Source: Bacteroidales bacterium | GTDB taxonomy: Bacteria > Bacteroidota > Bacteroidia > Bacteroidales > UBA932 | Assembly (NCBI GenBank): GCA_017555965.1 | Contig: JAFZFH010000078.1 | Location: forward strand, 1 to 45,140 | Reading direction: 5' to 3' | Length of the DNA stretch: 45,140 bases | Shown here: piece after piece, positions 1 to 45,140 of the stretch | Position numbering within the stretch: position 1 is the stretch's first letter | Layout: each line of letters opens with the position of its first letter | The notes under the pieces: generated by a model | Told to the model about the DNA's origin: nothing | Database searches by the model: none | What the model saw: the letters and a program-made list of their open reading frames with translations, nothing else | Translations under genes and position numbers: made by a program

Positions 1-79
1 GATAGTACGCGACGTGGTTCTTGTCGCTGGTATCTTCGAGGATCTTCCTCTGGAAATCAAATAACTCAACGTTTGACAT
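1..79 (-). CDS. SNF2-type helicase, N-terminal fragment cut by the contig edge
   Basis: This is the first 26 codons of the SNF2-like helicase whose complete copy is at 43816-45078. It begins at the ATG at 79 (MSNVELFDFQRK) and runs off the left end inside the terminal repeat. It is the same gene duplicated by the assembly overlap. On the circle it lies about 77 bp downstream of the Cro-like gene, so the early Cro transcript would continue into it. Confidence 0.9.
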   Translation of the reverse strand, partial: MSNVELFDFQRKILEDTSDKNHVAYY

Positions 80-141
80 TTCTATCTACCTTCTCCATAA
101 ACCGCTTGCAAGACTCTCTTATATCCCGTGGCTCTCCGTGA
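1..141. repeat. Left copy of 141-bp direct terminal repeat
   Basis: Bases 1-141 are identical to 45000-45140. The repeat lies over the start of the helicase gene, so it most likely marks closure of a circular assembly and not a biological terminal repeat. The unique circle would be 44,999 bp. Confidence 0.95.
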
Positions 142-156
142 ACACGAACCGTGATT

Positions 157-354
157 TTAAGTGAACAATTCGTAGTAGCTTTTCTCATAATGCTCACAGA
201 TCGCTTTCACCTCATGCAATGACCAATCGACCTCTCCTTTCATCCGCCTGCTGATCGCAGATGTGGATGTTCCGAGTAGATCGGCTAGGCTTTGATACGT
301 TTCTCCGTTGGATGCCATGATTCCAGCCAGTGCTGGATAGTTGATGACTTTCAT
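157..354 (-). CDS. Cro-like HTH regulator (65 aa)
   Basis: This is a small Xre/Cro-type DNA-binding protein. A helix-turn-helix spans about residues 19-42 (SLADLLGTSTSAISRRMKG), followed by helices resembling the DUF739/Cro group. The ATG at 354 is chosen because GGAAGGAGG sits seven bases upstream; an upstream in-frame extension lacks such a site. It is divergent from the CI-like repressor and is the first gene of the leftward early transcript, read from a good promoter at 404-432. By analogy with other temperate phages it should antagonise the repressor and favour lytic growth. The family assignment is from the visible HTH only; the lytic role is inferred from position. Confidence 0.85.
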   Translation of the reverse strand: MKVINYPALAGIMASNGETYQSLADLLGTSTSAISRRMKGEVDWSLHEVKAICEHYEKSYYELFT

Positions 355-379
355 TCTGTGACCTCCTTCCTTGTTTCCA

Positions 380-394
380 GTCGCACTGCGCGAC
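380..394. promoter_or_regulatory. Operator candidate at the Cro promoter
   Basis: GTCGC-ACTGC-GCGAC is a perfect 5-bp inverted repeat with a 5-base spacer. It lies just downstream of the -10 box of the leftward promoter, where a bound repressor would block initiation. The same layout recurs at 481-495 and, more weakly, at 33397 and 33429. Confidence 0.6.
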
Positions 395-403
395 TTCGTG
401 GAC

Positions 404-432
404 ATAGTACGATATGTACCTCCCCAAGTCAA
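404..432 (-). promoter_or_regulatory. Leftward early promoter for the Cro-like gene
   Basis: On the minus strand the sequence reads TTGACT, exactly 17 bases, then TACTAT, close to the sigma-70 consensus. An inverted repeat ACATA-N6-TATGT covers the -10 region (402-417), and ATGGT-N7-ACCAT lies just upstream (432-448). Both are further candidate regulator sites. Confidence 0.75.
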
Positions 433-480
433 TGGTATATTACACCATGCGATATTTATTTTTAATTTCCGTATTTTTAT

Positions 481-495
481 GTCGCATTTCGCGAT
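481..495. promoter_or_regulatory. Operator candidate in the repressor promoter
   Basis: GTCGC-ATTTC-GCGAT matches the 380-394 site in layout and at 12 of 15 bases. It covers the -35 position of a likely rightward promoter whose -10 box is TATAGT at 505-510, so the repressor could regulate its own synthesis. Confidence 0.55.
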
Positions 496-529
496 TTTAT
501 GTGTTATAGTAGTTTTCGAGGTGAGGTAA

Positions 530-889
530 ATGAAAAGCGAACAGATTGGTCAAGAGTATGTTGAGTTTGGAGTGAGACTTAGAAGATTACGACAAGCGCG
601 ACATCTTACACAAGGTCAGCTATCTGAGATCATGGGTGTCTCCAAGACATCGATCGTCAACTATGAGACAGCTACACGGAAGGTTCCGCTGGCACTGATC
701 AAAAAGTTCTCTGAGTTCTTCAACGTCAGCATCGACGATCTGATCGGGATTCAAGCCCAACCCCAGATCCACCCGATCTTGATGGAGCATTGGTGTGAAT
801 TTCTGTGTCACCAATATCTAACGGACAACGAAGCGGAAGAATTGACCGCGTATGCGGAGTTTATAGTACATAGGAGGAAGAACCAATGA
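530..889 (+). CDS. CI-like Xre-family repressor (119 aa)
   Basis: This is the likely lysogeny repressor. An HTH_3 domain occupies about residues 14-68 (LRRLRQARHLTQGQLSEIMG then VSKTSIVNYETATRKVP). A short C-terminal helical tail of about 45 residues follows. There is no S24 peptidase domain and no Ala-Gly cleavage site, so induction by RecA-stimulated self-cleavage is not expected. The start at 530 follows GAGGTGAGG. Its stop overlaps the integrase start (ATGA), so the two are co-translated as a lysogeny operon. Symmetrical operator-like sites lie between it and the divergent Cro-like gene. The HTH family call is firm; the repressor role is inferred from position. Confidence 0.87.
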   Translation: MKSEQIGQEYVEFGVRLRRLRQARHLTQGQLSEIMGVSKTSIVNYETATRKVPLALIKKFSEFFNVSIDDLIGIQAQPQIHPILMEHWCEFLCHQYLTDNEAEELTAYAEFIVHRRKNQ

Positions 890-2445
890 GAATAGAGAAT
901 CTATCAGATATGAACAAACTATCACGAAAAAAGGCATACTGCCTGTACTTGAGAAAGTCACGTGCTGACCTTGAACTGGAAGCACGTGGTGAGTTCGAGA
1001 CACTGGCACGACATGAAGCGCAATTGATGGAGATAGCTGACAGGATGGGCTTGTATATCGCCAAGATCTATCGCGAACTCGTATCGGGTGAATCCATAGC
1101 CGATAGACCGCAGATGCAACAGATGTTACAAGACATCTACGAAGGCAAGTATGAAGGTGTCCTAGTAATGGAAATCGAACGTCTGGCTCGTGGTAACACG
1201 ACTGATCAGGGACGGGTTGCGGAAGCCTTCAAGATCTCCAATACGAAGATCATTACACCAACTAAGACATACGATCCAAATGATGAGTATGACGAGGAAT
1301 ACTTCGAGTTCTCCCTGTTCATGTCACGGAAAGAGTACAAGACCATCAGACGACGTATGCAAGCTGGAACGATCGCATCCGTCAAGGAAGGTAACTACTT
1401 GGGAGCGCATCGACCATACGGTTACAATATCGTGAAGAAAGGTCGTAACAACAGAACGTTGGAGATCTTCGAGGAAGAAGCTGAAGTGATCCGAATGATG
1501 TTCGATTGGTACGTCAATGATGGTTTGACCTTCGGAGAGATAGCGAAGAAACTGTCGAGTATGGGGATCCCAACCCAACGGAAGACACAACTTGAATGGA
1601 GTCATGGGACGGTTCGGGATATGCTGTCCAACGTGGTATACATCGGTAAGGTGAGATGGAGCGCGCGGAAGTGGACTAAGGAGTATGACGATGGGAAACT
1701 GGTCAAGGTAAGACGAAGACAATCAGAGAAGGATCAGATCATCGTACAAGGGAAACACCCAGCTATCGTTACAGATGAACTTTTTCAGAAAGCTATGGAA
1801 AGACGGAAGACTCGTTCGGTTCCGATCAATCATCTGATGAAGATCCAGAATCCACTATCGGGTATACTCAAATGTAAGCAGTGTGGAATGTCACTTGTCA
1901 GAAATGTTCCACAAGGTAAAGAAAGTGGTTATCCAGCGAGGGTGAGACATAGATCTACAAAGCAATGCAAGATCAAGACAGCACCTTTGGATGACGTGGT
2001 GAAAGCGGTGATCGATGGGTTAAGAGTACACATCGAAGACTTCACTTTCAAGATGACGAACGACGATGAGAACAGACGATACGAACAACGGGAAGCTGAG
2101 ATCAATCGATTGATGGCTGAACTTCACAAACTCAAAATCAAACGAAGCAACCTGTTCGAGTTGCTGGAAGATAAGACGTACACCAAAGAAGAGTTCAAGG
2201 AACGGAAAGAGGTCATCACATCCCAGATACAGACAGTCGAGTTGACGCTGGAACGGATGGAATCAGAACTGATTGCACCTGTGGATTATCAGGAGAAAAT
2301 CGTAAGATTCAACGATGTCATCGAGAAGCTGTTGGATGAATCAGTTGATGCGAAACTTAAGAACGACCTTTTGAAAGACATCATAAAACACATAGAATAC
2401 AGTCATGACGGGAATCAAGTGGTTCTCGATATTATTTTAAAATAA
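886..2445 (+). CDS. int: Large serine recombinase (phage integrase, 519 aa)
   Basis: It catalyses site-specific integration and excision between attP and attB. The resolvase catalytic domain occupies about residues 16-165, with the nucleophile serine in YLRKSRAD near residue 25 and the conserved ERLARG segment near 100. A Recombinase domain follows (about 175-290). Then comes a zinc-ribbon region (CKQCGMSLV, with two later cysteines in RHRSTKQCKIK) and a long coiled coil at about 400-480, typical of large serine integrases. The ATG at 886 overlaps the repressor stop and has AGGAGGAAG upstream. It is the last gene of the rightward unit. The attachment site was not identified; it often adjoins such genes. 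Confidence 0.95.
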   Translation: MRIENLSDMNKLSRKKAYCLYLRKSRADLELEARGEFETLARHEAQLMEIADRMGLYIAKIYRELVSGESIADRPQMQQMLQDIYEGKYEGVLVMEIERLARGNTTDQGRVAEAFKISNTKIITPTKTYDPNDEYDEEYFEFSLFMSRKEYKTIRRRMQAGTIASVKEGNYLGAHRPYGYNIVKKGRNNRTLEIFEEEAEVIRMMFDWYVNDGLTFGEIAKKLSSMGIPTQRKTQLEWSHGTVRDMLSNVVYIGKVRWSARKWTKEYDDGKLVKVRRRQSEKDQIIVQGKHPAIVTDELFQKAMERRKTRSVPINHLMKIQNPLSGILKCKQCGMSLVRNVPQGKESGYPARVRHRSTKQCKIKTAPLDDVVKAVIDGLRVHIEDFTFKMTNDDENRRYEQREAEINRLMAELHKLKIKRSNLFELLEDKTYTKEEFKERKEVITSQIQTVELTLERMESELIAPVDYQEKIVRFNDVIEKLLDESVDAKLKNDLLKDIIKHIEYSHDGNQVVLDIILK

Positions 2446-2448
2446 ATA

Positions 2449-2490
2449 CATACCCTTATGGTGTTTAACTTATGTCACCATAAGGGTATG
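2449..2490. terminator. Hairpin terminator between convergent units
   Basis: A perfect 15-bp stem (CATACCCTTATGGTG with its complement) and a 12-base loop lie 4 bp after the integrase stop. AAAATTGTTT follows on the plus strand, and AT-rich sequence lies on the other side. It sits between the rightward lysogeny unit and the end of the leftward accessory unit, so it could act in both directions. The T tract is imperfect. Confidence 0.7.
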
Positions 2491-2498
2491 AAAATTGT

Positions 2499-2645
2499 TT
2501 AAAGCTTTTCGATCGTGATCCTGACTATATCCCCAGCGGTTACATCAAGCATTTTCAATTCCTTGGTGATGTTCACCGAAAGGGAATTTCCATTCTTCAC
2601 AATCACTTTATCGCATACTGTATCATTCATGTTATTGTTCTCCAT
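2499..2645 (-). CDS. AbrB/MazE-fold small protein (48 aa)
   Basis: This short gene encodes the swapped-hairpin pattern of AbrB/MazE/SpoVT proteins: VIVKNGNSLSVNITKEL, then LDVTAGDIVRITI. These proteins bind DNA as dimers, and MazE members also neutralise MazF toxins through a C-terminal tail. Here that tail is almost absent, so it may be a plain DNA-binding regulator. The ATG at 2645 shares one base with the dUTPase stop (TAATG), indicating coupling. A MazF-like gene without an adjacent antitoxin lies far away at 36390-36719; any partnership is speculative. Confidence 0.75.
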   Translation of the reverse strand: MENNNMNDTVCDKVIVKNGNSLSVNITKELKMLDVTAGDIVRITIEKL

Positions 2646-3055
2646 TACAGTTTTCCAGTGGATCCGAGTCCACCTGTTCTTTCAGCTTCAGGTTTGATCT
2701 CCTGGGGAATCAGTCCGAACTTGACGATCACTCCCTGCATGACCTTTTCACCTCTCATGAGGGTGATTTTCTTGTCGGTAGTGAGAGCGATCTTGATCGT
2801 ATCGCGATAGTCCGCGTCGATCACTCCGACTGTGTTCTTCAGCCTTAGACCGTACTTGATCCCTAGGCTACTACGTGGAAACAGGAGCATGACCTGATCG
2901 ATACCCAGATCACCTTCCTCAAGACAAACCCCACTATCGATGACGACTGTTTGACCAGGTTCGATGGTCATCTCACATGGCATCTTGAAATCATAGCCTG
3001 CTGAATGCTTGGTTGCCCTCCTGGGCATGAGATTGTTTCCCATAGTCGAAATCAT
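2645..3055 (-). CDS. dut: dUTPase (136 aa)
   Basis: It hydrolyses dUTP to dUMP and pyrophosphate, keeping uracil out of phage DNA and supplying dUMP for thymidylate synthesis. All five trimeric dUTPase motifs are visible: ATKHSAGYDF, PRSSLGIKYGL, GVIDADYRDTI (with the catalytic Asp), RGEKVMQGVIV and RTGGLGSTG at the C-terminus. The start at 3055 is preferred because GGAGAG lies six bases upstream and it overlaps the previous ORF by ATGA; the longer reading from 3115 has no ribosome binding site. Its product feeds the ThyX encoded a kilobase upstream in the same direction. Confidence 0.95.
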   Translation of the reverse strand: MISTMGNNLMPRRATKHSAGYDFKMPCEMTIEPGQTVVIDSGVCLEEGDLGIDQVMLLFPRSSLGIKYGLRLKNTVGVIDADYRDTIKIALTTDKKITLMRGEKVMQGVIVKFGLIPQEIKPEAERTGGLGSTGKL

Positions 3056-3243
3056 TCTGTTCTCTCCACGATGTATATCATTTTCTTCACGCTTGGCACG
3101 TTCTGACTTGTCCATTCGGTCTTACAATTGACGATCCTCCACGTACGGGAATGGAACCACAACCACCACATCACACAATGATACGATGTCGATTCCTCCA
3201 TCGTGGATCCTTCCACGGACTGTACGCTGTATATTGATCTCAT
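3052..3243 (-). CDS. Hypothetical tryptophan-rich small protein (63 aa)
   Basis: No family was recognised. The frame is open from an ATG at 3243, behind GAGGGTGA, to a TGA that overlaps the dUTPase start by ATGA. Four tryptophans fall in a cluster (WWLWFHSRTW). A competing 41-aa frame starts four bases earlier (MYEINIQRTVRG) and ends inside this one. The stop-start overlap with dUTPase favours the longer frame, but neither is certain. Confidence 0.4.
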   Translation of the reverse strand: MRSIYSVQSVEGSTMEESTSYHCVMWWLWFHSRTWRIVNCKTEWTSQNVPSVKKMIYIVERTE

Positions 3244-3280
3244 ACATTTCACCCTCTGGTGATCCAGCACGGGTTAACGG

Positions 3281-3348
3281 GCATTGGGGAACAGGAGATA
3301 CACTGGTTCAGTTAGGATGGGATGCGAACCAGAAGAAAAGCCCAATGC
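3281..3348. other. Nested inverted repeats, possible structured RNA element
   Basis: GCATTGGG (3281-3288) pairs perfectly with CCCAATGC (3341-3348). Inside it, CTGGTTC (3303-3309) pairs with GAACCAG (3326-3332). This lies in a 132-bp stretch (3244-3375) with no convincing gene, in a module where most genes overlap. It could be a structured RNA, a processing site or a protein-binding site. It is not a canonical tRNA. Confidence 0.4.
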
Positions 3349-3375
3349 TTTCCGCCTCATGCTGGATGGTTTCAA

Positions 3376-3555
3376 TTAGTCGTTCATTGTGTTCCAGGAT
3401 TTAATTGCTTCATCGTACGTCCAATAGACAGGCTCGAAGCGGTACTTCGTGACAGGACACTCATGCACCAACTGTACCAACCACCTGTCTGAAGAGATGT
3501 GCTTCTTGGAGACCCTTGGAAGAAGGTTACACTTGGAGCAGGTATGGACTTTCAT
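3376..3555 (-). CDS. Lar-like restriction-alleviation family protein (59 aa)
   Basis: The layout resembles the Lar_restr_allev family: an N-terminal CSKC knuckle (residues 6-9), a second cysteine region (HECP near 33), and the family's closing motif EAIKSWN near residues 49-55. Known Lar proteins modulate host type I restriction, but most phage members of this small zinc-ribbon family are untested. The start at 3555 has a strong GGGAGGGAT upstream and overlaps the preceding gene by ATGA. It belongs to the chain of small coupled genes below promoter-leader element 1. Confidence 0.7.
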   Translation of the reverse strand: MKVHTCSKCNLLPRVSKKHISSDRWLVQLVHECPVTKYRFEPVYWTYDEAIKSWNTMND

Positions 3556-3701
3556 ACTCTATCCCTCCCGACGATCGCGTACACATCCCCGTCCATGAAG
3601 ATCTCCTGGTCGGGATGCTCTGCGATCAGTCTGTCAACCTCTCTCATGACCTGACCGAGGGTGAGTTCGCAAGTGCGAATGTCGATGTAGATGTGATCCA
3701 T
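3552..3701 (-). CDS. Hypothetical small protein (49 aa)
   Basis: This unrecognised, mostly acidic protein begins MDHIYIDIRTCELTLGQVM and contains HPDQEIFMDGDVYAIVGR. It has the look of a conserved phage small protein with a beta-hairpin end. GAGGGAGTGAA precedes the ATG at 3701. Its stop overlaps the Lar-like start by 4 bp, which supports it as a real, translated gene despite its size. Confidence 0.7.
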   Translation of the reverse strand: MDHIYIDIRTCELTLGQVMREVDRLIAEHPDQEIFMDGDVYAIVGRDRV

Positions 3702-3715
3702 TTCACTCCCTCTGA

Positions 3716-3892
3716 TCACTGGATAAAGACCTGGTAGTAGGTCTTTCCGTTCTGCTTAAGGATCATGTACTTGGCGACCCTGCGTCCCCTCTTGAACTGG
3801 TTCTGGAACTTCTTGATGAATGCCACCTTGTCATCGGTCGCGATGTCGGTTCTACGGGTGTAGTAGTTGTAGATGCTGTATATGTCTGCCAT
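3716..3892 (-). CDS. Hypothetical small basic protein (58 aa)
   Basis: No family was recognised. The protein is rich in Lys/Arg and Tyr (NYYTRRTD, KFQNQFKRGRRVAKY) and could bind nucleic acid. The ATG at 3892 is chosen because it follows the AACAGGAGA leader shared by five genes of this genome; an upstream extension would run back through that leader. It is the first gene of the unit reading towards Lar, dUTPase and the AbrB-like gene. Confidence 0.75.
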   Translation of the reverse strand: MADIYSIYNYYTRRTDIATDDKVAFIKKFQNQFKRGRRVAKYMILKQNGKTYYQVFIQ

Positions 3893-3988
3893 TTTCGATT
3901 TCTCCTGTTCTGTCGGATCCATTTCGGTTCTGACAATATGCTGTAAGATTTGTATCATATATAATACTTCGTATTATTTTGTATGATA
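3893..3988 (-). promoter_or_regulatory. Promoter-leader element 1
   Basis: On the minus strand it carries AATACGAAGTATTATATATG, then TTACAG and ATATTGTC, then AACAGGAGA before the ATG. It shares this order and spacing with elements at 9500, 10020, 34378 and 43403; the core is identical to that at 43403. The GGG/CCC hairpin of the other leaders is weak or missing here. Confidence 0.7.
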
Positions 3989-4005
3989 AAAGGTTTAGAA
4001 ATTGT

Positions 4006-4155
4006 TTAGGATCCGAATTTTCTTCTCCTGACAGCTTCGTAGATCTTACCTTTCTCGAACCCCTCTCGGAATGCTTGCCCACAGGATCCGCAGAAGTACA
4101 AGTTCTCCTTCTTGAACTCGTGTTCAGCCTGACGAGAACAGAAGGAACACCTCAT
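4006..4155 (-). CDS. Small zinc-ribbon protein (49 aa)
   Basis: Two CxxC knuckles (CSFC at 3-6, CGSC at 22-25) define a compact zinc ribbon, followed by a basic tail (AVRRRKFGS). Such proteins usually bind nucleic acid or protein; the target is unknown. The ATG at 4155 overlaps the ThyX stop (ATGA), so it is coupled to ThyX as the last gene before promoter-leader element 1. GGTGAAGGG serves as the ribosome binding site. Confidence 0.75.
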   Translation of the reverse strand: MRCSFCSRQAEHEFKKENLYFCGSCGQAFREGFEKGKIYEAVRRRKFGS

Positions 4156-4844
4156 CCCTTCACCTTCTTCGGGAACCTTCCACATCCTCTGGCTTCAGGA
4201 CAGTAACCCAGTTGTTTACATCTGGATCCAGCATCCTCGAAGATCGACGGAGCGACCTCGCGCACGAGTGCGAGCATTATGTCAGCGAGTTGCTTGATCT
4301 CCCACTGCGCTCTCTCACAGCACCTCAGCGAGAAGAAGTGACGGAGTTCGCGCGCGTTCATGGTCACGATGAGATTGGTCTTGCAGGCATTGGGAAGGAT
4401 GTAACGGGCATCCTCTTCGGGGATGCCTGCCTTGACCAATGTATCATATTCCTCTCCCAACTCACACATGATCTTCTCATACCATTCCAAGGTGCTGATC
4501 TCATCGCCAGTATACTCATTTCTCCAAATTGTCTTCGAGTCTTTGATGCTCTCAGGCACGACATAATCGAATCCATCCATCCTGACGTATCTTTGAGACT
4601 GCTGGCTGTATGATGCCATCCTGTGACGTACAAGTTGATGAGAACAGGCTCTTGAGATCCCTTCGATAGCGAAAGTGAAGGTTGCGTGTTCCAGTACAGA
4701 CTCGTGTCCAGATCTGAGCGCGTGTCCAAGTGCTTTGAATCCATCCTCTTTCAGATCGGGTCTGCTCTCGCTCACGCAGATCTCTGCTCCGAGGTTACAG
4801 ACTGATTCAGCCATGGGTGTATATGCTATCAGTTCGATATTCAT
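4152..4844 (-). CDS. thyX: FAD-dependent thymidylate synthase ThyX (230 aa)
   Basis: It makes dTMP from dUMP using methylene-tetrahydrofolate and NADPH with FAD. The ThyX signature RHRxxSxxxxSxRY is present (RHRMASYSQQSQRY, about residues 73-86), and the length is normal for the family. The C-terminus has a short cysteine cluster (CKQLGYCPEARGC) that many phage ThyX proteins share. The start overlaps the preceding ORF by 4 bp. With dUTPase in the same module it completes a dUTP to dUMP to dTMP route, which would support phage DNA synthesis and reduce dependence on host thymidylate synthase. Confidence 0.96.
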   Translation of the reverse strand: MNIELIAYTPMAESVCNLGAEICVSESRPDLKEDGFKALGHALRSGHESVLEHATFTFAIEGISRACSHQLVRHRMASYSQQSQRYVRMDGFDYVVPESIKDSKTIWRNEYTGDEISTLEWYEKIMCELGEEYDTLVKAGIPEEDARYILPNACKTNLIVTMNARELRHFFSLRCCERAQWEIKQLADIMLALVREVAPSIFEDAGSRCKQLGYCPEARGCGRFPKKVKG

Positions 4845-5056
4845 TCAACCACCTCACGAGTCACCCCAAAGCGACTCCCACGAACAAAGTCGTGATAATC
4901 CCATATGTCGTCCCACGAGATTTTCATTTTAAAGTATGCGTCGAGACTCCCATACTCATCAACCGTACTGTCTATCCACGCAACCTTTTCAGCAAGTTTG
5001 CGCACGCCTTCTTCCCCAAGACGTTCATCGAACTTTGAGGTTGTCACTTGCTTCAT
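4841..5056 (-). CDS. Hypothetical acidic protein (71 aa)
   Basis: This unrecognised protein has an amphipathic helical middle (ERLGEEGVRKLAEKVAWIDS) and several aromatic residues near the end (WDDIWDYHDF). It overlaps ThyX by 4 bp downstream and the next small gene by 4 bp upstream, so it is embedded in a translationally coupled run. No domain is visible. Confidence 0.7.
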   Translation of the reverse strand: MKQVTTSKFDERLGEEGVRKLAEKVAWIDSTVDEYGSLDAYFKMKISWDDIWDYHDFVRGSRFGVTREVVE

Positions 5057-5199
5057 TCTCTCACCTCGTACTCATGGATCATGATGCAATCGAAATTTCC
5101 GTACTTCTCTATGACGAACCTCTCTGCGGACTTCCAGCTAGAGAATATACCCACGAAGCGTGTCATATAGAACTGTTCAAACACGATATACACTTTCAT
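5053..5199 (-). CDS. Hypothetical small protein (48 aa)
   Basis: Sequence MKVYIVFEQF...SSWKSAERFVIEKY is typical of short alpha/beta phage proteins, but no family is recognised. GAGGTCGAGAGA precedes the ATG at 5199. Both ends overlap neighbours by ATGA (5053-5056 and 5196-5199), strong evidence that it is translated. It resembles the 53-aa product at 43009-43170 in opening (MKV), size and the W/K/A-rich middle. Confidence 0.75.
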   Translation of the reverse strand: MKVYIVFEQFYMTRFVGIFSSWKSAERFVIEKYGNFDCIMIHEYEVRE

Positions 5200-5375
5200 T
5201 CTCTCGACCTCTTCTCACGACACTCAGGACACAGACACCAGATCCCGCACTCCAAGGTGAGCCATCCAGCGTCATTGATGCGCTTCACACAGGTGGCGCG
5301 ATCTTCCGATACCCCGATGTAGGAGACCTTGCACCTGTCACAACGTGCGATGTAGTAGATGGCAGGCTCGATCAT
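5196..5375 (-). CDS. Small cysteine-rich zinc-binding protein (59 aa)
   Basis: Cysteines fall as CDRC (12-15) and CLCPEC near the end, with two more between, consistent with a zinc ribbon. The start at 5375 is set by AGGAGGTCATCGG immediately upstream; an earlier in-frame start would overlap the preceding gene by about 60 bp. Its stop overlaps the next gene by 4 bp. Function is unknown. Confidence 0.72.
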   Translation of the reverse strand: MIEPAIYYIARCDRCKVSYIGVSEDRATCVKRINDAGWLTLECGIWCLCPECREKRSRE

Positions 5376-5641
5376 TCCGATGACCTCCTGATCTGTGGGA
5401 TGGGATTCCTCTTGGGTCTGTAAGCTGTCTCCCAATGCTCAGGGACGAACTTGACCCACTCACCTTCATCAACACACTTGATCGTGGTGATCCAAGTCTC
5501 GTCGTAGAAGGTGTAGACTTCAAACTGTGTGCCAGGGGATGCGTATCCCCTGGCGGTCAGCTTCTCACAGAGCGTCTTAAGACCTCTACCCGTACAGATC
5601 CCCTCAGCGAGCTGGACATAAACCGCGTTCAGGCTTGACAT
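5372..5641 (-). CDS. Hypothetical protein (89 aa)
   Basis: No recognised family. It is a mixed alpha/beta sequence (LCEKLTARGY, then FEVYTFYDETWITTIKCV) ending in a basic proline-rich tail (YRPKRNPIPQIRR). The ATG at 5641 follows AGAGGGGTGATG. It overlaps the next gene by 4 bp and abuts the previous one at 5641. Confidence 0.7.
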   Translation of the reverse strand: MSSLNAVYVQLAEGICTGRGLKTLCEKLTARGYASPGTQFEVYTFYDETWITTIKCVDEGEWVKFVPEHWETAYRPKRNPIPQIRRSSE

Positions 5642-5790
5642 CAAGCATCACCCCTCTTAGGCTCGAAGCCTGGACAACCCATCTTCCCATCGCTACACGT
5701 GATGTTGCGCCAATCTGTAATTGTCGCATCCCAGACCAGCATCACCTTATCGTTCTGATGCTTGCAGATGTCACACAGGGGGAGATACAT
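5641..5790 (-). CDS. Small zinc-finger-like protein (49 aa)
   Basis: It has a CDIC knuckle at residues 7-10 and later cysteines (CSDGKMGCPGF), the arrangement of a small treble-clef or ribbon fold. The reading from 5790 is preferred because the longer ORF upstream is arginine/serine-rich out-of-frame translation of the 72-aa gene. It starts one base after that gene's stop. Function unknown. Confidence 0.68.
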   Translation of the reverse strand: MYLPLCDICKHQNDKVMLVWDATITDWRNITCSDGKMGCPGFEPKRGDA

Positions 5791-5791
5791 C

Positions 5792-6010
5792 TCACTCGAC
5801 CAGCTCATAGTCCTCGACCTCCCAATCGTCCAGATCGACCTCATACGAGGTGTTGTCGTCCTTCCAGATCTCCACCTGTCTCTGGATCTCTTCGGTGTCA
5901 CCAGGGTTGGCATCCACTCTGATCGTTGCTGTCATCTGTACCTTCACACTCAGTTCATATCTACCGTTTCTATATACACGGGTTCCGTCGCTGTCTATCC
6001 TATAGCTCAT
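5792..6010 (-). CDS. Hypothetical acidic protein (72 aa)
   Basis: An unrecognised, strongly acidic protein with a predicted beta-rich N-terminal part (YRNGRYELSVKVQMTATIRV) and an acidic tail (DDWEVEDYELVE). A small DNA-mimic or inhibitor role is possible but unsupported. It follows the IbrA-like gene by 4 bp. Confidence 0.7.
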   Translation of the reverse strand: MSYRIDSDGTRVYRNGRYELSVKVQMTATIRVDANPGDTEEIQRQVEIWKDDNTSYEVDLDDWEVEDYELVE

Positions 6011-6014
6011 TCTA

Positions 6015-7235
6015 TCACTCCATCAGTTCCCATTCCTTTCTCTTTTCTTTCATCCTCTTGACATACTGATCGTACGCGCTCTGCTTGGTCGGACTGAATC
6101 CCAATCCCTTACACCAATAGTCGTTCTTGAGTAAAGTTTTCACGATTTTGCGCCAGGAAGGTACTTCTTTCTTGTTTTCCAGATAGTAATCCGCTTCATC
6201 GGGGATACCATCGGGATAACCCTTCTTGGTCATGTACCATCTGAGGTAGACCGCGATCTTGTTCTTGTAATGCTCCGCTGTACTCTCTGGCATGGTGTCC
6301 AGGATGTACTTAGCGAAAGATTCCCAGGTGTGACCTGGCGGTAGCGTGACCTTTCCGTTGCCCAGGATGTTGCCCATCTCCTTGCAATAGATCGACGAGG
6401 AATTGGCTCCTGCGGTGCGTAGAACCATCTTCGCCCACGTCTGGGGTTCCAGTACCTGATACAGCCAGATCGAAGCTCTAGCCTCGGAACAGAAGGGTTC
6501 ATCGACCCTCATCTGGTGGATCGACAGACCAGCCTGATAGAACCTGTCATAGATCTGGTTGTAGCACTTACCATACTTCGCCAGATATGTCCAGTCGTCC
6601 TCTGCCTTCCAGTCGTAGATCGGGTAGACGTTCCACACATCGTCTGATACCTGAGTGGTGTAGATCTTGTCGTCGAACTTGTTCTTACGACGGTTCGCCA
6701 GTGCGCGGTAACGGTTCAGGCTCTCGCGCGTGCGTATGCCCACCATACAGGCTGTTGGCTTACCGTCCCCATACCAGGTGTTGAACTTCTCGATGAACTC
6801 GTAGAACTCGATCCCGTAGTAGTAGAACGGGAATCTGGATTCATCCGTGATCATGTAAGGCTCCTGCTTCCTGACCCACACATCCTTCTTGGACTTGTCC
6901 CAACTGATCCATGACGGTTCGATCTGGGACACTGCACTATCTCCGAAGATCGGAAGTGCGATCCAGTAAGGATCTATGTGATCCGCGTACATCTCGAAGA
7001 TGGTCTTCACGTGATCGATCGTGAGCTGATACTGGACTTCCCAATCGATGAAGAAAAGCGCAACCTTGCGATCGCGCTTGATGGCTTCTTCCATGATCAG
7101 GTGTGTCATACAGGTACTGTCCTTTCCACCGCTGAACGATATACATATCTTCTCGAAATTGTCAAATGCCCACGATATACGCTCTTTCGATGCGGTCAGA
7201 ACGTCCATATCAAGCATGACTCTGGATGTATTCAT
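6015..7235 (-). CDS. IbrA-like PAPS-reductase-family protein (406 aa)
   Basis: This is a PP-loop (N-type ATP pyrophosphatase) protein. The nucleotide loop SFSGGKDSTCMTHL lies near residue 35, and the conserved RTRESLNRYR segment is near 165. The C-terminal extension resembles the DUF3440 region of IbrA. Family members adenylate a substrate, often for sulfur chemistry; the substrate of IbrA-type proteins is not established. It is coupled to an upstream 132-aa gene, a GNAT acetyltransferase and an IbrB-like ParB/Srx protein. The IbrA-IbrB pairing is a recognised combination in phages and prophages. The start at 7235 follows GGAGGAATGGGAG. DndC-like DNA sulfuration is an alternative, but no other dnd gene is present. 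Confidence 0.88.
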   Translation of the reverse strand: MNTSRVMLDMDVLTASKERISWAFDNFEKICISFSGGKDSTCMTHLIMEEAIKRDRKVALFFIDWEVQYQLTIDHVKTIFEMYADHIDPYWIALPIFGDSAVSQIEPSWISWDKSKKDVWVRKQEPYMITDESRFPFYYYGIEFYEFIEKFNTWYGDGKPTACMVGIRTRESLNRYRALANRRKNKFDDKIYTTQVSDDVWNVYPIYDWKAEDDWTYLAKYGKCYNQIYDRFYQAGLSIHQMRVDEPFCSEARASIWLYQVLEPQTWAKMVLRTAGANSSSIYCKEMGNILGNGKVTLPPGHTWESFAKYILDTMPESTAEHYKNKIAVYLRWYMTKKGYPDGIPDEADYYLENKKEVPSWRKIVKTLLKNDYWCKGLGFSPTKQSAYDQYVKRMKEKRKEWELME

Positions 7236-7608
7236 TCTCCCATTCCTCCAAGGTTTTTCTTGCTGTCTCGTTTGCTTCGTTGCGCTGTTCTTCAGTCAGG
7301 TATCCCCAGGCTCCCCTGACCTCTTCCTCGACCAATCCGTGAAGGAAGAAGCAGGATGCCTGTCCGATGTATGCGATCCTGTTCATCGTGGTGTTCGTCA
7401 GGTTGTGTTCACAGGCATACGGGAAAGCCTTCATCATGTCCTTCGCGGTCGTGTAGAACCTCTCGCTGTTGGTCAACAGATCGATCGCTTTCTGCCAGCG
7501 TTCCTCTTTCGTCTCACCAGTCTCGATCATACCGATCATGGGAGGATGATACATCTTGGCATCCTCCCACAGCCAGTACGGATGATACACGCGCTCAATT
7601 TTAGACAT
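7210..7608 (-). CDS. Hypothetical protein in the IbrAB cassette (132 aa)
   Basis: A mostly helical, aromatic-rich protein (VYHPYWLWEDAKMY at the N-terminus; ACEHNLTNTTMNRIAYIGQA in the middle; a charged helix at the end). No family is named with confidence. It overlaps the IbrA-like gene by 26 bp and the GNAT gene by 8 bp, so it is part of the same translated cassette and may be a dedicated partner. Its conserved-looking Asn/Tyr/His content would suit a small enzyme or substrate-binding protein, which is inference only. Confidence 0.75.
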   Translation of the reverse strand: MSKIERVYHPYWLWEDAKMYHPPMIGMIETGETKEERWQKAIDLLTNSERFYTTAKDMMKAFPYACEHNLTNTTMNRIAYIGQASCFFLHGLVEEEVRGAWGYLTEEQRNEANETARKTLEEWENEYIQSHA

Positions 7609-7963
7609 TTAACCTCACGAACCTTATTCCTGTTTTCTCATTCACAGATACGATCACGAATCCGTACTCGATGAATATCCTCATGCTGTATTCGGTCACG
7701 TACGCTGAATACCACTCTTTATCAGACCGTGACAATAGGGTGGAAAGTAGTTCACTTCCAATACCTTGTTTCCTGTATTCTTTGAGTACGAAGAAACAAC
7801 GAACTCTTTTTCCAAGTAATCCGATGACACCAACGATTTTATCGCCCTCGAACGCTCCGAACCACTTGTCACACTTGGAAACATAGATCTTTTCTTTGTA
7901 GGCTTTGGAATCGTTCAGGAACGAGATCCCAACATCGTTCGAAACCTCTTCGATTTTAATCAT
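7601..7963 (-). CDS. GNAT-family N-acetyltransferase (120 aa)
   Basis: It would transfer an acetyl group from acetyl-CoA to an amine. The acetyl-CoA loop is seen as KEYRKQGIGSELL (Q/RxxGxG/A) at about residues 81-93, after the strand RVRCFFVL. The protein is short for the family but has the usual strand-loop-helix order and a C-terminal aromatic strand (FIEYGFVIVS). It lies between the IbrB-like gene (8-bp overlap) and the 132-aa gene. The substrate is unknown; modification of a cassette product or of DNA cannot be told from sequence. Confidence 0.85.
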   Translation of the reverse strand: MIKIEEVSNDVGISFLNDSKAYKEKIYVSKCDKWFGAFEGDKIVGVIGLLGKRVRCFFVLKEYRKQGIGSELLSTLLSRSDKEWYSAYVTEYSMRIFIEYGFVIVSVNEKTGIRFVRLNV

Positions 7964-8618
7964 CGAGCATTTCCCCTTCGTCGATCACTTCTTCGTCTTC
8001 GAACTCGCACGTCCAAGCCTGGGAGAACTGCCTGTCCTTGAACAATTCAGCAAGTCCAGTGACCTGGGACAGCCTGAGTACTTCATCAGCATCCATGCCC
8101 AGTTTCTTGGCGATCTTCTCGTTCGACCAGTTGCGTCTCCTGAGATCGAGGACGATGTTCGCCATAGCGTCCACCTGATGCTTTCCCCTGGCGCGGTTGT
8201 GTCTGATCGTGGATGCGATCCTCTGACCCTTGTCGGTCACATCATCGTTGATGACCACGACGGGAAGGTATCCGTGAACGCGATCCTTGATGTCCTGACA
8301 CTCCTTTCCTACGCGGTTGCGGTGGAATCCATCCACGACCTCGTAGATCCCGTCATGTTGCCAGACGACGATCGGCTGGGTGTATCCATCCTCTTTGATG
8401 CTGACGTGCAACAGCTCCATTTCTGGCGGTGCTACACTGTTGGGGTTGTAGTCGTTTGCCTGTACCAGCTCCTGCGGAACCCACTGGACACAGTCCACGG
8501 GTTCGCCCTTGAACGGACTTACCGACCTGATATACTGCTTGATCTCATTGATCGCCTGAACGCGATCCATCGCTTCCATCTGTTCGAGTTCTCTTATATT
8601 CTCGATCATTTTATCCAC
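7956..8618 (-). CDS. IbrB-like ParB/sulfiredoxin-fold protein (220 aa)
   Basis: The ParB/Srx catalytic-type fold is visible: VQWVPQELVQANDYNPN, then VSIKEDGYTQPIVV and EVVDGFHRNRVGKE, which carries the GxHR-type motif. A helical DNA-binding-like region follows (NWSNEKIAKKLGMDADEVLRL). Some ParB/Srx proteins bind and hydrolyse nucleotides or ATP. The pairing with a PAPS-reductase-like protein identifies it as IbrB-like. Coupling to the acetyltransferase is by an 8-bp overlap. The C-terminus is acidic (FEDEEVIDEGEMLDD). Confidence 0.88.
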   Translation of the reverse strand: MDKMIENIRELEQMEAMDRVQAINEIKQYIRSVSPFKGEPVDCVQWVPQELVQANDYNPNSVAPPEMELLHVSIKEDGYTQPIVVWQHDGIYEVVDGFHRNRVGKECQDIKDRVHGYLPVVVINDDVTDKGQRIASTIRHNRARGKHQVDAMANIVLDLRRRNWSNEKIAKKLGMDADEVLRLSQVTGLAELFKDRQFSQAWTCEFEDEEVIDEGEMLDD

Positions 8619-8667
8619 TCGTTTAAGGTGTTTGGAAAGATGTTTGTGTCAATATAGTTGACCTTAA

Positions 8668-9273
8668 TCACTTCTTGATTTTGGTTGAAAAACCAACATC
8701 CACGATTTCACAGTTCTCAGCATTGACTTTGAAATCCTGCGCATCATCATAGAGATACACACTTGGTTTTCTATACTCACTGTAATGGTAATAAGTGACA
8801 CGGGTGATCGTGAACACCGTTCCAACAGACTTGTGACCTCTCACGATCTTCACAACGTCCCCAACATCAGTGAACTGATTGTGTGCGGAATGTCCGACAA
8901 GCTTCTTGGCACGCATTTCCCTGACCCTTTCATCCGCTATTCCGTACTCCTTCCAGACAGCATTGGCGATAACCTTGGGAAGTCCCATAGCTTCACCCTG
9001 TCCGTGGCAAGCCCACCCATAGACGTGTAGATGTCCGTCAGTGTCGATGAAGACCTTAGTCTTGGGCATGATGTTGTGAATTATGATGTTCCAGACCCTT
9101 CCACCGCTTGCACGCATCTCACCCCAGTCGTAATAGTCATTTTCCGATTCTATGAGGTGTACCGCATCGTTGATGTAGTAACGAATCTCCCCATCCTTGG
9201 AAGTCCAAGGACGGAAAAGAGATTTGATTCTGTTCATATCGTATGTCCTGGTATCTACGAAGTCCCCGTCCAT
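8668..9273 (-). CDS. Hypothetical protein with an SH3/KOW-like segment (201 aa)
   Basis: The N-terminal half contains a beta-rich region ending in IDTDGHLHVYGWACHGQG. The C-terminal half has a pattern like KOW/SH3-type barrels: FTDVGDVVKIVRGHKSVG, then FTITRVTYYHY. No function is assigned. The ATG at 9273 is used; a GTG at 9282 is possible. It begins just inside the end of the 74-aa gene, in the unit led by promoter-leader element 2. Confidence 0.72.
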   Translation of the reverse strand: MDGDFVDTRTYDMNRIKSLFRPWTSKDGEIRYYINDAVHLIESENDYYDWGEMRASGGRVWNIIIHNIMPKTKVFIDTDGHLHVYGWACHGQGEAMGLPKVIANAVWKEYGIADERVREMRAKKLVGHSAHNQFTDVGDVVKIVRGHKSVGTVFTITRVTYYHYSEYRKPSVYLYDDAQDFKVNAENCEIVDVGFSTKIKK

Positions 9274-9274
9274 T

Positions 9275-9499
9275 TCACTCACCCATTGCCTCGCTCTTGA
9301 TCTTCTTCATTATTGCACTGCACCACTCACTCTCGTAGTGGATGTGATCGTAGAGTTCACCCATGCGACCATCCTTATGCATCTTATACAGATCACAGCT
9401 AGCACACTCAACTCCCATGACCTTCTTAGCCCACTCACGAGCTTCCTTAACGGTCACGCAGTCAAGGTACAGATCTCCGCAGATTGCCATCACATACAT
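9275..9499 (-). CDS. Hypothetical small protein (74 aa)
   Basis: Unrecognised. It has a strand-rich start (MYVMAICGDLYLDCVTV), a helix (KEAREWAKKVMG), and a CASC knuckle with nearby His residues (YDHIHYESEWC) that could bind metal. The ATG at 9499 stands at the same distance from AACAGGAGA as in the four sister leaders. It is the first gene of the unit leading into the IbrAB cassette. Confidence 0.75.
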   Translation of the reverse strand: MYVMAICGDLYLDCVTVKEAREWAKKVMGVECASCDLYKMHKDGRMGELYDHIHYESEWCSAIMKKIKSEAMGE

Positions 9500-9590
9500 T
9501 TTCATTCTCTCCTGTTCTTGTCGGGTTCTTCCCGACATTATAGACATTCTTTTGTGGTGTATATAAGACTATGTATTATTATGTCTGACA
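9500..9590 (-). promoter_or_regulatory. Promoter-leader element 2
   Basis: On the minus strand it carries AATAATACATAGTCTTATATAC. A clear hairpin TGTCGGG-AAGAA-CCCGACA follows, then AGAACAGGAGA and the ATG. The layout matches the other four elements, and this copy has the longest leader stem (7 bp). Confidence 0.7.
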
Positions 9591-9623
9591 TTAAGATGTG
9601 TTAAGAGGTTTGAGGAAGGGTGT

Positions 9624-10019
9624 TTAGAGGGTTTCAATCTCCATGCTCTCGAACATCCTCTGGAAGAAGTAGTCTGCGTGTTCTCTCGTGAATCCACCAT
9701 AGCAGACGTTGTGCCAGTTGACCTTCTTGTTCTCGAAGTCGATGCTCGCATTTCCGTCGAACATTGCAACCATCTTTCCGTCTGTGTAGTCTTTGATCTC
9801 GAACACAGTGACGTTGTCTCCCATGACATCCTTGTGCTTTACAGCGACGATGATTGTCCTCATGGTCTCACTACACTTGGGAGCGAATCCTACTCCGTAC
9901 AGGACTTCGAACCTCTTGAATCCAAGGTTTGTGTTTCCGAAGAAATCGTCGGGAACCTCGTGGGATGCGATGTTCTCTCTGATAGCAGTCTTAATTCTTG
10001 CCTCAAGCTTTCCGTCCAT
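9624..10019 (-). CDS. Hypothetical protein (131 aa)
   Basis: A mixed alpha/beta protein without a recognised family. Notable segments are HEVPDDFFGNTNLGFKRF, TIIVAVKHKDVMGD, DNVTVFEIKDYTDGKMVAMF and a C-terminal FTREHADYFFQRMFESM. The start at 10019 follows leader element 3. It seems to be a single-gene unit between two promoter-leader elements, about 125 bp after the end of the tail operon. Confidence 0.75.
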   Translation of the reverse strand: MDGKLEARIKTAIRENIASHEVPDDFFGNTNLGFKRFEVLYGVGFAPKCSETMRTIIVAVKHKDVMGDNVTVFEIKDYTDGKMVAMFDGNASIDFENKKVNWHNVCYGGFTREHADYFFQRMFESMEIETL

Positions 10020-10104
10020 TTTACATATCTCCTGTTCGGGTTTTGTTCCCGTCTAATATCTATATCTACCAATTGATATATAAGACTTTGTATGACAATG
10101 TCAG
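10020..10104 (-). promoter_or_regulatory. Promoter-leader element 3
   Basis: On the minus strand it carries CTGACA, 17 bases, then ATATAT within ATACAAAGTCTTATATATC. A hairpin CGGG-AACAAAA-CCCG follows, then AACAGGAGA. It starts right behind the terminator of the structural operon, so it re-initiates transcription for the next unit. Confidence 0.75.
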
Positions 10105-10136
10105 ATAAAAAATAAAAAAGTGGGGAATATCCCCAC
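10105..10136 (-). terminator. Rho-independent terminator of the head-tail operon
   Basis: On the minus strand GTGGGG-ATATT-CCCCAC is followed by TTTTTTATTTTTT. It lies 8 bp after the last baseplate gene. Both stem and T run are strong. Confidence 0.9.
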
Positions 10137-10143
10137 GGTTTGA

Positions 10144-11394
10144 TCAATATTCGTAGATCGCTTTCAGACAGATGTTACGATTGTTTCCAGTTCCGTTGTA
10201 CGAAGCTCCACCCTCAACACGGTTGTCGTAAACCTTGATGGTCTTGACAGCCTGCGTGACGGTAGATCCATCAGTCGAGTAGACGAAGGAAAGTGTCATG
10301 CTCTCACCATTCCAAGTAGTTCCCTTGTGCGAGGTCTTCGGAATGACTGTGGTCTGAATGTACTCGTCCTTGAATTTGGCTCCTGTCAGGTCGAAACCAG
10401 TCCACACAAGCACCCATCCACCACGACAGTTGCTCAGGTTCTTGCTCGCGACAGCACTGGATCCTGAGTTGAGATACACACCAGATGCGTGGTTGTAGAG
10501 TGCGCTGGCAACCTTGAGACCATTGACCTCGGTCTGAAGTGCGTAGACCTGCTGGACGACTGTCTCAGCGTCGGATCCGTCAATGCTCTTGTACACGACG
10601 AACGAGACCTGGGTTCCCTTGTCCACACCGTTTGTAAGCTTGATCCTGGTGTTGTCGGTGATCGTGTACTCCACACCCTTGACGAGCATCAGACCGTTGA
10701 TGTACACCTGAAGGATGTCCAGGTTCTGATTGAACTGGGAGATCTGGATCGGGATAGCGGTCTCATCCTGAACAGCGGTTGTGTATGTCGCATCATAGGA
10801 TCTGATCAGGGTGGAGCTTGCGAGGGTGTCCTTGACATCTGCGAACCACTCTTCGAAGGCATCCTGCCACTGGTTGTAGAGCGTGTCGGTGTCAACCTGC
10901 TGGACGAGAGATGTAACCCAACCACAATCCTTGGATCCCCTCTTGTCGGTGATCTTGGACTGGCTGATGGAGGTAGCACCAGCACCAACGCTGATGTCTG
11001 CCAGCCTGTACTCGGTCACATAGTCATCGCGGAACATCGTCGGAGCCACGGGAGAACTGGAAGCGACACCAGTTCTAACCTGGATGGATGCACCTCTCAC
11101 CGACTCACTGCGATCGATCCTGACCACGATCGAGTCGATACGGGGAAGGGTTCCAGATGCCTGGTTCAACGTGAGGCTGATGTCTGAATCAGATAGGAAC
11201 CACTTGTCCCCGAAGATTCCACGTCCAGCCTTGACAGTGACGGTCAGTCCAGACTGTGCCATCACCTGAAGGTAGTCGCTCTTGGTAGCGAGTACACCGT
11301 TCGAAATCAGCTCCTTGTAAGGCTCGTTCATGTCCTCCGCAGTGTACAGACGATCCTGACCTACGGAATTAAAGAAACCGCATTTAATTGCCAT
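10144..11394 (-). CDS. Baseplate / tail structural protein (416 aa)
   Basis: It follows the baseplate hub gene by 1 bp. The opening (FFNSVGQDRLYTAEDMNEPY, then TVKAGRGIFGDKWFL) is the conserved N-terminal part of many siphophage baseplate or receptor-binding assemblies. Middle residues include WQDAFEEWFADVKDTLAS, a helical linker, and YINGLMLVKGVEYTITDNT, a beta module also seen in the head-associated 95-aa protein. The C-terminal part is beta-rich (KDEYIQTTVIPKTSHKG) and may contact the host surface. Last gene before the structural terminator. Confidence 0.85.
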   Translation of the reverse strand: MAIKCGFFNSVGQDRLYTAEDMNEPYKELISNGVLATKSDYLQVMAQSGLTVTVKAGRGIFGDKWFLSDSDISLTLNQASGTLPRIDSIVVRIDRSESVRGASIQVRTGVASSSPVAPTMFRDDYVTEYRLADISVGAGATSISQSKITDKRGSKDCGWVTSLVQQVDTDTLYNQWQDAFEEWFADVKDTLASSTLIRSYDATYTTAVQDETAIPIQISQFNQNLDILQVYINGLMLVKGVEYTITDNTRIKLTNGVDKGTQVSFVVYKSIDGSDAETVVQQVYALQTEVNGLKVASALYNHASGVYLNSGSSAVASKNLSNCRGGWVLVWTGFDLTGAKFKDEYIQTTVIPKTSHKGTTWNGESMTLSFVYSTDGSTVTQAVKTIKVYDNRVEGGASYNGTGNNRNICLKAIYEY

Positions 11395-11395
11395 T

Positions 11396-12574
11396 TTAGT
11401 TCACCTCAATATACTCAAAGGTTGGAATGATGGAATGTCCAGTTTCGTCGAAGGACTCGACAACCTCCGTGATCCTGGCATTCGCTTCAATCCCATATTC
11501 GTTCAAAACTGTTACAATGTCTCCGAGGAAATAATCTTTCCCGAACTGGAAGGAGTGGTTCGGCTCAACCTCACCGTCGAATGTCACGACGATTCCAGTC
11601 TCAGCCAGCTTCTCGCGTCCCCTCTCAACCAGCATCTCGTTGTAGGGTGCTGGCTCAAGCACAGCCTGAGTAGGCTTGCTTGCGCTGTCCAGGGTGGCGA
11701 TCTTCACACCACTCACGGAGTAATAGACCTTGTTGGACTCGGTCGCGATCGTTCCGTTGGGATACAGCGCGATCAGATCCTCGTAGGTCATCTCGTTTGA
11801 AACGTCGTTGGCATCGACGAACATCTCGAACCTGTCGATCCCGACGTAGTCACCGATCTGAGCGGTCGCACTTATGCGGTTGCTTCCTTCCCCAGCACCT
11901 CCGACGAGTGCGATGGAGTAATAGCCAGTACTGTCCATCGTGTACCTCGTCGAGATCAGGTTCTCGAAGTTAGGACTGAAGACCACATACGGGTTCACAT
12001 CCTGACCATAGGAGCGATCTGTACCCTTGTACAGCTCGAAGACGAACTCATCGTTCTCCCATATCACTCTGGATCCATAATTGAACATCTGGCACACCTC
12101 GATGATCTTGTCACCCACGGGATCGTAGGTGGTCTGGATGTCCAGGTTGTCATTGAATCCACTCCATGCCCTACGGTTGAAGTTGTGGATCGCTCTGACC
12201 CTGTTCGTAGGCTCGATGATGTTCTCATCCAACAGACGACCAATGAATGTGCCAGCCTGACCTTTGAATGTGGTCTGCTTCCAGACGATGCGCTGGTTAA
12301 GGATCGCCCTGCAATCCTCACCCTTGACGATCAGGAAGTCACCAGTCTCAGGGTTGGTCTCCAACTCCACGCTGTTGATACGACAGATCATGTCGTTGTC
12401 GTCAGAGCGAAGGATGAAGTTCCCACGCTTCAGGAGATCGATGTTCTCACGGGTTGCCGAGATGTACAGCTCACAGTCTCCGAACAGCGTGTATCTCTTA
12501 GCCCAGATGAAACTGGTGAATCCATCGACGATTCCGACCTGGTTGTACAGTCTGTCCAACACATAGATCTCCAT
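11396..12574 (-). CDS. Gp37-like baseplate hub / tail-associated protein (392 aa)
   Basis: It resembles the siphovirus ReqiPepy6 Gp37-like family, which takes the place of the tail-associated lysin (Tal) hub. Typical segments are VDGFTSFIWAKRYTLFGDCE, LLKRGNFILRSDD and VELETNPETGDFLIVKG, with a closing VTVLNEYGIEANARITEV. It would form the baseplate hub at the tail tip. No peptidoglycan hydrolase motif is seen. It sits between Dit and the next baseplate gene with 1-3 bp gaps. Confidence 0.87.
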   Translation of the reverse strand: MEIYVLDRLYNQVGIVDGFTSFIWAKRYTLFGDCELYISATRENIDLLKRGNFILRSDDNDMICRINSVELETNPETGDFLIVKGEDCRAILNQRIVWKQTTFKGQAGTFIGRLLDENIIEPTNRVRAIHNFNRRAWSGFNDNLDIQTTYDPVGDKIIEVCQMFNYGSRVIWENDEFVFELYKGTDRSYGQDVNPYVVFSPNFENLISTRYTMDSTGYYSIALVGGAGEGSNRISATAQIGDYVGIDRFEMFVDANDVSNEMTYEDLIALYPNGTIATESNKVYYSVSGVKIATLDSASKPTQAVLEPAPYNEMLVERGREKLAETGIVVTFDGEVEPNHSFQFGKDYFLGDIVTVLNEYGIEANARITEVVESFDETGHSIIPTFEYIEVN

Positions 12575-12577
12575 CGC

Positions 12578-13432
12578 TCACACTCCCTCATAGATCGTTC
12601 TGTGGCGGAAGTTGATCTCAAGAAATTCCTCACCACGTCCCGACTCTGTTCCGTAGGTGAACTGGTTGTCACCCATCGCAAGCGTTAGCCAGGTGGAGTT
12701 ACGACTGACACCTGAGATCACATTATGATCCACTCCGTCGCGCGTGAGCGTGATGGACTTCTCACCACGGTTGGTGTTGATGACTATCTGATCACCAGCG
12801 ATCATCTCCTGGTCGAATCCGAAGAACTCGCCAGTAAGATCGTTGAAGATTCTCAGATCTGGCACTGTGCCAGTTGCTCTGACGAAGATCATCAGTCCAG
12901 TATCCGCTTCACCATCGTTGACGATGTTGATGATACGATCCTTCACCAGTACGGAGAAGGGGATTGGATCAGATATTGCGAACGGGAACTCGAACGATGC
13001 CAGCACCTGTGAGATGTCCGTCACGATCTCTTCCATCGACTTGAAGTAAGGGTCATGACAGACGATCGAGATCTGCATTGTCTGATTGTCCGTGAACAGG
13101 TTGTTCTCGATGCTCTCAACATACCCCTCGATGTACACGTCACGGGATCCATTCTTGTAATAGATCTTGTGCCAGCGTTTAGATTTGAAGTAGCGATACA
13201 GGTTGATCCTGTTCTTTTCTACATCTCCATTGATTTTGACGGTGATGACCAGGTTCCTGTCCTCTAGCTTGGACGACTGGAACCTGGATCCATCACGACC
13301 GACCACAGGTGAGCTGTTGATCATCGCGTTCGGAGGGTTCAATCCCTCGATATTGATCACCTGATATGCGCTCTCATTCTGGGTGAGGGTGATCACATCA
13401 CCCATTATGTTTTCAACTTTCAGTTCGAACAT
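12578..13432 (-). CDS. Distal tail protein (Dit-like, 284 aa)
   Basis: It belongs to the siphovirus Dit family that links the tail tube to the baseplate. The N-terminal domain is recognised by LEDRNLVITVKINGD, NLYRYFKSKRWHKIYYKNG and VYIEGYVESIENNLF, followed by ISIVCHDPYFKS. The C-terminal half is beta-rich with the common IVINTNRGEKSITL segment. Its position directly after the tape measure gene is standard. Confidence 0.92.
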   Translation of the reverse strand: MFELKVENIMGDVITLTQNESAYQVINIEGLNPPNAMINSSPVVGRDGSRFQSSKLEDRNLVITVKINGDVEKNRINLYRYFKSKRWHKIYYKNGSRDVYIEGYVESIENNLFTDNQTMQISIVCHDPYFKSMEEIVTDISQVLASFEFPFAISDPIPFSVLVKDRIINIVNDGEADTGLMIFVRATGTVPDLRIFNDLTGEFFGFDQEMIAGDQIVINTNRGEKSITLTRDGVDHNVISGVSRNSTWLTLAMGDNQFTYGTESGRGEEFLEINFRHRTIYEGV

Positions 13433-13433
13433 C

Positions 13434-15644
13434 TCAATAACCTCCCCTCAGTGCCAGCAGGTTCTTTGTCTGTCTGTACAGCTCGATCCTACTAGGTTGC
13501 TTCGGTGCGTTGATAGTCTGATAGAAGTTGTTGGTCACGCTCTTAGAGTATCCACCAGCAGATCCCAGGACAGTGCCAGACTGAAGGTTTCCAACTGTAC
13601 CCTGTAATCCTGCGCTGATATTCTGGGTGAACTTCTGAGCGTCCTTGATGACACCTTTCGTACTGGCAAGGAGACCGTCACCAACACCTTCACCCATCAT
13701 CATTCCGATCTCATCGCGCATCAGCTTGGATGGGGAAGCGATTCCGAGCCAGCCTTTAACTGTACTGATTCCAGCATCCAGACCTTCTTTAATCGCATCA
13801 CCAACGCTACCGATCGTGTTCTTGATTCCATCGATCAGACCGTTGATCATGTCCTCACCGATCTTAAGCATCTTCTCAGGAAGATCCGCGAAGAATCCGA
13901 TGATGTCATCGATGATGTCGCTAAACCAGTTGCCAGCCTTCTTCCAGATGCCTGTGACCTTGTTCCACGCATCCGAGAAGAACTTACTGATGCCAGACAC
14001 GACGTTCGAGAATGCCTTCTTGATTCCTGACCAGATGTTCTGGAAGAACTCGACAGTGCCAGACCATGCCTTCTTGATGAATTCCCAAGCTTTCGAGAAC
14101 GCACCAGTGAGCCAGTCGATGACGATCTTCGCATACTTCTTGATGGCTTCCCACAGTCCGATCCAGAATTCGCGGAAAGCATCGCAGTTGTTCCAGAGGT
14201 AGATGAAAGCCACAACCAGCAGTCCGATAGCTGTGATGATAAGTCCGATCGGGTTCGCCATCATGACAGCGTTAAGACTAGCCATCGCGGTGATCATACC
14301 TTTGATCGCACCTACCACAGATGTGATGATACCGACGACTTTCCACGCAAGGAAACCGACACCGATCGCTGTGATCATTCCAAGTACCAGTTCCTTATGA
14401 TCGATAACGAACTTGATTGCATCCTTGATGACGGGTACACAGTCCTTGATGAACCATCCGAACGCATCCGAGATACCTTTCTTAAGACCTTCGAGATCCG
14501 TCCCCGACATCATTTCGGTGAAGGCTTTGAGAACGTCCGTCCAACCCTTCTTGATGGTCGTGAGGACAGGTTCCATCTGTTCGCCCAATTCAGCCTGAGC
14601 GAGCGCGTACTCCGTCTCAGTCTCCTGTGCTTCAATGAGTGATTTGTTATTCTCCTTGTATGTATCCGAAGCATCTTTGTAAACACCGTTAAGGGTATCC
14701 CTGATCAGTTTGGCGCGCTCTTCCTCACTGGAACACTTCGCGAGCTTCCCGTTGAAGTCATCGACATTGATCCCAACCCATTCGAGCGCATCCGCTAGAG
14801 TACCCTGAACCTCTCCCAGCTTGGCGGTGTGGTTCATAGCCTCAGCCAGACTCTCGACAGGTAGAGCGTCACCGAACTTCGCATACACTCCACCCAGGAT
14901 GTCAGTGTACTCCTTGAGTTCTCCTTCGGTGTCAGCCATCGTCGAGAGTAGTTGTAGAGCCTCGGTGGTTCTTCCAGTATCACCAAGCACGCTGTTAAGC
15001 TCGACGAAGCTCGCTGTCGCCTGCTCCGATGTGAAACCATTGTCCAGGAAAGCTGTCTCTAGTCTGGATGTCTCCTTGCGAAGATCTCTCGATTCCTCGA
15101 CAGCCTGCTTGAGTCCTGAGACCAGGCTGGTAACACCTGTAGACACAAGGTTCGCCATGGCTCCCTTCAGTACGCTGAATCCACCCTTGAGATCCACGGT
15201 GGACTTCTCAGCATCCTTCATGGATCTGGACATCTTGTCGGTTGCCTTCGTTACGTCCTTAGTTCCATCCTCGACCTGGTCGAGCATTCCACGATACTTG
15301 CGCTGTGCCTTCTCGGTCTTACCAATCGCGGTCTGACAGTCCAGGAGCTTGTCATTGAGTCTGCGCAGTTGCTCGGTGTGATCGCCTTCCAGCGCGCTCA
15401 CACGCTTTATCTCAGCCTCGTAACCCCGAAGGTTACGCTTCTGCATATCGAGGACTGTGTCGAGCTGTGTGAGTTTCGCGTTGAGACCATCGCTGGTCTT
15501 CGTCCAATCATCCATTCCAGCGGTTTGGGATTGGAACGTCTTATTGGCTGTCGTGATGGCTTTCTTCGTCTCGTTGAGACCTGACTTCAGATCCGAGACA
15601 TCGAGTTGCATCGCAACACCAATGATGTTGTCGTTAATTGCCAC
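13434..15644 (-). CDS. Tail tape measure protein (736 aa)
   Basis: It sets tail length and is threaded through the tail tube. Visible are an N-terminal helical TP901-type region (QLDVSDLKSGLNETKKAI), long coiled coils to about 180, and a hydrophobic stretch at about 420-480 with several membrane-like segments (MITAIGVGFLAWKVVGIITS; PIGLIITAIGLLVVAFIYLW). Trp-rich repeats follow (AWEFIKKAWSGTVEFFQNIW). No lytic domain is visible. It starts with GTG at 15644 behind AAGGAGGGTGAATC. The expected tail-chaperone pair lies upstream. Confidence 0.95.
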   Translation of the reverse strand: MAINDNIIGVAMQLDVSDLKSGLNETKKAITTANKTFQSQTAGMDDWTKTSDGLNAKLTQLDTVLDMQKRNLRGYEAEIKRVSALEGDHTEQLRRLNDKLLDCQTAIGKTEKAQRKYRGMLDQVEDGTKDVTKATDKMSRSMKDAEKSTVDLKGGFSVLKGAMANLVSTGVTSLVSGLKQAVEESRDLRKETSRLETAFLDNGFTSEQATASFVELNSVLGDTGRTTEALQLLSTMADTEGELKEYTDILGGVYAKFGDALPVESLAEAMNHTAKLGEVQGTLADALEWVGINVDDFNGKLAKCSSEEERAKLIRDTLNGVYKDASDTYKENNKSLIEAQETETEYALAQAELGEQMEPVLTTIKKGWTDVLKAFTEMMSGTDLEGLKKGISDAFGWFIKDCVPVIKDAIKFVIDHKELVLGMITAIGVGFLAWKVVGIITSVVGAIKGMITAMASLNAVMMANPIGLIITAIGLLVVAFIYLWNNCDAFREFWIGLWEAIKKYAKIVIDWLTGAFSKAWEFIKKAWSGTVEFFQNIWSGIKKAFSNVVSGISKFFSDAWNKVTGIWKKAGNWFSDIIDDIIGFFADLPEKMLKIGEDMINGLIDGIKNTIGSVGDAIKEGLDAGISTVKGWLGIASPSKLMRDEIGMMMGEGVGDGLLASTKGVIKDAQKFTQNISAGLQGTVGNLQSGTVLGSAGGYSKSVTNNFYQTINAPKQPSRIELYRQTKNLLALRGGY

Positions 15645-15654
15645 GATTCACCCT

Positions 15655-15670
15655 CCTTTTTATAAAAAGG
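15655..15670. promoter_or_regulatory. 16-bp palindrome covering the tape-measure ribosome binding site
   Basis: CCTTTTTATAAAAAGG is a perfect palindrome whose 3' arm (minus strand) supplies the AAGG of the AAGGAGGG site for the tape measure gene. Folding would partly hide the site and could lower tape measure translation relative to the tail tube. Confidence 0.45.
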
Positions 15671-15696
15671 ATGCTTAAAAATGATTAAAATGTTTG

Positions 15697-16271
15697 TCAG
15701 AACCAGTCATCACCAGCAGGTCTGCGTATGTGTTTCGCCTGATTCTGTACGGATTTAGGTTGCTGGTCGCTCACAGGACGATCGTTCAAGCGTGCGATCA
15801 ACAAGCAGACCTCATGGAGCGGTTCCCGTCTGATCTGGAAAGGAGTCAACGCTGGGAATCTCTCACACAGAGACAGCTCGATGTCGAACAGTGTCTGGTA
15901 AATGGTTTGGGTCGGAGCCTTAGAAGGCTCCGAATTTAGTTTTTTTCAGACACGCTTGACAATTCGGACAGAGTATGTGTCAGCACCTGCATGATCACGC
16001 GCGCGACCTCCTTGACAGGTACGCGACGATACTCGTCCTCAGTGAGTTCGGGGAAAATCTCATGGATAATCTGTCCAAACGTCTTGAACGACTTGAGGAC
16101 GATCTTGAAGATCTCCATCTCAGCGTCATTACTGTTGAGGTTCCCACTCAGCTTGTCGATGTCGATCAGTGCGAGGATGTCCTCGGCTGTTCCCATCATC
16201 AGGTCATACTTGTTAGCAACGTATGTTTTTTCGATCTTCTGACCGTTGTAAACATTGATTCTAAATTCCAT
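15697..16271 (-). CDS. Tail assembly chaperone gpGT-type fusion by -1 frameshift (191 aa)
   Basis: The 111-aa gpG-like frame ends GAA AAA AAC TAA. A -1 slip on A-AAA-AAC opens an 80-codon frame with no ATG of its own, ending at 15697. That frame encodes a typical gpT-like extension: APTQTIYQTLFDIELSLCER, PFQIRREPLHEVCLLI, and a closing RRPAGDDWF. The fusion and the short form would act together to load the tape measure and recruit tail tube subunits. The extension is plainly protein-like, with the Trp/Asp-rich end common to this family. Position between major tail protein and tape measure is as expected. Confidence 0.9.
15913..15945 (-). promoter_or_regulatory. Programmed -1 ribosomal frameshift signal
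   Basis: On the minus strand the heptamer A-AAA-AAC (15939-15945) stands in phase directly before the gpG stop. After a 6-base spacer (TAAATT) comes an inverted repeat CGGAGCCTT-CT-AAGGCTCCG (15913-15932) with a potential 9-bp stem. Heptamer, spacer and stem-loop are all as expected for efficient -1 frameshifting. Confidence 0.9.
15936..16271 (-). CDS. Tail assembly chaperone, short form gpG-like (111 aa)
   Basis: This is the zero-frame product. It is helical, with an N-terminal strand region (MEFRINVYNGQKIEKTYVAN) and the segment ILALIDIDKLSG. It ends SVSEKN at the slippery site. In lambda-like phages most ribosomes make this short chaperone and a minority shift to the longer form. It lies after the major tail protein and before the tape measure gene, the conserved place for this pair. 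Confidence 0.9.
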   Translation of the reverse strand: MEFRINVYNGQKIEKTYVANKYDLMMGTAEDILALIDIDKLSGNLNSNDAEMEIFKIVLKSFKTFGQIIHEIFPELTEDEYRRVPVKEVARVIMQVLTHTLSELSSVSEKN

Positions 16272-16296
16272 GTGATTTCCTCCTACTCATTGATTA

Positions 16297-16896
16297 TCAA
16301 GCGATGGTTTTCAGGGTGTCAGGTGTAGTGACAGCATCGAAGAAAGTGGACACGTCAGCCTTACCAAGACTGGTATCGACAGTCAGTGCTTTTGCACTTG
16401 CTCCGATCTTTGCGAATTTGTAAGTGGTCATGATGCCAGTGTAGGTGATCTCCTGACCGTTTGCGTCGGTTCCGTCGTTCTCAGTAACGTGGGTGCTGTC
16501 AGGGATGCTGAAGGTTCCCTTGAATCTCCAAACAGGGACAAGGGTTCCATCGGTCTTCTTAGCCAGGTATCCGAGAGCGTAGTACTTGGTTGCGCGCTGT
16601 CCCTCGATGAATGCGCCAGTGTTGGCATCATAGATCTGTCCAGTGATGTCAGCGAGGACATCGAAGGGGATCGCGGAAACAGTGCAAGTGATCTCGTCGG
16701 ATCCAGTGGAAGAGACGATGACCGCAGGTTTGTTGTCGTAGTAGTGAGCTTCATCAGAAGACTCGGTAGTTCTGCTGATCTCACCGACACCAGCGAGAGG
16801 TTTGACCTCACCAGTGGTATATGTCTCAGTGCTGTCCTCAGTGACCTCAGCGTAGACGAGACCTTCTACACCTCTGTACTCAGTGATTTTAGCCAT
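16297..16896 (-). CDS. Major tail protein (phi13-type, 199 aa)
   Basis: It forms the stacked hexamer rings of the tail tube. The sequence resembles the phi13/TP901 major tail group: MAKITEYRGVEGLVYAEV at the start, a beta-rich centre (VSSTGSDEITCTVSAIPFDV) and the family's ALGYLAKKTDGTLVPVWRFK segment. Length is normal. AAGAGGTGTAACAA precedes the ATG. Neighbours are the tail completion protein and tail chaperones. Confidence 0.92.
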   Translation of the reverse strand: MAKITEYRGVEGLVYAEVTEDSTETYTTGEVKPLAGVGEISRTTESSDEAHYYDNKPAVIVSSTGSDEITCTVSAIPFDVLADITGQIYDANTGAFIEGQRATKYYALGYLAKKTDGTLVPVWRFKGTFSIPDSTHVTENDGTDANGQEITYTGIMTTYKFAKIGASAKALTVDTSLGKADVSTFFDAVTTPDTLKTIA

Positions 16897-16911
16897 TTGT
16901 TACACCTCTTT

Positions 16912-17259
16912 TTAAAGATACTCTTCTAGATATTTGATTCTAATCATTCTGCCAGGATAGTCTGGTCTGTCCGACTGGATGTCGGTTCCTCTACCCTCGA
17001 CGATGAATCCTTCAGCCTTAGCCAGCCTGATGAACTCATCCATCATCGAGTAGAGCGTCGCTGGATTCCGTGTGTAATAGTACACCTGCCAGAACCAGAC
17101 AGTGCGTTTCGCTTCGTTATCATAGAACCCCTCTTCAGGTGAATCGAAGTTCCAGAACGTAAAGAAGGACTCAGGATACTCTGATGCGTCAGAGTAGGAT
17201 CCCTGACGCGAGTATTCCAGTCCGATCTGTTCGAACACATTTTCAAGTTTTGCCCACAT
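16912..17259 (-). CDS. Tail terminator / completion protein (115 aa)
   Basis: Position between the gp10-like protein and the major tail protein, plus size, point to the tail terminator. The sequence has FFTFWNFDSPEEGFYDNEAK and a C-terminal GFIVEGRGTDIQSDRP followed by GRMIRIKYLEEYL. These match the pattern of small minor-capsid or tail-completion proteins of Firmicute phages. It abuts the gp10-like stop with no gap. Confidence 0.82.
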   Translation of the reverse strand: MWAKLENVFEQIGLEYSRQGSYSDASEYPESFFTFWNFDSPEEGFYDNEAKRTVWFWQVYYYTRNPATLYSMMDEFIRLAKAEGFIVEGRGTDIQSDRPDYPGRMIRIKYLEEYL

Positions 17260-17694
17260 TCACATCAACTCCTCCAACAGCTCGATCAGAGCCTGCTCCT
17301 GCTCGTGCTTGACGCGATCGACGTTGTTCTTGAATGCGTAGTACACGAAGAAGGAAGGCTTGATCGTCGGAGTTCCGATGTCGAGATACAGAGCTGGGAG
17401 ACCACCTTTCTTCTTGTCGAATCCCAGCTTGTAATACACATATCCACCGACTCTATCCACACTGTGGACATTTTCGAAGGATCTGATAGTCGCACCAGTC
17501 TGATGATGCTTGGACATGAACTCACGAAGATCGTTCTCGATAGGTTTCGCGCTGGCTTGCAACGATCTGCTCAGAGCATCCTCTAGATTACCACCAGCAT
17601 TGGTGATCTTCTCAAGTAGCTCCTGGAAACCGTAGAAGTCCAGCGAGACCCCACCGTGATGTGAGAAGTTGCCCTTTCCCTTCCTCTTAGCCAT
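17260..17694 (-). CDS. HK97 gp10-like tail component (144 aa)
   Basis: It matches the HK97-gp10 family by its layout: an N-terminal basic segment, the helix LEKITNAGGNLEDALSRSL with LQASAKPIENDLREFMSKHH, then THS-like TGATIRSFENVHSV and the beta strands YVYYKLGFDKKKGGLPALYL. This family forms part of the head-tail or tail-completion interface. It shares one base with the upstream joining protein stop. Confidence 0.9.
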   Translation of the reverse strand: MAKRKGKGNFSHHGGVSLDFYGFQELLEKITNAGGNLEDALSRSLQASAKPIENDLREFMSKHHQTGATIRSFENVHSVDRVGGYVYYKLGFDKKKGGLPALYLDIGTPTIKPSFFVYYAFKNNVDRVKHEQEQALIELLEELM

Positions 17695-18032
17695 CAGACA
17701 TTACCTACCATTCTACGGATCTTGAACTTTAACCATTGATGCCTACGCTCGATGTCCTCTGGATGGTTGACGATCTCCCACTCGGAAGCATCGTCAAGGA
17801 GCCTCAGACCGTCGATCGATGTGATGTCAGGTCTGTACCAGGTCTCGATCTCGATCGTGTCTTCAACGATGACCTGGTCGTTGATGATCCTCTCAGTTCC
17901 ACCATAGGACTTGGCTGAAACGAAGATGACCTCACCATCAGCGAACTCCTTCGTTTTGACTCCGTTTACCTTGACATACTGACCCTTGAGGATCATTGCT
18001 GGAACGTTAAACAGTCCACTTGGTCTATACAT
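17694..18032 (-). CDS. Head-tail joining protein (112 aa)
   Basis: It resembles the Phage_H_T_join (head closure) family. Supporting segments are EFADGEVIFVSAKSYGGTE, VEDTIEIETWYRPDITSIDG and the conserved end DIERRHQWLKFKIRRMVG. It would close the connector after packaging and bind the tail. It is the usual partner of the gp6-like connector and gp10-like proteins present here. Confidence 0.9.
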   Translation of the reverse strand: MYRPSGLFNVPAMILKGQYVKVNGVKTKEFADGEVIFVSAKSYGGTERIINDQVIVEDTIEIETWYRPDITSIDGLRLLDDASEWEIVNHPEDIERRHQWLKFKIRRMVGNV

Positions 18033-18041
18033 TTAATCACC

Positions 18042-18329
18042 TCATATTGAGATTGTTCTCACGATGAATGTCACGGTTTGACCTGCGTTGAGTGTCTTCT
18101 TGAGAGTGACCACATTACCGCTTAGGGTATAATCCACGGTGGGTATGACCTTTACCCCGTTGATGTAAATGTCAAGTGTGGACTTTCCGTCGGTAGTATA
18201 TGCTGGAACAGTGAACGTCACAGTTTCAACTCTTGATGTAGTGTATGAGTATGGTGTCTCCGTGACTTTTAGATTAGCTCTGATGTTATCAACAAGACGA
18301 GCCAATCCAGTCGCACTCAGGTATTTCAT
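18042..18329 (-). CDS. Small head-fibre-like protein (95 aa)
   Basis: The opening MKYLSATGLARLVDNI mirrors MKVLTDSGVSYLVNKI of the neighbouring fibre gene, so both probably share a docking segment. The rest is a single beta-rich module (VTFTVPAYTTDGKSTLDIYI, then LKKTLNAGQTVTFIV) like the YINGL module of the baseplate protein at 10144-11394. It is likely a capsid decoration or second fibre subunit. GGGGGAAC is the ribosome binding site. Confidence 0.72.
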   Translation of the reverse strand: MKYLSATGLARLVDNIRANLKVTETPYSYTTSRVETVTFTVPAYTTDGKSTLDIYINGVKVIPTVDYTLSGNVVTLKKTLNAGQTVTFIVRTISI

Positions 18330-18348
18330 TCACAGTTCCCCCGTTCAT

Positions 18349-19230
18349 TCAAAACAGCGCGTCGATCTCGGAGTTTGATATTGCCACAAGATCAGATGCG
18401 TTGACTTTTCCAGATAACGCGGTGTTGAGTGTTGCAACCTCGGAAGTAACCCTTGCATTCACAACAGCCACATCGGTGTCGATTGCACTGTCAACCTCTG
18501 CCTTGGTGTAGACAGAAGATGCGTTCGCCTTCTTTCCAACCTCAGTCTGAAGTGCGCTGACGTTACCGTTGATGGTAGAGACCATTCCATCGATCTCACT
18601 CTTGGTGTAGACTGATCCAACGTCACCCTCGATAGCACCGATGATCTCATCTACCTGACCCTTGGTGTAATAGTTGGACAGATTAACAGTTGTACCAAGC
18701 TGATCCCACTGCGCCTTCCCATCGATCTCAGCCCAGACATAGTTCATGTCTGTATCCTTGACGTTGTAGACATCTCCGATCGATGCGGACGAAGGAAGGT
18801 TGCTCTTACTCGCAACACTACCTTTAGGCTTATAGACGGATGTAATGTCACTCTTCGTCGCATAAGTCTCATTCGCGTTAGCTGGAAGATTAGCCAGCTT
18901 TGACTTCTCGGCACTACTCATGAGAGAGTAACCGTCAACCTTGTCAACCTTTCCATCAAGTGCGTTGGATACCTCGCTCTTGATTGCATATGCGGAAAGA
19001 TCGATGTTGACAGCCTTACTCGTGATGTCCTGAGCAACACCGTTGACCTTGATCGCCTCGATGACATTGGGTTGCGCACCGCTTCCGATTCCCGATAGTT
19101 TGGTCTTCTCAGCGGTGGTGAAGTCATTGGTGGACAGTCCCTTTCCAGTTACCTTATCCACCTTCTCTTCCAAACTCTCGTCAATCTTATTGACGAGATA
19201 GGAAACACCCGAATCAGTGAGTACTTTCAT
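18349..19230 (-). CDS. Head fibre / decoration protein (293 aa)
   Basis: The gene sits between the gp6-like connector and the joining protein, a place where gut phages carry head fibres. It has repeats typical of fibre shafts: TGKGLSTNDFTTAEKTKLSG, DGYSLMSSAEKSKLANL, and several YTKAEVDS / YYTKGQVDEI units. A PKGSVASKSNLPSSASIGDV module lies in the middle. The ATG at 19230 matches the MKVLTDSG opening shared with the next gene; a TTG at 19257 is an alternative that overlaps the upstream stop. Binding target is unknown. Confidence 0.78.
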   Translation of the reverse strand: MKVLTDSGVSYLVNKIDESLEEKVDKVTGKGLSTNDFTTAEKTKLSGIGSGAQPNVIEAIKVNGVAQDITSKAVNIDLSAYAIKSEVSNALDGKVDKVDGYSLMSSAEKSKLANLPANANETYATKSDITSVYKPKGSVASKSNLPSSASIGDVYNVKDTDMNYVWAEIDGKAQWDQLGTTVNLSNYYTKGQVDEIIGAIEGDVGSVYTKSEIDGMVSTINGNVSALQTEVGKKANASSVYTKAEVDSAIDTDVAVVNARVTSEVATLNTALSGKVNASDLVAISNSEIDALF

Positions 19231-19253
19231 TTGTGCCGTATGTTCACATCCAT

Positions 19254-19613
19254 TCAATCATCAAGACATTCAGTATAGTCGTCAATTTCTTCATTGGTAA
19301 TTGCAACAACATCCCCAGCTCCACCAACCCTGCCACCCTCGTTAGGGTTGTCTAGGAAGCGTAGCTGAGTCATACGCTGATAGAATACATCGGAAAATTT
19401 GCCATCACCAGCCCCATAATTCCACAGATCCGCTACTCCACGAGCGATGACACCGATAGATTTCTCACCGTTATCAATGAGTGTCTGACTGACTCCACCT
19501 GAGAGCAAGTAAGCCTTAACATCATCAGCATAGGCAAGGAGCAGTTCATCATGATACATTCCTGTGATGCCCAGCCTCGTCTTGATGCCATCAATCAACT
19601 CTGTGTCGTACAT
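19254..19613 (-). CDS. gp6-like head-tail connector (119 aa)
   Basis: It belongs to the Phage_connect_1 / gp6-like group that forms the adaptor ring below the portal. The helical pattern (IDGIKTRLGITGMYHDELLL, AYADDVKAYLLSGGVS) and the end LRFLDNPNEGGRVGG are typical. GAGGTG precedes the ATG. It follows the capsid gene and its small companion. Confidence 0.87.
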   Translation of the reverse strand: MYDTELIDGIKTRLGITGMYHDELLLAYADDVKAYLLSGGVSQTLIDNGEKSIGVIARGVADLWNYGAGDGKFSDVFYQRMTQLRFLDNPNEGGRVGGAGDVVAITNEEIDDYTECLDD

Positions 19614-19631
19614 AAGAACACCTCAATTTAT

Positions 19632-19655
19632 GTGAGAGGGATTTCTCCCTCTCAC
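19632..19655 (-). terminator. Strong hairpin after the capsid genes
   Basis: On the minus strand GTGAGAGGGA-GAAA-TCCCTCTCAC forms a 10-bp stem with a GNRA loop. The following T run is poor, so it is either a weak terminator that lowers downstream expression or a stem protecting the abundant capsid mRNA. Confidence 0.6.
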
Positions 19656-19659
19656 TGGC

Positions 19660-19821
19660 TTATGCCTTTTTCTTTCTCCCCTTGGACTCAGGAATAATCT
19701 CGACCACTCCTGCATCCAACATTTCCTTGGCTCTGTCATCCGTCACATCCAGCTCGCGTGTCGGGACGTAAAACTCGTCCGTGTACTTGTCGTTGAATGC
19801 TTGGATGACACGAACCCTCAT
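19660..19821 (-). CDS. Small conserved protein after the capsid gene (53 aa)
   Basis: Starts with MRVRVIQAFNDKYTDEFYV at 19821, overlapping the capsid stop by ATGA. It has a short beta region, the helix DRAKEMLDAGVVE and a lysine tail (GRKKKA). Small proteins of this pattern are common after HK97-type capsid genes; some are thought to be head-associated. The role is not known. Confidence 0.75.
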   Translation of the reverse strand: MRVRVIQAFNDKYTDEFYVPTRELDVTDDRAKEMLDAGVVEIIPESKGRKKKA

Positions 19822-21047
19822 GCCTGAACCTTCTTCTTGATAAGGTAGCATCCAGAGGTATCAACCATCTTTCCATCGAGGATGGTAAGAGCCTTGTTGA
19901 TCCACTCGTTAGTGTCCTCATCGAAGTATCTCTTCATGCCGAATGCCATGTTAGTGTTGATGGCATAGTCCTGGGGAACCCACATGATTCCGATGACCTC
20001 GCCAGCACCAGCAGTTCCGAAGTCAGCAAGGACATCAGGCTCAACCAGGGTAACAGTGCGTCCGAAGAATCTTCCGACATCGCGACCCATGTCCAGCTCG
20101 GTAGCCTCCTTGAACAGAGGTCTGTCGTTACCGTCCTTCATGGTCATGAGGTATGCCTCAACGGTTGCAGAGGTAAACAGGAACTCGCCCTGTCCACGCT
20201 TGGAGAGAGGGATCTTAGCGAAGAGGTTCTTCCTCCATGCAGTCCAATCTCCCATCTCAGCCTCGGTCATCTCGATGACGTTGGTAACACGGGGATCCTT
20301 GGTGATTCCCAGGAGCTGTCCAGATCCAGTTCCAGAGATGATTCCCTTGTCAATGGTCTCAACGTATGCCTCAACCATGATCTTGACAACCTCAGCCTCG
20401 AAGAGATCAAGAGAGACGATCTGAGAAAGCAGGGTCTGAGCGACGCGGATCTCTCCGATGTTGTAGGAGAACTCGACGAACTCCTTGATCTCCCCAGCCT
20501 TCTGCTTGTCGGAAACAGTGGTCTCAGTGATCCACTTGAACTGTGCCTTCAGCTTGGAGATAGGGAATTTCACTCCACCCTTGATGTTGAGCTTACGAAC
20601 CTTAGCGTAGACCTGTCCGTAGACCTTGGAGACATCCTTGATGAACTCGTTCATGATGGTCTCAGGAACGATTGCTCCGATGTCAGCAGTGACAGTGGTT
20701 CCATTGTCTCCACCAGCCCTGAACTCCTGGGGAATTGCGACTCCACGCTGAACGTAGTCCTTGAATGCCATACGATACTCTTTGCTTGCGTACATATTGA
20801 CTTCCTCCCTTACTGCCTGACCAAGTCCGTAGGATGCCATGACATCCATTCCCCTTGCCTCAGACTCAGTCTCGATGGATGCGAGCTGTTTCTCAGCGTC
20901 GCGGATCTCATCGCGCATTGCAACCATAGACTCACCGATAGCGCGAACCTCAGCGATGTCCTGGGACTCCTTCATTCTCTGCTCCATTTTTGCAAGGTCA
21001 TCCTGCTTGCGCTGAATGACACCCTCGAAATATGCTTTCATATCCAT
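19818..21047 (-). CDS. Major capsid protein, HK97 family (409 aa)
   Basis: The N-terminal about 70 residues form a charged coiled coil (delta/scaffold domain, KQDDLAKMEQRMKESQDI) that would be removed by the protease encoded upstream. The HK97 fold follows: RAGGDNGTTVTADIGAIVPE, KLNIKGGVKFPISKL, KAGEIKEFVEFSYNIGEIRV and the C-terminal MWVPQDYAINTNMAFGMKRY. Start is supported by AAGGAGGTCTAAAT. Position after portal and protease is canonical. Whether the capsid makes HK97-type crosslinks is not clear. Confidence 0.96.
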   Translation of the reverse strand: MDMKAYFEGVIQRKQDDLAKMEQRMKESQDIAEVRAIGESMVAMRDEIRDAEKQLASIETESEARGMDVMASYGLGQAVREEVNMYASKEYRMAFKDYVQRGVAIPQEFRAGGDNGTTVTADIGAIVPETIMNEFIKDVSKVYGQVYAKVRKLNIKGGVKFPISKLKAQFKWITETTVSDKQKAGEIKEFVEFSYNIGEIRVAQTLLSQIVSLDLFEAEVVKIMVEAYVETIDKGIISGTGSGQLLGITKDPRVTNVIEMTEAEMGDWTAWRKNLFAKIPLSKRGQGEFLFTSATVEAYLMTMKDGNDRPLFKEATELDMGRDVGRFFGRTVTLVEPDVLADFGTAGAGEVIGIMWVPQDYAINTNMAFGMKRYFDEDTNEWINKALTILDGKMVDTSGCYLIKKKVQA

Positions 21048-21059
21048 ATTTAGACCTCC

Positions 21060-21704
21060 TTAAATTGTTCTCATGATGTAACTGTTTTTCAACCTTTCCA
21101 TTTCCAACACATCGCTCGCGGTTTCCTCCGTGCGCTTTGCTCTGGCTTCCGCCAGGGGTGAGTAATCGGTTTCCTCCGTACTCCTAGCACTGATAGATGT
21201 CTGAGGGTAAGCTGGGAAATTGACCGCGCTCACCTCGTGAATAATGGAAATGTCAGTGATGGTACGAGTGGGACGCTCGCTGTCGAGGTTGCTCCACTCC
21301 TGACCACGGACACGGAACCCGAAGGACATTCCGTCCAGGTCTCCGCGCTGGACAGCACTGTACAACGCCCTTGCCTCAGCGTTGTTATCGATGTCCAGGA
21401 TCGCTCTCATGTTGACACCAGTAGCGTCCACCGTGAACGACATGGTTCCGTTGCCATTTTTAGACCTGGCAAGAGCGATCTTGCTCATGTCGTGGTTCAC
21501 GAACAGACGGACATCCTTCATGTCCGTTGTGGCAAGAGCTTTCGGATCGATCCTCTCGATGAACTCTCCTGCCCAATCCCTGATGACCGTGTCCTGGTTG
21601 AACACGATCGGGGTTCCTACGATCACACCAGGCTCGTCCTCGACTGCTCTGAACTCAGCGAGATACGAGCGAGTGACCAGCTCTTCATTACTGTGCTTCC
21701 TCAT
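21060..21704 (-). CDS. HK97-family prohead protease (214 aa)
   Basis: It cleaves scaffold and capsid N-termini during maturation. The family pattern is visible: GTPIVFNQDTVIRDWAGEFI, VRLFVNHDMSKIALARS with the catalytic-type His, RGDLDGMSFGFRV with the Ser, and TDISIIHEVSAVNFPAYPQT at the end. The ATG at 21704 (MRKHSNEEL) is chosen, with AGGAAGGTG upstream; the longer reading from 21827 is portal-gene shadow. It overlaps the portal gene by 17 bp. Confidence 0.93.
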   Translation of the reverse strand: MRKHSNEELVTRSYLAEFRAVEDEPGVIVGTPIVFNQDTVIRDWAGEFIERIDPKALATTDMKDVRLFVNHDMSKIALARSKNGNGTMSFTVDATGVNMRAILDIDNNAEARALYSAVQRGDLDGMSFGFRVRGQEWSNLDSERPTRTITDISIIHEVSAVNFPAYPQTSISARSTEETDYSPLAEARAKRTEETASDVLEMERLKNSYIMRTI

Positions 21705-22953
21705 CTTCCACACCTTCCTCCTTGACGGGTTCTTCTGGCTCAACGTTGTCAGTCGTCTGACCTTTTGTCTGATATTCGTTCGCGATCTCCACATCAACAT
21801 AGTTGAGTGACTGCTTGCGAACACCATCGAGTTCAGCGATCGGCTTAAGTCCTAATAGGACACGCTTCTCGTTCTCGAAGAGTGCGCCAGAATCACCCAA
21901 CATCCTGATCATCTCAAGCTTCTGAGTCGTGTTCAGGAAGATCAGATCCTTGGGATAGAACATGATCCTGTGTCCGAACCCGATCGACTCGCGACGGGTG
22001 AACATCGCCTTCGTGAATGCCTGTCCGATGCTCTTGATAAGCGGTTCGAGAGTCTTCTGATAGAAGGCTTCGTACTGCTCTTTGGTATAGTCACCAGTCA
22101 GGATTGGAATTGACACACCGAAATGTCTCAGGATCTTCTCGTCGATAAATCTCAGAGTAGCCTCGTCCACCATCGCAATCTGTCTCTGGAAGGGGATGAA
22201 CTCACCTTTCAGATCCAGAGGCATGAGTCCAGACTCGTTGTTCTTCAAGGCTTGGGTCAGCTCTTCCACAGCTTTCAGGGTCTTATCCTGATCCAGCATT
22301 GTGTTGTACTTGATAACACCGTTAATCGCAAAGGAAGACTTGAGAGCCTTAGCCACACCCTGCATCAGCGTATCATTGAGCTTCAGCGTTTCGAGAAGTG
22401 CCTGATGGTCAGGCTGACCAGAGGCATTTCCACCCATGAACTCATTGTTCGCGTAATTGTAGCGGATGTGGATGACATCCGAGTATCTGACTGTCGATTT
22501 GTAGTCGTTTGCGAACGTCATCTTGATGAACATCGTTCCGCTGGCATCCTGAAGGAAATCTACCTGGGTGGGTTGAAGCGGATAGAGAGCAACCAGCTTT
22601 CCGCTGTGCTTGTCCCACTCAGGTAAGACGAAACTGTTGTAGTTGAACATCAGGTTCCAGACCATCTTCTCGATCAGATCGCTGGTGGTCATCAGATCGT
22701 TCGGGTTATCAAGGACAGCCTGGATCTCATCCTCAATAGGTGTCACATTGGAACCTTTCTTGATGACGTGCTGAGGATCCAGCTTCTTCATCTCCCTCAC
22801 AATACAGTTGACCGCCTGCTGGACAACATCACTCGCGTAGATGTCCTGTCCAAACTGCGAGAAGATCGGCATATATCCGTTGAGCATCGGTGCATATTTG
22901 AATTTCTGACCCTCTTTCGAGGTCAGTTTCTTTACAAAATCGAAAAGACCCAA
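21688..22953 (-). CDS. Portal protein, HK97 family (about 421 aa)
   Basis: It forms the dodecameric ring through which DNA enters and leaves. Typical segments are QAVNCIVREMKKLDPQHV, WNLMFNYNSFVLPEWDKHSG, VIHIRYNYANNEFMGG, LDLKGEFIPF and EKRVLLGLKPIAELDG. The start is probably TTG at 22953, giving MGLFDFVKKL as in many portals, with AGAGGCGG at good distance; a GTG at 22962 is the alternative. The C-terminal tail is acidic (EPVKEEGVEDEEA). Confidence 0.94.
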   Translation of the reverse strand: MGLFDFVKKLTSKEGQKFKYAPMLNGYMPIFSQFGQDIYASDVVQQAVNCIVREMKKLDPQHVIKKGSNVTPIEDEIQAVLDNPNDLMTTSDLIEKMVWNLMFNYNSFVLPEWDKHSGKLVALYPLQPTQVDFLQDASGTMFIKMTFANDYKSTVRYSDVIHIRYNYANNEFMGGNASGQPDHQALLETLKLNDTLMQGVAKALKSSFAINGVIKYNTMLDQDKTLKAVEELTQALKNNESGLMPLDLKGEFIPFQRQIAMVDEATLRFIDEKILRHFGVSIPILTGDYTKEQYEAFYQKTLEPLIKSIGQAFTKAMFTRRESIGFGHRIMFYPKDLIFLNTTQKLEMIRMLGDSGALFENEKRVLLGLKPIAELDGVRKQSLNYVDVEIANEYQTKGQTTDNVEPEEPVKEEGVEDEEAQ

Positions 22954-23013
22954 TTTAAACACCGCCTCTTGCTTTATAAATAGTCATGCGTGATTTAAAC
23001 ATTTTGCGCATCC

Positions 23014-24687
23014 TTATACATTCTCGGTGAACTCCGTTCTGTATCTGCGGAAGATCTCATACAAGATACACGTAGTGACCGCTCCATCGATCTTCTTGGC
23101 GATCTGTCCATCGATCTTGACCACCAGACCATTACCGCGACTGTCGATCTTCAGCGATGCGTTTCCGAAGCACCAGCGATCGATCTCATTGTTACCGATG
23201 ATGTGTCTTGACTTGAGATCAGCCTCGACCATCTTGATCGGATTGTTCATGATCTCTGGACTCTGATAGACCATTTCCGTATCGAAACCGTACTGATCCA
23301 TCCTGGTTAGGAACTCCGTAGCGAACTTCACATCATAACCGCACTTGTAGAGCCTCAGCCCGTAGTCCTTGTATAAGCTAGCGAACCAGTCCGCGATGAT
23401 CGTGACATCGAGATAGTTTCCTGGACAGATCTTCATCATGCCTGCGTTAGCCCACTCAAGATACTTCGCACCAGCGGTGACATCGTTCGAGCGTTCCAGC
23501 TTGCCCTCTGGGATGAAGTACTTCGTGAAGACATACTTCTTGGGATCCCCAGGCTTCATCAGGAGAACCTTAGCGCATGACAAGTCGGTTGTCTCAGCGA
23601 TGTCCACCGCACCCAGACAGAGCGCGTTCCTGAAGTCCTCTATGTCGAACGTCTCGATGTAATTGAAGTCTTCAAGCATGAGCCAGGCTTCAGCATTGGA
23701 CTGCTTGATGTTGAAGTCCTTGGACATGACGAAGGATCTGTCAGCCTTCGATTGTCTCGCCAGATCCACCTGCTGTTCGAGGTAGCTGTACTGCTTGACC
23801 TTTCCCAGCGTCGGGTTGGACTTCATCCACAAGCGGTTCGCCCTGTTGCCCTCCCAGACCTCACGCTCGCTGTCCTGGGTGTACAGCCAAGGAAGATAGC
23901 GTCTGGATGCCAGGTCGTCGATCTCGTCGCGCAGGATCGCACGCGCGCGCACGAGTTCCTTATCCAGGAATCCGTCGTTGACGAACCCTTCCGTAGTGAT
24001 CAGGATCAGCTTAGGTGAGATCTTCAGCGACTGTGACTGCTCGATGGACTTGATGATGACATTGTCCTTCATCTCGTGAACTTCATCCACCACAGCGATG
24101 TCGATGTTACGTCCTTCCTTGTTCCTCGTTCTATCGGACAACTTGAAGATCTTGTTCTTCAGCTTCTCACACAGGATCCCACGCTGGTTTCTCCAAGTGT
24201 GCTTGTTCTCAGGGTCGATGATCTGACGCATCGTGTCCACAGCATCCGTCAGGATCGATGCCTGGTTGTCATCGTTGGACGATGCCACGATGTCCAGTCC
24301 CTTACCACCGATCAACATCTCTGTCAAGAGCAGTGCTGAACACAGCTCTGACTTGCCATTCTTACGCGCGATCAGGAACAAGGCACGCTGGAACCTGTCC
24401 ACCCCATCCAGCATCTTGAAGCTATACAGCGCACTGATGAAAGCCTTCTGGAAGTCCATGAGGATCATCGGCTTACCGTAGAATGGACTCTTCGTCAAAC
24501 AGAGGCAGTTCTCGATGAAATGGATCCTTCTATCCGCTTCTGTGGTATCGTAGATGTAGTCGTCGCTGGTCATGTCCTCCATGAGCCTTTCCAAGCCCAT
24601 CAGGAGTTCAGCACCTACGACGTGTGTTCCGTTTCTGCAATCCTCGTAATATTGTTCGAGGAAGCCATTCGTATGTATGATGGTCAT
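23014..24687 (-). CDS. terL: Terminase large subunit (557 aa)
   Basis: It is the ATP-driven packaging motor and nuclease. The ATPase part has ARKNGKSEL as Walker A (about residues 108-116) and IDIAVVDEVHEM as Walker B. The nuclease part has LCLGAVDIAETTDLS with acidic residues, and a later FGNASLKIDSRGNGLVVKID. It fits the Terminase_1 (HK97-type) group. Its start overlaps the small subunit stop by ATGA. Confidence 0.95.
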   Translation of the reverse strand: MTIIHTNGFLEQYYEDCRNGTHVVGAELLMGLERLMEDMTSDDYIYDTTEADRRIHFIENCLCLTKSPFYGKPMILMDFQKAFISALYSFKMLDGVDRFQRALFLIARKNGKSELCSALLLTEMLIGGKGLDIVASSNDDNQASILTDAVDTMRQIIDPENKHTWRNQRGILCEKLKNKIFKLSDRTRNKEGRNIDIAVVDEVHEMKDNVIIKSIEQSQSLKISPKLILITTEGFVNDGFLDKELVRARAILRDEIDDLASRRYLPWLYTQDSEREVWEGNRANRLWMKSNPTLGKVKQYSYLEQQVDLARQSKADRSFVMSKDFNIKQSNAEAWLMLEDFNYIETFDIEDFRNALCLGAVDIAETTDLSCAKVLLMKPGDPKKYVFTKYFIPEGKLERSNDVTAGAKYLEWANAGMMKICPGNYLDVTIIADWFASLYKDYGLRLYKCGYDVKFATEFLTRMDQYGFDTEMVYQSPEIMNNPIKMVEADLKSRHIIGNNEIDRWCFGNASLKIDSRGNGLVVKIDGQIAKKIDGAVTTCILYEIFRRYRTEFTENV

Positions 24688-24998
24688 GATCTACCCATGC
24701 TCTTGAAATAAGCATCCAGCGGACTGTCTCCCTCACCGTCTCCGCTCTTATGTAGCTGAGAGCAGAGGATCCTCACGATGTCCTTCTGTTGTGCGAGCAG
24801 ATCCCTGTACAATCTTCCAGCAGGAGTCTGTTTCTGGACGCTGGGATCCGTCGGATGGTAGCGGATGAATGGTTTTGTCTTCAATTCTGCCAGTTGATCC
24901 TCGATGAAAACGAGTTCCCCAATCATCGGCTCCACAATTGTTAGGATATTCTTGTCCAATTCCTTGTAAATCTTCAATAGATCGTCCTTGCGTGTCAT
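24684..24998 (-). CDS. terS: Terminase small subunit, P27-like (104 aa)
   Basis: It would recognise the packaging site and stimulate the large subunit. Helical sequence with the P27-type end KQTPAGRLYRDLLAQQKDIV, followed by DAYFKSMGRS. The ATG at 24998 has TTGGAGGATAAG upstream; an earlier TTG overlaps that site and is unlikely. It precedes terL with a 4-bp overlap. The 147 bp upstream (24999-25145) hold no gene and may contain the packaging site; a repeated CAGTACTCC lies nearby. Confidence 0.87.
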   Translation of the reverse strand: MTRKDDLLKIYKELDKNILTIVEPMIGELVFIEDQLAELKTKPFIRYHPTDPSVQKQTPAGRLYRDLLAQQKDIVRILCSQLHKSGDGEGDSPLDAYFKSMGRS

Positions 24999-25145
24999 CT
25001 TATCCTCCAATGACAGTGTTATGTTTTTCGAGATTTAACGAACTCGGTTCATAATTCCCTAACGAGTCCTAAAAGGTTTGGAAAAAGTTCAAAAAATCCC
25101 GTTCGGTGAAAAATAAGTCCCTCGGTCACAGTACTCCCGACCCTC

Positions 25146-25844
25146 TCAATCCTCAAGGGTGGGGGAGGGTTGATACCTCGACCAGTACTCCTGAACCCAG
25201 CTCTCCCATTCTCCACCACGTTCCTTCGCGATCCTCAAGCACTCGTCCATCGATGTGTCGATGTGTATCAACTCACCACCACCTATCTCCTTGAGGATCC
25301 TCTCGCGATCGATCTCATACGGTAGTGTACGAACGATCCAAGCTGTCCTCCATCTACCATTACGAGTCTTAACCATATCAATCAAGGAACGGTACACGGA
25401 CAATACATTGCTCTTAACCGCACCTCTGTTATCATCCACACCCATGGCACTATACAGCCTGTCTATGTCCACAACCAGATCGTAACGTCCAGCATTAGCC
25501 TGTACGTATGCACTCTTACCAGCGCACGGTGAACCCCACACGACGTAGATATGACGTGTTCCTGACGGTCTCCCACCCTGCCATCTGTCGTGGATCCTAT
25601 TGTGACACCTGTGATGTACCACCTGGATGTTATCAGGGTTAAGTGAGATCATAGCGTCATGCACGTTACTCTCATCCAGCTCCACCACATGATGACAGAT
25701 AGCATCGTACATCTTGACTATCGGCTTCTGACAGTACTCACATATCAGATCCCCTTGATCGTTGACACGTTCCATCGTGATGGTCTTTCTGAGACCTTCC
25801 CATTCGCTACTCCTGTAAAAAGAAAACAGATCAGTATAGCCCAT
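25146..25844 (-). CDS. HNH endonuclease fused to a P-loop kinase-like domain (232 aa)
   Basis: Residues about 30-92 form an HNH nuclease: CEYC, HHVVELDE, LNPDNIQVVHHRCHNRIHD. HNH proteins beside terminase genes are known to assist cos cleavage and packaging. Residues about 100-225 form a second domain with Walker A GSPCAGKSAYV, then DLVVDIDRLYSAMG and RTAWIVRTLPYEIDR, like AAA_33 or polynucleotide kinase-type proteins. A nuclease joined to an end-modifying or ATP-driven domain is suggested but not shown. GGAGAT precedes the ATG. It lies directly upstream of the terminase genes. Confidence 0.88.
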   Translation of the reverse strand: MGYTDLFSFYRSSEWEGLRKTITMERVNDQGDLICEYCQKPIVKMYDAICHHVVELDESNVHDAMISLNPDNIQVVHHRCHNRIHDRWQGGRPSGTRHIYVVWGSPCAGKSAYVQANAGRYDLVVDIDRLYSAMGVDDNRGAVKSNVLSVYRSLIDMVKTRNGRWRTAWIVRTLPYEIDRERILKEIGGGELIHIDTSMDECLRIAKERGGEWESWVQEYWSRYQPSPTLED

Positions 25845-25885
25845 TTGTAATCTCCATTCTTTTATCTTTTATGAAAAATAAAAGT

Positions 25886-25914
25886 TAAAAAAAGTTTGAG
25901 GGGAAAGACCCCTC
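25886..25914 (-). terminator. Terminator after the LRR gene
   Basis: On the minus strand GAGGGG-TCTTT-CCCCTC follows one base after the LRR stop codon and is succeeded by AAACTTTTTTT. It separates the host-interaction cassette from the HNH/terminase genes. Confidence 0.85.
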
Positions 25915-25915
25915 T

Positions 25916-27349
25916 TTAGACCTTCTCTTTCCAAACACCGTGAACGTTCTCGAACGCTTCGGTCAGTTCCTTCCACTCACCGTTAACGTTGCCCATCGGT
26001 ACACACTCTTTCCAGACATCGTGAACGTTGACGGGAACGGTTATTCCACCCAGTCTTTTGTAAGTGAATGTGGTGTACATGGATTTTCCAAATACTTCAT
26101 CAGATGCCCATCCTGTCGAATAAATGGTAGAGTGAACTGGCTTCTCACTAGTACCTAATTGGAACGAAGTATAGGTATTGATTGAATTTGGACGATTTCC
26201 GATAAAGATTATCTCAGTAAGATTAGAACAGTTCTCGAACGCGTACTGCTCAATGGTCGTTACACTTGCTGGTATTGTGATTGATGTGAGTGCTTGACAG
26301 TTGGCGAATTGCCATGTGCCGATACTCGTTATATTTGGTGACAGTTCAACTGATTCCAAACTCTCACAGTCACTAAACACATAATTACCAATATATGTGA
26401 CGCTAGGCGGTATTGTAATTGATTTTATACCTGAACCGCAGAAGGTGTAGTCACCTATATATGTTATATTTGGTGACAGTTCAACTGATTCCAAACTCTC
26501 ACAATTAGAAAACGACCCTCTTGTCTTTGAACCGCTAGCACTAATCCATGTAATACTAGATGGTATAGTGACTGATTTTAGATTTATACAATTTGCAAAT
26601 AAACCACTACTCAGTGTCGTTATACCAGCAGGTATCACCATTGATGTTAAGCCTGTACACCCTGCAAATACAGACTCTCCGAGATTAGTTACACTTGCAG
26701 GTATTTCGATTGTTTCCAATGAAGAACAGCCATAAAATGCCTCACCCTGAATATTTGTCACACTTTCAGGTATTACTATCGATTGCAATGATGTGCAATT
26801 ATAGAACACAGAATTTTCTATTTTTGCCAAATTTGACGGTAATGTAACCGATATTAAATTCTTACATTCGCGAAACGTGTTTGCACTAAGATTTACTGTA
26901 CCAGCAGGCACACTTATGGTTTTGATACCGCTATAAGCAAATGTATAATACCCCCAAACCGTGTTGACACCTGGCATATCGATTGTTTCCAGAGATGTGC
27001 AATAATAGAATGTCTCAGGTCCGATTATAGTAACCGCATTAGGGATAACTAGAGATGTTACTGCACTACAATTTCTAAACACACCATTGTCAATAGTATT
27101 AACTGTGTCTGGTATTGTAATCTCACGCATGGATGTGAAATACTGAAACGAATAGGCACCAAGCCTAGTAATTCCAGAATTTATGATTACACTTGTAATC
27201 TTAGACTTGTGAGCGAAATAGTCACTGGTTATACCAGAACTGTGTGAATAGCCATTTATCGCACCAGTTCCACTGATGGTCAAGACTCCCGTCTCGTCAT
27301 CGAACTCCCATGTGGCTGAAGTACCACACGTTCCGTTATACACGGTCAT
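25916..27349 (-). CDS. BspA-like leucine-rich-repeat protein (477 aa)
   Basis: It consists of about 14 LRR_5 (BspA/Treponema type) repeats of roughly 23 residues, for example SLETIEIPASVTNLGESVFA and SLESVELSPNITYIGDYTF, from about residue 50 to 385. This fold is common in adhesins of gut bacteria. The C-terminus repeats a short unit three times (VNVHDVWKE, VNGEWKEL, VHGVWKEK), also seen once in the second LRR protein (VKVKGEWVNV), likely a virion attachment tag. The gene is visibly AT-richer than its neighbours, suggesting recent acquisition. No signal peptide is seen, so it is probably a tail or virion adhesin. Confidence 0.88.
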   Translation of the reverse strand: MTVYNGTCGTSATWEFDDETGVLTISGTGAINGYSHSSGITSDYFAHKSKITSVIINSGITRLGAYSFQYFTSMREITIPDTVNTIDNGVFRNCSAVTSLVIPNAVTIIGPETFYYCTSLETIDMPGVNTVWGYYTFAYSGIKTISVPAGTVNLSANTFRECKNLISVTLPSNLAKIENSVFYNCTSLQSIVIPESVTNIQGEAFYGCSSLETIEIPASVTNLGESVFAGCTGLTSMVIPAGITTLSSGLFANCINLKSVTIPSSITWISASGSKTRGSFSNCESLESVELSPNITYIGDYTFCGSGIKSITIPPSVTYIGNYVFSDCESLESVELSPNITSIGTWQFANCQALTSITIPASVTTIEQYAFENCSNLTEIIFIGNRPNSINTYTSFQLGTSEKPVHSTIYSTGWASDEVFGKSMYTTFTYKRLGGITVPVNVHDVWKECVPMGNVNGEWKELTEAFENVHGVWKEKV

Positions 27350-27358
27350 TCAATCACC

Positions 27359-28372
27359 TCATTCCTCATACTTGAACCAGATGTCACCATGCTTACCACC
27401 GCTGGGATCTGCAGTGCTGATGGTGATAGTGGGAACGTCAGATACGTTCGCTTTACCCTCAAGTGCTTCAGTGAGTGCGGTAGATGTGACGTACTCGGAG
27501 TGAGTGTGGGAATCGTCTGCTTTATCATCCAGCGCATCCTGAAGACCGATGACGTTCGCGATCTCGTGAAGGTGTCCTTCGGATGACTTGCTGTTGAGCA
27601 TCTCGGTGATGACCTTATTCTGAACGGGATTGGTCGAAGTGACAGAAAGCTCGGAATCAACATCGACACCCTGTCCAGGATCTCCTTTATCTCCCTTGTC
27701 ACCTTTCTCACCTTTCTCTCCCTGTTCACCAGTGTCACCTTTTGCGCCAGTGTCACCTTTTGCTCCAGGTTCTCCCTGATCTCCTTTGTCACCCTTCTCT
27801 CCTTTGAGGTTCTTGAAGTTGAAGGTGAAAACTTTGGCGGTGTCGTCACCACTAGCGGTAACGGTCACACTAGGAGTGCCAGAGCCAGAATCGACAGTTG
27901 CGACGGGTGTTCCGAAGCCAGCAGGATCTCCCTTGTCTCCTTTGTCTCCCTTTTCTCCCTGAGAGCCAGTGTCACCTTTGTCTCCTTTCTCGCCAGGTTC
28001 TCCTTTCTCTCCCTGAGATCCAGTATCTCCCTGATCACCCTTGTCGCCCTTGTCTCCTTTGTCACCTTTATCTCCCTTGTCTCCCTTGTCTCCTTTGTCA
28101 CCTTTGAGCTGTCCACCGTTGGTGAAGGTGTCGGGAAGTACAGTCAGGATCTGAATGTCTCCATTCTCATCGATGTAAGCATGACCAAGCTCAGTACAGC
28201 TTGCACGATCGGGTCTCATGCTGATTCCAGCTCCGTCCTCTCCTTTGAGATCAGCAGAAGAGGATCCACTTGCAGAGTGAATCGTCAGCACAGTTCCGTT
28301 CCACTCATGGGTACAGGGTGTTCCATCAAGACCGCGCACCGCATCACAGAAATCAATAACATAATCAGCCAT
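27359..28372 (-). CDS. Collagen-like tail/virion protein (337 aa)
   Basis: Two Gly-X-Y tracts (residues 91-150 with GDKGDKGDKG, and about 191-235 with GEKGDKGDQGEPGAKG) would form collagen-type triple helices. They flank a beta-rich module (TVDSGSGTPSVTVTASGDDT) and follow an N-terminal domain. The C-terminal part carries SVTSTNPVQNKVI and ends HGDIWFKYEE, echoing SSSTNPLQNKVV and NDGDIWIVI of the gene at 29392. This indicates shared assembly modules. ATG at 28372 is used. Likely a trimeric fibre. Confidence 0.9.
   Translation of the reverse strand: MADYVIDFCDAVRGLDGTPCTHEWNGTVLTIHSASGSSSADLKGEDGAGISMRPDRASCTELGHAYIDENGDIQILTVLPDTFTNGGQLKGDKGDKGDKGDKGDKGDKGDKGDQGDTGSQGEKGEPGEKGDKGDTGSQGEKGDKGDKGDPAGFGTPVATVDSGSGTPSVTVTASGDDTAKVFTFNFKNLKGEKGDKGDQGEPGAKGDTGAKGDTGEQGEKGEKGDKGDKGDPGQGVDVDSELSVTSTNPVQNKVITEMLNSKSSEGHLHEIANVIGLQDALDDKADDSHTHSEYVTSTALTEALEGKANVSDVPTITISTADPSGGKHGDIWFKYEE
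27668..27802 (-). repeat. Collagen-type coding repeat, block 2
   Basis: About 15 Gly-X-Y codon triplets in 9-bp periodicity. They arise from coding constraint and slippage and not from a CRISPR or regulatory array. Confidence 0.85.
27923..28102 (-). repeat. Collagen-type coding repeat, block 1
   Basis: Twenty Gly-X-Y triplets, mostly GDK, in near-identical 9-bp units. The high DNA identity favours length change by slippage between strains. Confidence 0.88.
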
Positions 28373-28665
28373 CACATCACCTCATTTTCTAAACATTTAC
28401 CGCAATTGAGAGTAAAAACTTTACTTGCCATCACTGTGTCTTGTCGCATGATCCTGACCTGCATCTGTACAGGAGCGTGCGTGAAGTTCAAGGTCTCGTT
28501 CTGACTCAGCTTGAGTTCAACCTTGTTATCCCACATGGCGCAATCTTTTTTCGTTTTCCTGACCTTCACCCTGCCGTTCTGACTGTAAATGATGTGGATC
28601 TCGTCGATCGTGTCCACATTAATCGGCAGGGTGAAACTGTGTGTAGGAGTTGTCCCACGAATCAT
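28372..28665 (-). CDS. Small conserved phage structural protein (97 aa)
   Basis: The opening MIRGTTPTHSFTLPI is a conserved start of a small Firmicute phage protein usually found near tail fibre genes. It is beta-rich (EIHIIYSQNGRVKVRKT, VQMQVRIMRQDTVMASKVF). It may be an upper-baseplate or fibre-anchoring protein. GTGGGTGATT precedes the ATG at 28665. It overlaps the collagen-like gene by one base. Confidence 0.75.
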   Translation of the reverse strand: MIRGTTPTHSFTLPINVDTIDEIHIIYSQNGRVKVRKTKKDCAMWDNKVELKLSQNETLNFTHAPVQMQVRIMRQDTVMASKVFTLNCGKCLENEVM

Positions 28666-28695
28666 ACAATCACCCACTTTTTAAAATCGCGTGAG

Positions 28696-28728
28696 AAAAT
28701 AAAAATTATTCCCTTTTTCAAGGGATAA
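28696..28728 (-). terminator. Terminator after the short LRR gene
   Basis: On the minus strand TCCCTT-GAAA-AAGGGA is followed by ATAATTTTTATTTT. It lies about 10 bp after the gene at 28739. Confidence 0.75.
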
Positions 28729-28738
28729 ATCGTTTAAA

Positions 28739-29380
28739 TCAACTTACATTGACCCATTCACCCTTCACCTTGACGTTCAGACCTCTCCAAGGCTTCAACT
28801 CACCATAGGTGAATGTTGTGTAGTCACCTTTAACGGAGGATGTGAACACACTATCCGATCCCCACCCCTTTGTCTGGACTTTCGCGTTCGTAGGTTGTGA
28901 AGATGATTTTCCAAGTGCGAATGATGAATTACCGAGAATCGGCTGATTTCCATCGAACCTTATGTCAGTCAGACTCAAGCATCCGTTGAATGAGAACATA
29001 CCGATCTCTGTGACCGATGCTGGGATGATGATGTATTCCAACTCATCATCCTTGTAGAACACGAAGTCGCCAATGGTTGTCAGACTATTGGACAGTCTTA
29101 TCGCTTTCAGCTCGTAGCAATACCTGAAAGCATAATCGTTGATGCTAGTGACCGTGTCAGCCATGCTCACATGGGTCAGATATTCGCAACTGTCAAAGGC
29201 ATAGTTACCGATAACAGTGATTCCAGCTCCTATCCCGACGGTTTTGATCTTGTTAAGGTAGCTATTCCAAGGTGTGCCACCAGATGAATAATCAGGTATA
29301 GCACCCGATCCAGTAAGAGTCATCTCACCACTGGTTTCGTTAAGATTCCAAGTTATACTTCCTACTGTTCCACTTGCCAT
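28739..29380 (-). CDS. Short BspA-like LRR protein (213 aa)
   Basis: About four LRR_5 repeats (ITVIGNYAFDSCEYLTHVSM, SINDYAFRYCYELKAI, LTTIGDFVFYKDDELEYI) sit between an N-terminal beta module (GTVGSITWNLNETSGEMTLT) and a C-terminal tag (LNVKVKGEWVNV). The N-terminal module and tag match those of the longer LRR protein (TCGTSATWEFDDETGVLTIS; VNGEWKEL), so the two are paralogues. The ATG at 29380 is set by GAGGGGTGAGAAC. Probably a virion adhesin. Confidence 0.86.
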   Translation of the reverse strand: MASGTVGSITWNLNETSGEMTLTGSGAIPDYSSGGTPWNSYLNKIKTVGIGAGITVIGNYAFDSCEYLTHVSMADTVTSINDYAFRYCYELKAIRLSNSLTTIGDFVFYKDDELEYIIIPASVTEIGMFSFNGCLSLTDIRFDGNQPILGNSSFALGKSSSQPTNAKVQTKGWGSDSVFTSSVKGDYTTFTYGELKPWRGLNVKVKGEWVNVS

Positions 29381-29391
29381 GTTCTCACCCC

Positions 29392-29784
29392 TCAGATCAC
29401 GATCCAAATGTCTCCGTCATTTCCACCCGTAGGAAGGAACTCGCTGATAGTGATGTTGGGTACTTTCGGAATCTCGGCTCTAAGTTGAACACCTAGATTG
29501 TAGATGGCATTATTCACCACTTTGTTCTGAAGCGGATTGGTCGAACTGCTAGACAATGCTGAATCGACAACGGTCTTATTCGCACCACTTTCAACACCGT
29601 CAAGTTTCGACTTGTCTGTACTAGACATGAGTCCGTTCGCGCTTGTCGTTGCAAGAGATGTTCCAGCCTTCCCACTCTCCAACGCTGATATTCTGCTATC
29701 CTGAGTGGAATCTTTCGCTTCCTGAGTCGCTTTATCCTTGACTTCGATCTTGTTCAGATTGTCATCGAATGCGTATGTACTCAT
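29392..29784 (-). CDS. Tail fibre / fibre linker protein (130 aa)
   Basis: A helical N-terminal part (NLNKIEVKDKATQEAKDSTQ) leads to shaft-type segments (SANGLMSSTDKSKLDGVESG), then the STNPLQNKVV module shared with the collagen-like protein. It ends LPTGGNDGDIWIVI. It looks like a trimeric fibre linker without a receptor-binding head of its own. Confidence 0.78.
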   Translation of the reverse strand: MSTYAFDDNLNKIEVKDKATQEAKDSTQDSRISALESGKAGTSLATTSANGLMSSTDKSKLDGVESGANKTVVDSALSSSSTNPLQNKVVNNAIYNLGVQLRAEIPKVPNITISEFLPTGGNDGDIWIVI

Positions 29785-29812
29785 TTCAGCACCTACTTTT
29801 TAATTCACCTTG

Positions 29813-29842
29813 AAAAATAAAGATATTCCCTCCGAAGAGGGA
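29813..29842 (-). terminator. Terminator with UUCG loop after the SGNH gene
   Basis: On the minus strand TCCCTC-TTCG-GAGGGA is followed by ATATCTTTATTTTT. The UUCG tetraloop makes a very stable stem. It lies about 8 bp after the hydrolase stop. Confidence 0.82.
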
Positions 29843-29850
29843 TAAAGTGT

Positions 29851-31689
29851 TTACCAAGTCTGTATTCCACCGACCCAATACGACTGTGCATTACCTGTCA
29901 GAAGGCTTCCCTGAGTCCTCCATTCGAACATCAGGTTCATGTTGCTCTGAACACCGCCAGGAAGCGTGTAACGGATGTACTCAGATCCACTAACGATCTG
30001 AGTACCATTCATCCACAGCTCACACAGTTGACCTGTGTACTTGTTGATAAGCTGAATATAGAGTTCCGCGCCCTTTCTGACCTTCATGAGTGATCTCACC
30101 TGTGATGTCGAGTCATTCACGTTGAAGTTATCATTCAGTCCTGGAAGCACAACACCATCGACAGTCACTCTCAGGTAGTACTCGGATCCATCCTTCGCAA
30201 CTGGTCCAGAATTAGATGCAGGAGGATATGTCCTCTTGGTCAGCGCATCAGTGATACCATAGATCTTGTAATAGTTGATCGTGTAGGTGACATCCCACTT
30301 CGCATAGAGCGTCACATCACCTGTCACACTCATGAGCTGACCATTCGAGTATGTCGTACCCGTTCCATCAGCCTTGGTATTCCATCCTACGAAATCGTAA
30401 CCAGAAGGATGTGTTCCGTATGCGCTGTTGACATACACATACGCAGGCATACCATCGACACCCACGACATCCACGCTACCCATTGCACCCGTTCCACCGT
30501 TCATGTCGAACGTGACCTTATAGCGATCCAACGATGCCCATTCCAGCACATCTGCGAAGGATCTCATCATTACATAGTGTCCGTATGGTTCAGGATGTGG
30601 ATCCACGTCGGGAACGATGACCTTCTCGACAACATCTGTGACCAGCTCGGTTGAAAGTCCCTCAAGATCCAGACCGTATTTGTTGATCAAGTTCGTCCAG
30701 TATCCTGTGACATCTCCACCGTGAAGCCTTCCCCAATCCATTGTCGCTGTGTTGTACCCTCTCGTGTACTCAACGCTGACTAGATCGTTGTAATGCTTCT
30801 CAGCACCACTCACAGGTCTGTCGGGGAATGAATCGAACAGTGCCTTGGTATCAGCAACGCTGAACTTTCCTCCGTATGCGGACACCTTGTTCTTGATGAT
30901 CGTATTCAACTGTGTGACGTATCTCTCAGCCCAATCATCCAGACCGTTGACCCTTGAGAACAGGAGCTTGACCATCGACATTTCACCCAATCTGGATTTA
31001 ATGTACTCGTCGATCTCGTATCCAAGGATGTTCATCTCTGGGATCATGTCCAGGAGTGGCTTGAAGAATCCACCAGTTCCTTCCTCGATCCAGAGGTACT
31101 TGTAAGGGTTGTAGATCGTCGTGAACACATACCTCGCGTTCGGATTGATCTCAACCAGCTTGTTGAATAAACTCCAATACGAGTTCGCGTAGCTGTCATT
31201 ATTCAGTTTCGCAAGGTTGCCCTCTACGATCGACTCAAGGGTTGACAGATCCCCGTAGTTGATGTACTCGTCAAGCTGTGATAGTGCTGGCTGAAGGACA
31301 TCATTCGCACCGATACAGATCGTCACGAGTCTTGCATTCCTGATCGCTTTCTTCACCACATCGTGTGAAAGCTTCTCGATCAGATCTGCTACCGTATCAC
31401 CCGAACGTGCGAAGCTCGTCGATGAGACCTCACCCTTCAGTTCATCCAGTGCCTTACCGATCCTGTCTGTGTATGAGTCGGGAACGATCGCTGTCGATGT
31501 ATTCCCATTGACTCCATACTGAGAACCCTCACCATAATCTGTGATCCAGTTCTCGTCGATCGTGTGTCCTGCTGGGATACTGTCACCTAACGACACATAT
31601 CCGAACGTACTGTTCCACAGGACGATCCCATTGGACTCGATCATAACGACGTTGCCCTCTGGGATCCTCATTCCTACGAACTCGCTCAT
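29851..31689 (-). CDS. SGNH/GDSL hydrolase with InlB-type repeat (612 aa)
   Basis: A large GDSL-type esterase domain spans about residues 25-385. It shows block I YVSLGDSIPAGH (catalytic Ser), block III CIGANDVL, and block V DVDPHPEPYGH (Asp and His). Then comes a Listeria-Bacteroides (InlB B) repeat with MNGGTGAMGSVDVVG and YDFVGWNTKADGTG, ending LYAKWDVTYTINYYK. A C-terminal beta domain follows. Such enzymes on phage tails can remove acetyl or other ester groups from cell surface glycans. The start at 31689 overlaps the upstream gene by 4 bp. Substrate unknown. Confidence 0.88.
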   Translation of the reverse strand: MSEFVGMRIPEGNVVMIESNGIVLWNSTFGYVSLGDSIPAGHTIDENWITDYGEGSQYGVNGNTSTAIVPDSYTDRIGKALDELKGEVSSTSFARSGDTVADLIEKLSHDVVKKAIRNARLVTICIGANDVLQPALSQLDEYINYGDLSTLESIVEGNLAKLNNDSYANSYWSLFNKLVEINPNARYVFTTIYNPYKYLWIEEGTGGFFKPLLDMIPEMNILGYEIDEYIKSRLGEMSMVKLLFSRVNGLDDWAERYVTQLNTIIKNKVSAYGGKFSVADTKALFDSFPDRPVSGAEKHYNDLVSVEYTRGYNTATMDWGRLHGGDVTGYWTNLINKYGLDLEGLSTELVTDVVEKVIVPDVDPHPEPYGHYVMMRSFADVLEWASLDRYKVTFDMNGGTGAMGSVDVVGVDGMPAYVYVNSAYGTHPSGYDFVGWNTKADGTGTTYSNGQLMSVTGDVTLYAKWDVTYTINYYKIYGITDALTKRTYPPASNSGPVAKDGSEYYLRVTVDGVVLPGLNDNFNVNDSTSQVRSLMKVRKGAELYIQLINKYTGQLCELWMNGTQIVSGSEYIRYTLPGGVQSNMNLMFEWRTQGSLLTGNAQSYWVGGIQTW

Positions 31690-32315
31690 CTCACGCACAC
31701 TTCTTTCGTCAGGGTAGTACCATCATCAAGCGTGAATGTCCAGGTCTCATAATTCAGATTGACATTATCAATCTCGGCATTTCCACGCTTGACGATGTAG
31801 CAATCTTCCATTTTGCTGATACGACTCGGTTCAAACGTCTTATACCTGTCGTTAACCCAAACCCCCTCGTTAAGTGTCGAGAAGCTGACATAAAAGCTGT
31901 CAGTTAACATTGCAATCTGGGATCCAGTTCCATACACCTTACTAGCACTTCCAACGGTCATGCTACAATTACCACATAGATAGGAGTAGCCTTTATCGAA
32001 GGTTCCACCACTCAATATGATGTTCCCATCGTCAGAACCATTCACAGGTGTGACAACGTTGATTTTTCCAAAGATCAACTCATCACCAACGTTCATGTTC
32101 TTGATTTCATTGAATAATGCCTGTCCATCGCTAATAGCAATAATCTGTCTACTCGTGATCCTCGCGTTGATCTCAGCCTGTACCTCAGCGATTGCCTCAG
32201 CTCTCGCCTCGATCTCAGAATCTATTCTTGCGTCGATCTGATCCACGACCTCTTTTGGTGCAACCTCGACCTTACACTTCGCATCACAATATCCGTATAC
32301 TTTCGTATGTACCAT
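31686..32315 (-). CDS. Tail fibre-like protein (209 aa)
   Basis: It begins MVHTKVYGYCDAKCKVEV, a small two-cysteine head, then a coiled coil (IDARIDSEIEARAEAIAEVQ). A beta domain of about 150 residues follows (SGGTFDKGYSYLCGNCSMTV). The design suits an upper fibre or attachment subunit for the hydrolase encoded directly downstream, to which it is coupled by ATGA. GAGGTGTG precedes the start. Confidence 0.8.
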   Translation of the reverse strand: MVHTKVYGYCDAKCKVEVAPKEVVDQIDARIDSEIEARAEAIAEVQAEINARITSRQIIAISDGQALFNEIKNMNVGDELIFGKINVVTPVNGSDDGNIILSGGTFDKGYSYLCGNCSMTVGSASKVYGTGSQIAMLTDSFYVSFSTLNEGVWVNDRYKTFEPSRISKMEDCYIVKRGNAEIDNVNLNYETWTFTLDDGTTLTKEVCVR

Positions 32316-32329
32316 TTAACACACCTCAA

Positions 32330-32794
32330 TCAAAAGTTCTGACTCTCGACCTGGAGCTTCTTGAGTTCGATCTCCATGGTCTTGAAATCATAATCGAACT
32401 TCGCTTTATCCCTGAAGTCATCCGTGTTGTTTCTCAGGAAGGTCTGACAGGCTCCCACATCGGGAGGACAGTATTTCTTGACCTTCTCGATAAACTGCTT
32501 GACTTCCCCATCATCATCTTTCTTAATAGAGGTCTTGACCTCTTCGTACTCGAAACCCAACGCTCTCTTCATCAATGCAAGCTTGACCATCGGCACTCCT
32601 GAGAGCCTAGCCTGTTTGAGGGAGTCCGAAAAATCAGGGTTCTTGCTCACGTGATCCATGAAGGTTGCATATCCGACACCCAATGCCTCGGCAACCTCTT
32701 TGTTGGTCGCACCAGCGCGAACCCACTCGACGATCTCATCCTTCCTCGGTTCGATCCTCTCGATCCAAGCGTTCGGTCTGCCTTTCTTCGCCAT
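32330..32794 (-). CDS. HTH protein, second terminase-small-subunit-like (154 aa)
   Basis: A homeodomain-like HTH is visible near residues 28-52 (GATNKEVAEALGVGYATFMD). The rest resembles phage small-terminase/phBC6A51-type proteins: ALGFEYEEVKTSIKKDDDGE, PPDVGACQTFLRNNTDDFRD. A P27-like TerS lies beside terL at 24684, so this one may be a different DNA-binding factor, such as a late regulator, or a second packaging recogniser. GAGGTGATTGA is upstream. It separates the lysis-type genes from the fibre genes. Confidence 0.72.
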   Translation of the reverse strand: MAKKGRPNAWIERIEPRKDEIVEWVRAGATNKEVAEALGVGYATFMDHVSKNPDFSDSLKQARLSGVPMVKLALMKRALGFEYEEVKTSIKKDDDGEVKQFIEKVKKYCPPDVGACQTFLRNNTDDFRDKAKFDYDFKTMEIELKKLQVESQNF

Positions 32795-32803
32795 TCAATC
32801 ACC

Positions 32804-33052
32804 TCATTCATTTCTATGGTCTTCAAGGTGCTGAATTCTGACCTCATGATTGGTGATCTTCACCTCGTGTTCGTCCAGTTTGCACGAGTGTGCATCCAAT
32901 CTCTGAGTCCTGCGAAGACCATCATCGTGTTCGCGCTCCATGTTTGCGTTCAGTTTACTCAACGTCGAGTTGAGTCTGATGAACATGGTCATGATCGGAA
33001 TCATCAAGGATGCCAGCAAACCGATAAGCGCGATCCATTCACCATCGCCCAT
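32804..33052 (-). CDS. XhlA-like membrane protein with coiled coil (82 aa)
   Basis: One transmembrane helix at the N-terminus (WIALIGLLASLMIPIMTMFI) is followed by a heptad-type coiled coil ending in HxVxIxxHE repeats. This is the arrangement, in reverse order, of XhlA/hemolysin-type lysis accessory proteins. It sits 5 bp after the holin gene and probably assists lysis; a role as an anchoring protein cannot be excluded. Confidence 0.68.
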   Translation of the reverse strand: MGDGEWIALIGLLASLMIPIMTMFIRLNSTLSKLNANMEREHDDGLRRTQRLDAHSCKLDEHEVKITNHEVRIQHLEDHRNE

Positions 33053-33057
33053 CTAAT

Positions 33058-33333
33058 TCACTGATCCTTTCCAAGCTGTTTGATTGTCTGATTCACATAT
33101 ACAGACGCACCAGCACACAGGATTCCCTGAACGATCGCGGTGAAGATACTCTCAGCACAGAAATTACACGTTGCGCTCACGTAGAGCGTAGCCAGGACGA
33201 TTCCGATCGCTCCGATGAACAGAGGGATCATCTTATCAGGCACGAGTTCCGACTTCTTGAAAGCCATCCCTATCAGATAAAGGACTGGGATCAAGACAAT
33301 CAGCTCAGGTGCGATGTACTCCATGATGTCCAT
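33058..33333 (-). CDS. Holin (Phage_holin_5_2-like, 91 aa)
   Basis: Three hydrophobic segments are seen (APELIVLIPVLYLIGMAF; MIPLFIGAIGIVLATLYV; IFTAIVQGILCAGASVYV), separated by short charged loops, with a charged tail (IKQLGKDQ). This matches small three-helix holins of Firmicute phages. It would form membrane lesions that release the amidase. It is the first gene below the 446-bp regulatory region. GAGGTGTTATAA supplies the ribosome binding site. Its endolysin partner lies 5 kb away. Confidence 0.85.
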   Translation of the reverse strand: MDIMEYIAPELIVLIPVLYLIGMAFKKSELVPDKMIPLFIGAIGIVLATLYVSATCNFCAESIFTAIVQGILCAGASVYVNQTIKQLGKDQ

Positions 33334-33396
33334 TTATAACACCTCTTGATATTTCCAATGTCCACAAATGTTAATAATTCTTATGCACAAAATTTT

Positions 33397-33411
33397 ATCA
33401 CAATTCGCGAC
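33397..33411 (+). promoter_or_regulatory. Operator-like site at the late promoter region (a)
   Basis: ATCACAATTCGCGAC agrees with the 481-495 site at 11 of 15 positions. Its centre lies 32 bp (about three helical turns) from the next site, so cooperative binding is possible. Confidence 0.45.
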
Positions 33412-33428
33412 TTAATCAAATATACAAA

Positions 33429-33443
33429 ATCGCGATATGTGAC
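33429..33443 (-). promoter_or_regulatory. Operator-like site at the late promoter region (b)
   Basis: Read on the minus strand, GTCACATATCGCGAT agrees with the 481-495 site at 13 of 15 positions. It is in opposite orientation to site (a). Confidence 0.5.
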
Positions 33444-33452
33444 ACTGAGAAT

Positions 33453-33747
33453 ATGTAAGCCAGGCTGTTTTTACGTTTCAAATATAAAGAACCCAATATT
33501 TTTGCGTAAATTTTCAGCTAGCTTATATAGTGTCACGCGTCACATGACTCATATATTACTATTATTTCTTTATATTATAGAATTAGTTTTTTCATTTTTT
33601 AAAAATACAAAATCCTATAAAGAAATAGAAAAAATGTAAGACATTTAAGACATTTAAGCCACTATTTAAAGAAAAGGCTATTTTTTCGGTTGAGTATATA
33701 AAGAAAGGTGACTCACATTTTTTAGAAATGTAAGCCAAATGTAAGCC
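33453..33747 (+). repeat. Iteron-like 9-bp repeats (six copies)
   Basis: ATGTAAGCC or close variants start at 33453, 33634, 33643, 33652, 33728 and 33739. The three at 33634-33660 are in direct tandem, and the last two are 11 bp apart. Such arrays bind initiators or regulators. The binding protein is unknown. Confidence 0.6.
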
Positions 33748-33779
33748 ACCGCGACTGCGGAGAAGGGTTTTCGGGGAGC

Positions 33780-33917
33780 TTACTCGATGTCGTACTCCCA
33801 TTCGTAACCCTTCTCGATCAGCTTCATCCACTCCTTTTCGGTCTTAGGTTCCTTGGTCTCACCAGTCTCAGGGTTCCACATCATGAACCTCGGAGAGAAC
33901 ACGCTCTTTCCAGCCAT
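33780..33917 (-). CDS. Hypothetical small protein (45 aa)
   Basis: Starts MAGKSVFSPRFMMWNPETGE and ends WMKLIEKGYEWEYDIE. No family recognised. The ATG at 33917 begins one base before the upstream stop, and the codon pattern is like that of its neighbours. It closes the small unit of three genes below promoter-leader element 4. Confidence 0.65.
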   Translation of the reverse strand: MAGKSVFSPRFMMWNPETGETKEPKTEKEWMKLIEKGYEWEYDIE

Positions 33918-33918
33918 T

Positions 33919-34119
33919 TCAAGCAACCTTCTTGACGTAGATCAGGTCGAGGTTCTTTCCCATGTGCCAAGGGTGGAGACCGCAGAACATCCATCCCTCG
34001 GATGCCCACTTGCGGACACCAGCCTTGAAGTCCTCGATGGTGTTGAATCCCTCTACGTTCTGGTGGATGTCAACTGCTCCGTTCTCGTCGCAAGGAATGA
34101 TCTGATAGTTTCCGATCAT
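33919..34119 (-). CDS. Hypothetical small protein (66 aa)
   Basis: An unrecognised protein (MIGNYQIIPCDENGAVDIHQ) with a helix (IEDFKAGVRKWASEGW) and a Trp/His-rich end. It starts one base before the end of the upstream gene's stop codon. Middle gene of the three-gene unit. Confidence 0.72.
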   Translation of the reverse strand: MIGNYQIIPCDENGAVDIHQNVEGFNTIEDFKAGVRKWASEGWMFCGLHPWHMGKNLDLIYVKKVA

Positions 34120-34377
34120 TCACTCCACCTCCCAGTTATCTACAATAAAGTCCTGGGGTTTCATGCACGCCACTTCGATCCCGTTCATCATGAACTTAAG
34201 GAGATCGTTACTAAGTATTACATGGTCAAAATAGATGACTATCGAACCCATGCCTAGTGCGAACTCATTTCCAATCTGAATCATCACACACTCCTTGAAG
34301 ACAGGATGGAAAAGCTTGAAAGAACCATCGTTCTTTACGATTTCAAGTCCGTTGTTGAGTTCCTCGAATGTTATCAT
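34120..34377 (-). CDS. Hypothetical protein (85 aa)
   Basis: Unrecognised, alpha/beta (MITFEELNNGLEIVKNDGSF; IVIYFDHVILSNDLLKFMMN). It is the first gene after promoter-leader element 4 and starts at the usual distance from AACAGGAGA. Confidence 0.73.
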   Translation of the reverse strand: MITFEELNNGLEIVKNDGSFKLFHPVFKECVMIQIGNEFALGMGSIVIYFDHVILSNDLLKFMMNGIEVACMKPQDFIVDNWEVE

Positions 34378-34468
34378 TTTGCATATCTCCTGTTGTCGGG
34401 TTCTTTTCCCGTTCTAATATTCTGTATAAGGTGTGTCATATATAATACTTCGTATGACATTGTAAGAT
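34378..34468 (-). promoter_or_regulatory. Promoter-leader element 4
   Basis: On the minus strand TTACAA and TCATACGAAGTATTATATATG are followed by ATACAGAATATTAG, a hairpin CGGG-AAAAGAA-CCCG and AACAGGAGA. It lies directly behind the replication-operon terminator. Confidence 0.75.
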
Positions 34469-34498
34469 AAAAAAGACAGTGGGATTGCTCCCACTGTC
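34469..34498 (-). terminator. Rho-independent terminator of the replication operon
   Basis: On the minus strand a 10-bp perfect stem GACAGTGGGA-GCAA-TCCCACTGTC is followed by TTTTTT, 3 bp after the primase stop. Confidence 0.92.
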
Positions 34499-34501
34499 AT
34501 A

Positions 34502-36403
34502 TCAGTTTGTAAAGATCCTCAGTCTCTGACCGTCGATCCTTTTCTGTACTGTGTCGTATCCGAACTGCTTCTTGATCTGCTTCGTCAACTCGATCTGGCT
34601 GATCTGTTTGAAACCGTTCGCGATACAGAACTCAGAGTACTGCCTGAAGACCTTACTCGTAGGCTGATAGAGTACTTCCACCTCGATGTCCATGTCCTTG
34701 AAGAACAGGATCAACGGGTTGTTCGTTTCCTCGTACTCTTTCAGCTCCTTGTCCATTCTGGCGGATGTCGTGAACCTCTTGTTGTCCAGAACCCTTCTCA
34801 GTCCCCTGATCCCCAGGTTTATCATGTACTCCATACAGACTTCATCGCGAAGCTTGTACTCGATGTCTGGATCGAAGTTCGGATCGTTCTCGTCGAACAC
34901 AGCATCGAAGGGAACGAGGATCAGACGATCGATGACAGCTCCCGACTTGTCCTTGATACGTGGCATTCCATTGGTACTGAAGATCTGTTTCGCGAAGCTG
35001 GAATACGAGAAGGGATCCTTCCCCTTCCTCTCCGCACTCAGTCTATCTCCTGAGACCAGTTTCTTGAAGACCGCTGGGTTCGGAATGAACTCATCCCCGA
35101 TGTCGTCTCCGACGTTTGCGAGCATCCTGAACATTTCTGCGACCTTGAACCTGTCACCAAGCTCATTCAGATCCAGCGCGCTTGTGTTATCCCTACCGAG
35201 GACGTTGACCAGCATCTTGAGGAAGGTAGACTTACCATTTCTCTTGCCACCCGTCAGGATGAACGATTTACGCAGGTGGTTGCGACGGTAGAAGCAATAT
35301 CCGATAACCTCTTCCAGGAGCATCTTGACCTGTTGATCCTTGACCGAGATGTTGTCGAACATCTTATCGACTACCTCTGAGTGTGCGTTCGGGTTGTAGT
35401 CGTGAGGGATCATATTTGTGATGATGATCTCTGGTGTGAAGTCCCTGAACTCCATCGTCTCAATATTGTATATCCCATTCTTGAACGCGATCCACTCAGC
35501 ATCCGACATCCTGGTGTTGTCCTGTATGAGGATGTCCAGATAAGCCAGCACCTCAGCCCTTCTCGACCTGTTGAGGCTTGGGATATGCTTGATCATCTCA
35601 CCTTCGATCACCGAAGCACCGTCGATGTAGATCCCATCCTTGTAGAGATGCAACTGACCGTCGATCCTGATGATGTTATGCTCGCTGATGAGGAACTTGG
35701 CGAAGGCATCGAACCTGAAGTCCTTACCGTTGAAGAATGATGTTTTCTGGAACGCTTCATCCCTCAGAATCGTGTTCAGCTCCCTCTCAGGAAGAGGATC
35801 TGGGAGGACGTACCCGTTGATAAGTTGGATCGTCTCGGTGGCTTCCTGCTTGGTGAATCCAGCCGATTGAAGGGTCAGGATGTAGTTGAACAGTGCCTGG
35901 TTCCTACCGTCTCCTGATCCCATGGCTGTGAAGTCCTGAACCTGCTTCACGGGACACAACCACTTCGGAACCGTCTGGTATTCCTCGGTGTCCCTGATGA
36001 CCTCGCGATCCTTACCGTTGAACTTCAACACCGAGTATGAGTTCCTGGATCCCAGCTTGATGTCCACACAGTTGAGACCGATCGCGGTCATCCATCTGTC
36101 GCTGTGGGTCTTACAGGTGTCCAGGGATCCATTGTTCAGGAACAGGAAGTGTCCACCCTTGGTGGACTTGTAGACCCTACACTTGAGGTCTAGAGCCTCG
36201 ACGATCCCCAGCAAGGTCTCGTACTGCTTCTTGTCGTCAACGTCGATCAGAACCGTGTTGTCGTTGAGGATCCCAGCGAACTCAGGAAGCCTCTTGGCTT
36301 CATCGTAGGTCAGGAGATCCTTGGCTCCCTTACCACGGAACGTCATCAAGCATTTCTTGTCGCGTGTCGGAACGTAGCCCTTATGAAGGTTATACATCGA
36401 CAT
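34502..36403 (-). CDS. Primase-helicase, PrimPol plus SF3 (D5-like) (633 aa)
   Basis: The N-terminal part has the PrimPol-type NTVLIDVDDKKQYETLL acidic motif and STKGGHFLFLNNGS. A linker (to about 240) leads to a D5_N-like region. The superfamily 3 helicase domain shows Walker A TGGKRNGKSTFLKML near residue 390, a GDDIGDEFIPNP segment (B-type) and FSTNGMPRIKD with the sensor Asn. It would open and prime DNA at the phage origin. ATG at 36403 is used; an ATG at 36397 is also possible. It overlaps the MazF-like gene by 14 bp. Confidence 0.93.
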   Translation of the reverse strand: MSMYNLHKGYVPTRDKKCLMTFRGKGAKDLLTYDEAKRLPEFAGILNDNTVLIDVDDKKQYETLLGIVEALDLKCRVYKSTKGGHFLFLNNGSLDTCKTHSDRWMTAIGLNCVDIKLGSRNSYSVLKFNGKDREVIRDTEEYQTVPKWLCPVKQVQDFTAMGSGDGRNQALFNYILTLQSAGFTKQEATETIQLINGYVLPDPLPERELNTILRDEAFQKTSFFNGKDFRFDAFAKFLISEHNIIRIDGQLHLYKDGIYIDGASVIEGEMIKHIPSLNRSRRAEVLAYLDILIQDNTRMSDAEWIAFKNGIYNIETMEFRDFTPEIIITNMIPHDYNPNAHSEVVDKMFDNISVKDQQVKMLLEEVIGYCFYRRNHLRKSFILTGGKRNGKSTFLKMLVNVLGRDNTSALDLNELGDRFKVAEMFRMLANVGDDIGDEFIPNPAVFKKLVSGDRLSAERKGKDPFSYSSFAKQIFSTNGMPRIKDKSGAVIDRLILVPFDAVFDENDPNFDPDIEYKLRDEVCMEYMINLGIRGLRRVLDNKRFTTSARMDKELKEYEETNNPLILFFKDMDIEVEVLYQPTSKVFRQYSEFCIANGFKQISQIELTKQIKKQFGYDTVQKRIDGQRLRIFTN

Positions 36404-36719
36404 CACGTCCCAGATCCAGACTGATCGCGAGGCATTTCTCGATCCTCTTCATGTCCGAGTCGTTCAGCGTGAAAAGGATCTTGTCGATGTCGTTCTTGTT
36501 GATGACACAGATCTGCTCGGTCATCACCGTAGAGTCATTGTACGATACGATGCACTGCGTAGGCTGTCCACGTTTCCTTTTCATGGTCAACGGGACACCC
36601 AGACAGATGTCAGCGTGTCTGTTCCCAACATCGTTGGACACAATGACGTACGGTCTGATTGCGTTCGGACATGGCACAGTCTTGTTCAGATAGACCACAT
36701 CCCCTCTTTTTATCTTCAT
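36390..36719 (-). CDS. MazF/PemK-like endoribonuclease (109 aa)
   Basis: The PemK/MazF layout is present: KIKRGDVVYLNKTVPCPNAI, RPYVIVSNDVGNRHADICLG (strand and loop with Arg and Asp), VPLTMKRK, and a C-terminal helix IEKCLAISLDLG. MazF proteins cut single-stranded mRNA at short motifs. No antitoxin gene adjoins it: it overlaps the polymerase stop by 4 bp and the primase start by 14 bp. Either it is a phage-adapted regulator of replication gene mRNA, or it relies on a distant antitoxin such as the AbrB-fold protein at 2499. Confidence 0.87.
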   Translation of the reverse strand: MKIKRGDVVYLNKTVPCPNAIRPYVIVSNDVGNRHADICLGVPLTMKRKRGQPTQCIVSYNDSTVMTEQICVINKNDIDKILFTLNDSDMKRIEKCLAISLDLGRDVDV

Positions 36720-38611
36720 ATATTCACCCCGAAATCGTTAAGACGTTTTATTGCCAGATCGACGTACCAGTTCTTGTCGAGATAATCTGGTACGCTGACC
36801 CCGTTAACCGAATCGTTCCATATAAAGCATTTTTCTGGTGTATTGGCGAACTTCTCAGGCTTCGCACCCTCGGTCTTGACCTTCTTCAACGTTCCATCAT
36901 TAGGACGTGATGATGCGAACACACGGAATGTTCTGTCGTTTAACCTTTCAATTTCACCATCGTATATCGTGACATAATTGACCTTCGGACATCTCGGTGT
37001 GAAGTTATTACAAGTTTTACAAGGAGTATCGCTCATCATTGTTTTATTAAAGTATTCACACTGGTAGTAACCGAGATACTTACAAGCAAGATACTTCGGA
37101 TATTCGATGCTAGATACTTCATTGCTGTATCTCTCCTCATACTCCATCACAGCATGACTGTACTTGCTCGACACCTTCACGACCTTCTGGTACTGGATCA
37201 GATCGTCGCACGACATGATCGTTTCCCTCGGGTGGATGCCCTTTGTCAAGTACTCCGTGATGGCTACGTTCACGATCGGAAGATCGTTATCGAGGTCACC
37301 CAGATCCTTGACGTATGCTCCCTTGCTCTTGGATCCACCTTCGTAGTCGATGACCAGGTAGTTGTTGACATCCTTCTGATAGATCTTCTCGTAACAGTCG
37401 AAGCTCATGTGAAGGTGTGTCCTCTGCTCCCACTCGAACACAGCATCATCCAGACGATCGAAGTCAGCACGCTTGATCTTGATCAGGATACCGTCGGTGT
37501 TGGACTGGATGAGTTCACAGAACGGTTCGATCTTCTCGATGAGATCCAACAGGAGGATCTGACCATACACGCATACCAGCGTCCTGTGAAGTGGGTCGTA
37601 CATCGGGTTGAATGGGTCTCCCTCGGATCCGTATGTGATGTTACAGATCCTCTTGTATGGCTCCCTCTCCTTCTTCTTTTTCTCCGCTTTCAGCTTGAGT
37701 GATGTCGCCAGGATCGTCTTGAACCTCTCTGGCTCTTTCACCGCTCTCGACAACAGACCATACTCTACCATCAAGGTAGGATATAGTTGATCAACATCAG
37801 CCATGACCATTATTTCATCGCTGGCACATTCACACTGATACTTTGGGATCGCTCCATGGACACCACCCCATGCGAAGGTATGCGGAACACCGCACACATC
37901 GGTTTCCAGCCAAGCGTCGTTGTTGTGGTTCTTCTTGTCCAGGAACCAGTCAGCGATGTACTGGTACTTGTTCAGCTTCAATGTGTCAGGCAGACGAATA
38001 TCCCACTCGTCATTCGTCTGGATCCTCTGCGCACCGAGGATGATCGCAGACAGTTGAGCCTGGGTCTTACCGACGTGTGCCAGTGGGAGCTTGAATGTGT
38101 CGATCAGTGCCATCTGGCTGTCGAACTCGTTCTTCCTTCTCAGGAACACTTCCATCGTCTGTTCCACGTCATGACGACAGTATTTGATGGTCTCCTGGAT
38201 CTCATCCTCAGTCAGCTTACGATCGATGTCGAACGGAACACTGGTCTCCCTGATGTCGTTGCCCATGAAGGCTTCCAAGGTCTTGAGACCGTAGTATCCA
38301 GTCATAGTGTCGAAGCTCATGATCGGGAAGCTCTTCAGGAGATCTGAGAACTCCCAACCCTTACGATCCTTGAGGATGATCCAGTCGTTCATCTCCTTCG
38401 GGTTGAAGTCTGCCAGGATGCTCTTGGCTATCCATTGATCGTAGTTGCGTGAGTTGAATCCGATCCAGATGTCGTCCTTGTGGTCTTGATAGAACGACTT
38501 GAACTTGTCTGGGTCATTGACGATCACAGTCTCGCGTGCGTTGAATGGCTCGATGAACACCACCAGCCAGTCGTGTTTAAAACATTCAAAATCATAGAAT
38601 ATTAGACTCAT
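36716..38611 (-). CDS. Family B DNA polymerase (631 aa)
   Basis: It carries a 3'-5' exonuclease domain with FYDFECFKHDW (Exo I), GFNSRNYDQ (Exo II) and YCRHDVEQT (Exo III). The polymerase domain has motif A DVDQLYPTLM, motif B KRICNITYG and motif C SNTDGILIK. It is shorter than cellular family B enzymes. A cysteine group near the C-terminus (CEYFN...CKTCNNFTPRCP) could bind metal. GAGGTATGAAG precedes the ATG. Together with the primase-helicase it makes the phage largely independent of host elongation machinery. Confidence 0.93.
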   Translation of the reverse strand: MSLIFYDFECFKHDWLVVFIEPFNARETVIVNDPDKFKSFYQDHKDDIWIGFNSRNYDQWIAKSILADFNPKEMNDWIILKDRKGWEFSDLLKSFPIMSFDTMTGYYGLKTLEAFMGNDIRETSVPFDIDRKLTEDEIQETIKYCRHDVEQTMEVFLRRKNEFDSQMALIDTFKLPLAHVGKTQAQLSAIILGAQRIQTNDEWDIRLPDTLKLNKYQYIADWFLDKKNHNNDAWLETDVCGVPHTFAWGGVHGAIPKYQCECASDEIMVMADVDQLYPTLMVEYGLLSRAVKEPERFKTILATSLKLKAEKKKKEREPYKRICNITYGSEGDPFNPMYDPLHRTLVCVYGQILLLDLIEKIEPFCELIQSNTDGILIKIKRADFDRLDDAVFEWEQRTHLHMSFDCYEKIYQKDVNNYLVIDYEGGSKSKGAYVKDLGDLDNDLPIVNVAITEYLTKGIHPRETIMSCDDLIQYQKVVKVSSKYSHAVMEYEERYSNEVSSIEYPKYLACKYLGYYQCEYFNKTMMSDTPCKTCNNFTPRCPKVNYVTIYDGEIERLNDRTFRVFASSRPNDGTLKKVKTEGAKPEKFANTPEKCFIWNDSVNGVSVPDYLDKNWYVDLAIKRLNDFGVNI

Positions 38612-38624
38612 ATCTTCATACCTC

Positions 38625-39146
38625 TTATTGAATCGCCCGTGCGATCGCTCGCGCCATTTCCTTGTAACCTATCGTCTTGTAAAGTGTTTGGTCGGTCTCG
38701 TTGTCCAGGAAGAACATCTCGATCAACAATGCTGGTGCTTTGGTGTTCTTCACCACGTACAGGTGGGAACCATCACGGATCCCACGGTTACGGAATCCCA
38801 ATCGACTCACCTCGTAGCATACGCGGATCGCGTTGTCAAGCTTGCGTCCCTTGTAGGTGTAGACCTCCACTCCATGTCCCGTACGGTTGACGGATGCGTT
38901 GCAATGCAGTGAGATGAACAGATCCACGTCGCACGCATTCGCAGTACGAACAACCGCATCCAGATAGGAGTTCTGTGTTCTCGCATCGTCGATCGTGCTG
39001 TCGAACACAGTATGTCCATCCTTGCGCAGGAGCTTGATCAATTCTTTACCTACCTTTCGATTTATATCTGACTCATTGTATTTTCCTGACACAGCACCGT
39101 AGCCAGAGCCAGCGATAGTGTGTCCACAGTTCACGCTTATGCGCAT
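38625..39146 (-). CDS. N-acetylmuramoyl-L-alanine amidase, endolysin (173 aa)
   Basis: It cuts the amide bond between MurNAc and the peptide stem. Amidase_3 hallmarks are visible: NCGHTIAG with the first zinc His (residue 9), DINRKVGKELIKLL with the Glu region, SLHCNASVNR with the second His, and ALLIEMFFLDN with the catalytic Glu. No cell-wall-binding domain and no signal peptide are present, so it is a single-domain enzyme needing the holin. It lies unusually between the radical SAM and DNA polymerase genes. GAAAGGATGATAA precedes the start. Confidence 0.94.
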   Translation of the reverse strand: MRISVNCGHTIAGSGYGAVSGKYNESDINRKVGKELIKLLRKDGHTVFDSTIDDARTQNSYLDAVVRTANACDVDLFISLHCNASVNRTGHGVEVYTYKGRKLDNAIRVCYEVSRLGFRNRGIRDGSHLYVVKNTKAPALLIEMFFLDNETDQTLYKTIGYKEMARAIARAIQ

Positions 39147-39152
39147 GAGTTA

Positions 39153-40124
39153 TCATCCTTTCGTGTTGTAAATATTCAATGTTCTAGTGATTCTCTCTTT
39201 ATCGGTGTGCCTTCGTGAAAGGAAGTCTTCGAAGCTCATGTTCTTGAAGAACGCTGGCTGATTGCAATATGCTGTAATGTCGGTCATGAAGTTTTTCAAG
39301 TTCTCTTCACATTCCCAGCAAGCGCGATCCCTCATAATGTAGGGTTTACATTCGTTTTTCCTACACCACTCAACACGATCCAGAAGTTCGGAGACTTCCA
39401 TCGATGGGTGGAAGTAGATGTAGAACTTGAACTTCCAAGGCTTAGGAACCCATTTCTTCATGATGACGAGCTTCTTGTCGAGCATCCTCTGATACTTTGG
39501 ATCATCGAACGCGAAGATGTATTCTCCCATGTAGTTCAATTTGGACAACAGTTCCATGTTCTTTTCATTAATAAGACGGAAATCCAGCCCTTGGTTGAAC
39601 TCGCATCTGATGTTACGATCGATCAGCCATTGAAACACCTCACAGTGGTGTTCGTATGCCAGAATGTTGTTATCGAGGAATTTCACCTTCCGATGCTTGA
39701 CGATCCTTTCAACGTTGTTATAGACCTTCAACGCACCCTCATACTTAGGCACTTTACAGAACCAACAATTTCTGATACATCCCCTAGTGATGAACCCGTA
39801 GGATGTGTCCTCATCGTCGAAGTAGAAGGGATCCGTGTTCTCAATCTCGGGTGGAAGTTGGCGTTCAGGATAGTTGGATCCAATTCCACCGAACTCGACC
39901 CAATCACAACCCGTGACCGTCACTCTATCCTTATTGTTGTCGAAAATGTTGGACACGTACACCCTGTCGTATCCACTCGCATCGATGATCTTGGATCTCT
40001 TATGTGGATAACCAGAGAAACCAAGGTCAATCATCTCAACCTCGTGATCCTTCTTGAAATAGTTGTACATTCTCCTGATCGCCATATTCCAGCGACTATC
40101 TACGTTTACGAGTAGAATCTTCAT
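39153..40124 (-). CDS. Radical SAM protein (323 aa)
   Basis: The iron-sulfur motif is RGCIRNCWFCKVP (CxxxCxxC) near residues 115-127. Upstream is a Rossmann-like start (MKILLVNVDSRWNMAIRRMY) resembling a degenerate B12-binding domain. Later segments (QGLDFRLINEKNMELL) fit the radical SAM barrel, and more cysteines occur (MRDRACWECEENL). It generates a 5'-deoxyadenosyl radical, but the substrate is unknown; nucleic acid or peptide modification are options. The ATG at 40124 follows AAGGAGATGCCGA; the longer ORF is upstream-gene shadow. It overlaps the 98-aa gene by 4 bp. Confidence 0.87.
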   Translation of the reverse strand: MKILLVNVDSRWNMAIRRMYNYFKKDHEVEMIDLGFSGYPHKRSKIIDASGYDRVYVSNIFDNNKDRVTVTGCDWVEFGGIGSNYPERQLPPEIENTDPFYFDDEDTSYGFITRGCIRNCWFCKVPKYEGALKVYNNVERIVKHRKVKFLDNNILAYEHHCEVFQWLIDRNIRCEFNQGLDFRLINEKNMELLSKLNYMGEYIFAFDDPKYQRMLDKKLVIMKKWVPKPWKFKFYIYFHPSMEVSELLDRVEWCRKNECKPYIMRDRACWECEENLKNFMTDITAYCNQPAFFKNMSFEDFLSRRHTDKERITRTLNIYNTKG

Positions 40125-40417
40125 TCGGCATCTCCTTTCCTGTAACCATTTATCATGCTCTGTACCATTTCTAGACACTTCTCGAACATCACTTCCTCGA
40201 TGGAAGCAGTGTCCATCTCGATCCACTTGTCGCGGTACTTGACCCATGCCTTTTCGATATTTTCTTCTCCCGTGTCACCTGACAGATAATAGTCGTAGCG
40301 ATTCAGTAGCTTGTGAAGATCGTACATCTGCTTTGCAAGGAGTGGGTTCTCAGGTTCTATCTGTCTCGCCCACTCTTCTAGCAGATACTGTCTATGATCG
40401 AATGCTCCACCGCTCAT
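40121..40417 (-). CDS. Conserved phage protein (98 aa)
   Basis: The opening MSGGAFDHRQYLLEEWARQI is characteristic of a conserved small phage family of unknown function; the rest is helical (YDLHKLLNRYDYYLSG; VMFEKCLEMVQSMI). It is coupled by ATGA to both the radical SAM gene and the small zinc-ribbon gene, so these three may work together. Confidence 0.78.
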   Translation of the reverse strand: MSGGAFDHRQYLLEEWARQIEPENPLLAKQMYDLHKLLNRYDYYLSGDTGEENIEKAWVKYRDKWIEMDTASIEEVMFEKCLEMVQSMINGYRKGDAE

Positions 40418-40563
40418 TCATCATCCCTCAATGAAAACTGAGCCTCAGCACCACATTTGGAACAGTGTAGAAATGAGACGATCCCGTGACCTTCTCCGTG
40501 AACCTCATCGTAATTGAAGTCACTATTCCAGATCATATTTCCACCGCAAAACCAACAATTCAT
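40414..40563 (-). CDS. Small zinc-ribbon protein (49 aa)
   Basis: It has two knuckles, CWFC (3-6) and CSKC (34-37), around a beta-hairpin with His residues (VHGEGHGIVSFLH). Both ends overlap neighbours by 4 bp, which supports its reality. Position between a DUF3310 protein and the 98-aa protein suggests a part in replication or nucleic acid binding, but no function is known. Confidence 0.78.
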   Translation of the reverse strand: MNCWFCGGNMIWNSDFNYDEVHGEGHGIVSFLHCSKCGAEAQFSLRDDE

Positions 40564-40943
40564 CTGCCCTCAGTCCTCTCCAAGTAGTCGACGTAGAAGT
40601 TGAGGTAATCGCGAGCCTTCTTCAGATCCTTGAGTGCGTCGGGTGTCTTCTTGCCTTCCCTGACTGTATATTTATGTACATTTCCCAGACAGAAACCTTC
40701 CATCCATCCGTTCGCCTCGATGACCTTGATCGCTTCGTAGGGGTTGTCTGCTCCACCATAATAATCTGGGTGGTTGTCTGAGTACTTCTGGATCAACTGC
40801 TCAACGTCCTGACGGATGCCAGCATCACCCTTCTTCCAATCAACAGCCTTACCCATGATCGGACAGAGCCAGGGTGTCCTAATATCTACGGAAGCGTCGA
40901 GAACACACTTACAATCACACTTCTCACATTTCCATGTTGTCAT
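40560..40943 (-). CDS. DUF3310-type protein with N-terminal zinc ribbon (127 aa)
   Basis: The C-terminal DUF3310/SaV-like domain is seen in NPYEAIKVIEANGWMEGFCL, GNVHKYTVREGKK and LKDLKKARDYLNFYVDYLE. This family has been linked to nucleotide kinase-like phage proteins, without clear chemistry. An N-terminal cysteine-rich part (CEKCDCKC, then CPIMG) is an added zinc ribbon. It lies between the SSB-like gene and small zinc protein genes. Confidence 0.85.
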   Translation of the reverse strand: MTTWKCEKCDCKCVLDASVDIRTPWLCPIMGKAVDWKKGDAGIRQDVEQLIQKYSDNHPDYYGGADNPYEAIKVIEANGWMEGFCLGNVHKYTVREGKKTPDALKDLKKARDYLNFYVDYLERTEGR

Positions 40944-40969
40944 GCTATCAACTCCATTGTAAAAGGTTT

Positions 40970-40994
40970 ATCGAGAGGGTGGATCCCTCTCGAT
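40970..40994 (-). terminator. Hairpin after the SSB-like gene
   Basis: On the minus strand ATCGAGAGGG-ATCCA-CCCTCTCGAT forms a 10-bp stem 4 bp after the stop. The T run is weak (AAACCTTTTAC), so partial termination or mRNA protection is likely. It would lower expression downstream of the abundant SSB. Confidence 0.6.
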
Positions 40995-40998
40995 TGAT

Positions 40999-41451
40999 TC
41001 ATTCGACCTCGTAGACCTCTTTGATCTTGAAGGTGTTGTACTCGCCTTTCTTTCCGTAGAACAGGGAGTACTCGAACTTCTCGTTGACGATGTCGAAGAT
41101 GTTCTCAAGCATCTTTCCGTACTGCTGGTAGTCCTCGAACTCGACCTCGACACCAGACTTCAGGGATCTCAGGAACTCGTTCATGATGTGGATACCCATT
41201 CCCTTGTTAACTGGCTGGTTCATGAAGAGCTTGAACTTTGTGAACTCTCCATCGAGAATGGTGAACCAGACGGAGACCATAGGATCCCCCTTCTTGGACT
41301 CAGTGAGTTCCAGCTTGTCGATCCTCACGTCATAATGCTGGTTGACAGGGACATCACCTTTTTTGCCACCGTTCTTCTTAGCCTCATCGATCTGAGACTT
41401 GAGTTCGTTCATGTCGAATGCCTGGTTGAATTTGCTGTAATCCATTTTCAT
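40999..41451 (-). CDS. DUF669-like single-strand DNA-binding protein (150 aa)
   Basis: The layout matches DUF669 phage proteins thought to be SSBs: an N-terminal segment (NQAFDMNELKSQIDEAKK), then an OB-like region (VPVNQHYDVRIDKLELTESK, DPMVSVWFTILDGE) and VNKGMGIHIMNEFLRSL. The C-terminal end is acidic (IKEVYEVE), as in SSBs. It is coupled by ATGA to the Sak4-like gene. Together with that ATPase and the exonuclease it forms a recombination set. Confidence 0.85.
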   Translation of the reverse strand: MKMDYSKFNQAFDMNELKSQIDEAKKNGGKKGDVPVNQHYDVRIDKLELTESKKGDPMVSVWFTILDGEFTKFKLFMNQPVNKGMGIHIMNEFLRSLKSGVEVEFEDYQQYGKMLENIFDIVNEKFEYSLFYGKKGEYNTFKIKEVYEVE

Positions 41452-42230
41452 TCCTCCGTAACTGCTTTTCTGCGCTTGCGCTTAGGTGTTTCAGGTGTTT
41501 CGATTGATGGGACTGCGACAGCCACCTCGTTGTTCTGGATGTCTGCCATGGTCTCAGCAAGTGTCTTGGGTTCTTCCTCGACGACGGGTTCCTCTACGAC
41601 CACATTCTCGATCTGAGGTGTGTTGGTAAGGTCGTAGTACTCGCGGATCGCGGTGTCCACAGCCTTCAGGTCGTTGTCGATCATGAAGTCCCCGAACAGT
41701 CCGATCGGAGACTTGCAGGTATCACGTCCAGAGTTCTGAGTCTGGAAGTAGTACTTTCCATCCTGAACAACACTCTTGAGGACGATAGCGAACATTCCCT
41801 CGACGGTGATCTTCTCGTCAAGGAGCTTACCGATCGTCTTCACCTTCTCGTTTCCGTTCTGATCCCTCTCAAGGTGGGACAGCTCGTACACGATCACATC
41901 GTCGGGAAGTGCGTTGATGGTCTGCTGAAGATCCCAATAGTTCTGAGCGATCTCGGTGAACTTGTCGAAGCCCTTCTCGGTTGCGCGTCTCATGAACTCG
42001 TTTGCCATGAGATACTGTGCGTCATCGATCACGATGGCTTTCTTCTTGGTCTCCTGCATTGCCTTCTTGATCGCGCGATAGTTGTCGGTTGCGATCTGCT
42101 CGTAGCTTCCACGGAAAGGAAGATCCTTCCTTGCGACGTTGATGATCAGGATCTCATCTCTGTCGAAGTTGCGCATGGATGCGCTTTTTCCCGTTCCGCT
42201 CTCTCCAATAACTAATACCTTCTTAGCCAT
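41448..42230 (-). CDS. Sak4-like / AAA_24-type ATPase (260 aa)
   Basis: A RecA-like P-loop core with Walker A LVIGESGTGKSASM at residues 6-19, Walker B AIVIDDAQYLM near 66-76 and a following ELSHLERD segment. The C-terminal 60 residues are acidic then basic (EEPVVEEEP; PKRKRRKAV) and likely disordered. Sak4-type ATPases promote single-strand annealing or strand exchange in phage recombination, usually with an SSB as here. It shares one base with the upstream exonuclease gene. Confidence 0.85.
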   Translation of the reverse strand: MAKKVLVIGESGTGKSASMRNFDRDEILIINVARKDLPFRGSYEQIATDNYRAIKKAMQETKKKAIVIDDAQYLMANEFMRRATEKGFDKFTEIAQNYWDLQQTINALPDDVIVYELSHLERDQNGNEKVKTIGKLLDEKITVEGMFAIVLKSVVQDGKYYFQTQNSGRDTCKSPIGLFGDFMIDNDLKAVDTAIREYYDLTNTPQIENVVVEEPVVEEEPKTLAETMADIQNNEVAVAVPSIETPETPKRKRRKAVTEE

Positions 42231-42997
42231 TATTCATCCTCCTTGGGATAAATGATGTTCCCGTCAAGCTTACCGTCAGATTGACAGTAGGTCTTGAAGT
42301 CACACCAGTAACATAGTTTTTGTGGTTTTTTGACAAAGTCCTCACACTCGATGCAATGCTTCACATCCAGCATGAAGTCGATGACCTTGATCGGATCGTA
42401 CTCGATGGGTGCGATCGTTATCCCCTGCTTCTCACACTCTTCTATCAACATCCTCCTGTACTCGCGGATGTCCTCTGTCTCCTGCTTCAGCTTGACCTTT
42501 GGGATGAAGATGAATCCGAGGTTGCGGATCCTCTTTCCAGGGTTAGCCATCTCAAAGAAGAATTTGTACAAGTGGAGCTGGCTAGATGCCAGGTAGTTCT
42601 CCACATTGTTCGAGTACTTGAAATCATACAGATCATAGACGTTCGGCTCGACCTGAACCAACAGGTCTATGAATCCGATGAAGTCGGGACTGTTGATCTC
42701 GACTTCGAACTGTCCTGTCTCCAGTAGATCCGACAGGATTTCCTTCGCTTTCTTGACCATTACTTCCAGCTTGATAGCCTCGTTGACCATCAGCGGTGTA
42801 GCGGTTGGGTAGTTTGAATAGTAACTTCTGATCGCGCTCTCAACGTCCTTCTCGATACCCTCGTGCATCGCGGTTCCGAGAGCAAGAGCGTTGGTCGGAT
42901 CCAGATTGAACTTAGTGCTAAGTCCGTCTATGTATTTCAGCTTGAACTGGTAGGGACATTTCTTGAATGTCTCCACCCTTGAATGACTCATTCTCAT
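42230..42997 (-). CDS. Cas4/RecB-like PD-(D/E)XK exonuclease (255 aa)
   Basis: The nuclease core shows MSHSRVETFKKCPYQFKLKY (with the first Cys), GTAMHEGIEKDVE, FIGFIDLLVQVEPNVYDLYD and YKFFFEM. The C-terminal cysteines CYWCDFKTYC fit a Cas4/AddB-type iron-sulfur cluster together with the Cys near residue 14. It likely resects double-stranded ends for the Sak4-SSB pair. GAGGTGATAAGAA is the ribosome binding site. Confidence 0.9.
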   Translation of the reverse strand: MRMSHSRVETFKKCPYQFKLKYIDGLSTKFNLDPTNALALGTAMHEGIEKDVESAIRSYYSNYPTATPLMVNEAIKLEVMVKKAKEILSDLLETGQFEVEINSPDFIGFIDLLVQVEPNVYDLYDFKYSNNVENYLASSQLHLYKFFFEMANPGKRIRNLGFIFIPKVKLKQETEDIREYRRMLIEECEKQGITIAPIEYDPIKVIDFMLDVKHCIECEDFVKKPQKLCYWCDFKTYCQSDGKLDGNIIYPKEDE

Positions 42998-43008
42998 TTC
43001 TTATCACC

Positions 43009-43170
43009 TCAAGTCAGCCACTCGTGGTGCTTGCCATTCCAGATCGCGAGATAAGGGAAGCGCATCAGTCCCATTTCCTTGATGTACTCCTTGGCTTCCC
43101 TCTTGGTCTGGAACTCGCGCACCTCATCGGTGTCACGTTCCTTGACGTACCAAGATACTGTGACCTTCAT
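43009..43170 (-). CDS. Hypothetical small protein (53 aa)
   Basis: Starts MKVTVSWYVKERDTDEVREF, followed by a helix (TKREAKEYIKEMG) and WNGKHHEWLT. No family known. GAGGTGGAGTGAA precedes the ATG. The gap to the exonuclease gene is 11 bp, and it starts one base before the end of the upstream gene's stop region. Confidence 0.73.
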   Translation of the reverse strand: MKVTVSWYVKERDTDEVREFQTKREAKEYIKEMGLMRFPYLAIWNGKHHEWLT

Positions 43171-43171
43171 T

Positions 43172-43402
43172 TCACTCCACCTCGTACATATCGGTGACGA
43201 TGTTAACCTGACCCCAACTGTTCACATCCACATAGAGGCGATCATCTATCATGAAGTCTCTCAAGTCACCCTTAAGGAACTTGTCAAGGGTCTCCTTAGT
43301 CATTGTGAGGTTGAGTGTAACAGTGTTGACTTTAGCACCCTTAAGTTCCTCGTCCTTCATTGCTTTTCTGATGATATTCTTGATGTCAGTCATGGTTGCC
43401 AT
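43172..43402 (-). CDS. Hypothetical protein (76 aa)
   Basis: Unrecognised. It has a helical start (TDIKNIIRKAMKDEELKGAK), a central beta/alpha part (TVTLNLTMTKETLDKFL) and an acidic end (VTDMYEVE). The ATG at 43402 stands at the conserved distance from AACAGGAGA; reading on upstream would run through the leader hairpin. It opens the recombination/replication unit. Confidence 0.75.
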   Translation of the reverse strand: MATMTDIKNIIRKAMKDEELKGAKVNTVTLNLTMTKETLDKFLKGDLRDFMIDDRLYVDVNSWGQVNIVTDMYEVE

Positions 43403-43497
43403 TTTCGTTCTCTCCTGTTCGGGTCTTTCACCCTTCGACAATATTCTGTAAGACTTGTGTCATATATAATACTTCGTATTATTTTGTCATACGGATT
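43403..43497 (-). promoter_or_regulatory. Promoter-leader element 5
   Basis: On the minus strand ATGACA, 17 bases, then ATATAT inside AATACGAAGTATTATATATG. TTACAGAATATTGTC, a hairpin GGGT-GAAAG-ACCC and AACAGGAGA follow. The -35-like hexamer overlaps the nuclease stop codon at 43487. Confidence 0.75.
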
Positions 43498-43816
43498 TAT
43501 CGAAAAGATGCTGATCGATCGGATCCTCATCGAATAACGAGTCGATAAAGCTCTTGAACTGCTCGAACTGGTTCGGATAAAGCACCATACAGTACCCACC
43601 AGCCTCGCGGATCTTGTCGCGGTTCCAGATCTGCAACTCCGACGGATAACCATTCGAAGCCTTGACCTCGATCCCAAGGAAGTACCCGTTGACGCAAGCC
43701 AGGATGTCAGGCACACCTACACGTGTGAATTTATTTGCAAAGAATTTGACGTGCCAACATCCTCTTGAGTCCAGGTACTTCTTGATCTTGGTCTCGAACA
43801 ACTTCTCTTCAGCCAT
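43487..43816 (-). CDS. VRR-NUC nuclease (109 aa)
   Basis: A small PD-(D/E)XK-type endonuclease of the VRR-NUC family. Motifs are RVGVPDILACVNGYFLGIEV with the active Asp and Glu-x-Lys (EVKAS), followed by the Gln motif ELQIWNRDKIREAG. Standalone phage VRR-NUC proteins often pair with SNF2-like helicases, as here, and may resolve branched DNA. The ATG at 43816 overlaps the helicase stop (TGATG). Confidence 0.92.
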   Translation of the reverse strand: MAEEKLFETKIKKYLDSRGCWHVKFFANKFTRVGVPDILACVNGYFLGIEVKASNGYPSELQIWNRDKIREAGGYCMVLYPNQFEQFKSFIDSLFDEDPIDQHLFDKSV

Positions 43817-45078
43817 CAGCAACCATCCTCGAACAGTTTATCGGTGTAGTCCCTGTATTCACCCAGGTTTGAGTAGATGCGCTGTTCAACGCTTCTGCGA
43901 CAGGTCAGGAAATAATAGAAGCAGGTGGACTTCTGTCCGATCCTGTGTGTCCTCTTCTTCGACTGCTCGAATAACTCGGAGGACAATGGAGGGGTGAAAT
44001 AGACGATTCTGGACGCTTTCTGAAGGTTGAGACCCATTGCACCAGCCTGGTACTGAATGAGCGTCACGCTGTCTTCCTGGGACTCGTACGCGGACAGATC
44101 GCGACCGTCACCATTGACTGTGGACACTGGACGATGCTCATCCTTGCAGATCCTCATGAGTTCAGCCAGCTCGTCCTTGAAGTTGTAGAACACGATCAGC
44201 CTGTCGTCGCAGGACTGCAACAGGCTACGGAAGGCATCCAGCTTGTTTTGGTTGTATTGACCACAGAGTTGACGAGCGTAGAGTAAGTAGTTGAACGTGG
44301 TGTCACCAACGAGTTCATGATCATCGATCTTCACGATGCGCTTGTCCTTGAACCGCTTGTATGCTGGTGTCGTGTCGATGTGGATCGTCTGGAAGATCTG
44401 CTCAGGTAGATCCAGGATCTCGTCAGACTTCAGGAACACCGCTCCGTACTCACGAAGTTTCGATTTAAGCTGATCCACGTTCTTGTAGCCAATCGGGATC
44501 TTCATCGGGAACCCGACCGAGTCATCTATGTAATAACGGATGTAGTCCTCCCAGAATTGTGTTTTAGAGATGCGCCAGCCTAACAGCCTCAACTGGCTCC
44601 ACAGCTTCTCGTACTTCCCCCCCGTTGGAGTACCCGATAGGAGGACTACATTTTCAGGATGTAACTTATCCAATATGAATTTTGTCCTCTTCGCACTCTC
44701 ATTCTGGATCATACTCGACTCATCGAGCATCAATGTAAAGCCCCTCAGCTCGCGCAGATCGGGACGACGGAAGATTAACTCGTAGTTGATGATCCCAACC
44801 TTGGTCGGCAACGAGTAGAGCTTGAATGCGTCAAACTGCGCTGGCTTGGTCAGATCCAGCACGTTCATGTTGTAATGTGTCTCGAAGTGTTCGATCCAGT
44901 CGTCGATCTTGGACTTCTGACAGACGACCAGGTTGATATTCGCACCCAGGCTGTACATCTTCTCGGATCCGACGAACGTCTTCCCAAGACCCATGTCCAG
45001 ATAGTACGCGACGTGGTTCTTGTCGCTGGTATCTTCGAGGATCTTCCTCTGGAAATCAAATAACTCAACGTTTGACAT
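43816..45078 (-). CDS. SNF2-type DEAD-like helicase (420 aa)
   Basis: It is a superfamily 2 ATPase. Motif I is DMGLGKTFVG (about residues 28-37), motif II is LDESS, motif III is LSGTPTGG, and the C-terminal lobe ends in motif VI SKKRTHRIGQ. It is smaller than chromatin-type SNF2 proteins. It likely remodels replication or recombination intermediates with the VRR-NUC protein directly downstream. Over the circular join it follows the Cro-like gene, so it is transcribed early. GGAGAAGG precedes the ATG weakly. Confidence 0.92.
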   Translation of the reverse strand: MSNVELFDFQRKILEDTSDKNHVAYYLDMGLGKTFVGSEKMYSLGANINLVVCQKSKIDDWIEHFETHYNMNVLDLTKPAQFDAFKLYSLPTKVGIINYELIFRRPDLRELRGFTLMLDESSMIQNESAKRTKFILDKLHPENVVLLSGTPTGGKYEKLWSQLRLLGWRISKTQFWEDYIRYYIDDSVGFPMKIPIGYKNVDQLKSKLREYGAVFLKSDEILDLPEQIFQTIHIDTTPAYKRFKDKRIVKIDDHELVGDTTFNYLLYARQLCGQYNQNKLDAFRSLLQSCDDRLIVFYNFKDELAELMRICKDEHRPVSTVNGDGRDLSAYESQEDSVTLIQYQAGAMGLNLQKASRIVYFTPPLSSELFEQSKKRTHRIGQKSTCFYYFLTCRRSVEQRIYSNLGEYRDYTDKLFEDGC

Positions 45079-45140
45079 TTCTATCTACCTTCTCCATAAA
45101 CCGCTTGCAAGACTCTCTTATATCCCGTGGCTCTCCGTGA
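45000..45140. repeat. Right copy of 141-bp direct terminal repeat
   Basis: Exact copy of bases 1-141, containing the first part of the helicase gene and the sequence upstream of it. It should be counted once in the circular genome. Confidence 0.95.

Follow-up and report, generated by a model that had tools for sequence, protein, structure and literature searches.

The window, by which we mean the whole 45,140-nt stretch analysed here, carries five copies of a promoter-leader element, all on the minus strand and with the same order of parts. We consider it likely, with a probability of about 0.7, that each copy represents a complete archaeal gene start with a 5'-terminal hairpin, used in an archaeal host. 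The evidence consists of the sequence anatomy of the elements, their recurrence in four virus contigs with one copy in a fifth, their near-constant spacing, their paired stems and the tRNAs of the closest element-bearing relative, G001; from these we infer the start site, the archaeal host and the role of the hairpin. TFB would recognise the A-rich BRE, TBP would recognise TTAWATA, and the archaeal RNA polymerase of the host would initiate some 23 nt further on, at a pyrimidine-purine (YR) step (TATT/AGAC or TATT/GTC). A short hairpin would then form at or near the 5' end of the transcript, with a strong Shine-Dalgarno sequence (SD) and the ATG behind it. The hairpin's most likely role would be to shield this end against 5'-to-3' RNA decay and to hold the adjacent ribosome site open.

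The features of the window are as follows.

Element e1, 3890..3972, minus strand: core 3957-3972; BRE CGAAG 3971-3967; TATA box TTATATA 3964-3958; predicted +1 3934 (TG); imperfect hairpin 3934-3912; SD 3909-3901; ATG 3892
Gene behind e1, 3716..3892, minus strand: 58 aa; no Pfam match at E 0.01; PHROG match only at E >0.05
Element e2, 9497..9574, minus strand: core 9559-9574; BRE CATAG 9573-9569; TATA box 9566-9560; predicted +1 9536 (TG); hairpin 9537-9519; SD 9516-9508; ATG 9499
Gene behind e2, 9275..9499, minus strand: 74 aa; no Pfam match at E 0.01, no PHROG match at E 0.1
Element e3, 10017..10091, minus strand: core 10076-10091; BRE CAAAG 10090-10086; TATA box 10083-10077; predicted +1 10054 (TA); hairpin 10051-10037; SD 10036-10028; ATG 10019
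Gene behind e3, 9624..10019, minus strand: 131 aa; no Pfam match at E 0.01; PHROG match only at E 0.061
Terminator-like stem-loop with T run, 10120..10136, minus strand: between the end of the structural block and e3
Element e4, 34375..34453, minus strand: core 34438-34453; BRE CGAAG 34452-34448; TATA box 34445-34439; predicted +1 34415 (TA); hairpin 34411-34397; SD 34394-34386; ATG 34377
Gene behind e4, 34120..34377, minus strand: 85 aa, heads the packaging/structural block; no Pfam match at E 0.01, no PHROG match at E 0.1
Terminator-like stem-loop with T run, 34475..34498, minus strand: between the primase gene and e4
Element e5, 43400..43477, minus strand: core 43462-43477; BRE CGAAG 43476-43472; TATA box 43469-43463; predicted +1 43439 (TG); hairpin 43433-43421; SD 43419-43411; ATG 43402
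Gene behind e5, 43172..43402, minus strand: 76 aa, heads the replication block; no Pfam match at E 0.01, no PHROG match at E 0.1

Element e2 has an additional in-frame ATG at 9505. The family of five minus-strand copies in this order, first proposed in a preliminary description of the sequence, is confirmed, and its cores are now located; that description had placed the copies by the bases immediately preceding the ATGs, not by the cores. With up to three mismatches, the core matched five times in the window against 0.73 expected, a number reached in 1 of 100 shuffles. Across the whole genome bin, up to two mismatches gave 12 matches and a reversed control pattern gave 15, leaving the perfect copies as the only ones distinct from background; all four of these lie in the window, and the other eight matches, with two mismatches, are e2 and seven sites elsewhere. 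AACAGGAGA is exact in all five elements and, taken alone with one mismatch allowed, is not unusual (18 matches, 17.2 expected). The full order (TTAWATA, a stem starting 20-29 nt later, SD, ATG) occurs four times in the window and in none of 60 shuffles, under a rule written after the elements had been seen. Element e1 misses this rule because its stem is imperfect, its sequence allowing GTC..GAC pairing with two mismatches, which agrees with the earlier statement that the hairpin is clear in four copies. The genes behind the elements are indeed unrelated: no significant similarity was found among the five, and the sole pair listed up to E 10 had E = 0.097. In the window the elements head gene blocks, and in G001 they mostly precede small genes; the proposal that one kind of promoter heads the replication, structural and small-gene blocks stands.

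Homologous elements were found in three relatives, G001 (13), G029 (3) and G036 (5), and a single one on a fifth contig, L252; in these relatives, too, the family is kept ahead of unrelated genes. The box reads TTAAATA in G001 and G036 and TTATATA in the window and G029. We retained 26 elements from 29 candidates passing a first filter, after dropping G001 19445, 25884 and 28451 by eye since they miss the second conserved block. Also left out were a G001 minus-strand copy near 12303 that has no SD and ATG, and a core match with three mismatches and no second block near 28427 in G029. One alignment (A1) covers 25 of the 26 elements and another (A2) 22. Scanning for the full order gave 4 elements in the window, 14 in G001 (including 28451, which has a hairpin and was counted here though dropped from the 26), 3 in G029 and 3 in G036, against at most 0.033 per shuffle. 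The same scan returned no element in 18 other compared records, some of them partial. The close relative G025 (TerL 77%) lacks the elements, which counts against the archaeal reading. Pattern scans of viral contigs gave, in one case, 12 stretches of which none was an element on reading; in another, G001 and one contig whose match is no element; in a further scan, nine stretches on eight contigs, with elements on G001 and G036; and in the last scans, 25 stretches with five elements, on G001, G036, G029 and L252. A contig from these scans, L191, has box, block and hairpin, with SD and ATG not in place, and was excluded as doubtful. Among 150 bacterial genomes, comprising the bin and its kin, one AT-rich match was found.

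Recent duplication of a single cassette, carrying only an ordinary promoter, would also yield repeated elements. Elements e1 and e5 are 94% identical over 51 nt and may represent a fairly recent copy, and several G001 copies are more than 90% alike. However, the other window comparisons shown range from 65 to 89%, and across the four viruses box, spacing, block, stem and SD persist despite differences in the intervening sequences. We hold this explanation to be the least probable of those considered here.

The core fits an archaeal promoter. TTAWATA, which was part of the rule used to gather the elements, is present in 26/26 and is preceded by A in 23 and by C in 3. The BRE region is purine-rich with two central A residues (A at -34 in 25/26, A at -33 in 20/26), and a YR step lies 22-24 nt after the last A of the box in all 26 elements, at the middle of these three positions in 18. 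In Methanosarcina, the consensus given in PMC11409679 is a BRE CAAAA, 2 bp, TTTATATA and a YR step about 23 bp downstream, and PMC6640164 gives for P. furiosus a BRE RRAAA at -36 to -32, a TATA box at -30 to -23 and YR at -1/+1. The A/T alternation of the box (TTAAATA/TTATATA) would suit TBP, and we place the predicted start about 23 nt downstream because the conserved second block with its YR step and the start of the hairpin coincide there. A stricter BRE-TATA pattern was enriched in the window (4) and G001 (9) and absent from G029 and G036; it also occurred twice each in G013 and G018, a distribution that counts against this reading.

The preliminary description had read the core in a -35/-10 frame, with TTATATAT as the -10, a start 6-8 nt downstream and a leader of about 50-60 nt with an internal hairpin. 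TTATATAT is superficially -10-like, hairpin and SD would lie inside such a leader, and sigma-70-like pairs occur at e1 (TTATCA-17-TATTAT, 9/12) and just upstream of e2 (TTAACA-18-AATAAT, 10/12, ending one base ahead of the core), such pairs being at chance level in the region. We nevertheless judge this model very unlikely: the TTAAATA box of G001 and G036 would make a poor -10, the listed sigma-70-like pairs include none at e3, e4 or e5, and the second block and its near-constant distance are left unexplained. A search for sigma-70 promoters (TTGACA/TATAAT, 16-18 nt spacing) did not single out the elements, with totals at chance (16 against 14.6 expected; 22 against 25.7). The second block and the YR spacing point instead to an archaeal-type start, and a start 6-8 bases after TATATAT found no support. 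Nor did the suggested unusual sigma factor, since the general factors TFB and TBP would explain the conserved bases; for the same reason a dedicated activator is not needed, though one could still exist.

The proposed RNA hairpin in the leader was borne out. Strict stems were present in 23/26 leaders against 6.1 expected from leader shuffles, and the folding z was below -1 in 24/26. An unlimited search placed the stem start 22-29 nt after the box in 22 of the 23 strict stems, 20 of them at 22-25 nt; the SD follows 36-56 nt after the box. The standard deviation of the stem start is 1.6 nt when the search is limited to 18-29 nt and 5.2 nt when unlimited, owing to one outlier. Stem sequences vary with pairing kept (CGGG/CCCG, GTTGGG/CCCAAC, GGGC/GCCC, GACAGG/CCTGTC). 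As the stem starts at the predicted transcription start, transcripts probably begin with a 5'-terminal hairpin. A DNA operator as the meaning of the CGGG..CCCG repeat was rejected, as its loop length varies from 3 to 10.

The same arrangement could be read as bacterial middle-type promoters. In that case the box would stand in for the -35 as the binding site of a phage activator or an alternative sigma factor, the second block (TAGTAT, TATAAT, NATATT) would serve as a sigma-70 -10, and the first transcribed bases would be the GGG of the hairpin. Several second blocks are -10-like (TATAAT at e2 and at G001 38256 and -12035, GATAAT at G029 15494), and the lysis genes and gene content are typical of Gram-positive phages. 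A start 6-7 nt past these hexamers would, however, fall inside the stem of e2, of G029 15494 and of G036, where the stem directly follows the block, and the G001 tRNAs show archaeal features. We regard middle-type promoters as unlikely, if the strongest of the bacterial promoter readings.

These tRNAs speak for an archaeal host; they derive from G001, not from the window. Its tRNA-Gln has the A1-U72 pair that is the rule in archaeal tRNA-Gln, together with A73 and the loop CTTTGGA, as in tRNA-Gln(TTG) of the archaeal virus HGTV-1, whereas E. coli tRNA-Gln has U1-A72, G73 and TTTTGAT. Unlike that of E. coli tRNA-Glu, the D-arm of G001 tRNA-Glu (GTGTAG..CAATCAT) equals that of HGTV-1 tRNA-Gln(CTG), and tRNA-Pro has the archaeal pair G1-C72. 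The identity rules for bacterial Gln and for bacterial and archaeal Pro tRNAs are those of PMC9976931. Counter-examples exist: G001 tRNA-Pro has C73, a eukaryal base, the tRNA-Pro of HGTV-1 itself starts U1-A72 and its tRNA-Glu does not have the cited D-arm, and tRNA-Gln of Butyrivibrio phage Arian is G1-C72, which means that phage tRNAs can break the bacterial rule. BLAST of the G001 tRNAs gave no domain signal, and against phages none or short matches. TAG stops end 0/38 called genes in the window and 1/35 in G001; in Ca. M. alvus, TAG makes up 1.6% (PMC4153887), and the window's avoidance would fit a pyrrolysine-using methanogen. Arian (2/50) and several other relatives avoid TAG too, and TAG avoidance alone was rejected as archaeal proof since a Butyrivibrio phage shows the same.

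Other genes point to bacteria. A peptidoglycan amidase gene (PF01520, E 1.2e-34) is present in the window and, at 60%, in G001; it counts against an archaeal host because archaea are not known to have peptidoglycan. The window also has a phage holin gene (PF16079, E 6.1e-25). Its TerL shares 45% identity with Butyrivibrio phages, its primase shares 46% with Paenibacillus phages, and some window genes are close to Firmicutes phage genes. The terminator-like hairpins preceding e3 and e4 likewise count against the archaeal reading. The Cro-like genes are preceded by sigma-70-like hexamers in the window (TTGACT-17-TACTAT) and, by eye, in G001 (TTGACA-17-TAAAAT); hosts could not be told apart by counting such hexamers. 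Pfam and PHROG searches with the products of part of the window's genes recognised no phage-encoded RNA polymerase. The rpoB of the bin is, by eye, presumably Bacteroidales-like, and a 16S search of the bin found nothing, archaeal or bacterial; host counts for the bin rest on 6 of 10 stretches. If the archaeal reading is right, the window's virus seems to have been binned with bacteria, and its host would probably be a Methanomassiliicoccales methanogen. More tentatively, and doubtful at present, a tailed-virus lineage may recently have crossed from bacteria to methanogenic archaea, keeping its bacterial structural genes, holin and amidase, with expression rebuilt by a portable archaeal start cassette placed before blocks and small accessory genes; cassette-free close relatives such as G025 may still be bacterial viruses.

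In that event these contigs define a tailed-virus group infecting gut methanogens, probably pyrrolysine-using Methanomassiliicoccales; among the papers searched, a query by name for viruses of this order returned none. The elements would then provide a sequence signature to spot further such viruses even when binned with bacteria. They would also make two possibilities testable: hairpins at the 5' terminus of archaeal mRNAs, and a change of host domain within a virus lineage.

Bacterial stem-loops, for example that of ompA, stabilise mRNA at the 5' end. Our elements share with them a 5'-end hairpin upstream of the SD, and differ in that the hairpin is predicted from sequence and belongs to a probable archaeal virus. 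The SAS and Extended SAS of cluster K mycobacteriophages are short conserved repeats directly ahead of genes, with function given as unknown (PMC3203893). Like the present elements, they precede genes of different families and occur in many copies per genome, about half of them with inverted repeats; unlike them, they belong to bacterial phages and, in the available text of PMC3203893, come with no promoter box. Their hallmark, GGGATAGGAGCCC next to the start codon, was seen by eye in none of the 26 leaders, which carry AGGAG, GGAGA or GAGGT with other flanks. Moreover, SAS inverted repeats follow a consensus of their own and are imperfect over 17 bp (PMC3203893), whereas the stems described here vary in sequence and keep their position relative to the promoter box. 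With the Methanosarcina and Pyrococcus core promoters (PMC11409679, PMC6640164), the elements share the order of parts, the box sequences and the BRE-TATA and TATA-YR spacing; they differ in being fused with a conserved start block, a predicted 5'-end hairpin and a ribosome site, and in being repeated many times per virus. Judged by its anatomy, the element is a known promoter type within a new, repeated promoter-hairpin leader.

The five minus-strand promoter-leader elements of the window (e1-e5) exist in the order given by the preliminary description, i.e., core, hairpin, ribosome site, and ATG, as we confirmed in the window sequence. With up to three mismatches allowed, the core pattern matched five times in the window, compared with 0.73 expected. 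Under a rule that was composed after the elements had been seen, the complete order occurs four times in the window and in none of 60 shuffles. The ribosome-site string by itself is not enriched in the window, and the stem of e1 is imperfect. The genes that follow the five elements are mutually dissimilar. Pfam gave no match to them at E 0.01 and PHROG none below E 0.05, and tblastn (E 1e-3) detected no counterpart in the other records compared at that stage.

TerL relatives were drawn from IMG/VR (best 80 of 103) and from genome contigs. The exact core was not found in these relatives; with up to two mismatches it matched twice in 24 virus records, both times in the same record, and the reversed control gave six matches. 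Comparing each record with itself revealed many copies of a homologous leader in the nearest relative, G001 (TerL 82%), including ten at 35.6-40.5 kb, each preceding one of ten open frames of 55-224 codons. G029 was found via a DNA-polymerase search and G036 via a pattern search; G036 has a TerL 65% identical to that of the window, with just nine proteins in common overall at E 1e-5. We retained 26 elements (window 5, G001 13, G029 3, G036 5), and the final pattern search added one copy on a fifth contig, L252. The elements were found in none of the 18 other compared records, several of them fragmentary or partial, including the related virus G025 (TerL 77%). Other features of the compared contigs are:

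L192 (contig C8 of G025, horse-faeces bin), 3725-3791: type II hammerhead ribozyme (Rfam RF02276, E 1.1e-07)
L192, 14201-14273: tRNA-like gene whose anticodon was left unassigned and printed as two bases
L123, 41405-41572, terminal part of phage record MT835488: 36-nt repeat present three times with CRISPR-array-like spacing

Across these viruses, a TA, TC, or CA separates the box from an A-rich string upstream, which in four of the five elements of the window reads CRAAG. The box reads TTATATA in the window and G029 and TTAAATA in G001 and G036. All 26 elements have a pyrimidine-purine step 22-24 nt past the box, within a second block such as TATTAGAC, TATTGTC, or TAATGTC. Judged from sequence, this is the layout of an archaeal promoter, a type that is already known. 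The Methanosarcina consensus, as given in the accessible text of PMC11409679, has the same arrangement: a BRE (CAAAA), 2 bp, TTTATATA, and a pyrimidine-purine step about 23 bp downstream. The available parts of PMC6640164 give a similar consensus for P. furiosus, and those of PMC5378194 place BRE and TATA of Methanolobus about 19-22 nt from the start. The bacterial -10 at TTATATAT proposed in the preliminary description leaves the second block without a role. A bacterial -10 could instead lie at the second block, but this would put the start within the stem in several copies.

The hairpin directly follows the second block. Strict stems, defined by three G-C pairs in a search confined to 18-29 nt downstream of the box, occur in 23 of 26 leaders, whereas shuffling the leaders gave an expectation of 6.1. 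Of the remaining three leaders, two carry a short ACAG-GAAA-CTGT stem, which the rule excludes, and the third is e1. When stems were sought anywhere between box and Shine-Dalgarno sequence (SD), 22 of 23 started at a distance of 22-29 nt from the box, including 20 at 22-25 nt; the outlier is a G029 copy in which a different stem scored higher. Thus, the position of the hairpin follows the promoter box. From predicted start to stem there are 0-6 nt in 21 of 23 leaders, with e2 at -1 and one outlier; the SD lies 36-56 nt downstream of the box. Pairing is kept while the stems differ in sequence and the loops in length (3 to 10), which points to a hairpin that acts as RNA rather than as a protein site on DNA.

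In the mechanism we propose for the archaeal promoter, TBP and TFB would bring the host polymerase to every block, and RNA would start at the hairpin or a few bases ahead of it. The hairpin probably protects the 5' end against 5'-to-3' decay; an archaeal 5'-to-3' nuclease is described for Sulfolobus in the accessible text of PMC3792030. In G029 and G036 the hairpin ends at or near the SD and may leave it open. Gene order and two terminator-like sites would place e5 at the head of the replication block, e4 at the head of the packaging and structural block, and e3, e2, and e1 at the heads of smaller blocks. No repeated unit that combines an archaeal promoter with a 5'-terminal hairpin and a ribosome site was found in the accessible text of the literature searched, which was limited to papers available without subscription.

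The window is one entire contig (C45) of a metagenomic bin. Its terminal 141 bases are identical (1-141 and 45000-45140), and it is therefore probably a complete genome of about 45.0 kb, circular or circularly permuted. The gene content is that of a tailed virus (serine recombinase, HK97-type capsid, terminase, primase-helicase, DNA polymerase, holin, amidase), and 38 of 47 genes lie on the minus strand (mechanical gene call, 100 aa). Individual genes are:

Window 38625-39146: peptidoglycan amidase (Pfam PF01520)
Window 33058-33333: phage holin (Pfam PF16079)
Window 6015-7235: DUF3440/PAPS-reductase-like gene, 67% identical to a gene of G022, a 29% GC virus
Window 7956-8618: ParB-like gene, 74% identical to a gene of G022

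The last two suggest a cassette common to the window and G022. An AT-rich stretch at 33400-33760, resembled by eye by stretches in G001 and G029, contains TTTATATA, TTTAAATA, and repeated CTTAAATGT and is a possible replication origin or cos region. The tail region encodes repeat-rich proteins (25916-27349 and 29851-31698), whose repeats resemble, by eye, leucine-rich (BspA-like) and InlB-type repeats.

The virus probably has a host other than the bin, because window and bin differ in TAG and SD usage: in six of ten bin stretches, TAG ends 17 of 45 dominant-strand genes and an SD precedes 6 of 45, whereas the window has 0/38 TAG stops and 29/38 SDs. The tRNA-Gln of G001 (A1-U72, A73, loop CTTTGGA) agrees with tRNA-Gln(TTG) from HGTV-1, an archaeal virus, unlike that of E. 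coli (U1-A72, TTTTGAT), and the D-arm of its tRNA-Glu is that of HGTV-1 tRNA-Gln(CTG). The tRNA-Pro of G001 has G1-C72 but C73, a eukaryal feature by the identity rules in the available part of PMC9976931. The tRNA signals are mixed: HGTV-1 tRNA-Pro and tRNA-Glu lack the features of their G001 counterparts. The tRNA-Gln of the Butyrivibrio phage Arian has G1-C72. The amidase and holin speak against an archaeal host, as do the structural and replication genes, which are close to those of Firmicutes phages. These lysis genes are the main fact that the archaeal reading leaves unexplained; they contrast with the archaeal-looking promoters of the window and tRNAs of its nearest element-bearing relative. 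The archaeal reading is the most likely one, with a probability of about 0.70, reduced slightly on account of the Arian tRNA and of the restriction of the stem search to 18-29 nt. The near absence of TAG stops in the window is shared with the bacterial phage Arian (2/50), and it resembles that in Ca. Methanomethylophilus alvus, for which the accessible text of PMC4153887 gives TAG as 1.6%.
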